Shown piece after piece: positions 1 through 64,000 of a stretch of 64,000 bases of DNA. Under the pieces are notes generated by a model. That model was not told where the DNA came from. It searched no databases and saw only the letters and a list, made by a program, of their open reading frames with translations. The stretch is taken from NCBI GenBank assembly GCA_918797485.1, contig CAKKNE010000006.1:3286001-3350000 (forward strand), written 5' to 3'. Numbering within the stretch: the stretch's first letter is position 1; each line of letters opens with the position of its first letter. Both the position numbers and the translations under genes were made by a program. Source of the DNA: Pelagomonas calceolata (taxonomy: Eukaryota; Sar; Pelagophyceae; Pelagomonadales; Pelagomonadaceae).

Positions 1-132
1 GAGTGCAGAGTGCAGCGATAGTGCCCAGATGGCTTCACAGCGTCGCAAGCAAATGGCCCAAAAAACGAGGTAGCGTGCTTGACACACTAGGAAAAAATGC
101 AAAAACCGGACTCTAGACCAGCATTGATGCCC

Positions 133-153
133 AGCGGCCTGTAAGACACTAGC
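133..153 (-). repeat. R1 intergenic motif, copy 1
   Basis: Near-palindromic motif with CTAG at or near both ends; here it reads AGCGGCCTGTAAGACACTAG, the reverse of the core CTAGTGTCTTACAGGCCGCTAG. It lies about 80 bp upstream of the first gene. A partial relative (GACACACTAGG) lies near position 80. Confidence 0.75.
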
Positions 154-231
154 AAACAAGCCCTCGGGGCTGCCCGAATAGGATACGCCGGCTGCCCCAC
201 AATTCAAGGCGCCAGCCATGACGACGAGTCC

Positions 232-1248
232 ATGAGGCTGCTGCTGGCCTATGTGATCACAAAAGCACTGGGAGCCACGGTCACGCTCGACAGCAACGAC
301 GTGCGCCACGCCTTTGTGGGCGGCGGGTCCGGGCGCGTCGCGGCGCGCACGCGCGCGGCGCCGCCCGAGCCCGGCTGCGTCGAGCGGCGCGTCGGGGACA
401 CCCACCCGGAGCTCGGCAACACCGACGACGTCTTCGTCCGGCGCTGCGGCCCGCCGCCCGTCACGAACGCGACGCGGGTTGCCTTATGCGTGCCCACGCT
501 CTATGGTGCGTATCTCAGGGCGCCTTCGACGATGCGCTGGGCCGCGGCGTGGCTTGAGCACTATAGAAGCTTGGGCGTCGCCCACTTCTTTGTCTACGCC
601 GCGGCGCCCGTGCGAGGGCTGGACGCCGCCGACGTCACGTTGCTGGACGTGGCGTGGCTCGGCGGCTGCCGCGCGCTACCCAAAACGCACCACGCGCGGT
701 GCGCGTACACACAAAACCGGAGCCTCGTCTACTGGGGCCAGAACTGGGTCCTGAACGACTGCCACCAGCGCGCGGCTGCCCAAGGCTTCGGCTGGGCGCT
801 CGCGGTGGACCTCGACGAGGTCCTCGAGCTCGGGCCGAACCGCACGTTGGCGGACCTCGCCCGCGATCCCGTCGACGTGCACACCTTCGGCTCCTCGGCC
901 GAGCGGCCGCGCCCCTGCGGCGCGCCGTGTGCCGCCGGCGCCGCGCCGCCTCCCGCGCGGCCGCATTGCCTCCCGCGGTACTGCGGCGACTGCGAGCGGT
1001 GCCTCGGCCATCGCGGCCGGCGAAAGCACCTCTCCCGCGTCGCGCGCGTGCACGGTGCGAACATCCACTTCGTCTCGCCCCGCGCCTGCGCGCCGCCGTG
1101 CCAGGTCCGTGACCACGCGGCGACGAACGCCTGGCTTCGGCACTTCGGCGGCCGTAAGTCGCGGTCCGGGATGCGGTCGCTCCGTATCACGGACGGGTGC
1201 CCGAGGACCTACTGCGAGACGGCTGGTTGGATGGGCCCCCAGCAGTAA
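232..1248 (+). CDS. GT92-like secretory glycosyltransferase
   Basis: 338 residues. The protein starts with a short hydrophobic segment (MRLLLAYVITKALGATV) that looks like a signal peptide or anchor. The central part resembles the glycosyltransferase 92 (DUF23) family: a W..HY..LGV.HFFVY block near residues 105-122, then WGQNWVLNDC and GFGWALAVDLDEVLEL near residues 165-205, where DLDE would be the metal-binding DxD. A Cys-rich tail follows (CGDCERC, APPCQV). In this family such enzymes add sugars in the Golgi; the acceptor here is unknown. It heads a run of secretory glycan-type genes. The start is the only early ATG and an R1 motif lies just upstream. Family assignment is by recognised motifs, not by search. 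Confidence 0.7.
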   Translation: MRLLLAYVITKALGATVTLDSNDVRHAFVGGGSGRVAARTRAAPPEPGCVERRVGDTHPELGNTDDVFVRRCGPPPVTNATRVALCVPTLYGAYLRAPSTMRWAAAWLEHYRSLGVAHFFVYAAAPVRGLDAADVTLLDVAWLGGCRALPKTHHARCAYTQNRSLVYWGQNWVLNDCHQRAAAQGFGWALAVDLDEVLELGPNRTLADLARDPVDVHTFGSSAERPRPCGAPCAAGAAPPPARPHCLPRYCGDCERCLGHRGRRKHLSRVARVHGANIHFVSPRACAPPCQVRDHAATNAWLRHFGGRKSRSGMRSLRITDGCPRTYCETAGWMGPQQ

Positions 1249-1287
1249 TCTGGTACGGTGACTAGTGAGTGGAGATCCGGGGGAGAC

Positions 1288-1376
1288 ACCGCGCGTCGCC
1301 GATTCATCGGCGGCGGGCGCGTGCCGCGTTTTTTATAGCAGCATACCTCCTTCCAAGCAGAGCCGCCTCGGCAAAC
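1288..1376 (+). repeat. R3 dispersed repeat, degenerate copy
   Basis: GC-rich stretch that resembles part of the small ORF at 16142-16474: both share CGCGCGTCGCCGATTC, then a TTT..A.AGCATAC..CCT stretch and CCGCCTCGGCAA. It fills most of the gap between the first two genes and shows no open frame of its own, so it looks like a decayed copy. Confidence 0.5.
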
Positions 1377-1547
1377 CCCCCGCACAAGTGTATGTCTCCA
1401 CGGAGCTAATGTAGACATACTAGATTTTTCACACAGAGCAAAGTTAAAACTGGGCAGCCTCCAGGCTGTGCCGTTCACCACTGTTCAAAGAGGCATGCAT
1501 TCGGTGTCTGGGCTGCTGAAAGGGCAGCTCTCCGACCGCACAAACAC

Positions 1548-2877
1548 ATGAAGGACCATCCCCCGCGGCGCCGCCCGGCGGCGCTCCTGCCCCGACTCCT
1601 TCTCGCCGCGCCCGTCGCGGTCTTCATGGTGCTCTACGCGCGCACCGAACGAACGCGACGACCGGAAACCACGAAGGCGGGCCTCATCTATTTAAGAATC
1701 GCGGACCCGCGCCACCGCCAGGACGCGTTCCGCGCGAGCTGGCCGCCGTGGCTGCCCGCGCTCGAGGCCTCGGCGCGCGCGAACGCGCGGAGCGTGACGT
1801 ACTATTTTATCGGCGCGCCGGCGAACGTGACGTGCGTCAACTGCGTCGAGATTCCATTGGACCTCGCCGGCCTGCGGGCGCGCGTCGCGAAGTATCTGGG
1901 CGTCGCCGACATGGAAATCAAAAGCGTCAAAAATAAAATCTGCGACCTCAAGCCCATGTGGCCCGTGCTCTTCCCCGAGGTCAGCGCGCGCCACGAGTGG
2001 GTCGGCTTCGCGGACGCCGACGTGCTCTTCGGGGACCTCGCGGCCGAGGTCGACCTGCTGACGGCGTCTGATGATTTGCTCGTGCCCTCGAGCTGGCACC
2101 CCTACCCCCTGGCGAACGGCAACTTCATGCTCTTCCGGTCGACGGCGCGCGTGCTGCAGGCCTTCCGGGGCGCCGGCTGGCGCGAGGCGGTGCGCTCGCC
2201 GGGCTACTCGGTCTTCGACGAGTGGCACGGGCGCGGCTCCGCGACGGACTTCGGCCACGCGCTGCTCGAGATGCACCTGAACGGCAAGCTCCGGCCGAAG
2301 CCGACGAGCCGCCTGTTCCTGCAGGACGCGGTGTCCGGCGGCCGCGCGCTCATGGAGCGGCCCGCGGCGCTGCGCGCGACGTGGGCCCGCGGCCGCCTGC
2401 GCGTGGCGTACCGGGGCCCGTGCTACTGCTCCAAAGACGTCGTCCCCCACTGTGTGGAAATCAACCAGTGTGCCGGGTGCACTCATGAAGTCATTTCTCG
2501 GCAATGAGGCTGCCGTGCTGGCTCCGTCGAGTGGTGGGAGACCCATACCGCCACGCCGTTGAGAAGGCGTCGCGTCGATGGCGTGGAGGTCGACGCGACG
2601 ATTCAGCAGAACACGCCGCAAAATTTTGATTTTCACACAGGTCCCCCAGTTCGCCATCGCGCACTGCTCCGAGTGCGTCTTCCGGGCGGGGGCGACGCCG
2701 GACGTCACGGTCGCGCGGGACCTCGAGGTGCTCGCGTACCACATGCTCTACACGAAGCCTTGGATCGGCCGGAAGTACGCCGTCGCGCCGGCGCTGCGCG
2801 ACTGCGAGGCGTTCGCGCTCTGGAAGAGCGAGACGAGCCGCGAGCACCACCTAGAATGCGTCGACGCGCCCCGATAG
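1548..2877 (+). CDS. DUF6625-like type II glycosyltransferase, split by an introner
   Basis: Exons 1548-2441 and 2641-2877, 376 residues after removing the introner at 2442-2640 (phase 0). A hydrophobic segment at residues 13-31 (LLPRLLLAAPVAVFMVLYA) suggests a Golgi type II anchor. The core KICDLKPMWPVLFPE followed by WVGFADADVLFGDL near residues 130-165 is typical of the DUF6625 GT-A-like family; DAD is the likely metal site. The spliced exon 2 adds the Cys-containing tail HCSECVFRAG and ends at TAG 2875-2877. Without splicing the frame stops inside the element at 2507, so splicing is needed for the full product. The target sugar is unknown. Confidence 0.75.
2450..2640 (+). mobile_element. 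Introner IE-1
   Basis: 191-bp nonautonomous DNA transposon. Ends CTGTGTGGAAATC and GATTTTCACACAG are inverted copies with one mismatch. The 8-bp target duplication GTCCCCCA is exact (2442-2449 and 2641-2648). The intron is 2442-2640: GT comes from the upstream target copy and AG from the element end. Element and gene run in the same orientation. It carries the GGCTCCGTCGAG variant. The internal hairpin arms TCGATGGCGTGG and its partner are present. Confidence 0.93.
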
Positions 2878-3155
2878 CGTCGTAACGTATGAGCACCTTC
2901 TCAAACCCATCGGAGCCTAATCGGAGCCGACTCAAGTTCGGCGGCGTGATAGCATAATCGATTTTTTTACGACGGGGTCAAGGGGGGGTCCGATGGGGAC
3001 CGATTAGTTGCGGGGACGTCTCGATCTTGGCGGCGCGAGGAAGGGAGAGGGGATCACAGAGCACGGCCGCGGCGTCGGCTCCGTCGCCGTCGCCCCGGTG
3101 CAGCGACGCCTCTAAATCGCGGGTGATGGAATTGATTAACTCAAGTTGAAGTTTC

Positions 3156-3183
3156 ACTAATGTACCGCATGCGGTACATTAGT
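3156..3183. repeat. 28-bp perfect palindrome
   Basis: Left half ACTAATGTACCGCA is the exact reverse complement of the right half, with no spacer. It lies beside an R1 copy that itself repeats TTAGTCTTAC and GTAAGACACTAG in opposite directions. It could form a cruciform or bind a dimeric factor; no function can be read from it. Confidence 0.85.
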
Positions 3184-3197
3184 CTTACGCTAGCATC

Positions 3198-3212
3198 ATG
3201 TAAGACACTAGC
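3198..3212 (-). repeat. R1 motif, partial copy
   Basis: ATGTAAGACACTAGC, the right part of R1. It sits 46 bp before an R2 repeat, the same order as at 24646-24730. Confidence 0.6.
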
Positions 3213-3257
3213 ATGCTTGCGTCCTAGTCCAGCCGGACGGGTGGGCCCGGGGGGAGC

Positions 3258-3330
3258 GGGAGGGGTACGGGGGACCCTGCGACGTAACTAGCCTGAGCCT
3301 GAGCTAGCCTGAGCCTGAGCCTGAGCTAGC
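3258..3330 (+). repeat. R2 repeat, copy 1, with GAGCCT tandem tail
   Basis: About 45 bp: GGGAGGGGTACGGGGGACCC, then TGCGACGTAACTAGCCTGAG, shared with 15663-15709 and 24685-24730. The tail extends into repeated GAGCCT hexamers bracketed by GAGCTAGC. Confidence 0.75.
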
Positions 3331-3369
3331 AATCTCAGCTGCCCGTGGGACAGAAACGCGCATTTTACA

Positions 3370-4731
3370 TTATCCCCCGTCGAGATAAAGCCGCTGCGCG
3401 ACCTCCGCCCGGGACCGGTACATCGTCGCATCGCCCGGTCTTGAGTAGTACGAGCCTCGCGCGTCGCGATTTTTGACGAAGCCGTCGGCGGCCATGCGCT
3501 TTACCACGGCCTCGAGGTCACCCGGCCGCCGCGGGATCTGCGTGACATTTGACTTCCCTGGCTCTCTGGCCCGCAGGCACCGCCGCCGCACCAGGTCCGC
3601 GAATTCGACCGCGAGCCACGACGCGGACGGCCTCTTTTCCCAGCGCAGGGCCAGCATCGCCGCGAGCAGGACGTTCTCCCGCGGAGCCTCGTGTCCTGCG
3701 TGTTGCGCGAGGGGCGCGCATCGTTTCGGTAGCATGTCAAGCAAGCTCGTGAAGTTGTCCCAGGCGGCGGGCGGCGCGGCGCGGGCCCGGGCGGCCGCCG
3801 CAGCCGCGTTCTCAAACGCCTGTCTCTCTCGCTCCGTGGGGATCGGCACTCGCGCGGCGGCGCTCCGCGCGCGCGCCGCCGCCGCCGCCGCCGCCTCCCC
3901 GTACGCTCGATTCAGCCTACTCATCCAATCCCTGTGCGCCCTGTGGCCGTTTCTGTGCCACATTTCAAACGCAAAACACCGAACGAGCAGGAACATGACC
4001 CCCGCGCTCCAGACGTCGGAGGCCGGCGTGAGCGGCACGTGCCCCGCCTCGGGCGCGATCCCCTGCGTGCCGGGCCGCTGCGCGCAACTCGCGTTCACGA
4101 GGCACGCCCGCCCAAAGTCCGCGACGCGCCACCTCAGGTAGTTCCCCTCGCGCCGCATCAGCAGGTTGCCGGCGTGCAGGTCCTGGTTGACGAGTCCCCG
4201 GGCGTGCGTCGCCGCGAGGCCTACGAGCGTCTGGTGCATCATCTGCAACGCAAAGCAGGCGTGCGTCTCGTAGTTTAGGCGCGCGTCGGCCTCCCGCGGG
4301 GGCCGGTCCAGGAGCTGCTTCAAGGTGCCGTCCATCCGCTCGTACGTCGCGACGCGGGAGGACACGCCGTCAAGCACGCCGCCGCGGAAGCACGCCGCCG
4401 CGGTCATCACGTGCGCGCCGGACACGTTCAGCAGGCTCGGGAGGAGCTCGTTCGCGAGGTGAATCGCCATGCCTTCGGGGGCCCGCTTCAGGACCACGGG
4501 CCGTCGCGTCTGCGCGTCCGTGGCCGCGTCGACGGCCAGCACGACACCCCCCGACAGCCGCGTCCGGTCGACGAAGCGCGCCTCGTCGAAGGCCTCGCCG
4601 CAAAACGCGTCAAGCGCCGCGCTCTGCTCAAAGCGCGCTCTGCTCAAAACGCTCCCCCAAAACGCGTTGTGCGCCGTCGGCAGCGGCGTGGCGCGCGCGA
4701 GCAGGAGCAGCAATGGCGGCCATGGCACCAT
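3370..4731 (-). CDS. Secreted protein kinase-like protein
   Basis: 453 residues from the ATG at 4731. An in-frame ATG at 4851 exists, but the extra 40 residues cross an R1-like motif (about 4813-4832), and the inner start begins a clear signal peptide (MVPWPPLLLLLARATPLPTA). The kinase fold is recognisable: VVLKR (Lys82), an HLANE helix (Glu95), the catalytic loop LVNQDLHAGN (Asp184, Asn189) with NQD in place of HRD, DFG at 205-207 and APE after TQGI. No clear glycine loop is seen, so activity is uncertain. A signal peptide plus kinase domain suggests action in the secretory pathway. It runs head-to-head with the next gene. Confidence 0.7.
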   Translation of the reverse strand: MVPWPPLLLLLARATPLPTAHNAFWGSVLSRARFEQSAALDAFCGEAFDEARFVDRTRLSGGVVLAVDAATDAQTRRPVVLKRAPEGMAIHLANELLPSLLNVSGAHVMTAAACFRGGVLDGVSSRVATYERMDGTLKQLLDRPPREADARLNYETHACFALQMMHQTLVGLAATHARGLVNQDLHAGNLLMRREGNYLRWRVADFGRACLVNASCAQRPGTQGIAPEAGHVPLTPASDVWSAGVMFLLVRCFAFEMWHRNGHRAHRDWMSRLNRAYGEAAAAAAARARSAAARVPIPTERERQAFENAAAAAARARAAPPAAWDNFTSLLDMLPKRCAPLAQHAGHEAPRENVLLAAMLALRWEKRPSASWLAVEFADLVRRRCLRAREPGKSNVTQIPRRPGDLEAVVKRMAADGFVKNRDARGSYYSRPGDATMYRSRAEVAQRLYLDGG

Positions 4732-4941
4732 CCAGCGAGGCTGCCTGCTGCCTCGTCGGTGCAAAAACGCGTTACACCGGCACGGGGCAGCTTGCAAAAC
4801 CGATGAAGACACGCTAGTAGACACACTAGCTTTGCTTGCCCGGAGCATCATCCGAGCATGAGATATTGCTGTGCAGCGCAGGCATTGCTGCTTGGCTTTA
4901 TGCTAAGGACTAGCATGTGGTGAGGAGGTCGCGCGGTCTTT

Positions 4942-5784
4942 ATGCTGCCCCTGCTGCCCCTTCTGCTGCCATGCTGCTCCGCGCAAAGGCGGAAGGCCGT
5001 CGTCGCGCTGCGGGGCGACGCGTTCCGGTTCGGCCACAACTCGAAACAGGGATGCGTCCACGTGAACCAGTCCTACGCGAACCAGCTCTGGCAGGTCGAA
5101 TCGATCAAAAGGTACGTGATGGAGCCGCTGCGGGCGGCGGGGTACACCGTGGCCGTGACCGGCGTGGTGTACGAGGGCTGCGACGCGGCCTGGACGCGCG
5201 CGATCGCCGCGGCGCTCGCCCCCGCGAGCGACGCGACGCGCATCGACTTCGCGCTCCCGCGGCGCGACGAGCACCAGCAGCGCGTCGTGTTCGCGCTGGC
5301 GGTGGACCACGCGTTCCGGCTGCACCCCGACGCGGCCTTCGTGGTCGTCTCGCGGCTCGACGTCACCTACTGCCGGGCCATGCGCCGGCCCAACGGGACG
5401 CTCTGGCGGGCGTCGCTGGGCGTCGGCGTCGGCACCGGCTGGTGGGACCAGGTCCACGTCGTCGGGGCGGGCGCGCGCGACGCCGTCCGCCGCGTCCTGG
5501 CGTCCCCGAAGTCGCTCCACTTCGGCGGCCTCCAGCGGAACTTCGTCGAGCGCGTCGCGACGCCGACGACCTCGCCTCCGCTCTTCACCCTGTTCGACGC
5601 GACGCCCGACCCCTACGCGCACTGCGACCGACCGGGCCCGCCGAGGCCCGGCTACAACTTCGTCGCGTCGACGCCGTGCTGCCTGGCGAACTCGTCGTGC
5701 GGCCAGGGCCGCGACCGCTGCACCGGCAAGCCCACCGTCCGCCGCCACGGCGTCAAGGCCCTGTCGTCGTACGTTCCCGACGTA
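4942..5784 (+). CDS. Secreted GT-like protein of unknown family; 3' end unresolved
   Basis: Begins MLPLLPLLLPCCSAQ, a signal peptide. It continues with VVALRGDAFRFG, an ESIKRYVMEPLRAAGY helix and VVVSRLDVTYCRA near residues 133-147, a pattern seen in small secreted GT-A-like proteins; SRLD may hold the metal site. Four Cys occur near residues 248-262. The family is not recognised with confidence. The frame stays open to 7548, but beyond about 5784 it is antisense to a conserved sulfotransferase and becomes Arg/Ala-rich, so that part is rejected. A GTAAGT donor-like site at 5782 (phase 0) may mark an intron leading to an unseen last exon. Treat 5784 as provisional. Confidence 0.5.
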
Positions 5785-5817
5785 AGTACTAGTAGTAGCG
5801 CCAACACACAGGGACGG

Positions 5818-6774
5818 TTAGCCCGGCGCGTTCGCGCACGGCCCGCGGACGGGCCGCGGGCAGAGCCTCGTCGCCGCGACGGCGGCGCCCCACCGCGCGA
5901 CGCGCTCCGCGAAGACCCGGTCCGCCAGCGCGTAGAGGGCCGCGTCGCCCTCGAGCCAGCCGGCCGCCGCCGCGTGCGCCGCCGCCGGCCACGCGCGCAT
6001 CGCGCGGGCCGTCCGGTCGCGCGCCCCGCCGTGGACGTGGCCGACGCAGACCCGCTCCGGGCGCACGCCGCCGATCTCGAGCACCGCGACCCTCAGGAAG
6101 GTCTCGAGGCGGTCGAACGTGCCGACGACGACGTCGTCGCGCCGGATGTTCGCGGCGGCCCGCGCGAGCGCGGCGCCGACGTCGTAGGCCGGCGCCGCGT
6201 ACGTCTGCGACAGCACCGCGAGCGGCGACGGCTGCAGGTTGCCGTGCACGCGGCAGCCCTGCCAGCGGCACTTCACATAAAACGACACGTTCGCCGGCGA
6301 GGGCTCCGCGGGCGCCTCACGAGGACCGAAGAAGTAGAACGCGCTCACGAGGCGCGCCACGGGCTCGCGCACGACGACGAAGACGCGGATGGGCGCGACC
6401 GGCGCCACAAAAGGGATGCGGATGGTCTTGTCGTAGTTGACGTGGATCTCCCAGCCCCGGTCGACGGCGTCCTCCGCGGCGCGGCGCTTGTCGCCGAGGC
6501 ACGTGGCCAGCGCGGCGCGCCCGCCCACGCCGTAGATGAGGGGCGCGCGCTCGCCCTGGTACTCGCCGCACCGGCCCTTCCAGAACCAGCGGCCCCGGTC
6601 GCAGATCCGGCCGAAGAGCGCGCGCTTGGCCGTCGCGGAGCCGCTCTTCTTGAGCTTGAGGAAGACGGGGAAGGGGTCCGGCACGACGGCGTCCGCGTGG
6701 GCGGCGAGGCGCTGGTCCGGCGGCACGCCCACCCGCGCGGCGCCGAGCAGGGGCAGGAGCGCGAGGCGCCTCAT
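5818..6774 (-). CDS. Sulfotransferase family protein
   Basis: 318 residues from ATG 6774. The longer frame upstream is GC-rich and unrelated to the family. It begins MRRLALLPLLGAARVG (signal or anchor). FLKLKKSGSATAKRALF near residues 39-55 matches the 5'-phosphosulfate loop of PAPS-dependent sulfotransferases, and VFVVVREPVARLVSAFYFF near residues 130-150 matches the 3'-phosphate motif (R..P..R..S.Y). It would move sulfate from PAPS to a glycan or protein in the Golgi; the acceptor is unknown. It lies tail-to-tail with the GT-like gene and head-to-head with the mucin-like gene. Confidence 0.75.
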   Translation of the reverse strand: MRRLALLPLLGAARVGVPPDQRLAAHADAVVPDPFPVFLKLKKSGSATAKRALFGRICDRGRWFWKGRCGEYQGERAPLIYGVGGRAALATCLGDKRRAAEDAVDRGWEIHVNYDKTIRIPFVAPVAPIRVFVVVREPVARLVSAFYFFGPREAPAEPSPANVSFYVKCRWQGCRVHGNLQPSPLAVLSQTYAAPAYDVGAALARAAANIRRDDVVVGTFDRLETFLRVAVLEIGGVRPERVCVGHVHGGARDRTARAMRAWPAAAHAAAAGWLEGDAALYALADRVFAERVARWGAAVAATRLCPRPVRGPCANAPG

Positions 6775-7544
6775 CCCACGGGCAGCCCCATCCGTCGTGC
6801 TGACCGCGTTTCGTGCACCACGGTGGTAAATGAATGCTGCGCCGCCCGCGCGCGGGATCCCGGGAGCCTCCGCTCGGAGAGGCACTCGGAGGCAGGGGAG
6901 ACGAGGCGACGCTTTTCCAGCGGTCGCGAGGTCCGGGACCGCGTGGCGCGAGCGGTAGCGGATCGCTCCCCGCGCCGTCGGGCGGCTCCGTACGGAAAAA
7001 AATCGCGGGCGGTCGCGCTCGGACGCGCTGCGAGGCGTCGCCGGGGGCGCGGCGGCGCCTCCCAATCAAAGGGGACGCCCGCCGCGCGCCGCGCGTTTCG
7101 GGGGTTTCACCGTAAAGTATCCAGCTTTCGGGCCAACTCGCCCCCCCGGCCTGGCCAACGCCGCTGCCGCTTTGTGCCGCGTCGCAGCGCCCGGACCGCG
7201 AAGACCACGAAGAGGCACCGGCACCGACGAGCCGCAGCAGCCGCCACCGCGCGCCGCCGCGTCCGCACGCCCCGACGCGGGCAGCCCACGCCTAGCGCCA
7301 CGGCGGGGGCCGCGCCCGAGGCGTGCCGGCCGCCCCCGCCCGCCCGCGCCGCCGCGCGGCCCCCGCCGCCGCGCGCGCCCCGCGGCCGCCCGCCGGCGGC
7401 GCGCGCGGACCCGCGCGGGCCGCCCGCTCGCGCGCCAACTGCCGCGCGGGCGCGGCCCGCCGGGGACCCCCTCGCCCGCCCCGGACGCGCGGCCCCCTCA
7501 CGGTTGCACACGCAGGTCCGCCGCCGCCGCCGCCGCCGGGGACG
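6775..7544. other. GC-rich divergent promoter region
   Basis: 770 bp between the divergent sulfotransferase and mucin-like genes. Open frames here are Arg/Pro/Ala-rich low-complexity reading of GC-rich DNA. No R1 or introner is seen. It probably holds the 5' UTRs and promoters of both genes. Confidence 0.5.
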
Positions 7545-10500
7545 ATGAAGGCGCGCCGCAGGAGCCGCCTCGCCGCGCTCGCGCTGGTCGTCGGCCGCGC
7601 GGCCGCGCAGACGCCGACCGCGTCTCCGACCTTCGAGACGTGGACGCCGACGTCGAAGCCGACGGATCGTCCGTCCAACACGCCGACGACCGGCGCGCCG
7701 ACGTACTGGACGCCGGCGCCCTTCGCGGCGCCGCCGGACGACTACGACCGCGACACGTTCGACCACGACCCCGGCACGTGCGGCAACTACGCGCCGAACG
7801 AGGTCTACACGGCGGAGGCGCTCGGGCTGAAGGGCGCCTACGCACTCGCCAACGACGGCGTGGACGGGGACTGCTGCTACGAGTACGTCCACAACGACTG
7901 CACGCACAACCCGACGGGCTTGCCGACCCTGGTGCCCACCGCGCTCCCGACAACCCAGCCCTCGGCGCTGCCCACGGTCGAGAAGCCGACGCCCATGCCG
8001 GTCTCGGACCCGACGAAGGTCCCGACGACCCTACCGACGTCGACGCCGACCTCGGCGCCGACGAAGGCGCCGACGAAGGTCCCGACGTCCCTCCCGACAT
8101 CCGTGCCGACGTCGGAGCCGTCGGAGGCGCCGTCGCCGGCGCCGTCGAAGGTCCCGACGGGCGTTCCGACGGAGCAGGACCCGACACCTTTGCCGACGAG
8201 CCCACCGTCGGCGGAGCCGACGTTAATCCCGTCTCCGACGCCGACGACGCCGCCGTCGTCGGCGCCCTCAGAGGCGCCGGTACCGGCGCCCACGAAACCC
8301 CCCACATCCATACCGACCACTCTGCCTACTTCGGAGCCGACGCCCACGTTCTCGCCGACGCGCACCCCGACGACCGTGCCGACGCCGGTCCCAATCTCCA
8401 AACCGACGCCGGGACCGTCAGCCGTGCCGACTCTCGTCCCGACCTCGTCGCCGTCGGCAAAGCCGACGTCCGAGCCGACGAAGTCGCCGACGACGATCCC
8501 GACCTCGCTGCCGACGGCGAGCCCGACGCCTTCGCCGTCGGCACCGCCGACCTCGGTGCCGACGTCGCCGACGTTTTTGCCAACTCCCCTCCCGAGCTCG
8601 GTGCCGACGTCGCGGCCGTCCGCCTTGCCGACGGCGTCCTGGTCGCCGACTGACTTGCCGACGTCCGTGCCGACGGCGCAGCCCCAGGTCTCGGCCAAAC
8701 CGACGGGGGTGCCGACCACGGTCCCGACGAGCGAGCCGACGATCCCCCTGCCGACGTCCGTGCCGACGGGCATCCCGACACCGGACCCGTCCGTGTCGCC
8801 GACGCCCGCGCCGACCGTGCAGCCGACGAACGGCGACTGCCTCGAGAAGATCACGGACTTCTGCCAGTGCACGTACGTGCTCTTCGAGGTCTCGCACACG
8901 CTCGCGCCGACGCCGGCGCCCACGACGGCGGTGCCCTCGCCGGGCCCGACGCCTGCGCCCACGCCGGTGCCCACGCCGGCGCCCACGCCCCGGCCCTCGG
9001 AACAAAAACCCCCGGGCGCTCCCGATCCGACGCCGAAGCCGACGCGGGTGCCGCGGCCCAGTCCGACCCGGGCCCCGACGAACGTGCCGACCTCGGTCCC
9101 GACGACGCCGCCGTCCCCCGAGCCGTCCGCCGTCCCGACGACGATGCCGACGTCCCGCCCGACGACCACCCCGACGCCCGCGCCGACGCCTCTGCCGACG
9201 CTCCCCCCGACATCCGTGCCAACGTCCATTCCGACGCCCGCGCCGATCCCGGTGCCGACGAAAATCCCGACGAGCGTCCCGACGTCGCTCCCGACGAGCG
9301 ACCCGACGGGCGTGCCGGTACCCGTCCCGACGGGCGCGCCGACGTTACCTCCGACGAGCGCTCCTTCGGCAAGCCCGACCTTCGACAGCTTCGCCCCGAC
9401 GGCCATGCCGACGACGGGAGCGCCGACGGTGAATCCGACGCTCGTCCCGACGTCCGTGCCGACGACCGAGCCGACGTCAGCGCCGACGAAAGTGCCCACC
9501 GCGCAGCCGTCGCTCGAGCCCACGTGGCAATCCCAAGCTCCAACCAAAACCCCGACGTCCGTGCCGACGACCGAGCCGACGTCCCAGCCGACAAGCGTGC
9601 CGTCCGGCGTGCCGACGAGCGCGCCGACGTCCCGGCCGACGCTGCCGCCGTCGCCCGTCCCGACGCCGTCGCCCACGGCCATGTGCCCTGCCATGGCGTG
9701 GCTCGAGGGCGATATGACGACGACCGGCTCCATGACGGCCCGGACCCGAGGGGCTCGAGGGGCTCCATGGACTGCGCACGAGGGCCCCGAGGCCATCACC
9801 AGCGCGGAGGACATCCGCGCCCAGGGCGGGCTTCTGGTCCTCGACCACAACAGGAATTGGGGCATCAAGGCCACGTGCTCCAACAACGCGGCCAAAAGTT
9901 GCGAGAGAGATGAGGATTGCGATCCCGGCAACACATGCGAGGCCAACGGCTGGGAGGGCGGCGTCAACCCGGCGAGCGGCATCGACGCCTGCTGCCGCTT
10001 CGTGCAGACGACGTGCCCGACGCCGCTGCCGTCGTCCGCGCCGACGTCGCCGCCGTCGCCGAGCCCGACGCTGCTGCCGTCGACGACCCCGACCAGCGTG
10101 CCGTCGAGCGTGCCCACGGTGCCGCCGTCGGAGACGCCGACGTCCGTCCCGACGGCCGAGCCCTCGGGAACCCCGACGATGATGCCGACGCCGCGGCCGA
10201 CGTTCACGCGCTACCCCTCGCCCGTGCCGACGATTCCCGCGCCCTCGCCCATCCCGACGAGCGTGCCCACGCCCTGGCCGACGACGGCGGTGCCCTCGCC
10301 GGGCCCGACGCCCGCGCCCACGCCGGCGCCCACGCCGGCGCCGACGAGCTGCCGCTGCGTCGCGTACTACGGCGTCAACCGCAACGTCGGCAACTTTGCG
10401 TTCCGCGACGACGGCCTCGTCTACGGCAGCCTGCCCGCGGTCAACCCGGCGTCGGAGCACTACGACCTCGCCTGGGCCGCCGGCGCGACGCTCAAGGACG

Positions 10501-11341
10501 GCTTCGACTGGGACGACTACCTGGCGGCGCGGGAGCACTTCTCCACGATAGCCACGAAGCAAGCGAACGCGGCCTCCTTCGCCGCGAAGAACGACTACGC
10601 GCCGCTGGGACCGGGCGCCGCGGGGAAGAACGGCGTGATTGCGAACACCGGGAACATCACCGCGGCAGAGCTCGCGCTGCAGGACGGGGGAACGACCCCC
10701 CCCAACAAGTACAGCTACAACATCACGGACATGGACAAGCGGTGCATCTACCGCATGGAACCGGAGCCGTCGGCCGCGCCGACGCCCAAGCCGTCCATCC
10801 CGCCGGGCGTGGCGGCGCCGACGCTCGCGCCGACGGTCACGCAGGCCGTCGTCGAGGTCTCGGCCGCGGTCGTGCTCACGGGCATCGACCCCACCGACTT
10901 CAACTCCGACCCGCAGCAGGTCGAGGCCTTCGCGCAAACGATCCTCGCGACCCTGCCCGCGGAGCTCGCGGGCGCCGAGGTCACGGACATCCGAGCCAAG
11001 TCCGCGCGTCGGCGGCGACTCCAAGCGGGCAGCGTCGAGGTCGAGTACACGATCGTCGTCCGACAGGACGCGACTACCGTGTCAGACGGCGGCCAGAGCA
11101 TCTTCAGCGACATTACGACGTCGCTTTCCGCGGCCGTGTCGAGCGGCGAGTTCCTCCAGACGCTCATCGAAGAGGCGGCCGCGGCGGGCGGGTCCGCCGC
11201 GATGGCGTTCATGACGATCGACGTCGACGTGACGGCGTCGACCGCGGCGATCAGTTCGGCGACCCTGACGCTCGTCATCACGACGCCGGCCCCCGTGGTG
11301 GCGACGCCGGCCCCCGTGGTGGCCCCGGCCGCCGCCGCCGC

Positions 11342-11372
<31 letters not shown>

Positions 11373-11507
11373 AGCGACGGCGGCCTGCTGATCATCATCA
11401 TCGTGGTCGTCGTCGTCGTCGTCATCGGCGGCGGCGCGGCGGCCTTCTTGGTGATGAAGAAGGGAGGCCGAGGCGCCGCCAAGATCGAGGCGTCCCCGCA
11501 CAACTAA
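7545..11507 (+). CDS. Mucin-like type I membrane protein with PT-rich stalks
   Basis: 1320 residues from ATG 7545, chosen because it begins a signal peptide (MKARRRSRLAALALVVGRAAAQ) and upstream codons are low-complexity. Long runs of P-T/S-x-x-P-T units, ideal for O-glycosylation, alternate with Cys modules at about 65-123 (DGDCCYEY), 427-452 (CLEKITDFCQC), 712-825 (ACCRF) and 935-1075 (SCRCVAYYG). Residues 1098-1246 (VSAAVVLTGIDP..F) look like a SEA-type fold with a basic RRRR stretch. A Gly run leads to a transmembrane helix at about 1281-1304 and a short cytoplasmic tail ending HN. Likely a cell-surface glycoprotein. Glycosyl- and sulfotransferases lie just upstream. Confidence 0.8.
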
Positions 11508-11965
11508 ACAAGCCCCCGCCCTCCCCCCGGGGCGCACCGGCCGGCCCGGGCCCCTGTTACCCCCTGACCAAACACCCCCGAGAAAAAAAAAACCGAAACC
11601 CCCAGTTGCACCGTCTAACTAGTTTCACGCTACTAGCTACATCGATCAAGCTTGCTGTCTCCTCGGTGCATAGAACGACTGCGCGCCAGCGTTTGGACTG
11701 CCCCGACGTCGCGTAGTGGAAGTCTTGAATGACACTTGGTGCGGGCAGCCAGGTCGGCTTCCATGTCCTAAGACTCCTAGTTCTAGTGTCTTTACGGGCC
11801 GCTAGCCACGAGCACGCGCGGCGCGGAGCCCTGGAAGCCGCGGTAGGGGCGGTAGCTCCTCAAACTGCAGCTGAAAGAGGCTTGCGATTAAGCAGCAGTT
11901 TTGTCTTGTCGCACGCCGACGGGAAAGGAGTCGCCTGGGGCGCGGACACCGCCTCGTCTGGGACC
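11508..11965. other. Intergenic and probable 5' leader with R1
   Basis: No supported gene. It contains an R1 copy at 11783-11806 followed by CGGCGCGGAGCCCTGGAAG, also found beside the R1 copy at 18621. The frame of the next gene is open upstream to 11729, but the R1 copy and lack of plausible protein argue for a start at 11966. Confidence 0.55.
11783..11806 (+). repeat. R1 intergenic motif
   Basis: CTAGTGTCTTTACGGGCCGCTAGC apart from one inserted T and A-to-G change relative to the core; 160 bp upstream of ATG 11966. Confidence 0.75.
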
Positions 11966-13240
11966 ATGAAGCGCCTCCTCCTCGTCGTGGTCGGCGGCAG
12001 CGCCCTCGTCGCGCGACGCCCGACGACGATGCGCGCGATGCAACCAGAGGCGCGCGCCCTTCGGACGAGGATCAAGACCCAAACTAAAATAAAACGGACG
12101 CTCGTGACGTTAGGAAGGGTCGCGCTGCCGTCCATGATCGCCACGGGCCTCGGCTTTGAGTACTACGACAATTTAAGCAGCTTCATCCAGGCGAACTGGT
12201 TGGATGCGAACTCCATTAAATTCTTGAGCAGCGACGAGATTCAATTTTTGCCGTCCTTTTTAACGGTGATCTCGTTATTATTTTCCATATTGGCGGGGAG
12301 CGCGTACTCGAGCCTCTACGCGCAGCAGGAAGCTATCTACTTCGCTCTGTATGCCGAGGTCTCGGAAGCGAAGTCCCTGCTGGAGCAGATGGCGCTGGTC
12401 TGCGCCGGCCGGCCCTTTTATAGGGACGCGCTGCGGGCGATGCGCGCCTACGTGAAGCAGGATCTGAGGAGACTGGACGTCGCGCCCGCGGATTTGATGG
12501 CGCGGCCGCCGAACGAGGACCCCCTCGAGGCCATCATGTACCTCACTTCTGTTGGGGTCCCGTCCGTCGTCTACGAGACGGTGCGCGACCTGCGGCAGGC
12601 GCGGGGGAGGAGGTTGGGGGCGATGCAGCGGAAATTTCCCCGGCTCGGCATCTTCCTCCTCTATTTACTAGCGCTGCTGGAGCTGGCGGCGTTCCCGCTC
12701 CTGGGCGCGGGGACAACCATCTCAGCGCCCTCGACGATCTTACTGGTCCAGGGCGCGCTGTTCGGGGGGTCAGCGCCTGTGTGGAAATCAACCAGTGTGT
12801 CGGGTGCTCATTTCTCGGTGATGACGCGGCCGTGTTGGCTCCGTCGAGCGGTGAGGAAGGGCATCGCCACGCCATCGAGCAAGCGTCGCGTCTATGGCGT
12901 GGAGGACGACGCGACGATCAAACGCGACGTAAAATTTTGATTTCCACACAGGTTGTGCGGCGCCACCACGTTGGTGTTACGCATCATCCAGGAGCTCTGG
13001 CGCACGTCGGGCGGCGCCTTCAACGTCGACGACGTGTTGCAGACCATGGTGCGGGGGCTGGCGGACGAGCTCGACGGCCGGGCGGAGCGCCTCTCGGAGG
13101 ACGCCTTTCCGGCGCCCGACGCCGCTCGGGGCCTGACGCCGGAGCAGCAGCGCGCCTTCGAGGCGCTCGACGCGGCGGACGCGGCGGCGCCGCGGAGGCG
13201 GTGGTGGCGGCGCGGAGGCGGTGGTAACGGCGGAAGTTAA
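11966..13240 (+). CDS. DUF4239/bestrophin-like membrane protein, split by an introner
   Basis: Exons 11966-12768 and 12952-13240, 363 residues. The introner interval 12769-12951 is removed at phase 2, giving ALFGG-LCGATTLVLRII. The N-terminus (MKRLLLVVVGGSALVARRP) could target the ER or plastid. Hydrophobic segments near residues 48-60, 95-115 (FLPSFLTVISLLFSILAGSAY), 225-245 (LGIFLLYLLALLELAAFP) and at the splice junction suggest four membrane helices. The pattern, with a short helix pair, a long soluble loop and another pair, resembles the DUF4239 bestrophin-like family; this is a medium-strength call. The tail is Ala/Arg/Gly-rich. Its stop lies 14 bp from the stop of the next, convergent gene. 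Confidence 0.6.
12777..12951 (+). mobile_element. Introner IE-2
   Basis: 175 bp, ends CTGTGTGGAAATC and GATTTCCACACAG. The flanking 8-mers are GTCAGCGC and GTTGTGCG, so the target duplication is not recognisable beyond the leading GT; it may have diverged. The inferred intron is 12769-12951, GT-AG. The element follows the gene's orientation and carries the GGCTCCGTCGAG variant. Confidence 0.88.
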
Positions 13241-13254
13241 CTTGAAGTCATAAA

Positions 13255-15360
13255 TTATCGGTCACGGCCGCCGCCGACCCATCTCCGCGAGTCGTAGCGC
13301 GCGGCGCCCGCCTCCGCCGCGCGGCGCAGCGCCCGGGCTTCGCGGGAGACGGCTTGCGCGTCGGGCCAGGCGCGGCCAGCCATTGCCGCGACGTCGGCGG
13401 CGGAACGGAAGGCGCGGAGCGCGTCGAGCGCGTCGGCGGCGAGGCCCGCGGCTTCGGCCGCCGCGGGCGACGCGCCGAGGCCCTCGCGGGCCAGCGCCTG
13501 TGTGGAAATCAACCGGTGCGTCGGGTGCTACGCGAACGCGCCGTAAAATTTGAATTCCACGCGGGCCAGCGCGTCGCGCCACGCCAGCGCGTGGAAGAGG
13601 GCCAGGCCGTGCGGCGTGCCCCGCGCGCCGAGCGTCGCGCGGGGCAGCACGAGGCGCTCCCGGGCCGCGCGGCCCGCGGCCGCGGCCGCGAGCCCCGCCG
13701 CGCGCCGCGACGACGCGGCGCGCGGGAGCGCCGCCGCGAGCGCCGCCGCGACGTCGCCGGCCTCGAGCAGGTCGTCGACGCCGTCCAGGGCCTCCGCCGC
13801 GGCGTCCGCCTCCGCGCGGTCGGAGACGAAGCCGTGCTGCGCGCGCAAATATGCGTCGCGCCGCGCGACGGAGCACTCGGGCTGGACGTACGACACCGTG
13901 AGCGGGGCGCCCGCCTCCACTTTCCGCTGCGTCCAGACCTCGGCGAGGCCCCCGGCCGTCGTCAGCGCGACGCACGAGGGTTGCGGCGAGTCGTTCAGCA
14001 AACTCCTCAACCGGTAGAGGCCGGACTCGAAGGCGTTGAACTGCCACTTCTGCTCCAGCGTCGCGCCGTGCAGCTGCTCGATATGTAACGACGGGAGCGC
14101 CGCCGTGGGGTCCGCGATCGTCGCCTGCGCCTCGCGTGATAGGAGAGGCGCCTCGAGGAGCAGCAGCGTGCCGGCGTCGAGGTCGCGGGCCGCGGCGAGG
14201 CCGCGGCCGCCGCCCGTGGCCGGCGCGCTCACGAGGCGCAGCGCGGGGTGCGCGTAGAGGGGCGCGTAGCCGGGCGCGAAGGCCGCTAGGCGCGCGCAGG
14301 CGACGGCGGACGGCACGGGCACGGGCAGGGGCTCCGGCGGCGGCGCGGGCGGCGGCGGCGGCGGCGCGACGCCGTCGTCGTCCGACGACGAGCCGCCGAA
14401 GAGCGCCTCCGCCGCGGTCGCGCGGGCGAGGCCGACGCAGAAGCCGCAGCCCGCGGGCGGCACGCGCTCGGACAGCGCGCGCTCGACGGCCGCGGACGCG
14501 TGGTCGAGGCTCCAGGCGACGAGGACCAGCCGGTCCGTGGCCGCGACCAGCCGCGCGGCGACCTGGGGCCCGACGACGTCGGCCGGGTCGATCAAATTCG
14601 TCGCCGCGCCGCCCTGCGCGAAGGCCCGCGGCGCGGCGCCGGCGAGCGCCCCGAGCGCCGGCGCGTTATCTGCGGGCCCGACCCAGGCGAAGGCCGACTT
14701 CGCCCCGAAGCGCACGACGAGGCCCGATACGTTCGCGTCGTCCTCGTCGCGCACGGAAAAGCGTCGCTCCTCGAAACCTGGAGACGGCGCCATATCAAAG
14801 CTCTGCACCGTCCACGGGATTTTGATGATGGACGTGGACCGCAGCTCGACCTCGTCGAAGGCCTCCACGTAATTCGTGCGCTCGAAGCCGAGGGACGCGA
14901 AGAGTTTTAGGGAGGCGGCGTTCTCGGAGGCGATCTTCGCGACGAACGTCTCGAGATGGAGCGCCTCGCGGCCGTAGCGCAGCAGCAGCCGCACGGCCTC
15001 GCCCCCGAAACCGCGGCGCCGCCGTTCCGGAACCATGACGTCGACCTCGGCCGCGAGCGGCTCGTCGGGGACGGTCAGGAACGCGTTCACGTCGCCGACC
15101 ATCGCATTCGTGGGGAAGCGGTCGTCGCCATTCTTGAAGCACTGCGCCCGGTCCAAAACGATGAACGTGAGCTTCTTGGCGTCGTCGCGCCAGCTCTTCT
15201 GGTTCTCGACTTCCTCGTCGAGCGTCAGGCGCTCGCTCGCCGTCAGGGCCAGCAGGTCGTCGTCCTGCATCCAGGCGTGGTAGCGTTTTACGTACTTTTC
15301 CTTGTAGGGCACGAGGACGCAGCGTCTTCCTACGAGCACGGTGTCCTCGTTGAGGCGCAT
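13255..15360 (-). CDS. NAT9-like acetyltransferase / PAC4-like / SET-domain fusion
   Basis: Exons 15360-13573 and 13497-13255, 676 residues if the 75-nt introner intron is spliced GC-AG. Residues 1-195 are a GNAT acetyltransferase of the NAT9 type (VLVPYKEKYVKRYHAWM, RRRGFGGEAVRLLLRY, ENAASLKLFASLGF). Residues about 210-300 resemble the proteasome assembly chaperone PSMG4/PAC4 (KSAFAWVGP..., LVLVAWSLDHAS). Residues about 370-510 resemble a SET methyltransferase (GRGLAAARDLDAGTLLLLE, FNAFESGLYRLRSLLNDS, GAPLTVSYV), but the usual NHSC is NDSP and the post-SET Cys are missing. A helical tail follows. There is no stop between the parts. Introner loss restores WRDALAREGLG. Confidence 0.7.
13498..13564 (+). 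mobile_element. Introner IE-3, short deleted copy
   Basis: Only 67 bp. The left end CTGTGTGGAAATCAACC is intact and the right end GAATTCCACGCGG is decayed. Target duplication GCCAGCGC is exact (13490-13497, 13565-13572). The host gene runs on the minus strand, so the element is reversed relative to transcription. On that strand the target reads GCGCTGGC, giving a 75-nt GC-AG intron (13572-13498). A 63-nt GT-AG option (13560-13498) would leave four duplicated residues (ALAR). Confidence 0.85.
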
Positions 15361-15748
15361 GGTTGCTTTTGTGTGCGCTGCGCGAGCTCTCGCGTCGCTG
15401 GGAGCACTGCTGCCTCGCTGGTAGGACGCTCTCCGTAGGGCAAACGGTGCGCGGCTCTTTTTTTGCGAGAACTGCTTCGACCCTCACGCGAGCGGAACTC
15501 AAGCGATCCCTCCGCTGCAAAGCACGACAATGTGAGGGCGTCTATGGCCTTTGTCGAGGCACGCTCGTGGTATCGTACCTAGGTATACCGATACCGATAT
15601 CAGTATCCCTACGGTATCTCTAGGCTCTATCTCTACTAGTAGGCTCTATCTCTAGGCTAGTCGGGAGGGGTACGGGGAACCCCGCGCGTCGTGACTAGCC
15701 TGAGCCTGAGTCAGATTCCTACCTCGAGCGTCCAGTGCCGCTACGTTG
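15361..15748. other. Upstream region with short tandem repeats and R2
   Basis: No gene seen. It has GGTATACCGATACC and two TAGGCTCTATCTCTA units (about 15621-15656), then an R2 copy at 15663-15709. Confidence 0.55.
15663..15709 (+). repeat. R2 repeat, copy 2
   Basis: GGGAGGGGTACGGGGAACCC, then CGCGCGTCGTGACTAGCCTG and AGCCTGA. It has diverged from the other two copies in the middle. A partial CTAG motif (GGCTAGTC) precedes it rather than a full R1. Confidence 0.7.
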
Positions 15749-16011
15749 TTAAGCGTGATGGCGGGGTGGAAGAAGAGAGGCATAAGCCGCGACGGACTCG
15801 TCCTCAGACGCAGTCTCGGCGTCGAAGTAGTCGTCGGGGAGCGTCTCGAAGCGCTCGTCGTCCGCCAGCTTCGAGAAGATCATGCAGAAGTCGTCGGCCG
15901 TGATGGCCGCGTCGATGAGGTCGAAGTGGAGCACGGCCTTGAGCTCGCGGTACGTGAGCGCGAGGAGGTCGTCGGCGGTGCGGAACGGGGCGCGCGGGTC
16001 GTTCTGGTTCG
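15749..16011 (-). pseudogene. Orphan exon or gene fragment, acidic helical protein
   Basis: Open minus-strand frame without an ATG at its start; an in-frame TAG lies just upstream and a possible acceptor AG (CATAG) abuts it. It reads FRTADDLLALTYRELKAVLH, then FDLIDAAITADDFCMIFSKL and an acidic tail. The composition is protein-like, but no family is recognised and no upstream exon is found. It may be the last exon of a lost gene. Codon choice resembles its neighbours. Confidence 0.35.
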
Positions 16012-16141
16012 CCTATGCTGAGGCGGCGACGCCGTTGGCGCGGGCGCGGCCGCTGGGCGTCGAGGCGGCGCCGTTGCTCACTACGGACGTGTAATGTTGT
16101 TGTTTGCTGTGTCTCCTGCTTGTGTTCCAGGGGTCGCGGCG

Positions 16142-16474
16142 ATGGCGTGGGGGGGGGCTCACTTTCTTGTTCTTGGCGTGACGCGCGTCGCCGATTCGCG
16201 CGTCGATTCGTCGTTGGCGGACGCGGGCCGCGTCTTTCACAATAGCATACTTCCTAAGCATAACCGCCTCGGCAACGCCTGGGACTACATGAGAGTGTTC
16301 GCGAAGAAGGGCGACGACGGGACCGCCGCGTCGCGCATCGCGGCGGACCTCGCCAAGGCGCTCGCGCCGGCCGGTGGGGACAAGGTCGCGACCGCGGACC
16401 TCTGGGACGAGCACTTCGAGAAGGTGTACCTTCTTGCCGATGCCGTCATGGACCGCGTCGTCGCCGAGGCGTGA
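16142..16474 (+). CDS. Small hypothetical protein, possible member of a degenerate repeat family
   Basis: About 110 residues from the ATG at 16142 (a longer frame starts at 16094 across a CAG acceptor-like site). It contains GRVFHNSILPKHNRLGNAWD, YMRVFAKKGDDG and LWDEHFEKVYLLADAVMDRV, which look like real helices. Parts of its DNA recur in decayed form at 1288-1376 and 17073-17153, so it may be an intact relic of a repeat family. No function is recognised. The opposite strand is also open, but is Arg/Val-rich and less convincing. Confidence 0.4.
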   Translation: MAWGGAHFLVLGVTRVADSRVDSSLADAGRVFHNSILPKHNRLGNAWDYMRVFAKKGDDGTAASRIAADLAKALAPAGGDKVATADLWDEHFEKVYLLADAVMDRVVAEA

Positions 16475-16571
16475 ATGCATCGCTTCTGGAGGGGTTAAGA
16501 GGCGCTTGCTTGTACTACGAGTACCCTGGAGGGGGGACAGCGCGTCGCCGACGTCATCGGGTGGCTGCTTT

Positions 16572-16594
16572 CTAGTGTCTTACAGACAGCTAGC
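16572..16594 (+). repeat. R1 intergenic motif
   Basis: CTAGTGTCTTACAGACAGCTAG plus C, one of the closest copies to the core. It lies 98 bp after the small ORF at 16142-16474, so here it is downstream rather than upstream of a gene. Confidence 0.75.
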
Positions 16595-16734
16595 TAATTT
16601 TCAGCACAGCACGGAGGACGAAACGGCCCACGCGGGGTATAACATACTAAGACATCAGAAACGATTAACAGAAAATACACGCCTTTAAAATCTCGCGACA
16701 CAGCGACTAGAGACACCTGAAATCTAAAAAGTGA

Positions 16735-16971
16735 CATCTGAAAGTCAAAGCCATCGCGGCGCGCGTCGACGCGGCGGACTATGAGCGGCTGTTGGGCGAC
16801 CGGCTCCGCGCCGAGGGCTTCGCCGCGCCCCGGAAGAAACGCAGCCGTGCCTCGTCCGGCGACGACGACGCGGCGTTGTACATGTACGTACGAGGAGCGG
16901 AGTTGCCCGCGCGGAAGCGCAGCACGCGCGACGCGGCGAAGAAAGCTAGCTCCAAATGGATCGGCGCCTGA
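16735..16971 (+). pseudogene. Orphan frame, basic protein fragment
   Basis: Open for about 78 codons after a TGA, with no early ATG: KVKAIAARVDAADYERLLGD, then LRAEGFAAPRKKRSRASS and a basic tail ending KASSKWIGA and TGA. It reads like the C-terminal part of a lost gene or an exon whose upstream part is not recognised. Confidence 0.35.
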
Positions 16972-17452
16972 GCGGTCCGAGCGGACGTCCACGCGACAGC
17001 TTCCCCCGCCATCATGATGGTGGCGTCGACGTCAGTATCAAATAATTAAATTTTTTGGCCAGTACGTGACCCATGTTGTTTGCTGTCTCTCACTGTTGTT
17101 CTTCACCGCGCGTCGCGGATTCGTCGGCGGCGTCTTTCACAATCCTACTAGACATCCTTTGTACCAGGACGAGTTTGCTGTGCTAGTCCTAAAGAACAAC
17201 GAGCTAGCGGAGTGAGACACTAGAGCTCACAAGGTCTCCTCGAGTCTAAGGAGGCCCAAAGCACCGCCCCTCTCGCACCAGTGCCGCGGTAACGCCGCCT
17301 GCGAGCCATACGCCATCGCCGCGTGAGATCACAGAGATCATACCCAGCCTCCAGCGACGACGCAGCATAAAACGCCGTCTTGAGCCGTAACTTTGCCAGA
17401 CTTCAGACCTCAGTGGCCTGCACGCAAGCGCCACCGCACGCGGGGCGCCACC
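16972..17452. other. Intergenic region with R3 and R1
   Basis: Contains a decayed R3 copy (17073-17153: TGTTGTTTGCTGT, then CGCGCGTCGC and GTCTTTCACAAT, also present around 16095-16245) and a variant R1 (17203-17223). The rest shows no gene. Confidence 0.5.
17203..17223 (-). repeat. R1 motif, variant copy
   Basis: GCTAGCGGAGTGAGACACTAG: the arms are kept, the middle has changed. It is 230 bp upstream of the small TIM start. Confidence 0.6.
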
Positions 17453-17869
17453 ATGAACCGCCTCACCGGCTTCTTCGGCGGCGGCAAGAAGTCTAATGAC
17501 GACGGCGGCATGGGCCCCGAGAAGACGGACCTGGCCGTCGGTGGGGAGAACTTCGGGGGCGGCGACTTCGGCGGCCCCGGGTCCATGGCCGCGCCGCGCG
17601 TCGGCGGCGCGCCGCCGGGCCAGGCCGCGACGCAGGCCGAGCTCCAGCGCGCCGTCGTCGCCGAGCAGCAGCGCGCGCTCGTGCAGCAGGTCATCGCGAA
17701 GCTCACCGAGGTGTCCTTCGACACGTGTCTGCAGAAGAAGCCCGACTCCACTCTCTCGGCGGGCGAGCGCGCCTGCATCCACACCGTCGTGGGCAAGTAC
17801 CTCGACACGTCGGAGTTCGTCCTCGGCCGGTCGACGAAGAAGGCGCAGCAGTCGCAGATGCTCTCTTAA
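17453..17869 (+). CDS. Small TIM chaperone, Tim13-like, with two cysteines
   Basis: 138 residues from ATG 17453 (sequence context CCACCATG). The first about 60 residues are Gly-rich (MNRLTGFFGGGKKSNDDGG). The C-terminal part matches the Tim8/Tim13 fold: helix LQRAVVAEQQRALVQQVIAK, then FDTCLQKKPDSTLSAGERAC and VVGKYLDTSEFV. Small TIMs carry members through the mitochondrial intermembrane space to inner-membrane translocases and normally have two CX3C motifs. Here each motif keeps one Cys, matching the inner pair; the outer positions are Ser and Val. The stop is 7 bp from the convergent G-patch gene, and the shared region holds TAATAAATTATC. Confidence 0.75.
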   Translation: MNRLTGFFGGGKKSNDDGGMGPEKTDLAVGGENFGGGDFGGPGSMAAPRVGGAPPGQAATQAELQRAVVAEQQRALVQQVIAKLTEVSFDTCLQKKPDSTLSAGERACIHTVVGKYLDTSEFVLGRSTKKAQQSQMLS

Positions 17870-17876
17870 TAAATTA

Positions 17877-18422
17877 TCACAAGCTTTTACGCGCCTCGCG
17901 CCGCCGCTTCTTCCGGAGCTTCCGCTCCTTGCGCTCCTCCGGCGTCTCGTCGCGCGCGCGCTTCGCGGGGACGGCCTCGGCGCGCCGGAGCTTGCCGCCG
18001 CCGCTGCGCTGCGCGCGCATGCCGAGGCGCGCGCCGCCCGTCGCCGCGAAGCACTCGTCGAGGAAATTTTGGGAGGAGTCCTTCTTCGCTGGTTTCGCCT
18101 TCTTCTTCGCCTTCTTCGCCTTCTTCGAACCGTGGCGGTCGTTCATGGCGTCGAGCGCGCCGGCGAAGGCGTCGACCCAGCCCTGGTCGCCGAACGCGGC
18201 CTTGGCCGAGCCCTTGTGCAGGCCCGCGGCGAACTGGGCCTCCACCGTCGCGTCCGCACCCAAGCCCACGTTGTCGCCGCGCTTCCGGTGCTCGACGTGG
18301 CGCTCGGCGCCCTGCTCGTGCTTGCCGAGGCCCTTGCCCTCGGTCCAGCCCATGGACGCCATGAGCTTGCGCGACACGGCGGAGTAGGCGCCGGCGGCCG
18401 GGGCGGCGGGCGGGCTCTTCAT
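17877..18422 (-). CDS. G-patch protein, PINX1/GPATCH4-like
   Basis: 181 residues from ATG 18422; the frame is open further upstream but lacks family-like sequence. The G-patch lies at residues 19-60: SRKLMASMGWTEGKGLGKHE then RKRGDNVGLGAD. A Lys/Ala-rich segment (KKAKKAKKKAKPAKK) and a basic C-terminus (RKERKLRKKRRREARKSL) follow, as in nucleolar G-patch proteins that activate DEAH helicases in ribosome assembly. PINX1 or GPATCH4 type is inferred from size and layout. Confidence 0.7.
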   Translation of the reverse strand: MKSPPAAPAAGAYSAVSRKLMASMGWTEGKGLGKHEQGAERHVEHRKRGDNVGLGADATVEAQFAAGLHKGSAKAAFGDQGWVDAFAGALDAMNDRHGSKKAKKAKKKAKPAKKDSSQNFLDECFAATGGARLGMRAQRSGGGKLRRAEAVPAKRARDETPEERKERKLRKKRRREARKSL

Positions 18423-18906
18423 TTTGGGCTCGTCCTGCTTTGCTGTCGTGCTGCAGCCTGCAGCGTTGCAGGAGCGCTGTTTAAAGCTATGCCAGCCGTT
18501 GATCCACGCGTGCCGTGGATGCTGCGGTCCTGTAGACCGGTAATTAGTTGTGTCGGGTTTCAACCGTGCGTTACACACGACAACATCGCCCGATGAATGG
18601 GCCAAGTTTGCTAGGCATCCCTAGTGTCTTACAGGCCGCTAGCGCGATTTCCTAGCGGGAGCCCTGGAAGCGTCTTCACACTAGCGCGTCCTAGCACCGT
18701 GACAGCCCACTAGTGCTAGCACCGTAACATGATAACCGTAACAATATATTCTGCAGGATAGCTCCCCCGGAACCCCCCTACGTGCTCAAAAAAATTGACA
18801 AGGCTCGCAAAAAGCTTTTCGAGGTTCGCTACGTACGGGTGCGGAGTTGCTAAAAGCCCGAAAGATCTTTTTGTCTGTCACACAAACACAGGTACATCTT
18901 ATAAAG
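18423..18906. other. Intergenic region with R1
   Basis: No gene seen. It has an R1 copy (18621-18643) followed by GCGATTTCCTAGCGGGAGCCC, a tail also found after the R1 copy at 41014. Around 18700-18735 there is ACTAGTGCTAGCACCG and a doubled CCGTAACA. Confidence 0.55.
18621..18643 (+). repeat. R1 intergenic motif, core copy
   Basis: CTAGTGTCTTACAGGCCGCT then AGC; identical to 41014-41036. About 200 bp upstream of the G-patch gene start. Confidence 0.8.
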
Positions 18907-19914
18907 TCAGGACGGCGGCCGCGCCGACGCCACAAAATCACGGTTGACGAACCACGTATTCCGGCCGTCGTGGCCGTGGAGCGCGTACGCGGGCGCCGCC
19001 GCGGCCATGTGCGCGACGACGGCGTCGCGGAACGCTGCGGGCCGCGTGCCCAGCGGCGAACCAGTCTCCACGCAGAGCACGCCGAAGGAGAGCCGGCGCC
19101 AGTCGATCGTGCGCAGGACTTCCAGCTCCGCGCCCTCCACATCCAAAATGGCGAAATCGACATGCGCGACACCGAGGCGGTCGACGAGAATCTCCGTCAG
19201 CGACGCGCACGCGACGAGTGCCACGCGGCGGCCCTGCCGCTCTCGCCGTTTTGCGGGGCCCGCGGTCTCGTACGCCACGTCGTCGGCCGCGAGGGCCCGC
19301 GACAGCTCCGTCCAGTCGACGCGGGCCCACGAGCGCGACGCGTTCGCAAACGCCTCCGCCGCGCGGACGTGGTGGGTCGCCAGGAACTCCTCGGGCGCAA
19401 ATTCGGCGACACATCTCACCTCCGGGAACTTGTCCGCGGCGAGCCAATGCACCGCGCCGCTCGCGTCGCAGATCGCCGCGACGACGCCCGCGGCGCCTGC
19501 TGCCCGCGCGCGGCGCCGCGGCCGCGCCGCCGGCGACGCATCGACGACGACCCTTCGGAACCCTGCCGCCGCGTCGAAGAGGAGGCTCTCGGACGCGCGG
19601 ATGCCGTCGAGGCCGCCCAGCTCGAGGACGACGCCGCGCTCGCGCCGCCAGAAGAAGCGGGCGAGCGCCTCATAGCCCTCGCAGTCCGTGGAGCCATAGC
19701 GTCCCCCCTTGCGGTTCCGCTCGCGGTCGCACGTCTGGAATCGCCGCGACTTGGCCAAGCGCGCGTCCCACGCATCGCCGTCCACCGCCGCACGGAGGCC
19801 GTAGTCCCGCGCCGCGACCCACGGCGGCGCGTCGATGCTCGCGTCGAGCAGCGACGGTCCCGCGGCCGCGCCGCGCGACGCACCGGCGAGTAGCGCCGCC
19901 GCCAGGCGCCGCAT
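18907..19914 (-). CDS. FkbM-family methyltransferase, secretory
   Basis: 335 residues with an N-terminal signal-like segment (MRRLAAALLAGASRGAAAG). The SAM-binding strand VVLELGGLDGIRASESLLFD near residues 94-113 and VDFAILDVEGAELEVLRTID near residues 248-267 are the two hallmark FkbM motifs; DVEG is diagnostic. FkbM enzymes methylate hydroxyls, often on sugars. Given the secretory signal and nearby glycan genes, O-methylation of a glycan is a fair guess, not shown. Ends NRDFVASARPPS. Confidence 0.75.
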   Translation of the reverse strand: MRRLAAALLAGASRGAAAGPSLLDASIDAPPWVAARDYGLRAAVDGDAWDARLAKSRRFQTCDRERNRKGGRYGSTDCEGYEALARFFWRRERGVVLELGGLDGIRASESLLFDAAAGFRRVVVDASPAARPRRRARAAGAAGVVAAICDASGAVHWLAADKFPEVRCVAEFAPEEFLATHHVRAAEAFANASRSWARVDWTELSRALAADDVAYETAGPAKRRERQGRRVALVACASLTEILVDRLGVAHVDFAILDVEGAELEVLRTIDWRRLSFGVLCVETGSPLGTRPAAFRDAVVAHMAAAAPAYALHGHDGRNTWFVNRDFVASARPPS

Positions 19915-20231
19915 CGCTGCCGCGCGCAGGCAGCGGCGTGCGGAAGGCGGCAGTGTTTTGCCTAGCAGGCTGCCACAACCGGCGCGCGCAGCCGAGCCTC
20001 ACAGGCAGGCGTCGGGCAGCCACAAGCACGCGGCTTGGATATCTCGTACTTCTCGTGACCTGGATATCGTACTTCTAGTAGGGGTAGGGCCCATGGCGCC
20101 CGCGTCGTCCGAGAGTGAGTCCGCGGCGACGCGAGGCCGCGATTCCGCCAGGATCTCGCGGTCGTAGGTGCCTTGAGGATGCCCGCCGCGGCGCCGTCAT
20201 CGCTCCTAGGAGATAAAAAACTACCAGTAGC
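19915..20231. other. Intergenic region
   Basis: No gene, introner or R1 seen. It contains a direct repeat TGGATATC..GTACTTCT (about 20036-20075), once with CTCGT and once without. Confidence 0.5.
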
Positions 20232-21083
20232 CTAGCCCCCCCCGCACCGCGCCGCGCGCCGGCGCCACGCCCAGGCGTAGAGCGCGTCGTCGAAGCGCAC
20301 GGACTCGCGCACGAGCGCCGCGTCCGTCTCCGAGAGGCGCGGCGGCGCGTGCTTGTCCCGCAACTGCTGGTTCTGGCCCGGCAGCGCCTCGGAAAACAGA
20401 ATCAGGTCGAAGCGCTCCAAGGCGCGCCGCGCCGTTTCCAAATCACTGTTCGTGACGGGGTCGCGCCGCACGGGGCAGCCCCGCAGGCACGTCTCGAGGT
20501 CCAGGACGTAGTGCTGCGGGCACCGCGCCGTGAAGGCCCGGACGAAGTAGTTGTCGCTCATCCGCGACGCCAGGAAGCGCGGCGGGTTCGCGCCCCGCGC
20601 GCTCCACTTCTCCCACGTCTCGCCGAAATTTCCCTCGCGGTGCGACGGCTGCGCATAAAAGGCCGCGACGGCCCGATCCAGGGGCCTCCGCAAGACCGTC
20701 GCCAGGAACACCTTGTGGCGCTCGAACGTCGGGAAGCAATGTGGGTCGAAACCCAAGGCTTCCTGGACCCAGAAGAGCTGCCGATAGCTGACGTGGCGGT
20801 GGTCGTGCCAGAGCTTGCGCTCGTGCGGGCGCGTCGCGATCGTCGTCGTGTTCACTAATTCTTTTTCCAGATATTTCTGGACCCAGCCCGACGACGCCTT
20901 GGCGTTCTTGCGGAAGAGCGAAATGCCGCCCGTCCGCCGCACGTGGCCGGACCGCGGGTGCAGCGTCATGGTCTGCGTCCAGGCGTGCTTCTTTATGATG
21001 TTCGACGGGTCCTCGCAGTCATTACCGTCGGTGGCGTTTTGGACCGCGTGGGCGCACAGCGGGAGGAGGAGGAGGCGGCGCAT
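20232..21083 (-). CDS. Sulfotransferase-like secretory protein
   Basis: 283 residues from ATG 21083, which starts a signal peptide (MRRLLLLPLCAHAVQ); the upstream frame is Arg-rich. ISLFRKNAKASSGWVQKYLE near residues 52-72 fits a 5'-phosphosulfate loop (K.A.SS) and VFLATVLRRPLDRAVAAFYA near residues 122-142 fits the 3'-phosphate motif. Cys pairs occur at CPQHYVLDLETCLRGC. It resembles other algal carbohydrate sulfotransferase-like proteins. It shares a 193-bp divergent promoter with the next gene. Confidence 0.65.
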   Translation of the reverse strand: MRRLLLLPLCAHAVQNATDGNDCEDPSNIIKKHAWTQTMTLHPRSGHVRRTGGISLFRKNAKASSGWVQKYLEKELVNTTTIATRPHERKLWHDHRHVSYRQLFWVQEALGFDPHCFPTFERHKVFLATVLRRPLDRAVAAFYAQPSHREGNFGETWEKWSARGANPPRFLASRMSDNYFVRAFTARCPQHYVLDLETCLRGCPVRRDPVTNSDLETARRALERFDLILFSEALPGQNQQLRDKHAPPRLSETDAALVRESVRFDDALYAWAWRRRAARCGGG

Positions 21084-21276
21084 CGCGTCGTGGGGCCGCG
21101 GGCCGCCGCGCGACCGTCGCCGTCGTCGACCGCTCCGCGCCGGTCCACCGCAATCGACGGCGGGCGCCGTCCGCGCTGCGGCCGCTTCCCAAGTGTGGAA
21201 ATCGGTGCGCTGGCCTCGTTCGGGGCAGCCCAATTAGCCGGCCGCAGCGGTGCCGATAGCGGCAATATTCGATGCG

Positions 21277-23418
21277 ATGCGGGCCCTCCTCGCGATACTA
21301 GTGCTGCTCCGCGCCGGCACGCAGGCCCGCATGGCCACGCCGTGTCGCGCCGGCACGGACCACTGCAAAATCGTGAACACGCAGAAGAGCATCCGGGCCG
21401 CCGCGGACCGCGCGCGGAAAAGTGCGGCGGAGGCGAAGGACGCCGTGCGCATGAGCCGCGCCACGTCGGTAGCGAGAGAAGCCGCCGTCCGCGCGCTGAC
21501 GAACCTCGTCAATACGCCGCGGCACGTCGAGGCCGCGCAAGCGTCGCTGGCGAAGACGAAGGCGTCGGCTGCTCGCGTCGAAAGGCTGGCACCGTCGATC
21601 CAACGGGATAATCTGGTCGATCTGGCGCTAGCCGCCGTAAACGCGGCAGACGAGGCGACGCAGGCGCAGGTCGCCGCGGCGGCGGCGCGCGCGGCGGCTC
21701 GGGCGTCGGAAGGAGCGCAAAAATCGGATGCACAACGGGCCTGGGGGTCCGGCGACGTGCGATTGATCGAACGGATGGCTAGAGCGGCCGAGGACGCGTT
21801 GGCGGTCGTCGAAGAGACCGAGCGCAAACACCGCCACGAGACGGCCGTCGACGAAGCGTTGGAAGCCTCAGAACTTGTGGAGAGGCAGTCGCGACGGGCG
21901 CACCGCGCCGCGTACGAGGCGCGGATGACGGCTAAGCACATCGCGTTCGGCGCCGACGACGCGCGCGGCCGCATGAGCGCCGCCGCCGACTCCGCGATGA
22001 CCCACGCCGTTGAAGCTGCCGCTGCGGCTCGGGAGGCCAAACCGTTGGGGGCCGAAGCGTCTCGCCTGGCCAAGGAGGCGATCGCGAGAACGGGCATCTG
22101 TTCTTCATCAGAACGGAACGTCTCTTCAGTTGCAGGGACCTGCTCGGCACAAAGGCCTAGACCGCAGGGCGTCGAGGTCGAGAAGTGCGACGAGGACAAG
22201 GGTACGTGTTACCCGGACTGGAACGAACTTGGTTTCTATGCGAAGCGGTTCAAGGCCCAGACGCTGATCTCGAAGGGTGTCCGGCTGTCGCATCTGAATA
22301 TTGATCATTTGGCGGCCTTCAATCCGTCATTGGTGGAATTGCCGGGTCGACTCCGGAAGGAAATTCGACGGCAATATCCACAAGCCTACTACGTGGCTTC
22401 CGTCAGACATAGCTGGGGCCAGTGCCAGCGGTTCAAGTCGTTGTACAAGCTGGCGCCCTACGTCATTTATGGGAAATACAAGTCGACGGCCGAGGTGCCG
22501 GGCCGGCACTCGTCCGTGGTGTTGTTAGATAGGAACTTCTGCGTGCTCGAGATAGCACAGCAGGACTTCGTGGAGGAGCTCGAACGGCCCAATTCCGTCG
22601 GATGGCTCGCGGAGGACGTTAAATTGTTAGAACACAACGGCCGGCTCCTCGCGACGCTCGTGATGTCGTCAGAGAGTGGCAAGTACTTCCAGGCGGGCTT
22701 CGAGCAGCGGTTTGGTGTTTTTGAGTTAATCCTAGAAATACGAGATGAAAAGCTGCACGCCTGGTACGCGCCGCCGTCGCACGAGGTGTTTCCGAGTCTC
22801 TCAAACTACTCCACAGCCTCGCAGATACGGAACCTGGGGTTGTTGGTTTTGGATGGGAGACTACAATTCTTGACGTTCCTGGGACTGCAGGCCGAATTGC
22901 AACCTACTTTACTACCTTTATCCGATTTACCGTCCACCTTACCACTCTTAGGACATTTCGGCAAGTGGCTGCACAACAACGTCAATCCCTTGGTGATTGA
23001 GGAAAGAGGCATGTTCCTCGTCGTGGGCCACGAGCACGAGCACGCCATGAAGGACAAAATTTTCCAGACGACGTCGTGGCATACCTATCTCCATTACTTT
23101 ATGTTATTCAATACGACGGCGCCCTACAACCTGTTGTCGCGGTCCCCTGCGTTTTGTTTTTCTGACCAGAAAGGTGGGAAGTGCGACCTGATCCAGTTCG
23201 TGTCTTCATTAACTTGGGCGTCGCCACAACGCGATTCGGTCGTGGTCAGTTATGGCGTCAACGACTGCGAGGCGTCCTTCGCGTCCATTCCCCTGCGGAC
23301 GATCCTGGAGTTCACGATCGGCTGCGGGTTGGACTGGCGGTTGGAGGCCGCGCAGAACTACGCGTCGCATTCATTTCAATTGCAGGCTCAAGTGGCTCTA
23401 GGAGAGAACGCCATCTAA
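21277..23418 (+). CDS. Secreted coiled-coil plus beta-propeller-like protein
   Basis: 713 residues from ATG 21277 (signal peptide MRALLAILVLLRAGTQA). Residues about 30-275 are Ala-rich and helical, with heptad-like spacing (VAREAAVRALTNLV, AADEATQAQVAAAAARAAAR), probably a coiled-coil stalk. A Cys-containing hinge (CSAQRP, KGTCYPDWNELGF) leads to a C-terminal domain of about 390 residues with repeated blade-like units: AAFNPSLVELPGRLR, SSVVLLDRNFCVLE, EDVKLLEHNGRLLATLV, NPLVIEERGMFLVVGHEHEH, DSVVVSYGVNDCEA. This recalls five-bladed propellers of the GH130/GH43 kind, but catalytic residues cannot be assigned. The stop is 6 bp from the convergent gene. Confidence 0.55.
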   Translation: MRALLAILVLLRAGTQARMATPCRAGTDHCKIVNTQKSIRAAADRARKSAAEAKDAVRMSRATSVAREAAVRALTNLVNTPRHVEAAQASLAKTKASAARVERLAPSIQRDNLVDLALAAVNAADEATQAQVAAAAARAAARASEGAQKSDAQRAWGSGDVRLIERMARAAEDALAVVEETERKHRHETAVDEALEASELVERQSRRAHRAAYEARMTAKHIAFGADDARGRMSAAADSAMTHAVEAAAAAREAKPLGAEASRLAKEAIARTGICSSSERNVSSVAGTCSAQRPRPQGVEVEKCDEDKGTCYPDWNELGFYAKRFKAQTLISKGVRLSHLNIDHLAAFNPSLVELPGRLRKEIRRQYPQAYYVASVRHSWGQCQRFKSLYKLAPYVIYGKYKSTAEVPGRHSSVVLLDRNFCVLEIAQQDFVEELERPNSVGWLAEDVKLLEHNGRLLATLVMSSESGKYFQAGFEQRFGVFELILEIRDEKLHAWYAPPSHEVFPSLSNYSTASQIRNLGLLVLDGRLQFLTFLGLQAELQPTLLPLSDLPSTLPLLGHFGKWLHNNVNPLVIEERGMFLVVGHEHEHAMKDKIFQTTSWHTYLHYFMLFNTTAPYNLLSRSPAFCFSDQKGGKCDLIQFVSSLTWASPQRDSVVVSYGVNDCEASFASIPLRTILEFTIGCGLDWRLEAAQNYASHSFQLQAQVALGENAI

Positions 23419-23424
23419 CAACAA

Positions 23425-24513
23425 CTATTCTTTAGTTTCGTACTCCTCCTCGAAGGCGAGGAGGTCGTCGAAGCCGACGACTCGTTTGACCTCGTCGAAG
23501 GGCGCGAGGTTTGGTGCCGTTCCGGTCTCAACGAGGCTGGTCGCCGCTTTTTGAAGGGTCGCGATGTAGGCCTGGAGCGCCGTCACGCCGACTAGCGATA
23601 AGTCAAATCCCAAACTCGCGACGTCGGCCGGCGAGAGCATGCCGTCGTGCTGGAGCTGCGCGAGCATGAGATGGCTACTCGAGATTTCGTCGCGGAGCTT
23701 CGCGTATTCGTCCTTGCCTTGGAGGTTCTCCGCTGTGTTTATGCGACTGGTGACGCCATCGACGCGACGTCGGGCGTGATGGCCGAGCAAATGTGAAGGT
23801 ATTCGCACGCTGCAAACGCGCCATAAACGATGTCCGCCCCGAGGGCTTCGAAGGCCGCGCACCGCGCGATGGCCTCGTCGAGGCCCAGCGCCGCCCTGCA
23901 ATCGGTACGCGCGATCACGAGCACATCGTTTCCGGCGTCTCGCGACTCGTCTCGCGCTCGTAGCGCCGCCCGCACGCGTGCGACGGCCGCCTCGCGGTCG
24001 ACTACCCTGACGCCAGTGCCTGCCGCAAATGTGCACCGCTTCGGGAAGGCCTGATCCTCGATGCTGACCGCGGCGGCGCCGGCCTGGGCGAAGCCGCGGA
24101 TCGTCCGCCGGAGGTTCGACGCGCCGCCGAAGCCCGTGTCGCCGTCGACAATGAGCGGCACGCCGCCGGCCGCCCGGACGCACTGCCGCGCGACGTCCTC
24201 CATCTCAACTCGTGTGATGATGCCAGCGTCAGGCTCGCCCCTGCAGGCACTTGCTCCAAATCCCGACAAGAACAGCACCTGCGTGGTTGCAGCGCTGGTG
24301 CTGTCGGTGGGCTTCGCACGGCATCGATTGGACACTGCGCGGGACTTGGGCGCCAGCCTCGGCGAAGACTTTCGTCGACAGCGCGTCGTGGACGCCCGGG
24401 CACACGACGGCTCCGGGCGCTCGCAGCACGGAGCGCAGCTTACCAGCAGCGCTGATTGCGCTGCACTGCGCGGCTGCAGCGGCTGCAAGGAGCAGCCGCA
24501 TGGCCTGCTGCAT
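23425..24513 (-). CDS. PEP mutase / isocitrate lyase family enzyme
   Basis: Exons 24513-24346, 24278-23822 and 23732-23425, 310 residues. Intron 1 (24345-24279, 67 nt) is GT-AG at phase 0 and joins FAEAGAQ to VLFLSGFGAS. Intron 2 (23821-23733, 89 nt) fits the protein only as GC-AG at phase 1, giving ADIVYAENLQGKDEYAKL. Family motifs: PGVHDALSTKVFAEAG, VPLIVDGDTGFGGASN (metal Asp), VSIEDQAFPKRC with the catalytic-loop Cys, and VIARTDCRAA. The loop reads KRCTF instead of KRCGH. Likely a methylisocitrate lyase, oxaloacetase or phosphonomutase relative; the substrate is open. The N-terminus (MQQAMRLLLAAAAAAQCSA) suggests targeting. Intron 2 holds GTCGCGTCGATGGCGTC, also seen in the 56-kb intron. 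Confidence 0.78.
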
Positions 24514-24645
24514 TGAGTGTGCAGGGCTACTCGTAGAAAAAACGGGCCCTGCAATGGATGCTGCACTACTCGTAGAGCCTCCGAACTCAATGTGTGTCCA
24601 CTCTTAGGGCCACTGAGCTGAGCTTTGCAATCGCCTCGCAAGCTA

Positions 24646-24668
24646 GCTAGCGCCTGTAAGGCACTAGC
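24646..24668 (-). repeat. R1 intergenic motif
   Basis: GCTAGCGCCTGTAAGGCACT then AGC. It is 133 bp upstream of the lyase-family start and 16 bp before R2. Confidence 0.75.
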
Positions 24669-24684
24669 ATTCCAGCGGGAAGCC

Positions 24685-24730
24685 GGGGAAGGGTACGGGG
24701 GACCCCGCGACGTAACTAGCCTGAGCCTGA
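24685..24730 (+). repeat. R2 repeat, copy 3
   Basis: GGGGAAGGGTACGGGGGACC, then CCGCGACGTAACTAGCCTGA, then GCCTGA; nearly identical to copy 1. Confidence 0.75.
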
Positions 24731-24954
24731 CATCTAGACAAGGTCCCGGCCGCGCCAGGCGACGCGCGCCCGCCCCACGCCATCGACGCGGGGACTCGAG
24801 TGCTACGCTAGAGCAGCAATGCGCGCCCCCGAGTACGCCGTCGACGCGGAGTGCTCCTAGCTTATCCCAATCGCACCGGCTTTACGCAACTACTACACCA
24901 ACCAGAACGTGTCAATGGACCGCCGGAAGGCGCCGATGCTCTTTCTGTCCACGT

Positions 24955-25491
24955 CTATTGGAAGTGCGTCGACGGCCGGCTCGCCGCGAACGTGCTCTTG
25001 AACTTCTTCTCGGGCGCGCGCACGATGCGGTGCGGCAGCGGGAATTTGATGTCGTCCTTGGCGTACTGGATCGTCGCCGGGCGCTTCAGGTCCGCTTTGT
25101 TCTCCACGACGCCCGTTCTAATAATCTGAATCGACCGCGGCCGCGCGCGGTGGCGGCCGGCCATCTCCGAGTAGAGCTGGTCGACGGCGCCCGTGAGTTT
25201 CGTCGCGCGGTACTCGCGGTACATGTTGTGCGTGCCGCTTCTGCTGTTGTAGCGGAGCATGACGTAGTACGTCTTGACGACGCGGTCGTTCTTCTCTCTG
25301 ATTTCGTTGACATCCAACACCTCGCCCGTCGTCTTCTTCATCTTGCGGTACTGGTGCATGTAGTACCAGAAGCGGGACCTTGCCAAAACTTCGTTCGGCG
25401 CGAACAGCTTCATGCGGTAGACCGGCGGGTCCGGCTCGGCCGCCGTCGGCGCCTTGCGGCCGATGACCTGGTAGAGCTTGAAGCCCGGCAT
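24955..25491 (-). CDS. RPL18A: Large-subunit ribosomal protein eL20 (L18a)
   Basis: 178 residues, full length for the family. MPGFKLYQVIGRKAPT opens the protein, followed by YRMKLFAPNEVLARSRFWYY, the MKKTTGEVLDVNEI segment, SRSGTHNMYREYR, and IQIIRTGVVENKADLKRPAT near the end; all are diagnostic of eL20. It sits in the 60S subunit near 5S rRNA and the expansion segments. No introner and no premature stop. The start is the only ATG consistent with the conserved N-terminus. Confidence 0.95.
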   Translation of the reverse strand: MPGFKLYQVIGRKAPTAAEPDPPVYRMKLFAPNEVLARSRFWYYMHQYRKMKKTTGEVLDVNEIREKNDRVVKTYYVMLRYNSRSGTHNMYREYRATKLTGAVDQLYSEMAGRHRARPRSIQIIRTGVVENKADLKRPATIQYAKDDIKFPLPHRIVRAPEKKFKSTFAASRPSTHFQ

Positions 25492-26201
25492 CCTTACCGA
25501 GCGCCTCGCGGCTTTCGGTGTCTTAAAAGCTTATTTATATACCGGCGGTCCCGTTGCGAGATAACCTGTGGAGACCGACGCGGGTGAGGGCTTTGATTGG
25601 CGAGTGGCGAGCGCGCGGTCGCGGCGGTACGGTGGTGGGCGCGGCCGAGACGACGTCGGAGAGCGTCCCCGGTGTTTCACCCTCTCAGAGCGGCGACGCG
25701 CCGCGTTTCGGGCGGCAGCGTGCCCCGCGGGCGTCGAGCAGTCCTGCTGCGCGGCGATCGCCGGTGGCGCTCGCTCGCCGCAGGGCTAAACTCGAACTCG
25801 CTGGTAAGCGATTTGGTTAATCTCGGACGTACCGCCGCGAGGCCAGCGCAGTCTTCTCTCACGCGTAGTAGATGGGTCGTAGAATGTATAGCACGCGGCT
25901 GCTGACCGGTTGTCGGCTAGGCGACGGTCTCCAGGCCCGATAATTATCGAGCTCGCCTACCAAGCCCAGCGCTCGCTGGTTCGGGTTCTTGAATCGTTTT
26001 GGCTCTAGAACGAGCTAAGATTTGTCCTAAGAGCAAGCTGGAGGCCTCTTCAATGGCCTGGACACTTCAGCGGGCGATCTGAAATACCCGCACGCTGGAT
26101 TTTCGACTTTCGCAGTACTTTCGCGCTGTGCCGGCAGCCCTGCAGGCAATTACGGCAGCGAAATTGCGTATCGGGACATCGCGCAAGCACGCTGCCCAGC
26201 C
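25492..26201. other. Intergenic region, divergent promoters
   Basis: 710 bp between eL20 (minus) and a sulfotransferase gene (plus). Short GC-rich frames are not protein-like. No R1, R2 or introner is seen. TATTTATATACC lies just upstream of eL20 (about 25529-25540) and could be a TATA-like element for it. Confidence 0.5.
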
Positions 26202-27545
26202 ATGCGCCTCCTCGCCCTCTTCACACTCTGCTATGCAGCCAAGAAGCCAGACCCAGCCTCGAAACGCCTAGTGATCATCAGCGGCCCGCGGACCGGCTCG
26301 TCGCTACTCATCCAGATGCTGCGCGCCCACGACCAGGTCCTCATGCACGGCGAGCCCTTCCACGAGTTCGACGTGAGACAATCGCGCAAGGACGGCTTCG
26401 ACGGTGGCGTGGTCATCGAGGACTCCGTCTATAATGAAAGGCACAGCGACCCCCAGAAATTGCTCGAGGCCATCACGGCGACGGCCACGAAGGAGCTAGT
26501 GGGCTTCAAGCTCTTCCGGAAGCACGTGCCTTCGCATAAACTAGGTGAGGTGCTGCAGTGGGCCACCCATGTCATCTGGCTGACGAGGGAAGATAGGCTC
26601 GCCCAATATGTCTCAATCTGTCTGGCGCTGAAGTCGGGAAGTTGGGTGCAGTTCGAGGACGCCAAGGATACGAAAAGTGAATTGCGGGTCCGTGGGGCGG
26701 CTCTGAGGCACGCTCGTAAAATAGGCTCCGTCGTACTCTCGGACGAGTACTTTAGGCTGTGGCAGGGCGCCCAGGCGGAGTTCGCGGCTTATGCGGATGG
26801 CATCACGACTTTGCTGGGAGTGGAGAACAAGGCCCCCCAAATACTGAGGTTGTCCTACGAAGCTGATCTCTGCCACTCTACGCTAAGAAATGACACGGCG
26901 CAGCGCATCCAGGCCTTCCTTGGATTGGCTCCACCGTCACGGAACATGAGACTACCTCTAAGACAGGGCCGCGACGACCTTGCAATGCGAGTGAGCAACT
27001 GGGACGACGAGTTCGTGATCGACGCGCGGCGGCAATTCGACGACAAAAGATGTCGGATCGAAGGGCGACGGAAACGCAAGTCCTATTCTGTGAACGCCCC
27101 GGTGACGAAGATCGACGGTGTCCTGGGGGCCGCGAACGCTTTATTGAGGGGCGGCGCGACGGAGTCCTTCGTGGCCCGGTTGGAGCGGCGCGAGAAAGAA
27201 ATGGCGGCGCGCAAGGAGTTCGAGGCGAAGGAGCGTTTGAGGGCTAAAGAAGTGTGGGAGCGCGATAGGCAGCGCTTGGCGCGGCGCCAAGAAGAGGCCG
27301 CGGCGCGCGAGGCCAAGGCGGAGAAACGCGCGGCGCACCTGGGCCGCGACGGCGCCGCGCGTTTGGAGAGGATGATGGCCTTCCGGCGCGCGAAGGGCCT
27401 CGGCGGCTCGTCTCGCGTTCCTCCTCCTCGCCGGCGAGAAGAGCCCCGGCGGCTCCAGGAGCGGGAGCGGGATTTGGACGAGGAGAGGAACGTGTGCATC
27501 GAGGGGCGGGAGGTGCTCGCGGGCATGACGCGGGGCGTCGGGTAG
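26202..27545 (+). CDS. Sulfotransferase with C-terminal coiled coil
   Basis: 447 residues. A short signal (MRLLALFTLCYAA) is followed by RLVIISGPRTGSSLLIQMLR near residues 22-41, a PAPS-binding loop of the Stf0/Sulfotransfer_3 kind, then MHGEPFHEFD and a VIWLTREDRLAQYVSICLAL block (3'-phosphate region). Residues about 325-445 are a highly charged helix (RLERREKEMAARKEFEAKER and similar), a likely coiled coil not usual in the family. The enzyme would sulfate a glycan, lipid or protein; the acceptor is unknown. Confidence 0.72.
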   Translation: MRLLALFTLCYAAKKPDPASKRLVIISGPRTGSSLLIQMLRAHDQVLMHGEPFHEFDVRQSRKDGFDGGVVIEDSVYNERHSDPQKLLEAITATATKELVGFKLFRKHVPSHKLGEVLQWATHVIWLTREDRLAQYVSICLALKSGSWVQFEDAKDTKSELRVRGAALRHARKIGSVVLSDEYFRLWQGAQAEFAAYADGITTLLGVENKAPQILRLSYEADLCHSTLRNDTAQRIQAFLGLAPPSRNMRLPLRQGRDDLAMRVSNWDDEFVIDARRQFDDKRCRIEGRRKRKSYSVNAPVTKIDGVLGAANALLRGGATESFVARLERREKEMAARKEFEAKERLRAKEVWERDRQRLARRQEEAAAREAKAEKRAAHLGRDGAARLERMMAFRRAKGLGGSSRVPPPRRREEPRRLQERERDLDEERNVCIEGREVLAGMTRGVG

Positions 27546-27910
27546 GGTCAATGTGTGTAAGTTGTTGAAGGCGTTCGCGTCGATGGCGTACGGGGGGAGC
27601 CAGCAGATGTGCCGGCGGCGGAGTCGAGGGGTCGTAAACTTGAGCCAGGCGATTCAAGACGACGAGACTGGCCGAGTGTACTGGCTCCTTAGGCCTCGTG
27701 GGGGAGATTATCTCTATTATTGTTACGGTGCTAGGACTAGTGGCGCGGGTCTGGGCTAGTTTAGAGACACACTAGCATTTCACGAAGGTTTGCCTGGCGC
27801 CGCACGGGTCAAGCTGCGGGCTGCCGGGCAGCATCGACAGCACAAGTCCACCACAGCTCGGCTGGCGCCATAGCGGAGCAGCACAGATGCATCGATACGT
27901 GTGAGCCGGG
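27546..27910. other. Intergenic region
   Basis: No convincing gene. GCGTCGATGGCGTACG (27576-27591) matches an introner hairpin arm just after the stop codon, and an R1-like AGAGACACACTAGC lies near 27763. Confidence 0.45.
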
Positions 27911-30310
27911 ATGATGAGGCGTGCTGCCCCCCTGCTGGCCCTCGTCGCGGCCGCGATGGCGGACGGCAACGCCACGAAACAATGCGAGCCCTTCCGCATC
28001 GTCAGCGACCACAACGGCTTCGGGAACGCGATCTTCGCGTTGTATCGAGCCTTCGCGCAAGCACAGCGGTGCGGGACATCAGTAGAAATCCTCTCCAATA
28101 AAGAGAAGCACGACCGCCTGTCTCGCATCTGCGCGCGCCTTACGTGTGAAGGCGCGACCATCAAGGACCAGGGTTCATTTAGATGGGGCGAGGATCGAGC
28201 TGGTTTATTATCGACTTCCTTGGGGGGCCAGGAGAACGCCTGCCCGCCCGGGTGTGGGCTGCGGGGCGGCAAGCGTATTCATGTTACTCGCATGCCAGTC
28301 GATTCTGCAAAGTTCACGCCCTCCAACAATGGCGCGTGGCTGGCGCCGTTGACATGCGTCGGTGGTGATAATACTGGTAAGTTCACCACAGCAGCACATA
28401 TCCGGTCGATCCGCTTTGATTTTGAAAAATCGCCGAAGGAGGTCCTGACGCGCGCGCGGACCCACCCCGACGACCGGGAGAATGATACGATGTCGTCCTA
28501 CAAAGGGCGCGACGACGGTCACATGTTGTACGACGTGGACGAGTGGCGGTTCCTCGCCAATCATATACGAGACGGTGTGAATAACATCTACATCGCCTCG
28601 GACAACGCGCCGGCGCGCGATGAATTAGCAATGAGGATCGCCGATGGTGGAGGCACGGCGTGCTTCGTTAACAGAGCGTCGGGCCACTCGTCCTGGCATT
28701 ATGGGGAGGAGGCCGACGACCACGCGCTGACGGACTGGTGGCATTTAGCACAAGCCCAGACCATCCACCAGATCGATTTGCGGTGCCGGGGGAGGACGGC
28801 GCATTCCTGCCAGTTCAATCGCAAAAGATGTCCCCGGGGCTCGGTCAAGCGCGGCCGCAACAACGCCGGGTCAAGCCACTGCCGCGGGTCCTCCTTCTCG
28901 CACGCGGCGCACCGGCTCTACGCGGGCACTCGAACGCGCGCCTACACGTGCGTTAATTGTCAGACCTTGTCGTCGGCGGCGCCGGGGGCCAAGGAGTCGC
29001 GTCGCGACGCCGACACGGCGGCGGCGGCGGCGGCGGCAGCACCCGCCGCGGCAATCAAAGGCAACTGCACGTCCGACATCGAACGGAAACTTATTGAACT
29101 CCTCCCCGGCCCGGGCATCCTATCAAGAGGAGAGCTGAGCAAGAAAATCGCGTGGGTCCCCGACGAGCGAAAGTCGTGCGTCGTCGCGCGGAGCTTGCTG
29201 GAGATCCGCGCGACGCTAAACCCGGCGCACGACCTCGTGGAGGCCGTATCCAAAAGCGTGTCCGGGCGACGCACGACGCGGCTCTCGGCGACGACGCGGA
29301 GGCGCTCCCGCAAGGCCCTCGGCGACGTCTTCTTCGAGGCGTTTCTGGACATTGCGTCAGATAGGCTCCTGGCGCTGGACGCCTGCCCCGCATCGACTCC
29401 GACGAAAACGTTGATCTGGTTCGTCACGCGCCGCGACGCCAAAGCTCGGCTCTGCGTCAAATTGGCATTGGCGGCGCTCGAGGCCGAGGCGCGAGGCTGG
29501 GGTTTGGGACTTGTCCATACTGATCCAGAAGCCGCCGCGGCCGTCGTCGACGCCCTGCCGGAGCGCTGCCGCGGCCGCGTCGCCCTCAAATCGGCCAAAG
29601 GGCTTGCTGACGTGATCCTAATGAAGCAGAAATGGGGCGACGATAATCCCCAATTTACGAGGTGGGACCTGTCCTGCCTCCAGGCGTCTTCGGTCTACTA
29701 CGAGGGGCTGGACGCGCCCGTTGTGATCGCGGGCGGCGAAGATGTTTTAGTGAGACGCCCGATCACGGACGACGAACTGGCCTACACGATGCTCGGGGCG
29801 CCGTGGCGGCGGACGCAGATTAGGTTCGGGGGCAACGGGGGCTTCGCCGTGCGCGACCCGGCTTTTGTCAGGGCCGAAGGCCGTGTGGAAATCAACCAGT
29901 GCGTCGGGTGCACGAACCGGCATCGCCACGCCATCGAGAAGGCGTCGCGTCGATGGCGTGGAGGTCGACGCGAAGATTCAGCAGAACGTTCCGCACAGGC
30001 CGAAGGGATTACGATCGACCCGCGCGAGAATTTGGACGCGTGGGCGAACGCCTGCCGGAAGATGGGTAAAAGGGCCGACGACGTCCACCTCTCATATAAG
30101 CTCGGACTGCTCTATGATCGAGGGAACCTAGGCGCGTTCAAGCCCGCGTCGCGGGAAGTTTTGTTGAACTTCGCCGCGGAGATGGTCGAGAGCCCGGGCG
30201 ACCCCGCGGCGCTCCACGCGGCCTGGCGCCATCTATCGATAGACTACGTCGTCCGGCAGTTCGAGAAGGTTGTTAGTGTCGTCCGCGACTTCGAAGCGCC
30301 TGCGGCCTAA
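27911..30310 (+). CDS. Two-domain glycosyltransferase (fucosyltransferase-like plus DUF5672), split by an introner
   Basis: Exons 27911-29872 and 29999-30310, 757 residues if the introner is removed; 799 if retained, since it is in frame without stops. Signal peptide MMRRAAPLLALVAAAMA. Residues about 20-300 (FRIVSDHNGFGNAIFALYRA, NNIYIASDNAPARDELAMR) recall fucosyltransferase-like GT-B proteins; this part is a weak call. A Cys-rich and Ala-rich linker follows. Residues about 480-757 match DUF5672: DAPVVIAGGEDVLVRRPIT, LAYTMLGAPWRR, GGNGGFAVRDPAFVRAEG. The splice at phase 0 gives FVRAEGITIDPREN, restoring the pre-insertion reading. Having two GT-like domains in one secretory protein suggests it makes a disaccharide unit; this is inference. 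Confidence 0.65.
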   Translation: MMRRAAPLLALVAAAMADGNATKQCEPFRIVSDHNGFGNAIFALYRAFAQAQRCGTSVEILSNKEKHDRLSRICARLTCEGATIKDQGSFRWGEDRAGLLSTSLGGQENACPPGCGLRGGKRIHVTRMPVDSAKFTPSNNGAWLAPLTCVGGDNTGKFTTAAHIRSIRFDFEKSPKEVLTRARTHPDDRENDTMSSYKGRDDGHMLYDVDEWRFLANHIRDGVNNIYIASDNAPARDELAMRIADGGGTACFVNRASGHSSWHYGEEADDHALTDWWHLAQAQTIHQIDLRCRGRTAHSCQFNRKRCPRGSVKRGRNNAGSSHCRGSSFSHAAHRLYAGTRTRAYTCVNCQTLSSAAPGAKESRRDADTAAAAAAAAPAAAIKGNCTSDIERKLIELLPGPGILSRGELSKKIAWVPDERKSCVVARSLLEIRATLNPAHDLVEAVSKSVSGRRTTRLSATTRRRSRKALGDVFFEAFLDIASDRLLALDACPASTPTKTLIWFVTRRDAKARLCVKLALAALEAEARGWGLGLVHTDPEAAAAVVDALPERCRGRVALKSAKGLADVILMKQKWGDDNPQFTRWDLSCLQASSVYYEGLDAPVVIAGGEDVLVRRPITDDELAYTMLGAPWRRTQIRFGGNGGFAVRDPAFVRAEGRVEINQCVGCTNRHRHAIEKASRRWRGGRREDSAERSAQAEGITIDPRENLDAWANACRKMGKRADDVHLSYKLGLLYDRGNLGAFKPASREVLLNFAAEMVESPGDPAALHAAWRHLSIDYVVRQFEKVVSVVRDFEAPAA
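29881..29998 (+). mobile_element. Introner IE-4, internally deleted
   Basis: 118 bp. Left end CCGTGTGGAAATC (one change); right end decayed to TTCCGCACAG. Exact target duplication GCCGAAGG (29873-29880, 29999-30006). It lacks the ACTAAGTCATT...GAGCGG middle. The target begins with GC, so clean removal is a 126-nt GC-AG intron. The only nearby GT (29883) would shift the frame. Retention adds 42 codons without a stop. Confidence 0.9.
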
Positions 30311-30468
30311 TGATGTGTGTTTTTTACTACATGGGCACCATGACGCCATCGACGCGACGCATCGACGCCAATGGCTCCTGAAGTCCCCGAGGACGCCGCG
30401 CGAAACACCAGTACTAGGATGCAAGACCCGTTAGAACACACAAAATAAAGGTGCCGGCGCAAGGCCGG

Positions 30469-31683
30469 TCAAGAGAAGGACGAGTCCGACAGCACGGACC
30501 CCAAATCAAACGGCGAGGCCTCGACGTTCTCCGGCGGCTTGTCGACGTGCAGCGCCACGACGGAGTCGGGCGAGACGTGCTTGACCGCCCCGTAGGGGTC
30601 GATCCGCGGCAGATCCGGGGCGCTCGCCGCGGGCCGGGGCGAAGAGGGGGCGCTGCCGGCCTTCGGAGGGGGCGCGAGGCCCGCCTTACGCGCGCGCTCG
30701 AACACCTCGTGCACGGCCGTCGCCTGGAGGCCAGGCACGCACGCCGCCAGGGCCAAACAAGCTTGCGCCGCCGCGCCTCTCTTCGCCAGCTGGGGCGCAT
30801 CTCGAAAGGCGACGCAGGCGATGGACGCCGCGGCGACGCAACGCGCGTCGTCCCTGGGGAAATGCGTTTCCAGTACTCCCGCGAACGCGGCGGCTCTAGA
30901 CTGATCACAGGGCGCCAGCGCGAAGGTGCTCTCCCGGTTGCGAGCCAAGCGGTCGCCGAGGACGGCCACGAATTGGCACGCGCGGCCCGCGTCGTCGTTC
31001 ACCAAACGCTGGCCGCAGGCCTCGACGAGGGCGCTCGTCGCCCGTTGGATGGCCCTGGCGTCGATGTCTACGAGGCAAGCTCGTGAGACGTCATCAGGAT
31101 GCAGCGGGTAGGAGGACGACCGGGCGGCCCAGACAACCAAAGCGCAGGCTTGTGAGGCGCTCGCGCGGCCCGGTTGCGTAACGCCCCGGGCCGCGGACGC
31201 CGCCGCCTTCAACCCTTCACTTGGAGCCGCCTGGTCGTGGAGCAGCGACCTAGCTCGCGCCCTTACGTGGTCCGGGAGCCGCAGTCGATCGCTCAGCGCG
31301 TCCATAGACGATTGCGCCTCGGCCACGCGCCGCCTCCTACGACTTTCGGCGGCTCTTAACTGCTCCAGCGTCGCGCTCGGCCCGGCGTTGCGCCCCCACT
31401 GGGATTGATCTTCAAAACGCTTGCGCTTCCGCTCGGAATCCAGAGCCTCGACGTCGACGTCTCCTTCCACTTCCGCCGTGAAGTGGTAGCTCCGGTGCCG
31501 CGTCACGTCTCCACCGGTATTCTCGAGCCTCGTGCAGGAGTCGTCTACCTCCAATCGGTCCTGGAGCACGGTGCCGCAGGACCGGCAGACCACGTCGCCC
31601 GCCTGTTGGTCGACTATGACGTTGGCGCTTCGACACGCACTGCAGTGCGTGGGGTAGCGGTCCGGGCGGAGGAGCTCGGCCAT
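30469..31683 (-). CDS. TFIIB-like general transcription factor
   Basis: 404 residues. The N-terminal zinc ribbon has CSAC (Cys14, Cys17) and CRSC (Cys32, Cys35) around NVIVDQQAGDVV. It is followed by a B-reader-like stretch (ENTGGDVTRHRSYHF). Two cyclin-like helical repeats are plausible at about 120-220 and 225-320 (ASASQACALVVWAAR; CVAAASIACVAFRD). The C-terminal 80 residues are Ser/Pro-rich. TFIIB recruits RNA polymerase II to promoters; a BRF-like Pol III role is possible. The sequence is divergent from textbook TFIIB. It is divergent from the PP2A scaffold gene across 600 bp. Confidence 0.7.
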   Translation of the reverse strand: MAELLRPDRYPTHCSACRSANVIVDQQAGDVVCRSCGTVLQDRLEVDDSCTRLENTGGDVTRHRSYHFTAEVEGDVDVEALDSERKRKRFEDQSQWGRNAGPSATLEQLRAAESRRRRRVAEAQSSMDALSDRLRLPDHVRARARSLLHDQAAPSEGLKAAASAARGVTQPGRASASQACALVVWAARSSSYPLHPDDVSRACLVDIDARAIQRATSALVEACGQRLVNDDAGRACQFVAVLGDRLARNRESTFALAPCDQSRAAAFAGVLETHFPRDDARCVAAASIACVAFRDAPQLAKRGAAAQACLALAACVPGLQATAVHEVFERARKAGLAPPPKAGSAPSSPRPAASAPDLPRIDPYGAVKHVSPDSVVALHVDKPPENVEASPFDLGSVLSDSSFS

Positions 31684-32283
31684 CTTTCAGATGCTCGCGC
31701 GCGCCGCGCGGCGGCCGGAGACGGGCGCGCGCGGCGGCGAAGGGAGCTCAGCGAGTTTGGCCCCTCAAAGTCAGCCGCACCGCGCCGCGCGCCAGCGATG
31801 GGCTGTGACAGCGAGCAGCGGGCAGAATGGCGCCGACTGCTGCCGCATCGGTCCGGGCTCGTAGTGAGCCGCGCGCGCCGCGTTTTGGCAAAGTTGCCAC
31901 GGGTTTTGTAAACCCGCGCGCCAAGCGAAGATCCTTCGGTTGCGTCCGTTCATCCTCGCACGCCTTGCTAACGATAGAAACGCGTCCTTCGATCGGTCCG
32001 ACTCGGACTCGACGGCGTCCGGCTGGTTTGCAAACTCGCGAGCGGGTGCTGGCTACGGCCGCCCCCTTCGCACGCGTGCAAAGTGCACCGTACCGAGCGT
32101 TCGCACGCCGAGCCCTCGGAGCGCAGCCGACCGGTGCCGTAGGCTCGCGGCCGAGGCTTGGCTGCCTGCCTAGGCCTTCGGCAGCGGGCGCAGCCGCGTC
32201 GCGCGGGAGCCCGGGGCGAGCCGCGGCACGCGCGGCGGACCCGGCGCGCGGGCCATAGCGCGCGGAAGCGCGAGGCCCGAGCC
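31684..32283. other. Divergent promoter region
   Basis: 600 bp between the TFIIB-like and PP2A-A starts. No repeat family copy, introner or gene seen. GC-rich near the PP2A start; a weaker-GC stretch lies around 31900-32030. Confidence 0.45.
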
Positions 32284-34230
32284 ATGGCCGACACGCCGGC
32301 GGCCGTCGCGGGCCTCGACTTCGACCCCGTCGAATTGCTAGAGACGGAGTTGAAAGCGGCCGATAGAGCGCGGCGTCTGAGAGCCGTACGAGGTTTGTCC
32401 GCCGTCGCGACGGCGTGTGGGGTCGAGGCCGCCAAGGCTCGGGTGCTGCCGGTCATCGAGGCGCACGTTTCTGCCGGTGGCGAAGAGGATGAGGTCCATT
32501 TGAGGATCGCCGAGGTCCTCGATTTCAGCTTCGTGACGTGTCTCGGGGGTGGTGATTCAGCACAGTTATTGCTGCCGGTCCTAGAAGCTTTATGCAGGGT
32601 CGAGGAGACGACGGTGCGAGACCGAGCCTGCGTATCGTTAGCTGATATCTTAGAAAAGTTGGACGCGGGCAAGGCGCCGAAGACCGGCGATCGCGTCGTG
32701 AAGCTCGTGTCTCAGTTAGCTGATCCTTCCGGGGAAGCCTCGGGCTTCGGGTCGAAGTGCTCGGCCGCGGCGCTCTGCGCTCCGGTCCTAGCGTTTCTGG
32801 CGCGATGTTCGGATCGCGACGACGACAAGAACAAGGTCCGAAAAGTTTTCAGAGGCGTTTGTGAGGATGATGCGCCTTTGGTAAGGCGGGCAGCGGCCGC
32901 GAAGCTTTCGGAGGTCTGTGCGTCGATCGACGGGCCCCAGGACTTCGCCACGTCGTTGACGCCGTCCATCACGAAGCTGCTGGAAGATGAGCTCGATGCG
33001 GTTCGGGTCGTGGCCGTGTCTCAACTAGGTGCCGTGTTGCGAGAGGAGAAGTGCCGAGCGGGCTCGGAGGCCTGGTCCCGGACCATCCAGCAGGATCTGG
33101 AGAGTGATGGTGAGGCAGCATGGTATTCCACACAACCCGCAGCTCGAGTAGTACATGCGGCGCACAGCGATACGTCCTGGCGGGTCCGCGAAGCCGTCGC
33201 GAAAAGTTTTGATGGGTACTGCGCCTATCTCTCGGCGCAAGCAGACGCGGAGAGCGTGGCTCCCGGTTTGCTGGACGCCTTCGCTTCATTACTAGACGAC
33301 GGAGAAGTGGAAGTGCGAGCCGCGGCGTTCCAGTCGTGTGTGGCGGTCGCGAAGCTCCTCCCGAAGCACTTCGCCGCGTCGGAAGGCGTCATGGCGTCGA
33401 CCTGCGGCGGTGCGGACAATCGCGTCGAGTTCAAGGTACGGCTCGCGGCGGCCGGTGCTTTGGCACGATTATTGGGCGCATTAGCTCCGGTAAATGGCGC
33501 CCCCCAAACGGCCCAGGACACGATTTTTAGGACCGTCGACGCTCGATTATTCAGTGATGAGCACGTCGAGGTCGCTCTCGCGACGCTAGGTGCTCTAGCG
33601 GACGTCGTGCCACACCTCAACGAAGAGGCCGCGGCACGAGTGGCAGCTTTATGTGCCGCGAACCCCGTGAGTGATAATTGGAGAGTGAGAAGAGCACTAC
33701 TGAACGCCCTGCCCGCACTAGCCCAAGCGAGAGGCAAAAAGGCCTTCGAGGAACAGCTCGTCACGGGTTTAGTGGAACGGTTCCGCGACCGCACCGCGGA
33801 GGTGCGCAAGTCGGCGGTTTCAATACTAGCTCGATTACGAGATCTACCTGAAAACGAGGAGGACGAGGACGGCCCTCGCTTATTTGATGGGGACTGGCTC
33901 ATGTCGAATGTGGGTAGCAAGCTCAAGAGCGGCTACGGGGACCTCGAAAAGTACCTACATCGGGTCACGGTGGTCCAGGCCTTCGAGCAGCTGAGTCACG
34001 ACCAGCTCGCGCCGGAGCACGTCGAGGTCATCGTGGAGTTTCTGTGCGAGGCCGCCAGGGATCCCGTGGCGAACGTCCGTTTTACCGCGGTGAAGGCGCT
34101 GGAGACATGTTCTAAACATGCTGGCGACGAGGCCGTCTCGACGCACATCCGGCCCCTGTTGGATTCGCTCAAGGAGGACGGGGATGATGACGTGCGCGCG
34201 CACGTCGCGAGCGCGGCCGCGGCGCTGTAG
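32284..34230 (+). CDS. PP2A scaffold subunit A (PR65), HEAT repeats
   Basis: 648 residues from ATG 32284; the upstream frame lacks homology-like sequence. It is almost wholly HEAT repeats with family signatures: PLVRRAAAAKLSEV, DSWRVREAVAKSF-like TSWRVREAVAKSFDGY, VEVRAAAFQSCVAVAK, NWRVRRALLNALPALA, AEVRKSAVSILARL and PVANVRFTAVKALE. The scaffold joins the PP2A catalytic and regulatory subunits. It is longer than the usual about 590 residues owing to extra loops (for example DNRVEFKVRL and LPENEEDEDGPR). No introner. Confidence 0.9.
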   Translation: MADTPAAVAGLDFDPVELLETELKAADRARRLRAVRGLSAVATACGVEAAKARVLPVIEAHVSAGGEEDEVHLRIAEVLDFSFVTCLGGGDSAQLLLPVLEALCRVEETTVRDRACVSLADILEKLDAGKAPKTGDRVVKLVSQLADPSGEASGFGSKCSAAALCAPVLAFLARCSDRDDDKNKVRKVFRGVCEDDAPLVRRAAAAKLSEVCASIDGPQDFATSLTPSITKLLEDELDAVRVVAVSQLGAVLREEKCRAGSEAWSRTIQQDLESDGEAAWYSTQPAARVVHAAHSDTSWRVREAVAKSFDGYCAYLSAQADAESVAPGLLDAFASLLDDGEVEVRAAAFQSCVAVAKLLPKHFAASEGVMASTCGGADNRVEFKVRLAAAGALARLLGALAPVNGAPQTAQDTIFRTVDARLFSDEHVEVALATLGALADVVPHLNEEAAARVAALCAANPVSDNWRVRRALLNALPALAQARGKKAFEEQLVTGLVERFRDRTAEVRKSAVSILARLRDLPENEEDEDGPRLFDGDWLMSNVGSKLKSGYGDLEKYLHRVTVVQAFEQLSHDQLAPEHVEVIVEFLCEAARDPVANVRFTAVKALETCSKHAGDEAVSTHIRPLLDSLKEDGDDDVRAHVASAAAAL

Positions 34231-34699
34231 AGGGTGATTTTTGGTGGGGTCACACATAAACTACGTTCAAACTTTTCTTTTTTCGCGTCGCGGCGACGGC
34301 GTGGGGCTCTCTACACCCACGAAGCGCCGGGAACTCTGCTCCCCCGCCCTCCCGGGCGCCGGACGACCACGTCTCGATGCCGGGCCCATGCCTTTCGAGG
34401 TCTGGTCCTATTGTACCCGCCCCCTAGGTGCTAGCGCCCCCCAAACCCGAGGACCAGCTATCATCTATCAGCGCGATCTATCCGTGCGCGCAGCTAGCGG
34501 CCTGTAAGACACACTAGCATCAAAAATCAGCGCCGCGGCTCCAGCGCGCAAAGGACTGCTTGAAGCGCTCGTGCTGTGCTTTGGCTGAGCTAGGCTTGCT
34601 CGCGCATTGCATGCTGCAGCGGCAGTGGGACAGCAGCTCACGCCATCGCCGCGACGCGCCACAGGGGCAGCCCTTACTTAGGTTAAGCACCAAAGCCAG
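34231..34699. other. Intergenic region with R1
   Basis: Contains GCGTCGCGGCGACGGCGTGG (34285-34304), similar to the start region of the 16142 ORF, and an R1 copy at 34493-34518. No gene seen. Confidence 0.5.
34493..34518 (-). repeat. R1 intergenic motif
   Basis: GCTAGCGGCCTGTAAGACAC then ACTAGC; a 2-bp AC insertion lengthens the right arm. It is 182 bp upstream of ATG 34700. Confidence 0.78.
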
Positions 34700-37600
34700 A
34701 TGGAGCGCCTCGCCACCCTACTGAGCGACGCGCCACTCGACCAAATACGGACGAAGTGGTCCGAGCTCTCGTCCAAGTCCCTCCTACGCTTGGCACCACC
34801 CTCCAGCAAACTGCGAACGACACCCTGCGCCGCCGACCACCTCCCGGAAGGAGGCCCGTTGCGATGCGAAGATTTCCTGATATTGCTGCACCACTTCCGG
34901 CCCGGTGAAAATGAAGAAAAATGGTCGCAGGACGCCCTCGACTTATTTAAACAACTAGACGTCACGGGCGATGGCTTGGTGGAGTGGTCCGAGTTTGCCG
35001 ATTTCATATTAGCGCAGGACATGTCGAGACCTCCCGGCGGCATGTACGAATTGGCTGTGGATGAGAACAAAGCGGCGGAACTAGTAGGTTGTTATTTTCC
35101 CAGAACATATGAAGTGATTGACGGTGGGGAGTGTAGTTGGGACGTTCAGATCAGAAAATTAGTCTACCTCCCACCACCGATCCACCGAGTGGCGGCCTTC
35201 CCGACGAAGCAGCGAGACAACGTCATGATCGTCAGCGCGAACCATCCACCAAGGAAGCAGAGCGGCATGCTCAAGCACCACACCTCGTACCGCGAACACG
35301 AGGTCTGGGACTGCGTTGGTGTGGATGGGACGGAGATTTGTGTGACATCCTCATCACTAGAAGCGCCTGTGCGCACGCGACGGGACCAGGACGATCCAGG
35401 GGATAAACACTACCTGACGATGTGGCGAATAACAAAGGGCATGCCCGATGTGGTCCATCGTAGGGAGACTCCTACATCACAATCAGCGCTGTGTTATGCG
35501 CAGCGGTTAGATCGACTCTTTACGGGCGGTATCGAGGAAGGATTCGTGTATGAGTACGCCTTCGACGACCCCCCCAGGATAGATCATAACGTGCCGGAGT
35601 GGAAGAAGCCCCCGCCCGGACCGGTGGCGTTGGTGAAATGTCGCTGTTTGCGGTGCCACGTCTTTGGGATTAGCGTGATCCAAGACTTACACCGACGGCT
35701 GGAGGACACAAATCTCATCGCGACGGGCAGTACGGACGGCACTTTGCATGTCTGGTTGCAGGGCGACTGGCACGCCAATCAAGCAACAGATTACGACACG
35801 GTCACGTCCCAGGACTCGGCGATGACTGATATATCCCATTCTCATGCGAGTTCTGTTATCCCAAAACCTCAAGATAGAACTGAATTAGAACCATTAGCAC
35901 GGTTATCGGCGCAGACGGCTGGTTCGGCCGTACTGGCCCATTCCGACAGGCATGAACTGCTGTTTTCCTGTGGGCGCAAGCCCGTGCATGGAGACTATAG
36001 CTCAGGTGACATCCTGGTCTGGGACGTGTCGAACGTCGAAATAGGCATGAGGCTCCAGGCCCTGACGCCCATGACGTCCCATGAGAACCGTGTTACTGAT
36101 CTACTCGAGTTGCCGGACGAGGATCGACTTTTATCAGCGGATATTGATTGTAAAGTTATAGCGTGGTCCTTACCTGGTTTGGTGCCTCTCCAGACCTTCC
36201 AGGGAGGGAACTGCGTCGAACGAGTACCCTTATATAGAGATGCCCCGCCTCTGGAAGCTGGTAAAGAAGACGGCTGCGTGATCTACGGCGCGGGACCACT
36301 GAAAGCCTTCCGCCGAACCCAACCGGCAGTCAAGGAACCCCTCGTAAAGGCCCACTACGATTGTAATATGGGGACCTTCCTCTGTGGGTCAGCCCATAGG
36401 ATATGTGTCTGGGATGGTTCGACAGGTAAAATGAGGAGCCAGGTCGGCATCCCTCATCTATTAGCTCAGGACACGGCTCCCCAGTCGCCCACCAAACTCA
36501 GAAGCAGACGACCGGTCATAAAAGGCAGAGGCAAGAAGTTCGAGGTCGACCTCTACAAAGAAGTCGCAGAGATTAGTGGACCGGAGCCGACGGGCGAGGC
36601 CGTCGCTTATAGCGTAGCGCAAGATGGGCGGAAACTCGCTGTGTGTACGGCCAAAGGTGGGGTCCATGTTTGTGTGGTCCCTTCTGGAGGTCATGCCCCG
36701 AGGTTGTCGAAGAACTTGGATCCCCACGGCTCATCTTGTTCAGATGTATGTCTCGTCGATGAAGATAAATTAGTATTATCAGGTGGCTTGGACGGGAAGG
36801 TGGCCGTGGCGGACGACGCGTTGGCTACGGGCTATGAGGAGCCTACTGAGGGCGTACAGGGCAAGTTCGTGCGGCTGCGGGACGTCAACGTCGTGCGCGC
36901 GCGGAAGAAGAAGCGAAAGCAGCGCATCAAGACGAAGCTGAAGGCCGTTCATGCCCTTAGTTCACCTACACAATCAGTGGCCTCCGACGACCTCTCGGCC
37001 ACGTCCCCCCAGTCCCAATCTTCAGAAATGTCGTCAATAGGCTCGCCGACGAACGCTCGAAGTTCCTTCGAGTCCATGTCCGCGTGCTCGTTCTCCTTCG
37101 CTTCTTCACCAGCATCCCCAACGGGGACCGAAAGCAAAGCATTTGCGTCGAAGGATGTGAGACATGAAGTTTTATGTTGCGTGGCCGATGCTGGCTTGTC
37201 GTTAGTAGCCTCGGTGTCACGCTCGTCAAATGACCCGCACGAGCCCTTTATATGTGTCTGGGATTTCGAGCATTTGGAGTTGCGAGGGACTTGTAGTCCA
37301 CCTGTGGGGGATCTACAAAAGGCCGCGCAGCAGGGCACGCCGCCGCCTCGAGTGACGTCTGTCGTGTTCGTGAGACCCTATCCCGTGTTATGCGGTTCTA
37401 CCTCGACCGGTACACTGCATTTGTGGCGCGTGCCCGAGTGCACCCTTGTAGCATCACTGACGTTCGTCGATTCACCAGCAACGATGCCATTTCTTCAAAA
37501 ACCCGAGTATCCCGCTTTTTTGACCGATGTTTCGAAGCCGGAGGTCAAGGAAGTGTCGTTCGGGTGCGTCGACGTGTGCGTCCATGACGCGGGCTGCACG

Positions 37601-38788
37601 TTGTCAGCGGGTGCGGACGACGGCACGTGCGTCGTCTGGTCCTTATCAGCTGACTTCTTCACGCATGCGTCCCTCGTACCAAATTCATTAACAAAGCGCG
37701 ACAACTACAATCCGCGGCGCCAAGCGCATCCGGTGGTGGAGTGGGGCGAACTTAGACGTAGTAGGCGTTTATCGCGTATCTCGTTTGGAGCGAACCCATC
37801 ACCACAAGCTCTTGACGACGCCCAAACGGCATCCGATGAAGCCAAATGCTGGGACGCCCATGCGGGGGTCGTATCATCAGTGCAAGTCGTCGCGAGACCG
37901 CAAGCCATCGTTACGGCCGGCGAGGACGGCATGGCGCGCGTCTGGACGTTTGACGGTCAACCAATCGGTTTGCTGGACGTCAACGCCCCGGAGGGTAATG
38001 GTATCCCGTGGCACTTCCGCACGGCGGCCTTCGAAGAACATGGTGGTGATGGGGAAGCGCGCGAGATGCTCCACGAGGCGAAGGCGGCGGCGGCGTTTTA
38101 TGCGGGGATGAAATCTCGAGCGACGCGGGACGAGAAAGCGCGAGCACGCGAAATAGCCCTCACGAAGCTCAAGCAGGGCACGCCCGAAGGTTTGGAAGAT
38201 CTCGCGTCCCATACCATACGGTCTAGAGCAACGTCGCCTCCTAGATCACCTATTACCTCGCATAGAAAGTCGACGCTGGTCATCGAGGACGTTTCGCTAG
38301 AAGAGGGCTGGGCCCTGGCGATCAAGAGCCCGACGGCCTTCCAGCTTCGAGATGAAAATGCCACATTGAATCCGCACGACACGGCGAGCGAGGGCCGCAA
38401 GGGCTGGGACGCCGTCTTCAACGGCATCAACGCCCTCGAGGAGCAGAACCGGGCCAACGAACTTGCCTTGAACTCGCCGTCGAAATTGAGGCGGCGGCGG
38501 TCCATTAGAGGCGCGATAAAAACAAGCGGCAAGACGTGGCGCACCTTACCTTCGTTGATCGACCTGTCTCATTTAGCTTCGGAGTTGCCCGGGCCTCCTG
38601 GAAGGTGCGATCCTCCCGTTGTCAGGAAGCCGAGGCCCCACGGCCGCGTCAAGTCGCTGCGCGAGCGCGTTTTGAGTAGAAGGGACCAGCTCATTCCCCG
38701 AAAACTGGGACCGGACCCGGCCGAGGGCTTCGCGGACAACGGCCAGTCCGTGGCGCGCATGATGCGGCTGGCGCACATGGGGTACTAA
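34700..38788 (+). CDS. Large EF-hand and WD40-repeat protein
   Basis: 1362 residues in one exon. An EF-hand lies at residues 82-103, with a full 12-residue loop from Asp87 to Glu98 (DVTGDGLVEWSE). WD40-type blades follow in at least two propellers: LIATGSTDGTLHVW, ILVWDVSNVE, RLLSADIDCKVIAWSLPG, HRICVWDGSTGK, KLVLSGGLDGKVAV, ICVWDFEHLE, STSTGTLHLWRVPE, GADDGTCVVWSL and AIVTAGEDGMARVW. A Ser-rich linker (about 755-805) separates the propellers. The C-terminus is charged and helical. EF-hand/WD40 proteins of this layout (WDR49-like) are often axonemal or calcium-linked scaffolds; a role here is unproven. The stop is 18 bp from the convergent ankyrin gene. Confidence 0.82.
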   Translation: MERLATLLSDAPLDQIRTKWSELSSKSLLRLAPPSSKLRTTPCAADHLPEGGPLRCEDFLILLHHFRPGENEEKWSQDALDLFKQLDVTGDGLVEWSEFADFILAQDMSRPPGGMYELAVDENKAAELVGCYFPRTYEVIDGGECSWDVQIRKLVYLPPPIHRVAAFPTKQRDNVMIVSANHPPRKQSGMLKHHTSYREHEVWDCVGVDGTEICVTSSSLEAPVRTRRDQDDPGDKHYLTMWRITKGMPDVVHRRETPTSQSALCYAQRLDRLFTGGIEEGFVYEYAFDDPPRIDHNVPEWKKPPPGPVALVKCRCLRCHVFGISVIQDLHRRLEDTNLIATGSTDGTLHVWLQGDWHANQATDYDTVTSQDSAMTDISHSHASSVIPKPQDRTELEPLARLSAQTAGSAVLAHSDRHELLFSCGRKPVHGDYSSGDILVWDVSNVEIGMRLQALTPMTSHENRVTDLLELPDEDRLLSADIDCKVIAWSLPGLVPLQTFQGGNCVERVPLYRDAPPLEAGKEDGCVIYGAGPLKAFRRTQPAVKEPLVKAHYDCNMGTFLCGSAHRICVWDGSTGKMRSQVGIPHLLAQDTAPQSPTKLRSRRPVIKGRGKKFEVDLYKEVAEISGPEPTGEAVAYSVAQDGRKLAVCTAKGGVHVCVVPSGGHAPRLSKNLDPHGSSCSDVCLVDEDKLVLSGGLDGKVAVADDALATGYEEPTEGVQGKFVRLRDVNVVRARKKKRKQRIKTKLKAVHALSSPTQSVASDDLSATSPQSQSSEMSSIGSPTNARSSFESMSACSFSFASSPASPTGTESKAFASKDVRHEVLCCVADAGLSLVASVSRSSNDPHEPFICVWDFEHLELRGTCSPPVGDLQKAAQQGTPPPRVTSVVFVRPYPVLCGSTSTGTLHLWRVPECTLVASLTFVDSPATMPFLQKPEYPAFLTDVSKPEVKEVSFGCVDVCVHDAGCTLSAGADDGTCVVWSLSADFFTHASLVPNSLTKRDNYNPRRQAHPVVEWGELRRSRRLSRISFGANPSPQALDDAQTASDEAKCWDAHAGVVSSVQVVARPQAIVTAGEDGMARVWTFDGQPIGLLDVNAPEGNGIPWHFRTAAFEEHGGDGEAREMLHEAKAAAAFYAGMKSRATRDEKARAREIALTKLKQGTPEGLEDLASHTIRSRATSPPRSPITSHRKSTLVIEDVSLEEGWALAIKSPTAFQLRDENATLNPHDTASEGRKGWDAVFNGINALEEQNRANELALNSPSKLRRRRSIRGAIKTSGKTWRTLPSLIDLSHLASELPGPPGRCDPPVVRKPRPHGRVKSLRERVLSRRDQLIPRKLGPDPAEGFADNGQSVARMMRLAHMGY

Positions 38789-38806
38789 TCTACTTGTGTT
38801 TCTTAG

Positions 38807-39598
38807 TTAGTTCGTTGCCTGCCAGAAGGACAGGATGGTCCACAGGACGCCGTTGTCGGCCCGGCGGAGGATGAACTTGATCGCTGGCGTCGCCGCGAGG
38901 CGCTCGCGCGCGCGGCCCCGGGTGATGAGGCTTCGCAGGCGCAAGATTCTTTTGTGATCTTGGCGGCAGAACGCCTTCCAGCTTCCCGCGGCGCGGACGC
39001 CGTTAATCAGGGCCTTGACCTGGACGAAGGTGTCGCTGTCGCGCAGAGCAGGATTCGCCTCCTCAGCTGCCCGAAGTTCCATCTCAGCCGTCCTTTCGTC
39101 GGAGACGGCATCCAACGAAGCCCCCGCGCGCAGCAACAACGTGGTTATGCGATATATAATTGTAAAACGTTCTTCCGAGGACCCTTCGTTCGGAAAGCCC
39201 AAAAGTGTCATGCCGAGTGGAGTATCGGCCGGGTATGAGGCATCCTCGGGGTTCGGTTGTGCTCTGCAGTGCACATTGGCTTTTGCGTCCAGGAGCAACG
39301 CGACCATGTCCGCGGAATGATCAACTAATCGGTCGCAGGCGTAATGCAGCGGGGAGAGGCCCAATGCAGGTGGCTGTTCTTCTGCACAGATGTTGACGTC
39401 CGCCCCGTGCTTTATCAGCAACCGGGCCAAATCAACGTGTGACCTGGTACGGGTGTGCGGGGTACCCGCACAAATGAGGAGCATGGTATGTCCCCGTCCA
39501 CCGCGCTCATTCACGTCGTTCCCCTCGTTAAGCCACGCCTCGATCGGAGCGACGTCTCCATGTCCAGCGGCATTCGAAAGGTAATCTGGTAAAACCAT
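38807..39598 (-). CDS. Ankyrin-repeat protein A with conserved C-terminal module
   Basis: 263 residues. Ankyrin repeats: MVLPDYLSNAAGHGDVAPIE, LARLLIKHGADVN, GLSPLHYACDRLVDHSADMV and ALLLDAKANVH, then LLLRAGASLDAV. The C-terminal about 75 residues (INGVRAAGSWKAFCRQDHKR, LRSLITRGRA, DNGVLWTILSFW) form a block that recurs in the next gene. Ankyrin repeats bind proteins; the partner is unknown. It is a tandem paralogue of the downstream-coordinate gene, in the same orientation. Confidence 0.78.
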   Translation of the reverse strand: MVLPDYLSNAAGHGDVAPIEAWLNEGNDVNERGGRGHTMLLICAGTPHTRTRSHVDLARLLIKHGADVNICAEEQPPALGLSPLHYACDRLVDHSADMVALLLDAKANVHCRAQPNPEDASYPADTPLGMTLLGFPNEGSSEERFTIIYRITTLLLRAGASLDAVSDERTAEMELRAAEEANPALRDSDTFVQVKALINGVRAAGSWKAFCRQDHKRILRLRSLITRGRARERLAATPAIKFILRRADNGVLWTILSFWQATN

Positions 39599-39956
39599 AA
39601 GCCAACTCGGAGTCCGGGCGCGACGTAAAATAAACTTGCCTCTAGGCTCTGGAGTGACAGTGGAGTCTGTGTCTGCTGTAGGGACCTCGCGTACACGGCG
39701 TGGCCGCGTTGCCCGGCACTGTGGGGTTCTAAATTAAGGACTACGTCAGTCACCAAACGACGGGGCGTACGCCGCGCGTACGCCGCAAATTTGCGGTGAA
39801 AAACCCGTTTTTTTTGCTCGGCACGCGCGCGTAGCTCGCAGCCGCGGGCCCACGCGTGGCCACGCTACCGTCAACGAGGCCTTGTCGTGGCGCTGTGTGC
39901 CAGTGTGTCATTCATTCACCAACTTACACAGAGACGCCTCTCCCGCGGCGGGCCGA
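39599..39956. other. Intergenic region between ankyrin paralogues
   Basis: Holds a 14-bp palindrome CCGCAAATTTGCGG (39783-39796) preceded by GGCGTACGCC (39764-39773) and a second GCGTACGCC, then a run of T. This could act in transcript ending for the upstream ankyrin gene. No gene seen. Confidence 0.5.
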
Positions 39957-40808
39957 CTACTTGTCCGCGCGCCAGTACGACAGCACCTTCCAGACGATCC
40001 CGTTGTCGCCCTGTTTGGCGACGAACGCGATGGCCCGTTCGTACTTGCTCCCGCCGCCGGGGGGCGCGAGGAAGCCCTTCGTCACGAGGCCGCGCACAGC
40101 GCAGACGTCCTTGTGCGGCCGGCGAATGTAGGCCTTCCAGCTGCCCGCGGCGCGCACGCCGGTGATCATCTTCTTGCACTCGATGCACTTTTCTTTCGTC
40201 TCGGCGATGACAGTTGGGTTCGCCCCGGGGATAGAGTTAATAAATTGCCAAAATTGCCGGAGAAGATTTTCGGCTGACATGTATGAGGCACCAGATACCG
40301 CCCGCACACAAATGTCGTCCAACTCCGCCCCGGCGCGCAAAAGTGCAGCGACCTTCGACGGAAAGTTCCGTACTGGGCCGTAGACGTGATTCATAGATCT
40401 CACCGTCCTGAGGAGTCTCCCGAGCGGCGTCTCAATATAGCCGCTGCCGCCGCCCGATGTCCTCGCCTTCACGTTCCCTCCCGCCGCTAGCAGGAGGTCG
40501 AGCATGTCTCGATTGGGAATCGCATCAGTAGAGGCCGCATGCAACGGAGAGCATCGCCCCATATGGTCGTTGTGCGAATCACTAGCGCATCGGTTCACGT
40601 CGGCGCCACGCTCCAAAAGCAGACGAGCTAGCGCGACGCGTCGATCGGGGGGCGCAGACATTGAGCAGGCGATGAGCAGGGTGCATCCGTACTCGTCGTA
40701 CTCGTTTATACATGCGCGGCCGCCATCTGGCTTGCCATCGAGCCACGCTCTCACGGCGTCCAAATCTCCGTTCTCTGCCGCAGTCGCGATTTCTGCTGGG
40801 AGGACCAT
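39957..40808 (-). CDS. Ankyrin-repeat protein B with conserved C-terminal module
   Basis: 283 residues. Opens MVLPAEIATAAENGDLDAVR like its paralogue. Repeats include CTLLIACSMSAPPDRRVALA, RLLLERGADVNRCA, CSPLHAASTD and LDLLLAAGGNVKAR. An insert with CIECKK follows. The C-terminal block ITGVRAAGSWKAYIRRPHKD, VRGLVTKG and DNGIVWKVLSYW matches the neighbouring ankyrin gene. The shared end beyond ankyrin repeats suggests a separate small domain of unknown role. Two R1 copies lie 206 and 269 bp upstream. Confidence 0.78.
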   Translation of the reverse strand: MVLPAEIATAAENGDLDAVRAWLDGKPDGGRACINEYDEYGCTLLIACSMSAPPDRRVALARLLLERGADVNRCASDSHNDHMGRCSPLHAASTDAIPNRDMLDLLLAAGGNVKARTSGGGSGYIETPLGRLLRTVRSMNHVYGPVRNFPSKVAALLRAGAELDDICVRAVSGASYMSAENLLRQFWQFINSIPGANPTVIAETKEKCIECKKMITGVRAAGSWKAYIRRPHKDVCAVRGLVTKGFLAPPGGGSKYERAIAFVAKQGDNGIVWKVLSYWRADK

Positions 40809-41013
40809 TTACGACAAGCACGCGTCTGCCCGCCTGCTGAACTGGTGCTGCTCCTCGCACCCAGGGAGTATAGTGGCGTTGCAAGTCTTGGCGCCTCGCG
40901 CAAGAGAGGTGGACAGCAGGGTAATTCTAAGACTCCACTCGTCACTAATCTCAGGATCAAGCCACAGCGCTACGTAGCGCTACGCAACTTGCAAGAGCAG
41001 CTTTGCTTGCTTG

Positions 41014-41036
41014 CTAGTGTCTTACAGGCCGCTAGC
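41014..41036 (+). repeat. R1 intergenic motif, core copy
   Basis: Identical to the copy at 18621, and followed by a related GATTTCCTAAACGCGGGAGC tail. Confidence 0.8.
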
Positions 41037-41076
41037 GCGCGGGATTTCCTAAACGCGGGAGCCCTTTGCTTGCTTG

Positions 41077-41096
41077 CTAGTGTCTTACCAACCTAG
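41077..41096 (+). repeat. R1 motif, variant copy
   Basis: CTAGTGTCTTACCAACCTAG; the right arm has changed. It lies 40 bp after the core copy, each preceded by the same TTTGCTTGCTTG. Confidence 0.7.
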
Positions 41097-41801
41097 CTCG
41101 AGTCATCCAGATTATCCAAAGGGGGAAAGGATTTCTGTGCACGAGGCGAAAGGAAGTCAATCCTCCCCTCGTCCGACCGCATCCATCATCGGCGGCGCCG
41201 CTCGACGCCGCGACGATGAACTTCCCGTCGGAAAACCAATCCGCGACCTCGCTCAGGCGTCCGCGGCCACGGATGTATGACCGAGCCGCCCTTTTGCCGC
41301 TCCGCGCGCCGCGTCGCCGGCGCCGACGTGTAAAATCCAGTGGCTTTCACACAGCCCGTGTGCGAGGCGTCACGGCGTCGGGCCAGCGGTCGCCGGTCGG
41401 CGCGATGAAGGTCAGAGTAATGCGAACTCGTTACGCATTCGTCCCAAACTACGGTCGTGGACGTGGCCCTATCAATTGGCCTGCATGCCCAGCAAAGCGC
41501 AGCTTTGCCAAAGCCATCAAAAATACGACTCATTACGCGCCGAACGACCCTTCCGAGGCTTCGAAACGACGTGTGTCTGCAAACCAAAACAAAAACGCCA
41601 ATGGTTTGCGCGCGCGGCGATGCGGCGATCGCGAGGCAGACCGCAGTTCCAGACGGAAACACTGGTCGAGTAGACGTCCTCCTTATGTAAAGTCCGCCCG
41701 ATTATCGTGCAGACAGAGCTACACGGGGTAGTGTGGAGACACACTAGGATCAAGCTTCTTGTGGAACAAACTGTTGGCTGCCCGAGAACCACACGACGCT
41801 C

Positions 41802-42632
41802 ATGGCAGCCCAACAAACGATGGGGAAAGAGAATGTAGCCACAGCGGCGACAGCGGAAAAGCCCGAGCCGCCGGCCCTGGCCGCCCTGGATTTAACTGGC
41901 GCCACGCCGCCTCCATTGCCCATGGCGCCGCCCGCCGCCACGCCGTCCAAGCCGCCGGCGCCTCTGTTAACCCCGCGATCGGCCCCGCCGCCGCCGCCGC
42001 CGCCGGCGCCCATCGCCTGCCCGCGCATCGAGGCCAAGGACTTTGAGACGTTGGCCGCAGCGCTCGAGGCGGCCCACGTCAAGCCGGGCCGCGTCGACGT
42101 CGTCGTCGCGGAGGGCACGACGCTCACGGGGACCATAAAAGTGCCGGCCGGCGTCCGATTGGTCGGTTCCGCCGGGACCAGGCCTATCATCATGAGTACT
42201 TTGACGCTCAATGGTGACGGCGCGGGCGTCATGAATTGTGACTTGCGGGAGGGCGTCAAGGTACAAATGGGCACGAAGGATACTGAAGTAAGAGGCTGCG
42301 CCGTGACGAACCCCTGCGACGCCGGGATATTGTCGCGCGGCGCCGCGTTGACGATCAGCGACTGCGAGCTCTACGAGTGCGAGGACGCCGTGCGCCACAC
42401 CTACGGCGACCGCCTGACTTTAGTAAGATGCCAAATCAGGAACATCGACGGCGACGGCATCTGCTCGATTCCCAAGATTTCACTCCTCGAGGACGTTTCC
42501 TTTGAAAACATTGGGCGCCACGAGGTCATGTGCAAGGCCGGCGTCCTGCGCAAAGTGACGTCGCCCGTCGTCGAGCCGCCGCCGCCGCCGCCCGTGCCCA
42601 TCTCACAACTACCCTACGGGCCCGCGGGCTAG
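41802..42632 (+). CDS. Right-handed beta-helix protein
   Basis: 276 residues. The first about 70 are Pro/Ala-rich and disordered. Residues about 75-245 are a parallel beta-helix like pectin-lyase-fold proteins: VDVVVAEGTTLTGTIKVPAG, TLTLNGDGAGVMNCDLREG, DTEVRGCAVTNPCDAGILS, ALTISDCELYECEDAV, LTLVRCQIRNIDGDGI and LLEDVSFENIG. No signal peptide is seen, so it is probably intracellular. It ends LPYGPAG, a motif found many times in the convergent phosphatase fusion 75 bp away. Confidence 0.72.
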   Translation: MAAQQTMGKENVATAATAEKPEPPALAALDLTGATPPPLPMAPPAATPSKPPAPLLTPRSAPPPPPPPAPIACPRIEAKDFETLAAALEAAHVKPGRVDVVVAEGTTLTGTIKVPAGVRLVGSAGTRPIIMSTLTLNGDGAGVMNCDLREGVKVQMGTKDTEVRGCAVTNPCDAGILSRGAALTISDCELYECEDAVRHTYGDRLTLVRCQIRNIDGDGICSIPKISLLEDVSFENIGRHEVMCKAGVLRKVTSPVVEPPPPPPVPISQLPYGPAG

Positions 42633-42707
42633 ACTTCTACCGGATTGGATCCCTCGACCGCCTAAGTCTGTAGTACCGGCATTTTATTCATGTCACATTT
42701 AAACATT

Positions 42708-45700
42708 CTAGCCCGGGCCTGGCGCGGCGTACCCAGCCGGGACCGCGGTAGGATTCCAGTGTTGGACCGACGTCGCGGTGTAGCCCGGGAGCGGCCAGAC
42801 CCGCCCCCGCGCGTTCAGGACGGACGAGAAGTCCCGCGTGAGTTTGGCCAAATACGGGTGGGGCGGTCCAATCTCGAACGCCAGCGCCTCCGGCGTGAAG
42901 GACGCGTTCACCGCGTACGGCGCGACGCGCACGACCCTCCCTTGTAATTCGTGCGCCCACATCCCCGGCGTGTCGTCCACGATCGCTAGACGATCGTCCG
43001 CGATCAGCGACAGCGACAGGTCCGCCGGCAACGACTTCTGGGGCATCCCCGTCTCCCTATATCTTTGTCGAGCTTCCGCGTCGATGACCGTGACAGGCAG
43101 GTCCCGCCAGATCAAGGATATCGCCGAGTAGTAGGCGGCGTTCCCGATATTGGCAGAAGCTAAGCCATCGAGGTGGTCCGCGATGGCCCTGATGACGCCC
43201 GCGCCCTCCAAGTTCATCGTCACGATCCTCAAATCCACGTTGCCCGCGTTCCGCAGCGCCCAGATTAAATCTGACGCGCCCTTGCGCACGGCCACCATCA
43301 GATCCAAACCCTGGTCCTCGTGGTTTTGCGACGCCTGGAGCCTGCAGACGCCCTCCGCGAGCATGTCGGCGTTGCCCGGAAAAACCTTGGAAGGGAGCAC
43401 GTGCACTAAAGTTTGATCTAAATCCAACAAAACGACGTTGCGCCGCACGGCGGGGTGGTGTTGGAGCACCGGCGCAGTTTCCGTGGTGGGTTCCTCCGGC
43501 CCGGCCCAGCCCTGGGCGTTATTTGCCAATGGTAACCTATTGGGATTGGACGGCGCGAGGCTCCCGGTCAGCACGAGGGCAGGACTGCCAGGGGCGAGCT
43601 TCTTGATCCCGGTGCCATACGAGTACGTCTGGGGGAACGCCGTCTCCGTCGCTGGCCCGCCGGGGCCGTACGCGCCCGCGTCCTCGGGCGCCCGGAAGTC
43701 GTCTCCATGTTGTTCGCGGCCGACCACGACCACGCGCCCATTACCCTTGCCGCCCGGCGCGTGGGCCCATCTTAACTTGTCGCCACCAAACTGCGTGATC
43801 GTTCGCTTGATGCCCGTGCCCTTGCACTTCTTCGCGCGGTGCCCCGGACACGCGTCGTGGAACTCCGTCATAAACGTGGGATCGATGCCATCTCTATTAT
43901 TCGCGACGAGCCAGTCGTACAAGGCGTCCACCAAACGCTGGCCCGGTAACCTATTGTCGCCGGGGACCGGCGCCGCCGGCGCGGCGCCCATGCCCGCGGG
44001 CCCGTAGGTGCCCGCGGCCACCGCGGCGTTGCCGTCCGGGCCGTACGTCGGCACGACGCCCGCCGCCGCCTTTTTCAGATAGGCGGCCGTGTGCGGCAGG
44101 CCCGTCGCCGGGTTCAGGCCGCCGGCGGCCGCCGCCGCCGCCGCGCCGGGCAGGAAGGGCGCCGGGATGCTCGTGCTCAGCTCCCGGTGGCCCAGGGGCC
44201 CCGAGAGGGCGTCCGTCGGCCAGCCAGTTGGTGGCGGCGCGCATGCCTCGATCGTGTGCGGCAGGCCCGTCTTCGCCGATTGGCCGGCGAGCGTCTGCGT
44301 CACGTCCTCGATGCACGCATCAATAGCCTCGGGCGCGCCCGTGAACGCGATGCGCCTCCTTCTATTACAGCCAAGAGTCGAGGGCTCGTCGCGGTCCGCT
44401 ATTCTAGTCTGCGTGTTTCCGTACAAACGCCGCAGCCTATCTAAGTTCGACCCCTTGCCGCCGACAATCAACCCCACGACGACGCTTGGCACCGAGACGA
44501 CCCTCAACACCTCGCCGATATTCGTATCCGGCGCGCGCGGGAACGTCTTCGGGCCCCAGCCACTGTCGTCGCCGTCCTTCTCCGTTGAAGCCGGCTGCAG
44601 CCGGGCCCAGCCCACCGTTTGTAAGCTGGGCGGTTCTGCGGAAGGGACGACGGGCGCCGCGCCGCCCGGACCATAAGTCTCCGAGGCGATGGGGCCGTAA
44701 CTACCAGAGGCGCCGACCTGAGTCGTAGTTCCCGCGTCGCCGGGGCCATAGGCGGCCAAGAACGGGCCCTCGACGGGCGGCGAGAACTTCGACTTCTTGC
44801 GGCGGGCCTTGTCCTTCTGGCGCAGCATGCGCCGCTCGTGCGCCGAGCCCTCGGCCGGCGCGGCGCGCGGCGACCGCTCGCGCTTGGGGATGCGGGCGGC
44901 GCCCGCCGGCGGCGGCGCGTAGCTCGCGAGGCCGGCGAGGCCGCCGCGCGCCGGCGCCGGCGGCGCGTGGCTCCCGAGGCCGCCGAGGCCGCCGCTCCGC
45001 GCCGGCTGCGCGGCTGCCGGCGCGGCCGTGGCGCCGCCTGGTGGCGCGTAGCTTCCTAAGCCGCCGAGGCCGCCGCTCCGTGCTGGCGCCGGCGGCGCAC
45101 ATCTCGCGACAATGATCTCGCTACCATCTACGAGGCCGAGGCTCGCTGGCGTCTCGTTGCCCGTGAGCGCCGGCGAGCTGAGATTACCAACCGAGAAGTG
45201 CAGCGCATCCACTTCGAAGCCTTTGCGCGTCGCATGGGCCTTGAACAATTCACGCAATGCCGCCGTCGAATTCACCACGCAGGTCTCCTCTTCGAGAGCG
45301 CGGGGGCCGAGGACCTGAATTGTAATACGACCCGGCGCCGGCGCGCCGTAGCTTCCTAAGCCGCCGAGGCCGCCGCGCTGCGCCGGCGCCGGCGCCGCGG
45401 CGTCCGCCGCGGCCGCCTGCAGCGCCTTCGCCGAGACCTTCTTCGCCCGCTTCCGCGCCCGCGGGTCCGCGGCCGGCGGCGCGGCGGCCCGCGGCTTCTG
45501 GCCCTCACCGCGCGCGGCGGCCCAGAAGGCAGCGTCGGGCGGCGGCGCCATCGGCGGCAGCCCGGGTGCCAGCCCCAGCGCCTTGCTCTGCGCGTCGGTG
45601 CCCCAGAAGGCAGCGTCGGGCGGCGCCTTCCCGAGGGGCGTTTTGGGCGGCTTCGCGCTGAATCCGTACGGCGGTGCCCCACCCGGCGTCGGTCGGCCTG

Positions 45701-46433
45701 ACAGCGCGACTGTCGCCGCCGGGGTCGCCTTCGGGCGCGGGATCGGCGCGGCGGCGGCCGCCGGGGCCGGCGCGCGCGCGCTGGGCCGCACTGGCGCGGC
45801 GAACGACGCCGCGAGGGGCGGCGGGCCCGGCGCTGGTGCCGGCGCGGGCGCCGGTTTCGGCGTCTTGCGCGGGACGCACTCGAGCGCGGCCTCCTCCTCC
45901 TTCGGCGGCGGCCGCGGCGGCGGCGACGGCCGCTTCTTGACGGGCGCGGGCGCCGCGGCCGCGGCCGCCTTCGACGCGACCTTCTTCGGCCGCGGCGCCG
46001 GCGCCGGCGCGGAAGCCCAGACGGCCTCGGCCCGCGCGAGCGCCTGCTCGCCGACGGACGACGCCTTCTTGGCCTTCTTCTTCGGGCGGGGCTGCGATGG
46101 CGGCGCGGCCGCGACGGGCGCCGGCCGCTCCGACGCCTTCACGGGCGCGGGCGCGGCGTCGTCCTCCTCGTCGAAGAGGGCATCGACGCTCGCCGCGGGC
46201 GCCGGCGCCGGCGCCGCAACGACAGCGGGCCCGCGCCGCGTGACCCAGCCCTCGACGTCACGACGCTTGTGCCACTGGTGGTCGACGACGGCCCTATCTC
46301 TCGGATCCACCCAAGCCACGCAATACATCCCTTTGTCGTCGGGGCCGCGCGTCACCGTGCCGGGCCAGGGCGCGTTGCCGTAGCCCGAGAATTTTCTGGA
46401 GACGGCCGAGCCCAGCAAGGAGTCGGCCTCCAT
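42708..46433 (-). CDS. Ubl - KH - FCP1-like CTD phosphatase fusion
   Basis: 1241 residues from ATG 46433; the frame upstream is open but reads as low complexity. Order: residues 1-60, a Tudor-like module (SRKFSGYGNAPWPGTVTRG); a Pro/Ala-rich region; about 366-443, a Rad60/SUMO-like domain (ITIQVLGPRALEEETCVVNS); repeated GGLGGLGSYAPP units on both sides; about 641-721, a KH RNA-binding domain (VVVGLIVGGKGSNLDRLRR, GGKG loop); YGPxG motifs; about 828-900, an unassigned block (LVDALYDWLVANNRDGID); about 995-1200, a HAD phosphatase of the FCP1 type with DLDQT nucleophile motif and LAIVDDTPGMW. Such phosphatases act on the RNA polymerase II CTD. The KH part suggests RNA-linked targeting. No introner. 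Confidence 0.75.
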   Translation of the reverse strand: MEADSLLGSAVSRKFSGYGNAPWPGTVTRGPDDKGMYCVAWVDPRDRAVVDHQWHKRRDVEGWVTRRGPAVVAAPAPAPAASVDALFDEEDDAAPAPVKASERPAPVAAAPPSQPRPKKKAKKASSVGEQALARAEAVWASAPAPAPRPKKVASKAAAAAAPAPVKKRPSPPPRPPPKEEEAALECVPRKTPKPAPAPAPAPGPPPLAASFAAPVRPSARAPAPAAAAAPIPRPKATPAATVALSGRPTPGGAPPYGFSAKPPKTPLGKAPPDAAFWGTDAQSKALGLAPGLPPMAPPPDAAFWAAARGEGQKPRAAAPPAADPRARKRAKKVSAKALQAAAADAAAPAPAQRGGLGGLGSYGAPAPGRITIQVLGPRALEEETCVVNSTAALRELFKAHATRKGFEVDALHFSVGNLSSPALTGNETPASLGLVDGSEIIVARCAPPAPARSGGLGGLGSYAPPGGATAAPAAAQPARSGGLGGLGSHAPPAPARGGLAGLASYAPPPAGAARIPKRERSPRAAPAEGSAHERRMLRQKDKARRKKSKFSPPVEGPFLAAYGPGDAGTTTQVGASGSYGPIASETYGPGGAAPVVPSAEPPSLQTVGWARLQPASTEKDGDDSGWGPKTFPRAPDTNIGEVLRVVSVPSVVVGLIVGGKGSNLDRLRRLYGNTQTRIADRDEPSTLGCNRRRRIAFTGAPEAIDACIEDVTQTLAGQSAKTGLPHTIEACAPPPTGWPTDALSGPLGHRELSTSIPAPFLPGAAAAAAAGGLNPATGLPHTAAYLKKAAAGVVPTYGPDGNAAVAAGTYGPAGMGAAPAAPVPGDNRLPGQRLVDALYDWLVANNRDGIDPTFMTEFHDACPGHRAKKCKGTGIKRTITQFGGDKLRWAHAPGGKGNGRVVVVGREQHGDDFRAPEDAGAYGPGGPATETAFPQTYSYGTGIKKLAPGSPALVLTGSLAPSNPNRLPLANNAQGWAGPEEPTTETAPVLQHHPAVRRNVVLLDLDQTLVHVLPSKVFPGNADMLAEGVCRLQASQNHEDQGLDLMVAVRKGASDLIWALRNAGNVDLRIVTMNLEGAGVIRAIADHLDGLASANIGNAAYYSAISLIWRDLPVTVIDAEARQRYRETGMPQKSLPADLSLSLIADDRLAIVDDTPGMWAHELQGRVVRVAPYAVNASFTPEALAFEIGPPHPYLAKLTRDFSSVLNARGRVWPLPGYTATSVQHWNPTAVPAGYAAPGPG

Positions 46434-46830
46434 TTTTAAGGGGTGCGGAGTTCGCCTCCGAGCGCCGGTCGCGCGGAGTCGGCCTCCAGGCGGGCGAAGT
46501 TTTCCTTCGGGGCCGTGGAGCTGCCTCCGGCGATCGGCGCGCGGAGTCAAACGCGCTGACGGACGTCGCGCGCGGAGTTTCACTCCGGCGACTGGTTAGG
46601 TCCTGTTCGCAGCGGGAGTACACTCCCACGCCTTGATCCAGCTGCTGAACGCTGGGTATCGCTGTCTGGAGTTAACCTCCAATCTTTACAGGTTTTCCGC
46701 GTCCGTTGCGCGCGTTCAGAACTGTTTTTGTGGCCCGCTGGCGCGATTATTTTTTTCGAGCTTAGCGGCTTGTAAGACACTAGGAAACAAAAACCGAGAG
46801 TCTATCACGTACAATCATTACACAGGCGCC
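46434..46830. other. Intergenic region with R1
   Basis: Upstream of the phosphatase fusion. Repeated CGCGGAGT..CTCC blocks (GTGCGGAGTTCGCCTCCGAG; GCGCGGAGTTTCACTCCGGC) lie at about 46443-46590, probably part of the promoter or 5' UTR. R1 is at 46760-46784. Confidence 0.5.
46760..46784 (-). repeat. R1 intergenic motif
   Basis: GCTTAGCGGCTTGTAAGACA then CTAGG; about 327 bp upstream of the phosphatase fusion and 46 bp after the end of the hydrolase gene. Confidence 0.72.
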
Positions 46831-48333
46831 TCACTCATCCGGCGTATCGACGCGCCGAGCGGCCACCAGGTCCTCCTCGTCGAAGGACCCCAGGAACCGG
46901 GGAGCCGTCGCTCTAGCTCGCGTCGCCAGCGCCTCGGCGTGCCAGGGCGCCACCGACCGCCCAATTGTCGGCGAGGCGACGGCGGCCTCATCCAACAGCC
47001 CTTCCACATCACCGGAAGACGCTGGCACGTCGCCGAAGACGTGCTCCCGTAAAAATCTCTCGACGCGCTGGGACACACCCCTAGGCCGCACGGAGTTGTG
47101 CGTCCCGGGGCACACGCAGAGCTCAGCTTTTGGGAGTGCCGCATGCACGGCGTGCGAGTGTGCTGGCGGTACTAAAGCATCATCAAGAGCACACAGTACC
47201 AATGTAGGACACGCACACTCGCGCGCGTGCCTCTCGATGTCGACATCATAGATATCAAAACCAGCGCGCCTTCGAACAGCACCCCTTACCAGTCGCAACG
47301 CCCCGATCGACGCGACGCGCGCGGCGCCGTTGAGTTCGGAGCCACCGAGAGCGGATTGCACGACATCTAAAGCAAGCTGCCGTAGCGATTGGAAGGGCGA
47401 GTCGAGTATTAACGCTACTACATTGGGATCCCTTGTAGCAGCGTACAACAACGCCGTCGCCGCGCCCATACTGCGCCCCCACAACGTCACTTGCCCGCAG
47501 TCCTCCGCATCAATAACTGCTCTCACATCGTCCCGTTCCCGCCACCCGAGCGTCGTGTGCTCGCCACCACTCAAACCAGACCCGGCGCAGTCCAACGCGA
47601 TGACCTGGAACCCCATTTGTAGACATGGGCCGAGCACCGACAGCGCTTCCAACCTACACCCTGCATTCGCGTGTACGTACAGTAAAGTCTTCCTGTCCCT
47701 GTCCTCCACTCCGCGCCACACCGAATACCGCACGACCTCGCCTCTTTGATTCGCTGTCGTGGCGTCCTGCCGTCTATACGCTTTCCCACCAAAAGGAAAA
47801 GCTCGCGGACCGAGCTGCGACATGTCGTACCGCGCGCGCGGCGGCCGCACGAAGGCCTGCACGGCCTGCTCGAAGGCCTGGCGCGTCTTCTTGAGCGTCG
47901 AGGCGTCCTCATCTATGTCACCGTCCGAGTCCTCCTCGGAGATGGCTGTCGTAATTTGGTCGAGCTCGTCGGCGGTTTCGTATTGGGACGGCGTCGTCAA
48001 TTGCGCCACGGCGCGCCACCAGTTGATTTTGGCTTCCAAGGTCTCGAAGCGGAGGAGTAGTGCGGCGTCGTCGTCGCGTGGTTGGATCCTCACCAGTAGG
48101 TGGGGCTCGCCCGTCAGTTCGACGCTGTCGAGGCTCGCTCGATAAATGGGCGTGGATCGGTTGCCTTCTGGGTAGATTAGTAGTGCCGGCCTCGGGCCCC
48201 TTTGGACGACGACGACGCGCCTCAGCTCCCGCGCCAGTGCTTTATCGATTCGCGCTTGTAACACGTCGGTGCGCCAGGGCGGCAGGGCCGGGTCGCCGCG
48301 CTGCTCGGCGACGTCGTAGCACTGGCAGAACAT
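46831..48333 (-). CDS. PH-domain alpha/beta hydrolase
   Basis: 500 residues from ATG 48333. A longer frame to 48783 reads poorly and would overlap the elongase promoter, so it is rejected. Residues about 15-120 look like a PH domain (RVVVVQRGPRPALLIYPEGN ... ETLEAKINWWRAV). Residues about 200-430 are an ABHD17-type hydrolase: LLYVHANAGC (oxyanion region), VIALDCAGSGLSGGEH, nucleophile elbow GRSMGAA (Ser), VALILDSPF, CALDDALVPP (Asp) and PGTHN (His). The triad is complete by eye. PH plus hydrolase suggests membrane-lipid recruitment; ABHD17 proteins are depalmitoylases, but a lipase role is equally possible. Confidence 0.75.
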   Translation of the reverse strand: MFCQCYDVAEQRGDPALPPWRTDVLQARIDKALARELRRVVVVQRGPRPALLIYPEGNRSTPIYRASLDSVELTGEPHLLVRIQPRDDDAALLLRFETLEAKINWWRAVAQLTTPSQYETADELDQITTAISEEDSDGDIDEDASTLKKTRQAFEQAVQAFVRPPRARYDMSQLGPRAFPFGGKAYRRQDATTANQRGEVVRYSVWRGVEDRDRKTLLYVHANAGCRLEALSVLGPCLQMGFQVIALDCAGSGLSGGEHTTLGWRERDDVRAVIDAEDCGQVTLWGRSMGAATALLYAATRDPNVVALILDSPFQSLRQLALDVVQSALGGSELNGAARVASIGALRLVRGAVRRRAGFDIYDVDIERHARECACPTLVLCALDDALVPPAHSHAVHAALPKAELCVCPGTHNSVRPRGVSQRVERFLREHVFGDVPASSGDVEGLLDEAAVASPTIGRSVAPWHAEALATRARATAPRFLGSFDEEDLVAARRVDTPDE

Positions 48334-48893
48334 CTTTTTTTGCGCTCGCGCGTCGTCGGCGTCGCGCGTATTCAAATGAATGCGAGAGTCTCTTGGCCTG
48401 TCCGGAGTGTAGGGCTGTGCTGCGCGGGTAGCAGCCGAGGAAATCAATACAGCTATGGAAAATGCTTCGCCGGCAGTCGCTACCGCTGCGAAACGAGCCA
48501 GCCGGGCTCCGCGCGGCGCGAATTTCGACTCTGCTGTCTGCCTGCCCAGCTTGGCCGACGCGAAGCAAGGCGTCAAGCGCCAACTGTAGCTCTCCAACGC
48601 GTCGGGCTGGACCACTACGAGGTCGCACTCGCGAAACAAAGCATGCCCAAAAAGCGACAAAATCAGCCCACGTACCATCGCATTGGCATCGATAGCGCCG
48701 CCATAACTGCATCCCGGAGGATACAGAGCTGCGAAACGGAGCACTGTGAAGCCTATACCACGAATTGAGTCGCTTGCTTGCATTGAGAGCAGCAGCGACT
48801 AGTACCACTTGCAAGACAGCAGCAGCCATATTTGCTTGCAAAAAGGCAGCCGCCAGACGACACAAGCCACCAGCAGCCCTACGCAACGCAACC
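48334..48893. other. Divergent promoter region
   Basis: 560 bp between the divergent hydrolase and elongase starts. No repeat or gene seen; CA-rich leader (CAGCAGC, AAAAGGCAGCC) precedes the elongase ATG. Confidence 0.45.
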
Positions 48894-49637
48894 ATGAAGT
48901 ACTACCCCCAGTACAACAATTTCGTGACATGGCCCGCCATGTTGATCCCGCCGGCGGTTTATGTGGTCGTCGCCGTCCTGGCAAGTAGGAGTGTCACCCC
49001 GGGCAAGCCGGTATTACCGGCAGGACTACTCAAAAACGTTTTGAGAGTATACAACGTCGTGCAGATCGTGCTCTGCACCTACATGACTTGGGGATTACTA
49101 CCCGTCGTCCAACCCCCGAACATCTTCGGCATCTCTACGGAATTCGACGCCCGAGGCGAGTGGTTCATCTTCGTGCACTACCTTTCCAAATTCCTCGACT
49201 GGTTCGACACCTTTTTTATTATCGTGAAGGGCAACGCGAAGAAGCAGTTATCTTTCTTACACGTCTACCACCACTCGTCGATTGGGCTCATGTGGGGTAT
49301 TCTACTCATGTACGACAACGCGGGCGGGACGGCGCGCTACGGCGCCATGATCAATAGTGTGACGCATGTCCTGATGTACTCCCACTACCTCTGGACGTCT
49401 TTTGGAAGAAAGAACCCCTTCAAGGCACTTTTGACCAAATGGCAAATCGCGCAATTCTACTCGTGTTTTGTTCATGCGGTGCTCGTGCTGACGGGCGTCT
49501 GGATCGTCGAGACGCAGCTCAAGCTCGAGCTGGCCTGGCTCCAGTTCTGCTACCACATCACGATGGTCTACCTCTTCACGTTCAAGATGGCGTGGATCCC
49601 CAAAATTTATATCGACCTCGAGGACAAGTCCGCTTAA
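48894..49637 (+). CDS. ELO-family fatty acid elongase
   Basis: 247 residues from ATG 48894; the upstream in-frame extension is Ala/Lys-rich and not ELO-like. About seven membrane helices. The signature FLHVYHHSS gives the HxxHH metal motif; other family blocks are KFLDWFDTFFIIVK, NSVTHVLMYSHYLW and a TxxQ-like LTKWQIAQFYSCF. It condenses malonyl-CoA with fatty acyl-CoA in the ER. The HVYHH form and the YFLW-like loop fit PUFA-type elongases, in line with an alga rich in long-chain PUFAs; chain-length preference is unknown. C-terminal KSA; no clear KKxx retrieval signal. Confidence 0.9.
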   Translation: MKYYPQYNNFVTWPAMLIPPAVYVVVAVLASRSVTPGKPVLPAGLLKNVLRVYNVVQIVLCTYMTWGLLPVVQPPNIFGISTEFDARGEWFIFVHYLSKFLDWFDTFFIIVKGNAKKQLSFLHVYHHSSIGLMWGILLMYDNAGGTARYGAMINSVTHVLMYSHYLWTSFGRKNPFKALLTKWQIAQFYSCFVHAVLVLTGVWIVETQLKLELAWLQFCYHITMVYLFTFKMAWIPKIYIDLEDKSA

Positions 49638-49727
49638 TTTTTATTAATATTACTACATATACACACCCGTCGAGTCGATGGCGTCGGAGTGGACGCGATG
49701 ACTTGCGCTGCCGCGTCACACAAAAGT

Positions 49728-51259
49728 TCACGACAGGAAGTCGTCGTCGTCGGCGTAGGCCTCCGCCAGCGCCGCGGCCGTCGTGCGCGCCGTCAGCGTC
49801 GTCGTCACCACGACCAACAGCACGCCCGCTATGAGTAAAACGGCGTCCTCCGCCACCGGGAGGCCGTTGCGCTTTGCCAACAACAAATGTACCAAAGGAG
49901 GCAGCGCAAATGATAAAGTGCACACCGCGACGGCGCCCACTAAACCGACGACCAAGGCGAAGGCCGGCATGGCGTAGGCGACGAGCGCCGCGGCGACGGC
50001 GACGAGGCCTCTTACCACAAGCCGACGGCACCGCGGGATCCGCGCCTCGACGATCTCGCCGCAGCCCACCAAACCAATAGGAATCGACGCCACGCAGGCC
50101 GCGGCCATGGCCAACCGTACCAAAGTAGGAGTAACCCCCATGGGGAGGGCGTCCAAGACGTTGCCGGGCACCGAGTCGTCTGGTGCTGGCCCATCATAAA
50201 GTCGGGCCACGCCGGCGCCCACGATCACGTACGCCGCGAACGCCGTAAACAAAGCGACTCTTTGTGCTGCGGCAAAGCGCTCGGGAGCGGCCATCGATGC
50301 TTCCAAATGCAGCGCCACGGGCGCGACCTGTGTGCACCCGACAAGTCCTCACTAAGTCATTTCTCGGCGATGACGCGGCCGTCCTGGCTCGGTCGAGCGG
50401 TGAAGAACCGGCATCGGCACGCCATCGAGCAGGCGTCGCGTCGATGGCGTGGAGGACGACGCGAAGATTCAGCACGAACGCGCCGTAAAATTTTGATTTC
50501 CACACAGGTCGCGACGCCGAAACAAAAGGCCATCACTCCCACCGCGGCCCCCACATCAGCGACGGAGTCGGGCTTCGTCCAGTCGAAGGTGCCGCTCTGC
50601 GCCCATCCCAATCTTTCCCTTCTCAAAACGCCGTAGAGCGCGATGGCCGCGAGCGAGCAGGCGAGGGCTACCAACGCAGCAGCTCCCGCGGCCGCGAGCG
50701 AGCCGAAGTCGTCGACCAACGCGAGCGGTACGGCGGCCGCGGCGGCCAGCGCGACGTCGACGCCGAGCGGCAGTGCTAAGGGAGTAGCTCTCACGAAGTC
50801 GTGGAGCGCTACTAAATATGCCACAGCTACGCCAAACATCAAAACGAAGAAGACGGCCTCGACGACGCCCGCGACCGCCGCGCCACAGACCTCGCGGGTC
50901 AGCGCCGCGAGCGGGGACTCGCCGCCGCCTTCGTTAAATCGACGCAGCGCATCGGCGTCGAGGAGGTCGCGCGCCTGGATGAGCCGGCGCCCCGCCCAAT
51001 CATTCCACGCCAACAACGCGAGCAGCGCCAGTGCGCATGGCAATACGCCTCCGGTCGAGAATGCGTGCGGCACAGCGAGCACGCCTGTACCGATACAAAA
51101 CTTTAGCATCGTCGTCACAGCCCCGAGAAATGACGTGTTGCCCGTCTTGCTCCCGCTGCCGGCGAGTGGCAGGGTCTCGCTGGGTCTACGCGAGCCGAGT
51201 GGTTCCGGCATTGCTGCAGCCTCGTCTTTGAGCACGAGTGGTTGCAAAATGTAGGGCAC
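49728..51259 (-). CDS. Amino acid transporter, AAAP/SLC38-like, split by an introner
   Basis: Exons 51259-50516 and 50327-49728, 447 residues. Introner removal at phase 0 gives AFCFG-VAPVALHLEASM. N-terminal family block: TSFLGAVTTMLKFCIGTGVL, then AVPHAFSTGG, as in AAAP transporters. About ten to eleven hydrophobic helices follow (for example VVEAVFFVLMFGVAVAYLVA and LALVDDFGSLAAAGAAALVA; FTAFAAYVIVGAGVARL in exon 2). It likely moves amino acids across the plasma or vacuolar membrane with H+ or Na+. The AFCFG..HLE block after the splice is a conserved family feature, which supports the junction. Confidence 0.82.
50328..50507 (+). mobile_element. Introner IE-5
   Basis: 180 bp; left end CTGTGTG then a deletion of about 20 bp to the GTGCACCCGAC palindrome; right end GATTTCCACACAG intact. 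Target copies are GGCGCGAC (50320-50327) and GTCGCGAC (50508-50515), 7 of 8 matching. The host is on the minus strand, so the element is reversed; on that strand the target is GTCGCGAC and the intron is 50515-50328, GT-AG. GGCTCGGTCGAG variant. Confidence 0.92.
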
Positions 51260-51395
51260 TGTAGCGAGAAAGCTGTTGTCACACCAGCAGGCTGCAACAC
51301 AACGAGGCGAAGAGTAATGTGGTGGCTGGGCGGCCTAGCATTACCTAAGCAATGTGTGTCAAAAACGCGACGAGTGAAAACGCGAAGAGCAGGGA

Positions 51396-51420
51396 GCTAG
51401 CGTCTGTGTAAGACACTAGC
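51396..51420 (-). repeat. R1 intergenic motif
   Basis: GCTAGCGTCTGTGTAAGACA then CTAGC; 137 bp upstream of the amino acid transporter start. Confidence 0.75.
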
Positions 51421-51494
51421 AATCATTCACATCTCTCCTTTGTACCTCTATTTCGTACCCTTACGAAGAAGACCGCAACAAAAAAAGACACTTT

Positions 51495-53348
51495 CTAGTA
51501 CTTACCCTCCCGCCCCGTCATCGCGAACACGCTCGCGCCGGGTTTCCGGCCGTGCGCGTAGGCCCACGGCACATACGTGTCCGCCATGTTCACGGCGCAC
51601 GGCTTCACTTGATAGGGCCCGGCGTGCCGCGGGTTCGCGTTCAGGTCCGCGGGGTTCGGCGCCGTGACGTGCAGAGGCGACGGCGTGAAGGACGGCGGCA
51701 TGAACGTTCCACCGCAGATGCTATCATACGTCGCGTTCTCGCCCCGAATCGCCGTGGCGAAGGTCGCAGATGCACCCACGGCCTTGGCTTTCACGTCCTT
51801 GCGAGCTTTGACCCGTGCGATAGCATTTGCAGTGCTATCGTCCATGACCTCCGACACCGTTGCCAAAGAAGCTCGCTCCAGCGACGTGCTCCTTGCTTCT
51901 CGTATTTCCGAAGCTCTCTGACGGGTATACTTCTGGGCCTCCATGCGCGCGGGCCCTCGTCCCGGATAGTGTACTCGTAAGTCATACACGGGACCCGGAC
52001 TGACAATGTCCTTGATCGGTCGATGCAGCCCCAGACCCGGCTCCTTCGCTTGCGCTCCACATTTTTCATCGGGAAGAGCAAAGATCGTCACGCGCTCATC
52101 CGTCAGGAACCGTTGTTGGCCCGCTTTTGCAGGTCTAAAAGGAAAATCGACTTGATTCGGGACCTTCGCCAGGTACTTCGCGTCGGTCTTTTTCATCGTT
52201 ATGAGTGCCTTGCCGGGCGTCGGGGGTTGGACCTTCACAACAGGAGCGAAGGCTCGAGCGATTTTGATCTCGTGGTCGGTGTGCGTACTATCGCAAAAAG
52301 ACGGCTCAAAGTCCGTGAAGGACATCGTCTTGCCGAACAGACTATGCGTATAGGTGGAAGGTTGCTTTTTTGGTTTTTTGAACATGACTCCGGGTTTGGA
52401 GATACATCTCGTAGGACCGGGCATCCCGGGACCGCGGTCCGTCATCCTACTAAATGGTAAACCTTTGACGTCCTCGCCCATGAAGTTCCCGTGGGGCTGC
52501 ACGAAGTCATCACTGGTGGTAGGACCGGGCGTCACGATGGGCATCTTGTTCGGGTCCCAGCAGCACCGTCCCGTACTAAACGTATGGGCCGATACATAAC
52601 CCTTGAACACATCTCGCCCGCGAAGGTCGTCGGAGTGCCAGGGTACGGCGCGATTTTTGGTCCAAATATCGGTATGGGGAAACCTCTTGAGGGGGGCTTT
52701 ATCACTTAAAGTTCGTCCGTGGAACTCCCGCGGTGGCTTGTTGAGCAGTCGGTCACCCGCCAACCGCTTGGCCAATCGTCGCGCACTCGCTTCGCGTGTG
52801 GCAGACTCGCGCATCATCTTGTCGCCGCGCGCGTCATGATACGACTCCCCAATGATCGCGCCATCTTCAATATGCCAAAAGTCGGCCTTGTCCGGCGGAT
52901 CCCGGTAAGGTACTTTTTCTACCACTAAAGCTCTTTTAGCGATCGTAGAAGCCAGGCCATCCTCCAATAATTTAGCCGCGGCCTCCAACCTGTCGCGAGG
53001 ACACTTGTCCATGACGGCTTCGGCGAGCTGCGGCATCCAGGGCCCCTGGACGTCTGACCACGCTCCAGCGAGCACTTTCAAGGCATCCTTCAAACCAACC
53101 GCATCCTGGGCCTTCTCGCACTCGTTCAGCAAAGTCTGGGCACCGGCAGGCGGCGTGAAGGCCGGCTGCGGCTTTGCTGGAGGTGGCGCGTCCCACATCC
53201 TTTTTGTGGCAGTGCCCGGCGTCCGCGTCATCGTCGAGCGGCTCCGGTCCCAGGCGACATCCTCGAGGTCGGCCTCCCTCCTGCCGTCCGTGTCGCAGCG
53301 GCCCGCGCCGAGGTAGCCCTTGCGGAGCGCTTGCACGATGTTGCTCAT
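51495..53348 (-). CDS. SHIPPO-like cytoskeletal protein, hypothetical
   Basis: 617 residues, soluble, no signal peptide. The N-terminal about 130 residues are helical (LNECEKAQDAVGLKDALKVL). Further on are short Pro-Gly motifs: VTPGPTTSDDF, DRGPGMPGPTRC, VSPGPVYDLRVHYPGRGP and ARHAGPYQV-like NPRHAGPYQVKP. These recall STPGR/SHIPPO repeats of ciliary and sperm-tail proteins. Lys- and Arg-rich segments suggest filament binding. The family call is tentative. It shares a 437-bp divergent promoter with the TBCC-domain gene. Confidence 0.5.
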   Translation of the reverse strand: MSNIVQALRKGYLGAGRCDTDGRREADLEDVAWDRSRSTMTRTPGTATKRMWDAPPPAKPQPAFTPPAGAQTLLNECEKAQDAVGLKDALKVLAGAWSDVQGPWMPQLAEAVMDKCPRDRLEAAAKLLEDGLASTIAKRALVVEKVPYRDPPDKADFWHIEDGAIIGESYHDARGDKMMRESATREASARRLAKRLAGDRLLNKPPREFHGRTLSDKAPLKRFPHTDIWTKNRAVPWHSDDLRGRDVFKGYVSAHTFSTGRCCWDPNKMPIVTPGPTTSDDFVQPHGNFMGEDVKGLPFSRMTDRGPGMPGPTRCISKPGVMFKKPKKQPSTYTHSLFGKTMSFTDFEPSFCDSTHTDHEIKIARAFAPVVKVQPPTPGKALITMKKTDAKYLAKVPNQVDFPFRPAKAGQQRFLTDERVTIFALPDEKCGAQAKEPGLGLHRPIKDIVSPGPVYDLRVHYPGRGPARMEAQKYTRQRASEIREARSTSLERASLATVSEVMDDSTANAIARVKARKDVKAKAVGASATFATAIRGENATYDSICGGTFMPPSFTPSPLHVTAPNPADLNANPRHAGPYQVKPCAVNMADTYVPWAYAHGRKPGASVFAMTGREGKY

Positions 53349-53785
53349 ATTGCTCTGCCCTTGGCTCTGGGTCGGTGCGACCGCAGCCCTTCGGGCAGCT
53401 TTGCAACGGCTGCGCGACGGCGTATGCGCTCGTGCGGCGAACGGCTGCCCTTTTGACCGCTGTCGCGCGCCCAGCGCGATGCCTCGGAGACCGCGTTGGG
53501 CTCGGCGGCCGAGCGCTACTAGGCTGGTCGACGGACAGGCCTCCCGGCCGCCCCTCCACGACTAGAGACGTCCCGGGGCAGCCCCGGCACGCCGTAGCGA
53601 GCGCCCACGGAGCCGTGCGGGTCGCGGAGCATTTCGAATGCCAGCCAGCCGAAAACTGGGCAGCCACGCGCACACCGCCGCGCACGATACGGCAGCACTA
53701 CGCCAGCCGCCGACACATACAGCCACCAGCGCGCCAGCAACGAGCAGCCGCACCAACCCCACCGGCAAATCAAACCAAACCAACC
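53349..53785. other. Divergent promoter region
   Basis: No gene or repeat-family copy seen. The plus frame is open upstream of ATG 53786 but is Arg/Ala/Pro-rich. Confidence 0.45.
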
Positions 53786-55115
53786 ATGGGCAAGTACACG
53801 GCCTCCGACGGCAAGGAGTTCGACACGAAGCGCGAATGGCGCAAGTACGAGATGCTCCTCATGTACACCTTCAAGGAGCAGACGGGCCACACCTTCGATA
53901 TGAAAAAGCCCGGAGACGTCAACGGCCAGCAATTTGATATGATGAACCTGACGAAGTAGGATCTCGGCGTCCCACGTCGGTGCCTTCACTTCCATACGAC
54001 TCGTCTCCAGGAGTGATGGCCGTGGGTGGTCTGTTTTTCGAATTTGGGGTCAATCGTGATGCTCCGCGCAGGTGCGAAGCGGTGGTGGCCGACAGCACGG
54101 ACATGGTCCAGATCGACGAGTGTATCGATTGCAAGGTGTTCCTCGGGGCCTCTGGTGAAAGTGTTTTTATCAGAGACTGCAAGGGGTGCACGTTCTATGT
54201 CGCGTGTAAACAACTCAGATTAAGGGACTGCCACGACTGCAAGTTCTCCCTGTATTCGCAGACGGAGCCCGTCATCGAGACGTCCGATGGGATCGTATTC
54301 ACGCCCTTCGCGGGAGGGTTCGACGGGCAAGAACAATGTATGCGTTCCGTGAATTTGGACCCTTCCATTAACTTCTGGTGGGGGATTTTTGATTTCAACG
54401 ACGAGGCGAAGACGGTCCGTGACTCAGTGTTGTGAATGAACTTGAACTTGATCCGGTGGAGACGATGGCGTCTTCATGAAGCCACGTCGCCTCGACGCCG
54501 TCGACGTGTCCGCGCGCGAGTCTACGCGTCTCGCGACCGCGTCGTTCCACGCAGGGCAAGAACTTTAAAGTAGTGAACGTGCCCATGGAGCCCTGGTGGC
54601 CGCTCGGTGAGGCTTCCCAGGTATGTGAACAGACCGCTCCCAATAGTGCGACGCTGCCTTCCACGCTCACTGATGATGGCGGTGGTCACGGCGGCCCGTC
54701 ACAAATGAACTCCTTCAAGATCGGCACGAGCGCCGAGGACGCCCAGAACAAGGTCGACTCGCAAGCGCCGCCGCCGCCGCCAGACTTGGAATTAATTCCC
54801 GACGAGGTCCAGAAGCCCGCGGCGGACTGGACGGCCTTCCGGGTCGGGGTTCGGTACGATCCTCCACTATTAGCTCTGGAGTGGAAAGGAAATGAGAAAA
54901 CTCTGAGGAAGGACATCCCGTTTCCCGAGGTCACGGAGTTGGCGGCTTTGGTGGCGGAGGTCGCCGACGACGAGTGCGCCGCCGCGGTCTTAGATCACAT
55001 GGTGAAGACGCACGGCGCGCAGTGGTTGGATTTTGAGAAGTTCTTCTCGAAGAAGCAGGTCTTACGGCTGGTGGACATGGTCCTCCAGGGCGGGCCGGAC
55101 TCGGTGGAGATGTAG
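53786..55115 (+). CDS. TBCC-domain (RP2/CAP-like) protein
   Basis: Exons 53786-53955, 54072-54414 and 54555-55115, 357 residues. Exon 1 reads MGKYTASDGKEFDTKREWRK. Intron 1 (53956-54071) is phase 2 and joins MMNLTK to CEAVVADSTD. Intron 2 (54415-54554) is phase 0 and joins DFNDEAKT to GKNFKVVNVP. Residues about 55-170 are a TBCC beta-helix: MVQIDECIDCKVFLGASGES, VFIRDCKGCTFYVACKQLRL, CKFSLYSQTEPVIE, and the INFWWGIFDFNDE end. Such proteins act as GTPase activators for tubulin or Arl proteins. The FIRDC Arg may be the catalytic arginine. The C-terminus (AKPA-type and acidic) has no recognised domain. Intron 2 belongs to the second intron family. Confidence 0.8.
54415..54554 (+). repeat. Second intron family (IE2-like), copy A
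   Basis: A 140-nt intron whose right half closely matches copy B at 56396-56557: TCGCCTCGACGCCGTCGA, GAGTCTACGCGTCTCGCGA and TCGTTCCACGCAG. It has no clear inverted ends or target duplication, so its mobility is inferred from repetition only. Confidence 0.7.
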
Positions 55116-55401
55116 GCATCGGTGGCGTAAGGTCTTTCCCTTTACCTTGTCGCGGCGACGGCCCGGGGACGCGTTTATTTTGCTAGTGTCTTACTGCGCT
55201 AGCCCACGCATACGCTGCTTTTGGATCGGCTTGCGCGCGCACGCTACGGGCCGCGCAGCACTTGGAGAACTGTGGGACGTCAACGTTTTGCTATCTCTTC
55301 CGCACGAGACCGTTGGTTTTGCTGCAAATAGCGCGAGCGCACGCATTGCATCTCACACTGTAGCCTGCATCTATTCGTCGCAGCAGTCAAGGGCTCGCAC
55401 C
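55116..55401. other. Intergenic region with R1
   Basis: R1 at 55183-55203; TCGCGGCGACGGC at 55149 resembles the 34-kb intergenic motif. No gene seen. Confidence 0.5.
55183..55203 (+). repeat. R1 intergenic motif
   Basis: CTAGTGTCTTACTGCGCTAG then C; about 200 bp upstream of the next gene. Confidence 0.75.
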
Positions 55402-57114
55402 ATGATGCGCCGCCGCGCGACGCTCCTCCTCCAGGCCGGCGTCCTGCAAGCGCTCGTGATGCCCCGACAACCACCCATCAAAACAGCATTGCGAGCCGCC
55501 CCGGACATGGAGGACCTCACGCGACGAGTGTTTTGTAGCCGAGAACTAAACATGGCGAACATCGAGGCCGTGGGCTTCGACATGGATTATACGTTAGCGC
55601 AGTACAACGAGGCCTTCGACATGCTGGCGTTCGAAGGCGCAAAAGATAAGTTAATCGACATGGGCTACCCCAGCGAAGAGATACAAAAATTCAAGTTCGA
55701 CCCCCTGCAGCACACGCGTGGGTTGGTCATAGATAAGCGACGCGGAAACATCCTGAAGATGGATAGACATAAATATGTACGAAGGGCCTACCACGGGACG
55801 AGGGAGCTATCTAGAGCAGAAAGAAAAGCCCAATATATCTTAGATGCGGGCGCGACGCCGACGTTCGTCGGCAACGATTATGTGAACGTCGACAGTCTCT
55901 TCCAGTTGGTCGACGCGTCGCTATTCGCGCAGCTCGTAGATGTATTAGACGAGGGCGGGCCGTCGTATGCCCAAGCGTTTCGGGACGTGAGGCATGCGGT
56001 GGACTTGTGTCATCAGGACGGCGTCATCAAGGACCAGGTCGCGATTGAACCATCTAAATACATAATACCAGATGATAACTTGGTACCCATGTTGACACAA
56101 TATCGATTGGCAGGCAAGAAAGTGTTCCTACTCACCAACAGTTTATTTGACTACACGAACGTGGTCATGAACTTTCTAGTGGGGAAGGATGTGAATGATA
56201 GGGCCTGGGTCGATCTCTTCGACGTTGTTGTGGTCGGTGCCGGCAAGCCCGCCTTTCTGGGGGATGGTCGACGGGACATGCTGCGCGTCGACGCTGGCAC
56301 GAACATGGGCACGCTCCATAATTTTGTAGGGAAGCCCGTGTCGGAGGTCGGCGGCCCCGCCTTCCTGCAGCGCGAGGGAAAGATCTTCCAGTCCGGTGCT
56401 GACTCGGCGTCCGTTTCCGACCGTTTCTGAACTTCAAGGTCGCGTCGATGGCGTCGACGTGATGCCACATCGCCTCGACGCCGTCGATGCGGCCGCACGA
56501 GAGTCTACGCGTCTCGCGAGAGCTGCGGCAGTTCCGCGACGGAATCGTTCCACACAGGTACCTGGAAGGAGCTCCACGAGATGCTCGAAGTCGGTTCCGG
56601 CTCGGAGGTGCTGTATGTCGGCGACCACATGTACGGCGACATGATCCGCTCCAAAAGATCGCTGGGCTGGCGGACGACGCTGATCGTGCCCGAGCTCGAG
56701 CCTGAACTCGTGCTGGACGCTCAGTTGGACTTGCCATTACGTCATGTGGTAGCAGAGAAGGAGAAAGAATGCGAAGAAGCGGAGCTGGCCGTGCAAGAAT
56801 TGCGTTTATCTTTATTATCGCAGGGTCTGGATTTTCTTGAATCTGACGAGAGAGAAGCATTAGAAAAAGCACAGGAGGAGTCGCGAGAAGCTCTGAAGGA
56901 GGCGAGGGACGCCTTGCACCGGGCCTACCACCCCCACTGGGGCCCGCTCTTTAGATCGGGCAACCAGGCGTCGAGGTTCGCGAAGCAGGTCGTGGACTAC
57001 TCCTGCATTTATACCTCAAGAGCGTCGAATTTGTTAGCGACGTCGCCCTCGCGGACCTTCCGGCCGCCTTCCGACTTCATGCCGCACGACGATGATGAGC
57101 GGCCGCCCATGTAA
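55402..57114 (+). CDS. HAD-family 5'-nucleotidase (NT5C2/NT5DC-like)
   Basis: Exons 55402-56395 and 56558-57114, 516 residues. The N-terminus (MMRRRATLLLQAGVLQALVM) looks like a targeting peptide, possibly plastid or mitochondrial. Residues about 53-60, GFDMDYTLAQY, hold the HAD nucleophile (DxDxT). KKVFLLTNSLFDYTN is motif II and VLYVGDHMYGDMIRSKRSLG is the DD-type motif IV after the splice. The intron (56396-56557, phase 1) joins GKIFQSG to TWKELHEML, matching family order. Residues about 390-440 are a charged helix. It probably removes phosphate from purine nucleotides. The stop is 3 bp from the convergent MoaC gene. Confidence 0.82.
56396..56557 (+). repeat. Second intron family (IE2-like), copy B
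   Basis: A 162-nt intron related to copy A in the adjacent gene. It carries a near-perfect hairpin: GCGTCGATGGCGTCGACGTG with the partner arm CGCCTCGACGCCGTCGATGC. It ends CCACACAG like the introners, but the left end does not match CTGTGTGG. Confidence 0.7.
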
Positions 57115-57117
57115 ATA

Positions 57118-57648
57118 CTAAGTCTTATGGTAGTCACTCTTGCCCCCCGTCTTTTCGATGAGTCGCAGGTCCTCCACTCTTATGGAGTGACTGAGGGCCT
57201 TGGTCATGTCGTAGACGGCTAATGCCGCGATTGAAGCTCCAGACAGAGCCTCCATCTCGACCCCAGTTCTGTGAGTTGTGGTGACCGCACAAGTCACCTC
57301 CAACGCAAGCTCCTGCTCCTCGAAGGACACGTCGCACGCGTCGAGCGCGACGGGATGGCAAAACGGTATGAGTGAAGAAGTTCTCTTCGCCCCTTGGACG
57401 CCGGCGACGACGGCCGTCGCCAGGACCGGGCCCTTCTTTCCAGCGAAGCCGCTCGCGGTTAACGTGTCCCAGGCATCCCGCGGGAAGACGACGCGGCACC
57501 TTGCAATAGCTTTGCGCGTCGTCGTCGTTTTGTTCGACACGTCGACCATGCGCGGCAGGCCTTTGGTCGCGTCGACGTGGGAGAGCGTCTTCGACGACAA
57601 AGCGCGGTGGCTTGCGCGCCGCGCAACAATGGTACAGCAGCGCTGCAT
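57118..57648 (-). CDS. moaC: Cyclic pyranopterin monophosphate synthase, MoaC/CNX3
   Basis: 176 residues. Presequence MQRCCTIVARRASHRALSSK, probably mitochondrial, where this step occurs in eukaryotes. Conserved blocks: GLPRMVDVSNKTTTTRKAIA, KKGPVLATAVVAGVQGAKRT, LIPFCHPVALD, TTTHRTGVEMEALSGASIAA, VYDMTKALS with the catalytic Lys region, and EKTGGKSD at the end. It converts the MoaA product to cyclic pyranopterin monophosphate in molybdenum cofactor synthesis. Length fits a single-domain MoaC plus presequence. Confidence 0.92.
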   Translation of the reverse strand: MQRCCTIVARRASHRALSSKTLSHVDATKGLPRMVDVSNKTTTTRKAIARCRVVFPRDAWDTLTASGFAGKKGPVLATAVVAGVQGAKRTSSLIPFCHPVALDACDVSFEEQELALEVTCAVTTTHRTGVEMEALSGASIAALAVYDMTKALSHSIRVEDLRLIEKTGGKSDYHKT

Positions 57649-58001
57649 CGTGTGTGCAGGGTGTCAAAGCGATCCGAAACGCCGCTGGAGCGTCGTCTGC
57701 GATCTGTATTTGACTTTTACGTGCGTTTGACGATCTGTGTTATGCCGCGGCGGGCGCACTAGTGCAGCTTGGCGGCTGCACCTCGGGCAGCTCTGCGCAG
57801 CGTCGAGTGATGCCTCCGAGACGCGCAGCTCTCTGACACAAGACCGATCTCCAACAGTCACATATGTTGGGGCATTGGTCGAAAAGCGCGTTTGTTATCC
57901 GGTAACGCGCCTCGCGCGCGCGTTTCAGCCCTGTGGTAAAGAACGCTCTCTGGGCTTTCATTTGCTCCCGCGCCGCCGGCTGACGCATCAGGATAGGCAG
58001 G
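57649..58001. other. Divergent intergenic region
   Basis: 353 bp between MoaC and the lysophospholipase gene. No repeat-family copy or gene seen. Confidence 0.45.
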
Positions 58002-59879
58002 ATGCGGTCCCTCGTCTGCGCACTACTGTTGCTCGCATGCTACGCCGTCGACGCGCTCTGCAGCGAGACGCGCGACCCGGTCGGCTGCGTCGCGAAGGGG
58101 TGCACGTGGTGCGCCGCCGCAACGCACCGCGGCTGCAGTCGGAGCGGCGGTGCGTGCCCAAAGCACTGCAGCACGACCAAGCACCTCGGTGACCTGGCGT
58201 CGTGTCCCGACCTGCCGGTCACACGAGTTTCGGCGACCGATGCGGGCCCGACCGTAGGCGCCGCAGGGCCTGACACGTCGGCCATAGCGTCCTCGGTCCT
58301 GGTGTCCGGCCCTAGCTCGCCCGTCGGCGTCGGCGTGGGCTTCAGCGGCGGCGGCTCACGCGCGTTCGCGTGCACGTTCGGCTGGGTCCGCGCGTTGCGC
58401 GACCTCGGGCTCTGGCACGCGAACCTGACGGTCGCCGGCATCTCAGGGGCGGCCTGGTTTTTGGCCCCGTTCGCGTACGCGACCGCGGACGAGGCGGCGC
58501 TCTTAGGCGAATACCTCGAGCCGGAGCGCCTCTCGGCCAAAATGGTCGCGGCGTCCGGCGGCAGCATGGCCTCGTTACCCGGTCCGATCATCGCGAAATG
58601 CACAGCGCGCCTCCTCGGCGTCCTCGGGACGCTCGACAGCGAGGGTCTCGGGCGCATCTGGCGCGACGTTATTGATTCTACATTCCTCAAACCGTTGGGA
58701 GTGGTGGGAACGCGGCCGGTCGCTGCCTCTGCGGCCGCAGCCGCCGATCTGAAGCGGCGAAACCCCGGGACCTTTGATCGGAAGCTTTATAAGCCGCTCG
58801 TGCCGCGCAACGCGAGCGCACCGGTGCCCATTATGCTCGGCGCGCTGGAGGGCCCCGCCTCTATAGCGCCGCTCAAAAGTGACGCGCCGTACTTTTCACT
58901 CGCAATGGGGCCTAATTGGGCGGGCGTGCCCGGCGCCCGGCGCGTCACCTACACGTCTCGACGGAAGAACCACACGGAAACGGTCGCGGTGGGTGGTTTT
59001 GTCGAATCCTGGGCGTTGGGGGCGATACCATTCCTCACCGTCGAGCAGACGATGCCGCGGGGACGGCGCCGCGTCGATGGCGTCGGGGAACACGTCGAAG
59101 TCGCGTTGGGCACGGCACCCACCGGCATCGCGGACTCGCTCGGCATCGCGTCGATGGCGCCGGCGCGGCTTTTTCTGGAGAGCCTGCCGCCGATTGGCCG
59201 CGCCATCTCGGCGGGCACGGGCTTCCTCGACACGGTGCCTACCGTCCGCGTCTGGGCGTCCTCCGTCGACGAGGCGCCGACGACGCCTCCCCTCCAAGCC
59301 GTCGGCGACGGCGGCGACCTGAGCAACACCGGCGCGCCGTATTTGCTCCAGCGCGGCCACGACCGCCTGGTGATATTTGATTGCGCCGAAACTCCTCTTA
59401 ACGTGTCCTGGGACCCGCGCGCGCGGTCGCCGACGACGACGGACGTCGACGCCTATTTGCCGCCGCTCTTCGGTCTCCGGTCTCGCGGAGACAAGGGCGT
59501 CGAGGCGGAGACCGCCCGCAATCACGTGTTCGACACCGAGGGTTTCCCGCGGTTGGTCGAGGCGCTCCAGGCGGCGGCCAGGAGCGGCTTCGGCGCCGTG
59601 GCGCGCGTGGCGCTCACGACAGTGCGCAACGACTTCTTCGGCGTCGAGGCCGGGCGCGCCGTCGACGTGACGCTCGTTTATTTAGATCTCCCGAAACGAT
59701 GGGTCGACGCGCTCCCGAAGGAGACGGTCAAGGCAATCCGCCGCTACCGAGGATTCCCGGAGACGCCGACGATCTCGGACCTCGACCTTACGCGGAGCGA
59801 GGTGTCGCTGCTCGCGCAGCTCTGCTCCTGGGTCGTCCGGCAGCACGCGGACCTGCTCCGCGACGCGTTGTTGTACTAA
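58002..59879 (+). CDS. Secreted cPLA2/lysophospholipase-like enzyme
   Basis: 625 residues. Signal peptide MRSLVCALLLLACYAVDALC. A Cys-rich segment (SETRDPVGCVAKGCTWCAAA, CPKHC) precedes the catalytic part. VGVGFSGGGSRAFACTFGWV near residues 110-130 holds the oxyanion-hole glycines, AGISGAAW near 144-151 the nucleophile Ser (GxSGxxW), and VGDGGDLSNTGAP near 437-449 the catalytic Asp, as in lysophospholipase B/cPLA2 enzymes. It would cut acyl chains from phospholipids outside the cell or in the secretory pathway. An unusual insert PRGRRRVDGVGEHV (59055-59098) contains the DNA string CGCGTCGATGGCGTCG found in nearby introns. The stop is 11 bp from the convergent SDR. Confidence 0.78.
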   Translation: MRSLVCALLLLACYAVDALCSETRDPVGCVAKGCTWCAAATHRGCSRSGGACPKHCSTTKHLGDLASCPDLPVTRVSATDAGPTVGAAGPDTSAIASSVLVSGPSSPVGVGVGFSGGGSRAFACTFGWVRALRDLGLWHANLTVAGISGAAWFLAPFAYATADEAALLGEYLEPERLSAKMVAASGGSMASLPGPIIAKCTARLLGVLGTLDSEGLGRIWRDVIDSTFLKPLGVVGTRPVAASAAAAADLKRRNPGTFDRKLYKPLVPRNASAPVPIMLGALEGPASIAPLKSDAPYFSLAMGPNWAGVPGARRVTYTSRRKNHTETVAVGGFVESWALGAIPFLTVEQTMPRGRRRVDGVGEHVEVALGTAPTGIADSLGIASMAPARLFLESLPPIGRAISAGTGFLDTVPTVRVWASSVDEAPTTPPLQAVGDGGDLSNTGAPYLLQRGHDRLVIFDCAETPLNVSWDPRARSPTTTDVDAYLPPLFGLRSRGDKGVEAETARNHVFDTEGFPRLVEALQAAARSGFGAVARVALTTVRNDFFGVEAGRAVDVTLVYLDLPKRWVDALPKETVKAIRRYRGFPETPTISDLDLTRSEVSLLAQLCSWVVRQHADLLRDALLY

Positions 59880-59890
59880 TAGTATGCTTG

Positions 59891-60685
59891 TTACCAAGGT
59901 ACTTGCCTTCCATCGTAGTCGATGAATGACCCGGACGCCGACGCGTTCAGCGCAGCGATGCGCCGGAAGAGGCCCGCCGCGGACACGGTGGCGACGACGT
60001 CGCCGCGGTCACCTGTCATGGGTGTCGCCACGTACCCAGGATGCAACAATACGACGGACATACCTTTTGGCCGCAGGTCCACGGCGAGCGAGCGGCCCGC
60101 GGCGTTGAGGGCCGACTTGCTCATGCGGTAGGCGTAGTTCGCGCCGAGTCGCGTGTTCGAGGCGACGGAGCCGAGCTTCGAGGAGACGAAGGCGATCTTC
60201 GCGCCGGTCCCGAGGAGGCCCTCCTTGAGGCAGGCTTCCGTGAGGCGCAGCGGCCCGACCGCGTTGATCTCGAAGGCTCTAGCTACGAGGCCATAGTCCA
60301 ACGATCCAAGGGTCATCGGCTCCGTCGTGCCCGGGTAGACTACAGAAGACAGCTGCCAGGTCGCGACGCCGGCGGCGTGGACCAGGACATCGACGGCCGT
60401 CCGCTGCCGCTTCAGCCCGTCGACGAAGGCGTTCACCTTCTCGGGACTCGTCACGTCGAGGCCGAGCAGGACCTTCACGCGATTCGCGACGCTCGCTTTT
60501 GATACTAACTGGTGGACGTGGGCGCTCCGGCTGCGGCACGCGGCGACGACGTCGTAGCCCGCGCGGGCGAATTGCACGACGAGCTCGGCGCCGATGCCGC
60601 CGTTCGCACCAGTAATTAAGGCGACGGCGCCGCGGGCAGTGTGCGTCGTTATGACGAGGAGCAGGCAGCGCAACGCGCGGCGCAT
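59891..60685 (-). CDS. Short-chain dehydrogenase/reductase
   Basis: 264 residues from ATG 60685; the upstream frame is not SDR-like. After a hydrophobic start (MRRALRCLLLVITTHTARG) the Rossmann motif is ALITGANGGIGAEL (TGxxxGIG). Also present: HAAGVATW in place of NNAG, FEINAVGPLRLTEACL, KIAFVSSKLGSVAS (catalytic Ser) and YAYRMSKSALNAAG (YxxxK), then LHPGYVATPM. A full set of SDR active-site residues. It resembles C-factor-like SDRs; the substrate is unknown, NAD(P)H-dependent by family. Confidence 0.85.
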   Translation of the reverse strand: MRRALRCLLLVITTHTARGAVALITGANGGIGAELVVQFARAGYDVVAACRSRSAHVHQLVSKASVANRVKVLLGLDVTSPEKVNAFVDGLKRQRTAVDVLVHAAGVATWQLSSVVYPGTTEPMTLGSLDYGLVARAFEINAVGPLRLTEACLKEGLLGTGAKIAFVSSKLGSVASNTRLGANYAYRMSKSALNAAGRSLAVDLRPKGMSVVLLHPGYVATPMTGDRGDVVATVSAAGLFRRIAALNASASGSFIDYDGRQVPW

Positions 60686-61085
60686 CCTTATCTGCTGCCC
60701 GGCGGTACGTGTGCGCGCGGCTGGTCTCACGCTGCCTTTTGCTGTGTGTCCGAGCCGCGCGCCCGCGAGCGGCGGCTCCTGCTTGCTGCCCGCGCCTGTT
60801 GAGGGTGGCTGGAGGCTGCCCGCCTCGCGAATTGTGCCGATCTTTGCCGTAGCGCGGGAGGCCAAGCGCTGTGCAGAGCGCCAGGCTGGACAGCCAGTTG
60901 GCGCCCCCCAATCTCTGGCGGTCGGACGCCGCGCGGGGCCACGCCCGTTTGTTTGCGGCGTCGAGGAGCTCTCTTCGACGGCGCCCCCGACGGCCCGAGT
61001 GGGCAGCGCCCGCGTGGGCGGCGCCCCCAGCAGACGGTCGTGACCGACCGAGGGCAGCGCCTGCGTGGGCGGCGCCCCCGAGAAG
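60686..61085. other. Divergent intergenic region with short tandem repeat
   Basis: A unit around GGGCAGCGCCCGCGTGGGCG then GCGCCCCC occurs twice (about 61003-61039 and 61052-61080), with a weaker earlier copy. It lies in the probable 5' leader of the dioxygenase gene. No gene seen. Confidence 0.55.
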
Positions 61086-62648
61086 ATGATGCGCTACGCT
61101 TTGCTGGTGGCGCTCGTCCGGGCGAGCAGCCACTGGCTCGACGCCTACGAGCAGCGGGGCTACTTCGTGCTGCCGCGCGTCTTCTCGGGCGCGCGGCTGA
61201 TGCACCTGCGGGCCGCGGTCGCGCGGTACCTCCGCGACCACGGGAAGGATCATGAGTACATGATGCGCGGCGAGAAGCTGGGCGGCTGGTGCGCGTCAGT
61301 GCATAAATCAAGTCGTCGCGTCTCCGCGCGGCCGTGTTATCGCGGAGACACACAGGTTCGTGCCCGGCATCGAGCGCATCGACCAATTAAAAATCTTCGA
61401 GGCCGAGGTCGCGAGGGACGAGCGGCTGGCGAGGATATTAAGAAGAATACTGGGAGACGACTTTAAGCTCCTGGAACGGAGCGAGATCTACGTGTCGAGG
61501 ATCGGCAACTGGCACTCCGACGACTTGTACGACGCCTTTGATTTGTACGCGACATCATTACCGTACGTCGCCGAGGAGTGGTGCCCGCCGACGGGCCCGA
61601 AGAGGCCGCCGCCCCTCGCGAAGCCCAACACGCGCGCCGCCCCGCCGAAGGACGACGACGAGCTCTGCGCGCAGGGCATGGAGTATGGCTTCGGGAAGGC
61701 GACGACGTTCTGGGCGGGCGAAGGCACCGCCCACGAGCGGCGGGTGACGACGGTCGCCGTCTACCTCGAGGACCACGCCGACAACGAGGGCGGGCTGTCC
61801 GTGGCGCCCGGGAGCCACCGGAACGCGAGCGTGCACGGCGACACCGTCGCGCGATTGGATCCGTGGAGCCCGTCGCACCGGCCCGAGGCCGAGACGCCCT
61901 TCGATTTGATACGGAGCGGCGCGGGCGACGCCGTCGTCTTCGACTCGCGGCTGGTGCACCGGGGCCCGCGCGACGACGTCGCCGACTTCAAGCGGGAGCT
62001 GAGCCGGTCGAGGCGGACGGTGGCGACCTGTGTGGAAACCAACCAGTGCGTCGGGTGCACCCGACAATTCTTCACTAAGTCATTCCTCGGCGATGACGCT
62101 GCCGTGCTGGCTCCGTCGAGCGGTGAGGAACCGGCACCGCCACGCCATCGAGCACGCGCAACGCGCCGTAAAATTTTGATTTCCACACAGGTGGCGACAT
62201 TTTCGTTCGGGCGGAACAACGCAGTGTCCGAGGCTGTGTGGAAATCAACCAGTGCGTCGGGTGCAATTCTTCACTAAGTCATTTCCCGGCGATGACGCGG
62301 CCATCCTGGCTCGGTCGAGCGGTGAGGAACCGGCATCACCACGCCATCGAGCAGGCGGCGCGTCGATGGCGTGGAGGTCGACGCGAAGATTCAGCACGAA
62401 CGCGCCGTAAAATTTTGATTTCCACACACAGGTCCGAGGCCTTCTCGCGGGGCATGCGCTTCCGCACGGACATGCTCTTCAACGGCAGCATCTGCGGCGC
62501 GCAGCGCGACAAGAATGGGGATCCGGACTTCGGCGCGCCGTGCGCGTTCGACGCCGTCCGCGAGGACCTGGCGCGGCGGCCGCTGCGGGGCGTGCCGGAC
62601 GGGAGGCCGTTCCTCGAGGCCCGCCGGGACCTGGCTCGGAGGCGATGA
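61086..62648 (+). CDS. Phytanoyl-CoA dioxygenase-like enzyme with two introners
   Basis: Exons 61086-61288, 61356-62019, 62191-62225 and 62432-62648, 372 residues. Intron 1 (67 nt, phase 2) joins GEKLGGW to FVPGIERID. Introns 2 and 3 are introners (phases 0 and 2) flanking a 35-nt microexon coding VATFSFGRNNA. The PhyH fold is seen in WLDAYEQRGYFVLPRVFSGA, NWHSDDLY (HxD iron ligands), VAVYLEDHADNEGGLSVAPG, SHRNAS, and VVFDSRLVHRGPR (distal His and Arg). It uses Fe(II) and 2-oxoglutarate to hydroxylate a substrate, here unknown. The C-terminus (FNGSICGAQRDKNGD) lies after the introners. The stop is 53 bp from the stop of the convergent ABC gene. Confidence 0.8.
62028..62190 (+). mobile_element. 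Introner IE-6
   Basis: 163 bp, ends CTGTGTGGAAACC and GATTTCCACACAG. Exact target duplication GTGGCGAC (62020-62027, 62191-62198). Intron 62020-62190, GT-AG. It has the full 16-bp palindrome GTCGGGTGCACCCGAC and the GGCTCCGTCGAG variant, and lacks part of the right hairpin arm. Confidence 0.95.
62234..62431 (+). mobile_element. Introner IE-7
   Basis: 198 bp, the longest and most complete copy. Ends CTGTGTGGAAATC and GATTTCCACACACAG (one extra CA). Exact target duplication GTCCGAGG (62226-62233, 62432-62439). Intron 62226-62431, GT-AG. GGCTCGGTCGAG variant; shares the TTTCCCGG change with IE-8. It starts 43 bp after the end of IE-6. Confidence 0.95.
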
Positions 62649-62701
62649 CACGAGTAATTACCATCGGATGGACCATTGCGGGGCGGGCGGAGGCGAAGCG
62701 A

Positions 62702-64000
62702 CTACGCGGGCGCGACCGCGCCGGTGCGGCTCGGCGCCCGCAGGCACCACACCGCGCACGGGTGGCAGAACATCGTCCAGCCCATCAGGCTAATTCCCAC
62801 GAGTAGGCCCATCGGCGAGTAATAGAACCTGTGTGGAAATCAAATTTTTACGGCGCGTTCGTGGCCGTCGAGTCATCGACGCGACGCCGGCTCGATGGCG
62901 TGGCGATGCCGGTTCCTCGCCGCTCGACCGAGCCAGGACGGCCGCGTCATCGCCGGGAAATGACTTAGTGAAGAATTGTCGGGTGCACCCGACGCACTGG
63001 TTGATTTCCACACAGAGTAGAACATCGTGGGGGCCTTGAACCAGTAGTCGTGCCTGCCGCATCTCCGCAAGTGCCCCTTCGATTCGTGATGCTCCCACCA
63101 AACGCACGTGTCAAAGCGTTGTGGTACAAGAGCGGAGACCATCCAGAGGCCGGTAAAGAAGAAAAACCAAGCGAAACTGTGGAAGCACAGATTATCCCAC
63201 GCGAACCGCGTGCAGCCGCAACTCGTCGCCTCGGAGAAGACCACCTTATCGAGTTCCTTCTGCGCGTCGTCGTCGGCCTCGGCCTGGAGCATCTCGGCGA
63301 TCTCCCGGCCGAGCCGCGACTGCGCCAGACCCTCCTCGCCGCCGGCAATCCTCAAAAACACCTTCTCCATCGTCGCGCGCGCGAGCGAAAAGTCGATCAC
63401 GCCGAGCCGCGCGCAAGCGTCGTCGTCGAACGCGCGGAACGCGAGCGCCGGCGTCCGCCGCGGGTCGACGCCCGCGAGCTCGAGCGTCGCAATGTCCGCG
63501 TCCGCGGCGGCGACGTCGACGTCCGGCGACGAAAAGGCCTCGCGCGCGAACGCCACGAGGTCCGCAACGTGCGCGTCGTCCCGCGTCTCCAGGCGGCACG
63601 AGATCTCGTAGCCCGCCGCGTAGCGCTCCTTGAGCTCCTGCGGCGTCCCGATGCAGCGCATGGTGCCCTTGACCATGATGCCGAGGCGGTCGCAGAGGAG
63701 ATCAGCCTCGCCCATCGAGTGTGTCGTCAGGACGACGGCGCGGCCCTTCATAGTGACCTTGATGAGGTCCCAGAGATTCCTTTGCGCTCCTGGATCCAGG
63801 CCCGACGACGGCTCGTCCAGCAACACCACCGAGGGGCCGCCGACCAGCGCCACCGCGACCGCCAGCTTGCGCTTCATGCCCCCCGACAGGCGGCCGGCCG
63901 CTTTGTCGGCGTGGTCGGACAGGCCGACGACGGCGAGCGCTTGCTCCGCGGCGTGGCGCGCGTCTCCTTCGATGTCGACGCCCCGGAGCCGCGCGAAGAG
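62702..64000 (-). CDS. ABCA-type ABC transporter, C-terminal part, split by an introner; 5' end beyond window
   Basis: Exons >64000-63024 and 62828-62702; the frame is open to the window edge. It encodes the second half of an ABC ATPase: signature LSGGMKRKL, Walker B VVLLDEPSSGLDPGAQRNLW, then the H-loop VVLTTHSMGEADLLCDR and the ABCA-type CIGTPQELKERYAAGYEISC. A regulatory stretch and a membrane segment (FHSFAWFFFFTGLWMVSALV) follow. Removing the introner at phase 2 gives PTMFYYSPMGLL and a last helix (VGISLMGWTMFC). ABCA proteins move lipids. The N-terminal part and the other half-transporter lie outside this window. Confidence 0.82.
62829..63015 (-). mobile_element. Introner IE-8
   Basis: 187 bp, placed on the minus strand and so in the same orientation as its host. 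Ends CTGTGTGGAAATC and GATTTCCACACAG. Target copies AATAGAAC (62821-62828) and AGTAGAAC (63016-63023), 7 of 8 matching; on the host strand GTTCTACT and GTTCTATT. Intron 63023-62829, GT-AG. GGCTCGGTCGAG variant. One hairpin arm is altered (TCGATGACTCGAC). Confidence 0.94.

What the first reader, a model, noticed from the sequence alone, without database searches (positions are those of the whole stretch)
2442..63023. Eight introners, each an exact intron, in seven genes
Eight related elements with CTGTGTGG...CCACACAG ends lie inside coding frames. Seven have recognisable 8-bp target copies (five exact, two 7 of 8). In all, removing the element plus one target copy restores an open, family-consistent reading. 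The phases are 0 (five) and 2 (three), none at 1. The system is known from Aureococcus; what is new here is this local set and its variants. The 8-bp duplication would suit a hAT-like transposase, but no autonomous partner is in the window.
Basis: partly seen in the sequence, partly recalled or inferred. Interest (0 to 1): 0.85.

Follow-up and report, generated by a model that had tools for sequence, protein, structure and literature searches.

The report
Jumping-DNA introns in an alga
Eight related short jumping-DNA elements sit inside seven genes of what looks like a marine alga, each apparently acting as an intron that is cut out of the messenger RNA; this way of making introns is already published, and this is a new local set with some informative variants.

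Summary
Observation confirmed. Eight related elements (67-198 bp; mean pairwise identity 0.89) lie inside coding frames of seven genes. Seven have 8-bp target copies (five exact, two 7 of 8); e2 has none. Phases are 0 (five) and 2 (three). In the gene's direction all eight predicted introns begin GT (six) or GC (two), from the target copy, and end AG, from the element. They fit introners: non-autonomous DNA transposons that make introns, published for Aureococcus and Micromonas. No RNA was available. Added here: e3 and e5 are antisense to their genes; frame cannot separate exact removal from a published mode keeping 12 nt, but the one junction inside a Pfam match (e5) favours exact removal (121.2 against 113.7 bits); e4 and e6 stay open in frame if retained; the missing phase 1 is what GY placement in codons predicts. 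Two further introns (54415-54554, 56396-56557), 78% identical in unrelated genes, form a second, probably older family. Gene density and intron length fit Pelagomonas better than Aureococcus anophagefferens; the host is not proven. hAT parentage is not established.

The parts
2442..2640 (+). e1 predicted intron (first target copy GTCCCCCA 2442-2449 plus element 2450-2640); second copy 2641-2648; gene with DUF6625 domain; phase 0; sense
12769..12951 (+). e2 predicted intron (GTCAGCGC 12769-12776 plus element 12777-12951); 3' flank GTTGTGCG matches at 2 of 8; Bestrophin-like gene; phase 2; sense
13498..13572 (-). e3 predicted intron, 75 nt (element 13498-13564 plus gene-sense first copy 13565-13572, GC donor); other copy 13490-13497; GNAT/SET gene on - strand; phase 0; element antisense to gene
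29873..29998 (+). e4 predicted intron, 126 nt (first copy GCCGAAGG, GC donor, plus element 29881-29998); second copy 29999-30006; gene without Pfam match; phase 0; sense; open in frame if retained
50328..50515 (-). e5 predicted intron (element 50328-50507 plus gene-sense first copy 50508-50515); other copy 50320-50327 (7 of 8); Aa_trans transporter gene on - strand; phase 0; element antisense to gene
62020..62190 (+). e6 predicted intron (first copy GTGGCGAC plus element 62028-62190); second copy 62191-62198; PhyH gene; phase 0; sense; open in frame if retained
62191..62225 (+). 35-nt predicted exon between e6 and e7
62226..62431 (+). e7 predicted intron (first copy GTCCGAGG plus element 62234-62431); second copy 62432-62439; same PhyH gene; phase 2; sense
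62829..63023 (-). e8 predicted intron (element 62829-63015 plus gene-sense first copy 63016-63023); other copy 62821-62828 (7 of 8); ABC transporter gene on - strand; phase 2; sense
54415..54554 (+). i10: second-family intron (GT...CCACGCAG), phase 0, downstream of a TBCC domain; inferred from frame and from similarity to i9
   Evidence: the Pfam match does not span the junction
56396..56557 (+). i9: second-family intron (GT...CCACACAG), phase 1, in a 5'-nucleotidase gene; 107 of 137 aligned positions identical to i10

Best explanation
Each element is an introner: a short, non-autonomous DNA transposon with about 15-bp terminal inverted repeats (CTGTGTGGAAATCAA...TTGATTTCCACACAG), inserted by a transposase encoded elsewhere, with duplication of 8 bp of coding sequence. 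The first target copy, read in the gene's direction, supplies the 5' splice site (G then T or C); the element's outer end supplies the 3' splice site (CACAG). The spliceosome removes one target copy plus the element and restores the coding sequence. Because both terminal repeats read outward as TTGATTTCCACACAG (branch-point-like TTGAT, pyrimidines, CACAG), either orientation can serve; six are sense and two antisense. Shown from sequence: the family, inverted ends, target copies, orientations, GY and AG ends, frames. Inferred: splicing, branch point, transposase, history.
For: Eight related copies. Target copies of at least 7 of 8 in 7 of 8, against 0.22% at random. Gene-sense first copy begins GY in 8 of 8 (1.3e-6 at the coding GY frequency of 0.183), while the other end of the copy gives GY on the opposite strand in 4 of 8. 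AG at the gene-sense end in 8 of 8, including e3, whose opposite end has changed to CCACGCGG. Retention meets an in-frame stop in 6 of 8. The two sides of e5 match Aa_trans 2-212 and 211-406, and exact removal scores 121.2 bits against 113.7 with 12 nt kept. Consensus element (203) plus 8 is 211 nt, near the intron-length peak of about 210 bp that PMC9481584 reports for Pelagomonas calceolata and likens to Aureococcus introners (passages).
Against: No RNA, so splicing is not shown. e2 has no target copy. e4 and e6 are translatable if retained. e4 and e5 lack TTGAT at the functional 3' end. For e6 the PhyH match is the same with the element removed or retained (41.6 and 41.8 bits), so Pfam does not discriminate there. 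The 35-nt exon between e6 and e7 does not fit the nucleosome-sized spacing that I recall from the Aureococcus work. Being inside coding-like sequence in 8 of 8 is not significant (0.77^8 = 0.13).
Confidence: 0.85

Rival explanations
1. The elements are introners, but the 5' splice site is inside the element (CTGT|GTGG), so that 12 nt (8-bp copy plus 4) stay in the mRNA and add four codons.
For: Published for family 4 of an Aureococcus sp. (Fig. 2F legend of PMC9860276, passage). All eight keep GTGG at positions 5-8 of the gene-sense end, and the 12 nt are in frame and stop-free in 8 of 8.
Against: GY at the start of the first copy in 8 of 8 would be unexplained; the e5 junction scores 7.5 bits worse with the 12 nt kept.
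Confidence: 0.09
2. Some elements (e4 and e6 first) are retained and translated as insertions rather than spliced.
Against: e6 keeps a GT donor and a full 3' end, and both keep GY...AG; the other six would meet a stop.
Confidence: 0.12
3. Ordinary MITE insertions in pseudogenes; the open frames after removal only reflect GC-rich sequence with few stops.
For: Several other frames across the junctions are also open for more than 120 codons.
Against: The chosen frames have GC3 above GC1 above GC2 and six of seven genes carry a Pfam match; e5 gains a full-length Aa_trans match on removal; GY...AG in 8 of 8 is not expected of passive insertions.
Confidence: 0.03

Closest known systems
Introners of Aureococcus anophagefferens (Huff, Zilberman and Roy 2016; not held; known to me from memory and from passages of citing papers)
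   Same: Short non-autonomous elements with terminal inverted and direct repeats and canonical splice motifs (passage of PMC7789003); co-opted splice sites and insertion in both orientations (passage of PMC10228655); phase bias following codon bias (recalled); characteristic intron length near 210 bp (passage of PMC9481584).
   Different: Sequence similarity to the published elements could not be tested; the 35-nt exon between two insertions does not fit the nucleosome-sized spacing I recall.
Aureococcus sp. introner family 4 (PMC9860276, Fig. 2F legend)
   Same: 8-bp target copy; a 5' splice site is possible 4 bp inside the element.
   Different: There 12 bp are added to the transcript; here the evidence favours exact removal.
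Introner-length introns of Pelagomonas calceolata (PMC9481584, passages)
   Same: Intron peak near 210 bp, 0.45 introns per gene, compact GC-rich genome.
   Different: The passages seen give the length only; element sequences were not seen and supplements were not available.
Introner elements of Amoebophrya (PMC7789003, passages)
   Same: Inverted repeats inside the intron and short direct repeats at its ends.
   Different: Direct repeats of 3-5 nt and many non-canonical splice sites there; 8 bp and GT/GC-AG here.

Membership tests
Introner (intron-generating transposable element) | related copies at unrelated sites, each coextensive with an intron | tested here: met
   eight copies in seven genes; intron status from frame, GY...AG and one Pfam junction, not from RNA
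Introner (intron-generating transposable element) | splicing shown in RNA | not testable with these tools
   no RNA data
DNA-transposon type introner | terminal inverted repeats | tested here: met
   15-bp inverted ends in the consensus; end octamers with few changes
DNA-transposon type introner | target site duplication | tested here: met
   at least 7 of 8 bp in 7 of 8 copies; e2 not
DNA-transposon type introner | one splice site co-opted from the target copy | tested here: met
   indirect: GY at gene-sense start in 8 of 8 against 4 of 8 at the other end; no RNA
Aureococcus anophagefferens introner family | sequence similarity to the published elements | not testable with these tools
   no own genome and no eukaryote collection; three pattern scans of viral contigs and one of bacterial and archaeal genomes gave 0 matches
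hAT superfamily | 8-bp TSD and TIRs of 10-25 bp | tested here: met
   against the outline in PMC3942097; other superfamilies share this (recalled)
hAT superfamily | CA-type TIR start | tested here: inconclusive
   ends start CTGTG, which does not fit, but the motif is recalled and comes from no call
hAT superfamily | hAT transposase on a partner with the same ends | tested here: inconclusive
   no transposase family among Pfam matches of 36 products (7 spliced, 29 ORFs; 2 of the 40 ORFs and all shorter ones not scanned); in the strict scan to 12 kb the only pair beyond the elements was e2 with the end of e3; rest of genome not available

The most novel reading that the evidence does not exclude
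The terminal repeats are themselves orientation-independent 3' splice modules (TTGAT branch point, pyrimidines, CACAG on each outer end), and two successive waves of elements with the same CCACACAG end, a younger one with target copies intact and an older one (i9, i10) with target copies erased, made all ten introns that I could establish in this window.
Probability: 0.35. Interest if true: 0.5.

Novelty: new member of a known kind. Interest (0 to 1): 0.38.

Why it matters
It is a compact natural series of how transposons become introns: insertions with perfect target copies, deletion derivatives (e3 67 bp, e4 118 bp), copies that lost part of the 3' end, both orientations, and a second family without visible target copies. 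One RNA-seq data set would decide between exact removal and 12-nt addition, and the set shows that phase bias needs no explanation beyond where GY falls in codons.

Tried and rejected
Own genome: none held. Introner patterns in viral contigs and one pattern in bacterial and archaeal genomes: 0 matches. Autonomous element: no transposase family in the Pfam matches. TIR pairs with target copy: the strict scan to 12 kb gave seven of the elements (not e2) plus one cross-pairing of e2 with the end of e3, with 3 pairs in 20 shuffles; the looser scan to 600 bp gave six further pairs (two of them using an end of e2 or e3; one, 61010-61052, with an exact 8-bp copy) where 20 shuffles gave 0 to 4; these six were not pursued.

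Phase bias as a special property: rejected (5/0/3 against GY p 0.32, against GT p 1.0, against uniform p 0.11). Genic enrichment: not significant. Orientation 6:2: not significant (0.29). Predicted intron length a multiple of three in 5 of 8: not pursued. eL20 as an intron-bearing gene: rejected, PDB alignments run through without such a gap. PDB sequence searches with the e5 and PhyH proteins gave no alignment across a junction. PhyH score does not discriminate removal from retention of e6 (41.6 and 41.8 bits). RNA folding: the inverted ends pair in part in all eight predicted folds, but z runs from -0.86 to -4.38, so no structural claim is made.

Second family against first (i9, i10): profile score of i9 reached by 4 of 1000 shuffles; global alignment reached by 0 (i9) and 3 (i10) of 1000 shuffles; local alignment by 13 and 245 of 1000; random window pieces reach the local scores in 28 and 696 of 2000; 3' tails match the first family at 10 and 9 of 13, where 14 and 43 of 6576 AG sites, the elements included, do so. 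Hence 'probably related', no more. Other repeats in the self-comparison are intergenic or GC-rich coding similarity and were not taken as introns.

Full report
Observation. A profile built from the eight elements recovers them at 2450-2640, 12777-12951, 13498-13564 (in two pieces), 29881-29998, 50328-50507, 62028-62190, 62234-62431 on the + strand and 62829-63015 on the - strand, and no ninth full copy. Ends are CTGTGTGG...CCACACAG with few changes. The consensus is 203 bp with 15-bp inverted ends. Mean pairwise identity over aligned bases is 0.89, from 0.81 to 0.95 over 28 pairs. e3, e4 and e6 carry the largest internal deletions; others carry smaller ones. Flanking 8-mers match at 8, 2, 8, 8, 7, 8, 8, 7 positions; random flanks match at 7 or more in 0.22% of 400,000 draws. 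The octamer alone is only mildly enriched (48 against 37.8 expected); the evidence is the longer similarity and the target copies.

Genes. After removing element plus one copy, the coding frame is recognised by GC3 and by Pfam: e1 DUF6625, e2 Bestrophin-like (30.8 bits, under the curated cut-off of 32), e3 GNAT and SET, e5 Aa_trans, e6 and e7 PhyH, e8 ABC transporter; the e4 gene has no match. The genes of e3, e5 and e8 are on the - strand. Relative to their genes, e3 and e5 are antisense and the other six sense.

How it works. In the gene's direction the first target copy begins GT in six and GC in two (e3, e4), and the element ends in AG in eight of eight. At the GY frequency of these coding sequences, 0.183, eight of eight has probability 1.3e-6; the far end of the copy gives GY on the other strand in four of eight. 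That asymmetry supports co-option of the 5' splice site from the target copy. e3 is an internal control: its unused end has changed to CCACGCGG while the end used as 3' splice site is intact. Retention would meet an in-frame stop in six of eight; e4 and e6 would read through. The outward reading of each terminal repeat is TTGATTTCCACACAG; I read TTGAT as branch-point-like (recalled consensus, inference). It is present at the functional end in six of eight and absent in e4 and e5.

Exact removal or 12 nt kept. A published Aureococcus family keeps 12 nt (8 of target copy, 4 of element; figure legend of PMC9860276, passage). Here too the 12 nt would be in frame and stop-free in eight of eight, so frame cannot decide. 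One junction lies inside a Pfam alignment: for e5 the two sides match Aa_trans 2-212 and 211-406, exact removal scores 121.2 bits and the 12-nt version 113.7. With the GY result this favours exact removal, tested directly for e5 only. For e6 the PhyH match ends before the junction and does not change on retention (41.6 and 41.8 bits).

Phases. 0 (five), 1 (none), 2 (three) compare with GY positions 0.43/0.24/0.34 and GT positions 0.515/0.10/0.38 in the seven stop-to-stop frames; exact multinomial p is 0.32 and 1.0. The pattern is expected.

A second family. A self-comparison of the window showed 82% identity over 94 bases between 54443-54536 and 56428-56519. The second lies in an intron, 56396-56557, of a 5'-nucleotidase gene: the exons match the Pfam profile to 287 and from 280, and a joined piece matches 215-459 with 223.2 bits. 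The first lies in 54415-54554, where a GT...AG join continues the TBCC-domain frame and the unspliced frame meets a stop; the TBCC match itself does not span this junction. The two introns are 107 of 137 identical from GT to AG and sit in unrelated genes, so I take them as introners. Both end in TTCCAC(A/G)CAG like the first family; target copies are not visible. Their relation to the first family is probable, not proven: tests for and against are in Tried and rejected.

Host. No own genome is held. Pfam shows eukaryotic genes, such as eL20, TBCC and Tim10/DDP. GC is 65.0%, and 38 of the 40 coding-like open frames cover 77% of the window. PMC9481584 gives 63.6% GC and 16,667 genes in 32.4 Mb for Pelagomonas calceolata, 67.4% and 11,520 genes in 56 Mb for Aureococcus anophagefferens (table passage). 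The density here, roughly thirty genes in 64 kb by my reading of the frames, and the 211-nt full-length intron fit Pelagomonas or a relative better. That the host is a pelagophyte at all is an inference.

Known or new. The principle was published in 2016 for Aureococcus and Micromonas (paper not held, recalled; mentioned in passages of PMC7789003 and PMC10228655) and surveyed in 2022 (PMC9860276, passages; its main text does not name Pelagomonas). Insertion in both orientations is reported according to the review passage. A search for Pelagomonas calceolata with introner listed one paper, whose passages mention the intron-length peak. So this is a new local set of a known kind, possibly already covered in supplements or subscription papers that I could not read.

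Parent transposon. An 8-bp target copy and 15-bp ends fit the outline of hAT and also other superfamilies (recalled); the ends begin CTGTG, not the CA type I recall for hAT, and no transposase was found among the products scanned. The parent is unknown.

Noticed in passing
54415-54554 and 56396-56557: Two introns in unrelated genes (TBCC domain; 5'-nucleotidase) that are 78% identical from GT to AG: a second introner family.
   Followed up: yes
3258-3302, 15663-15709, 24686-24730: A repeat of about 45 bp (GGGARGGGTACGGGGGACCC...CTAGCCTGAGCCTGA), 87-96% identical, three copies outside the listed coding-like frames; function unknown.
   Followed up: partly
18621-18665 and 41014-41065: Repeat CTAGTGTCTTACAGGCCGCTAGCGC..., 87% identical, outside the listed coding-like frames.
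   Followed up: partly
12769-12776 and 13490-13497: The 5' flank of e2 (GTCAGCGC) matches the target copy of e3 (GCCAGCGC) at 7 of 8, while e2 has no copy on its own other side; chance or exchange between the two elements.
   Followed up: no
61010-61052: Degenerate CCGCGTGG...CGACCGAG pair flanked by exact 8-bp copies GGCAGCGC in the loose TIR scan; within what shuffles can give.
   Followed up: no
1292-1374 and 16197-16275: 78% identical stretches, the second inside an open frame; by eye a duplicated coding fragment rather than an intron.
   Followed up: partly
7910-10358: Long region of repeats with 12-bp periodicity (CCGACG...); not translated or followed.
   Followed up: no
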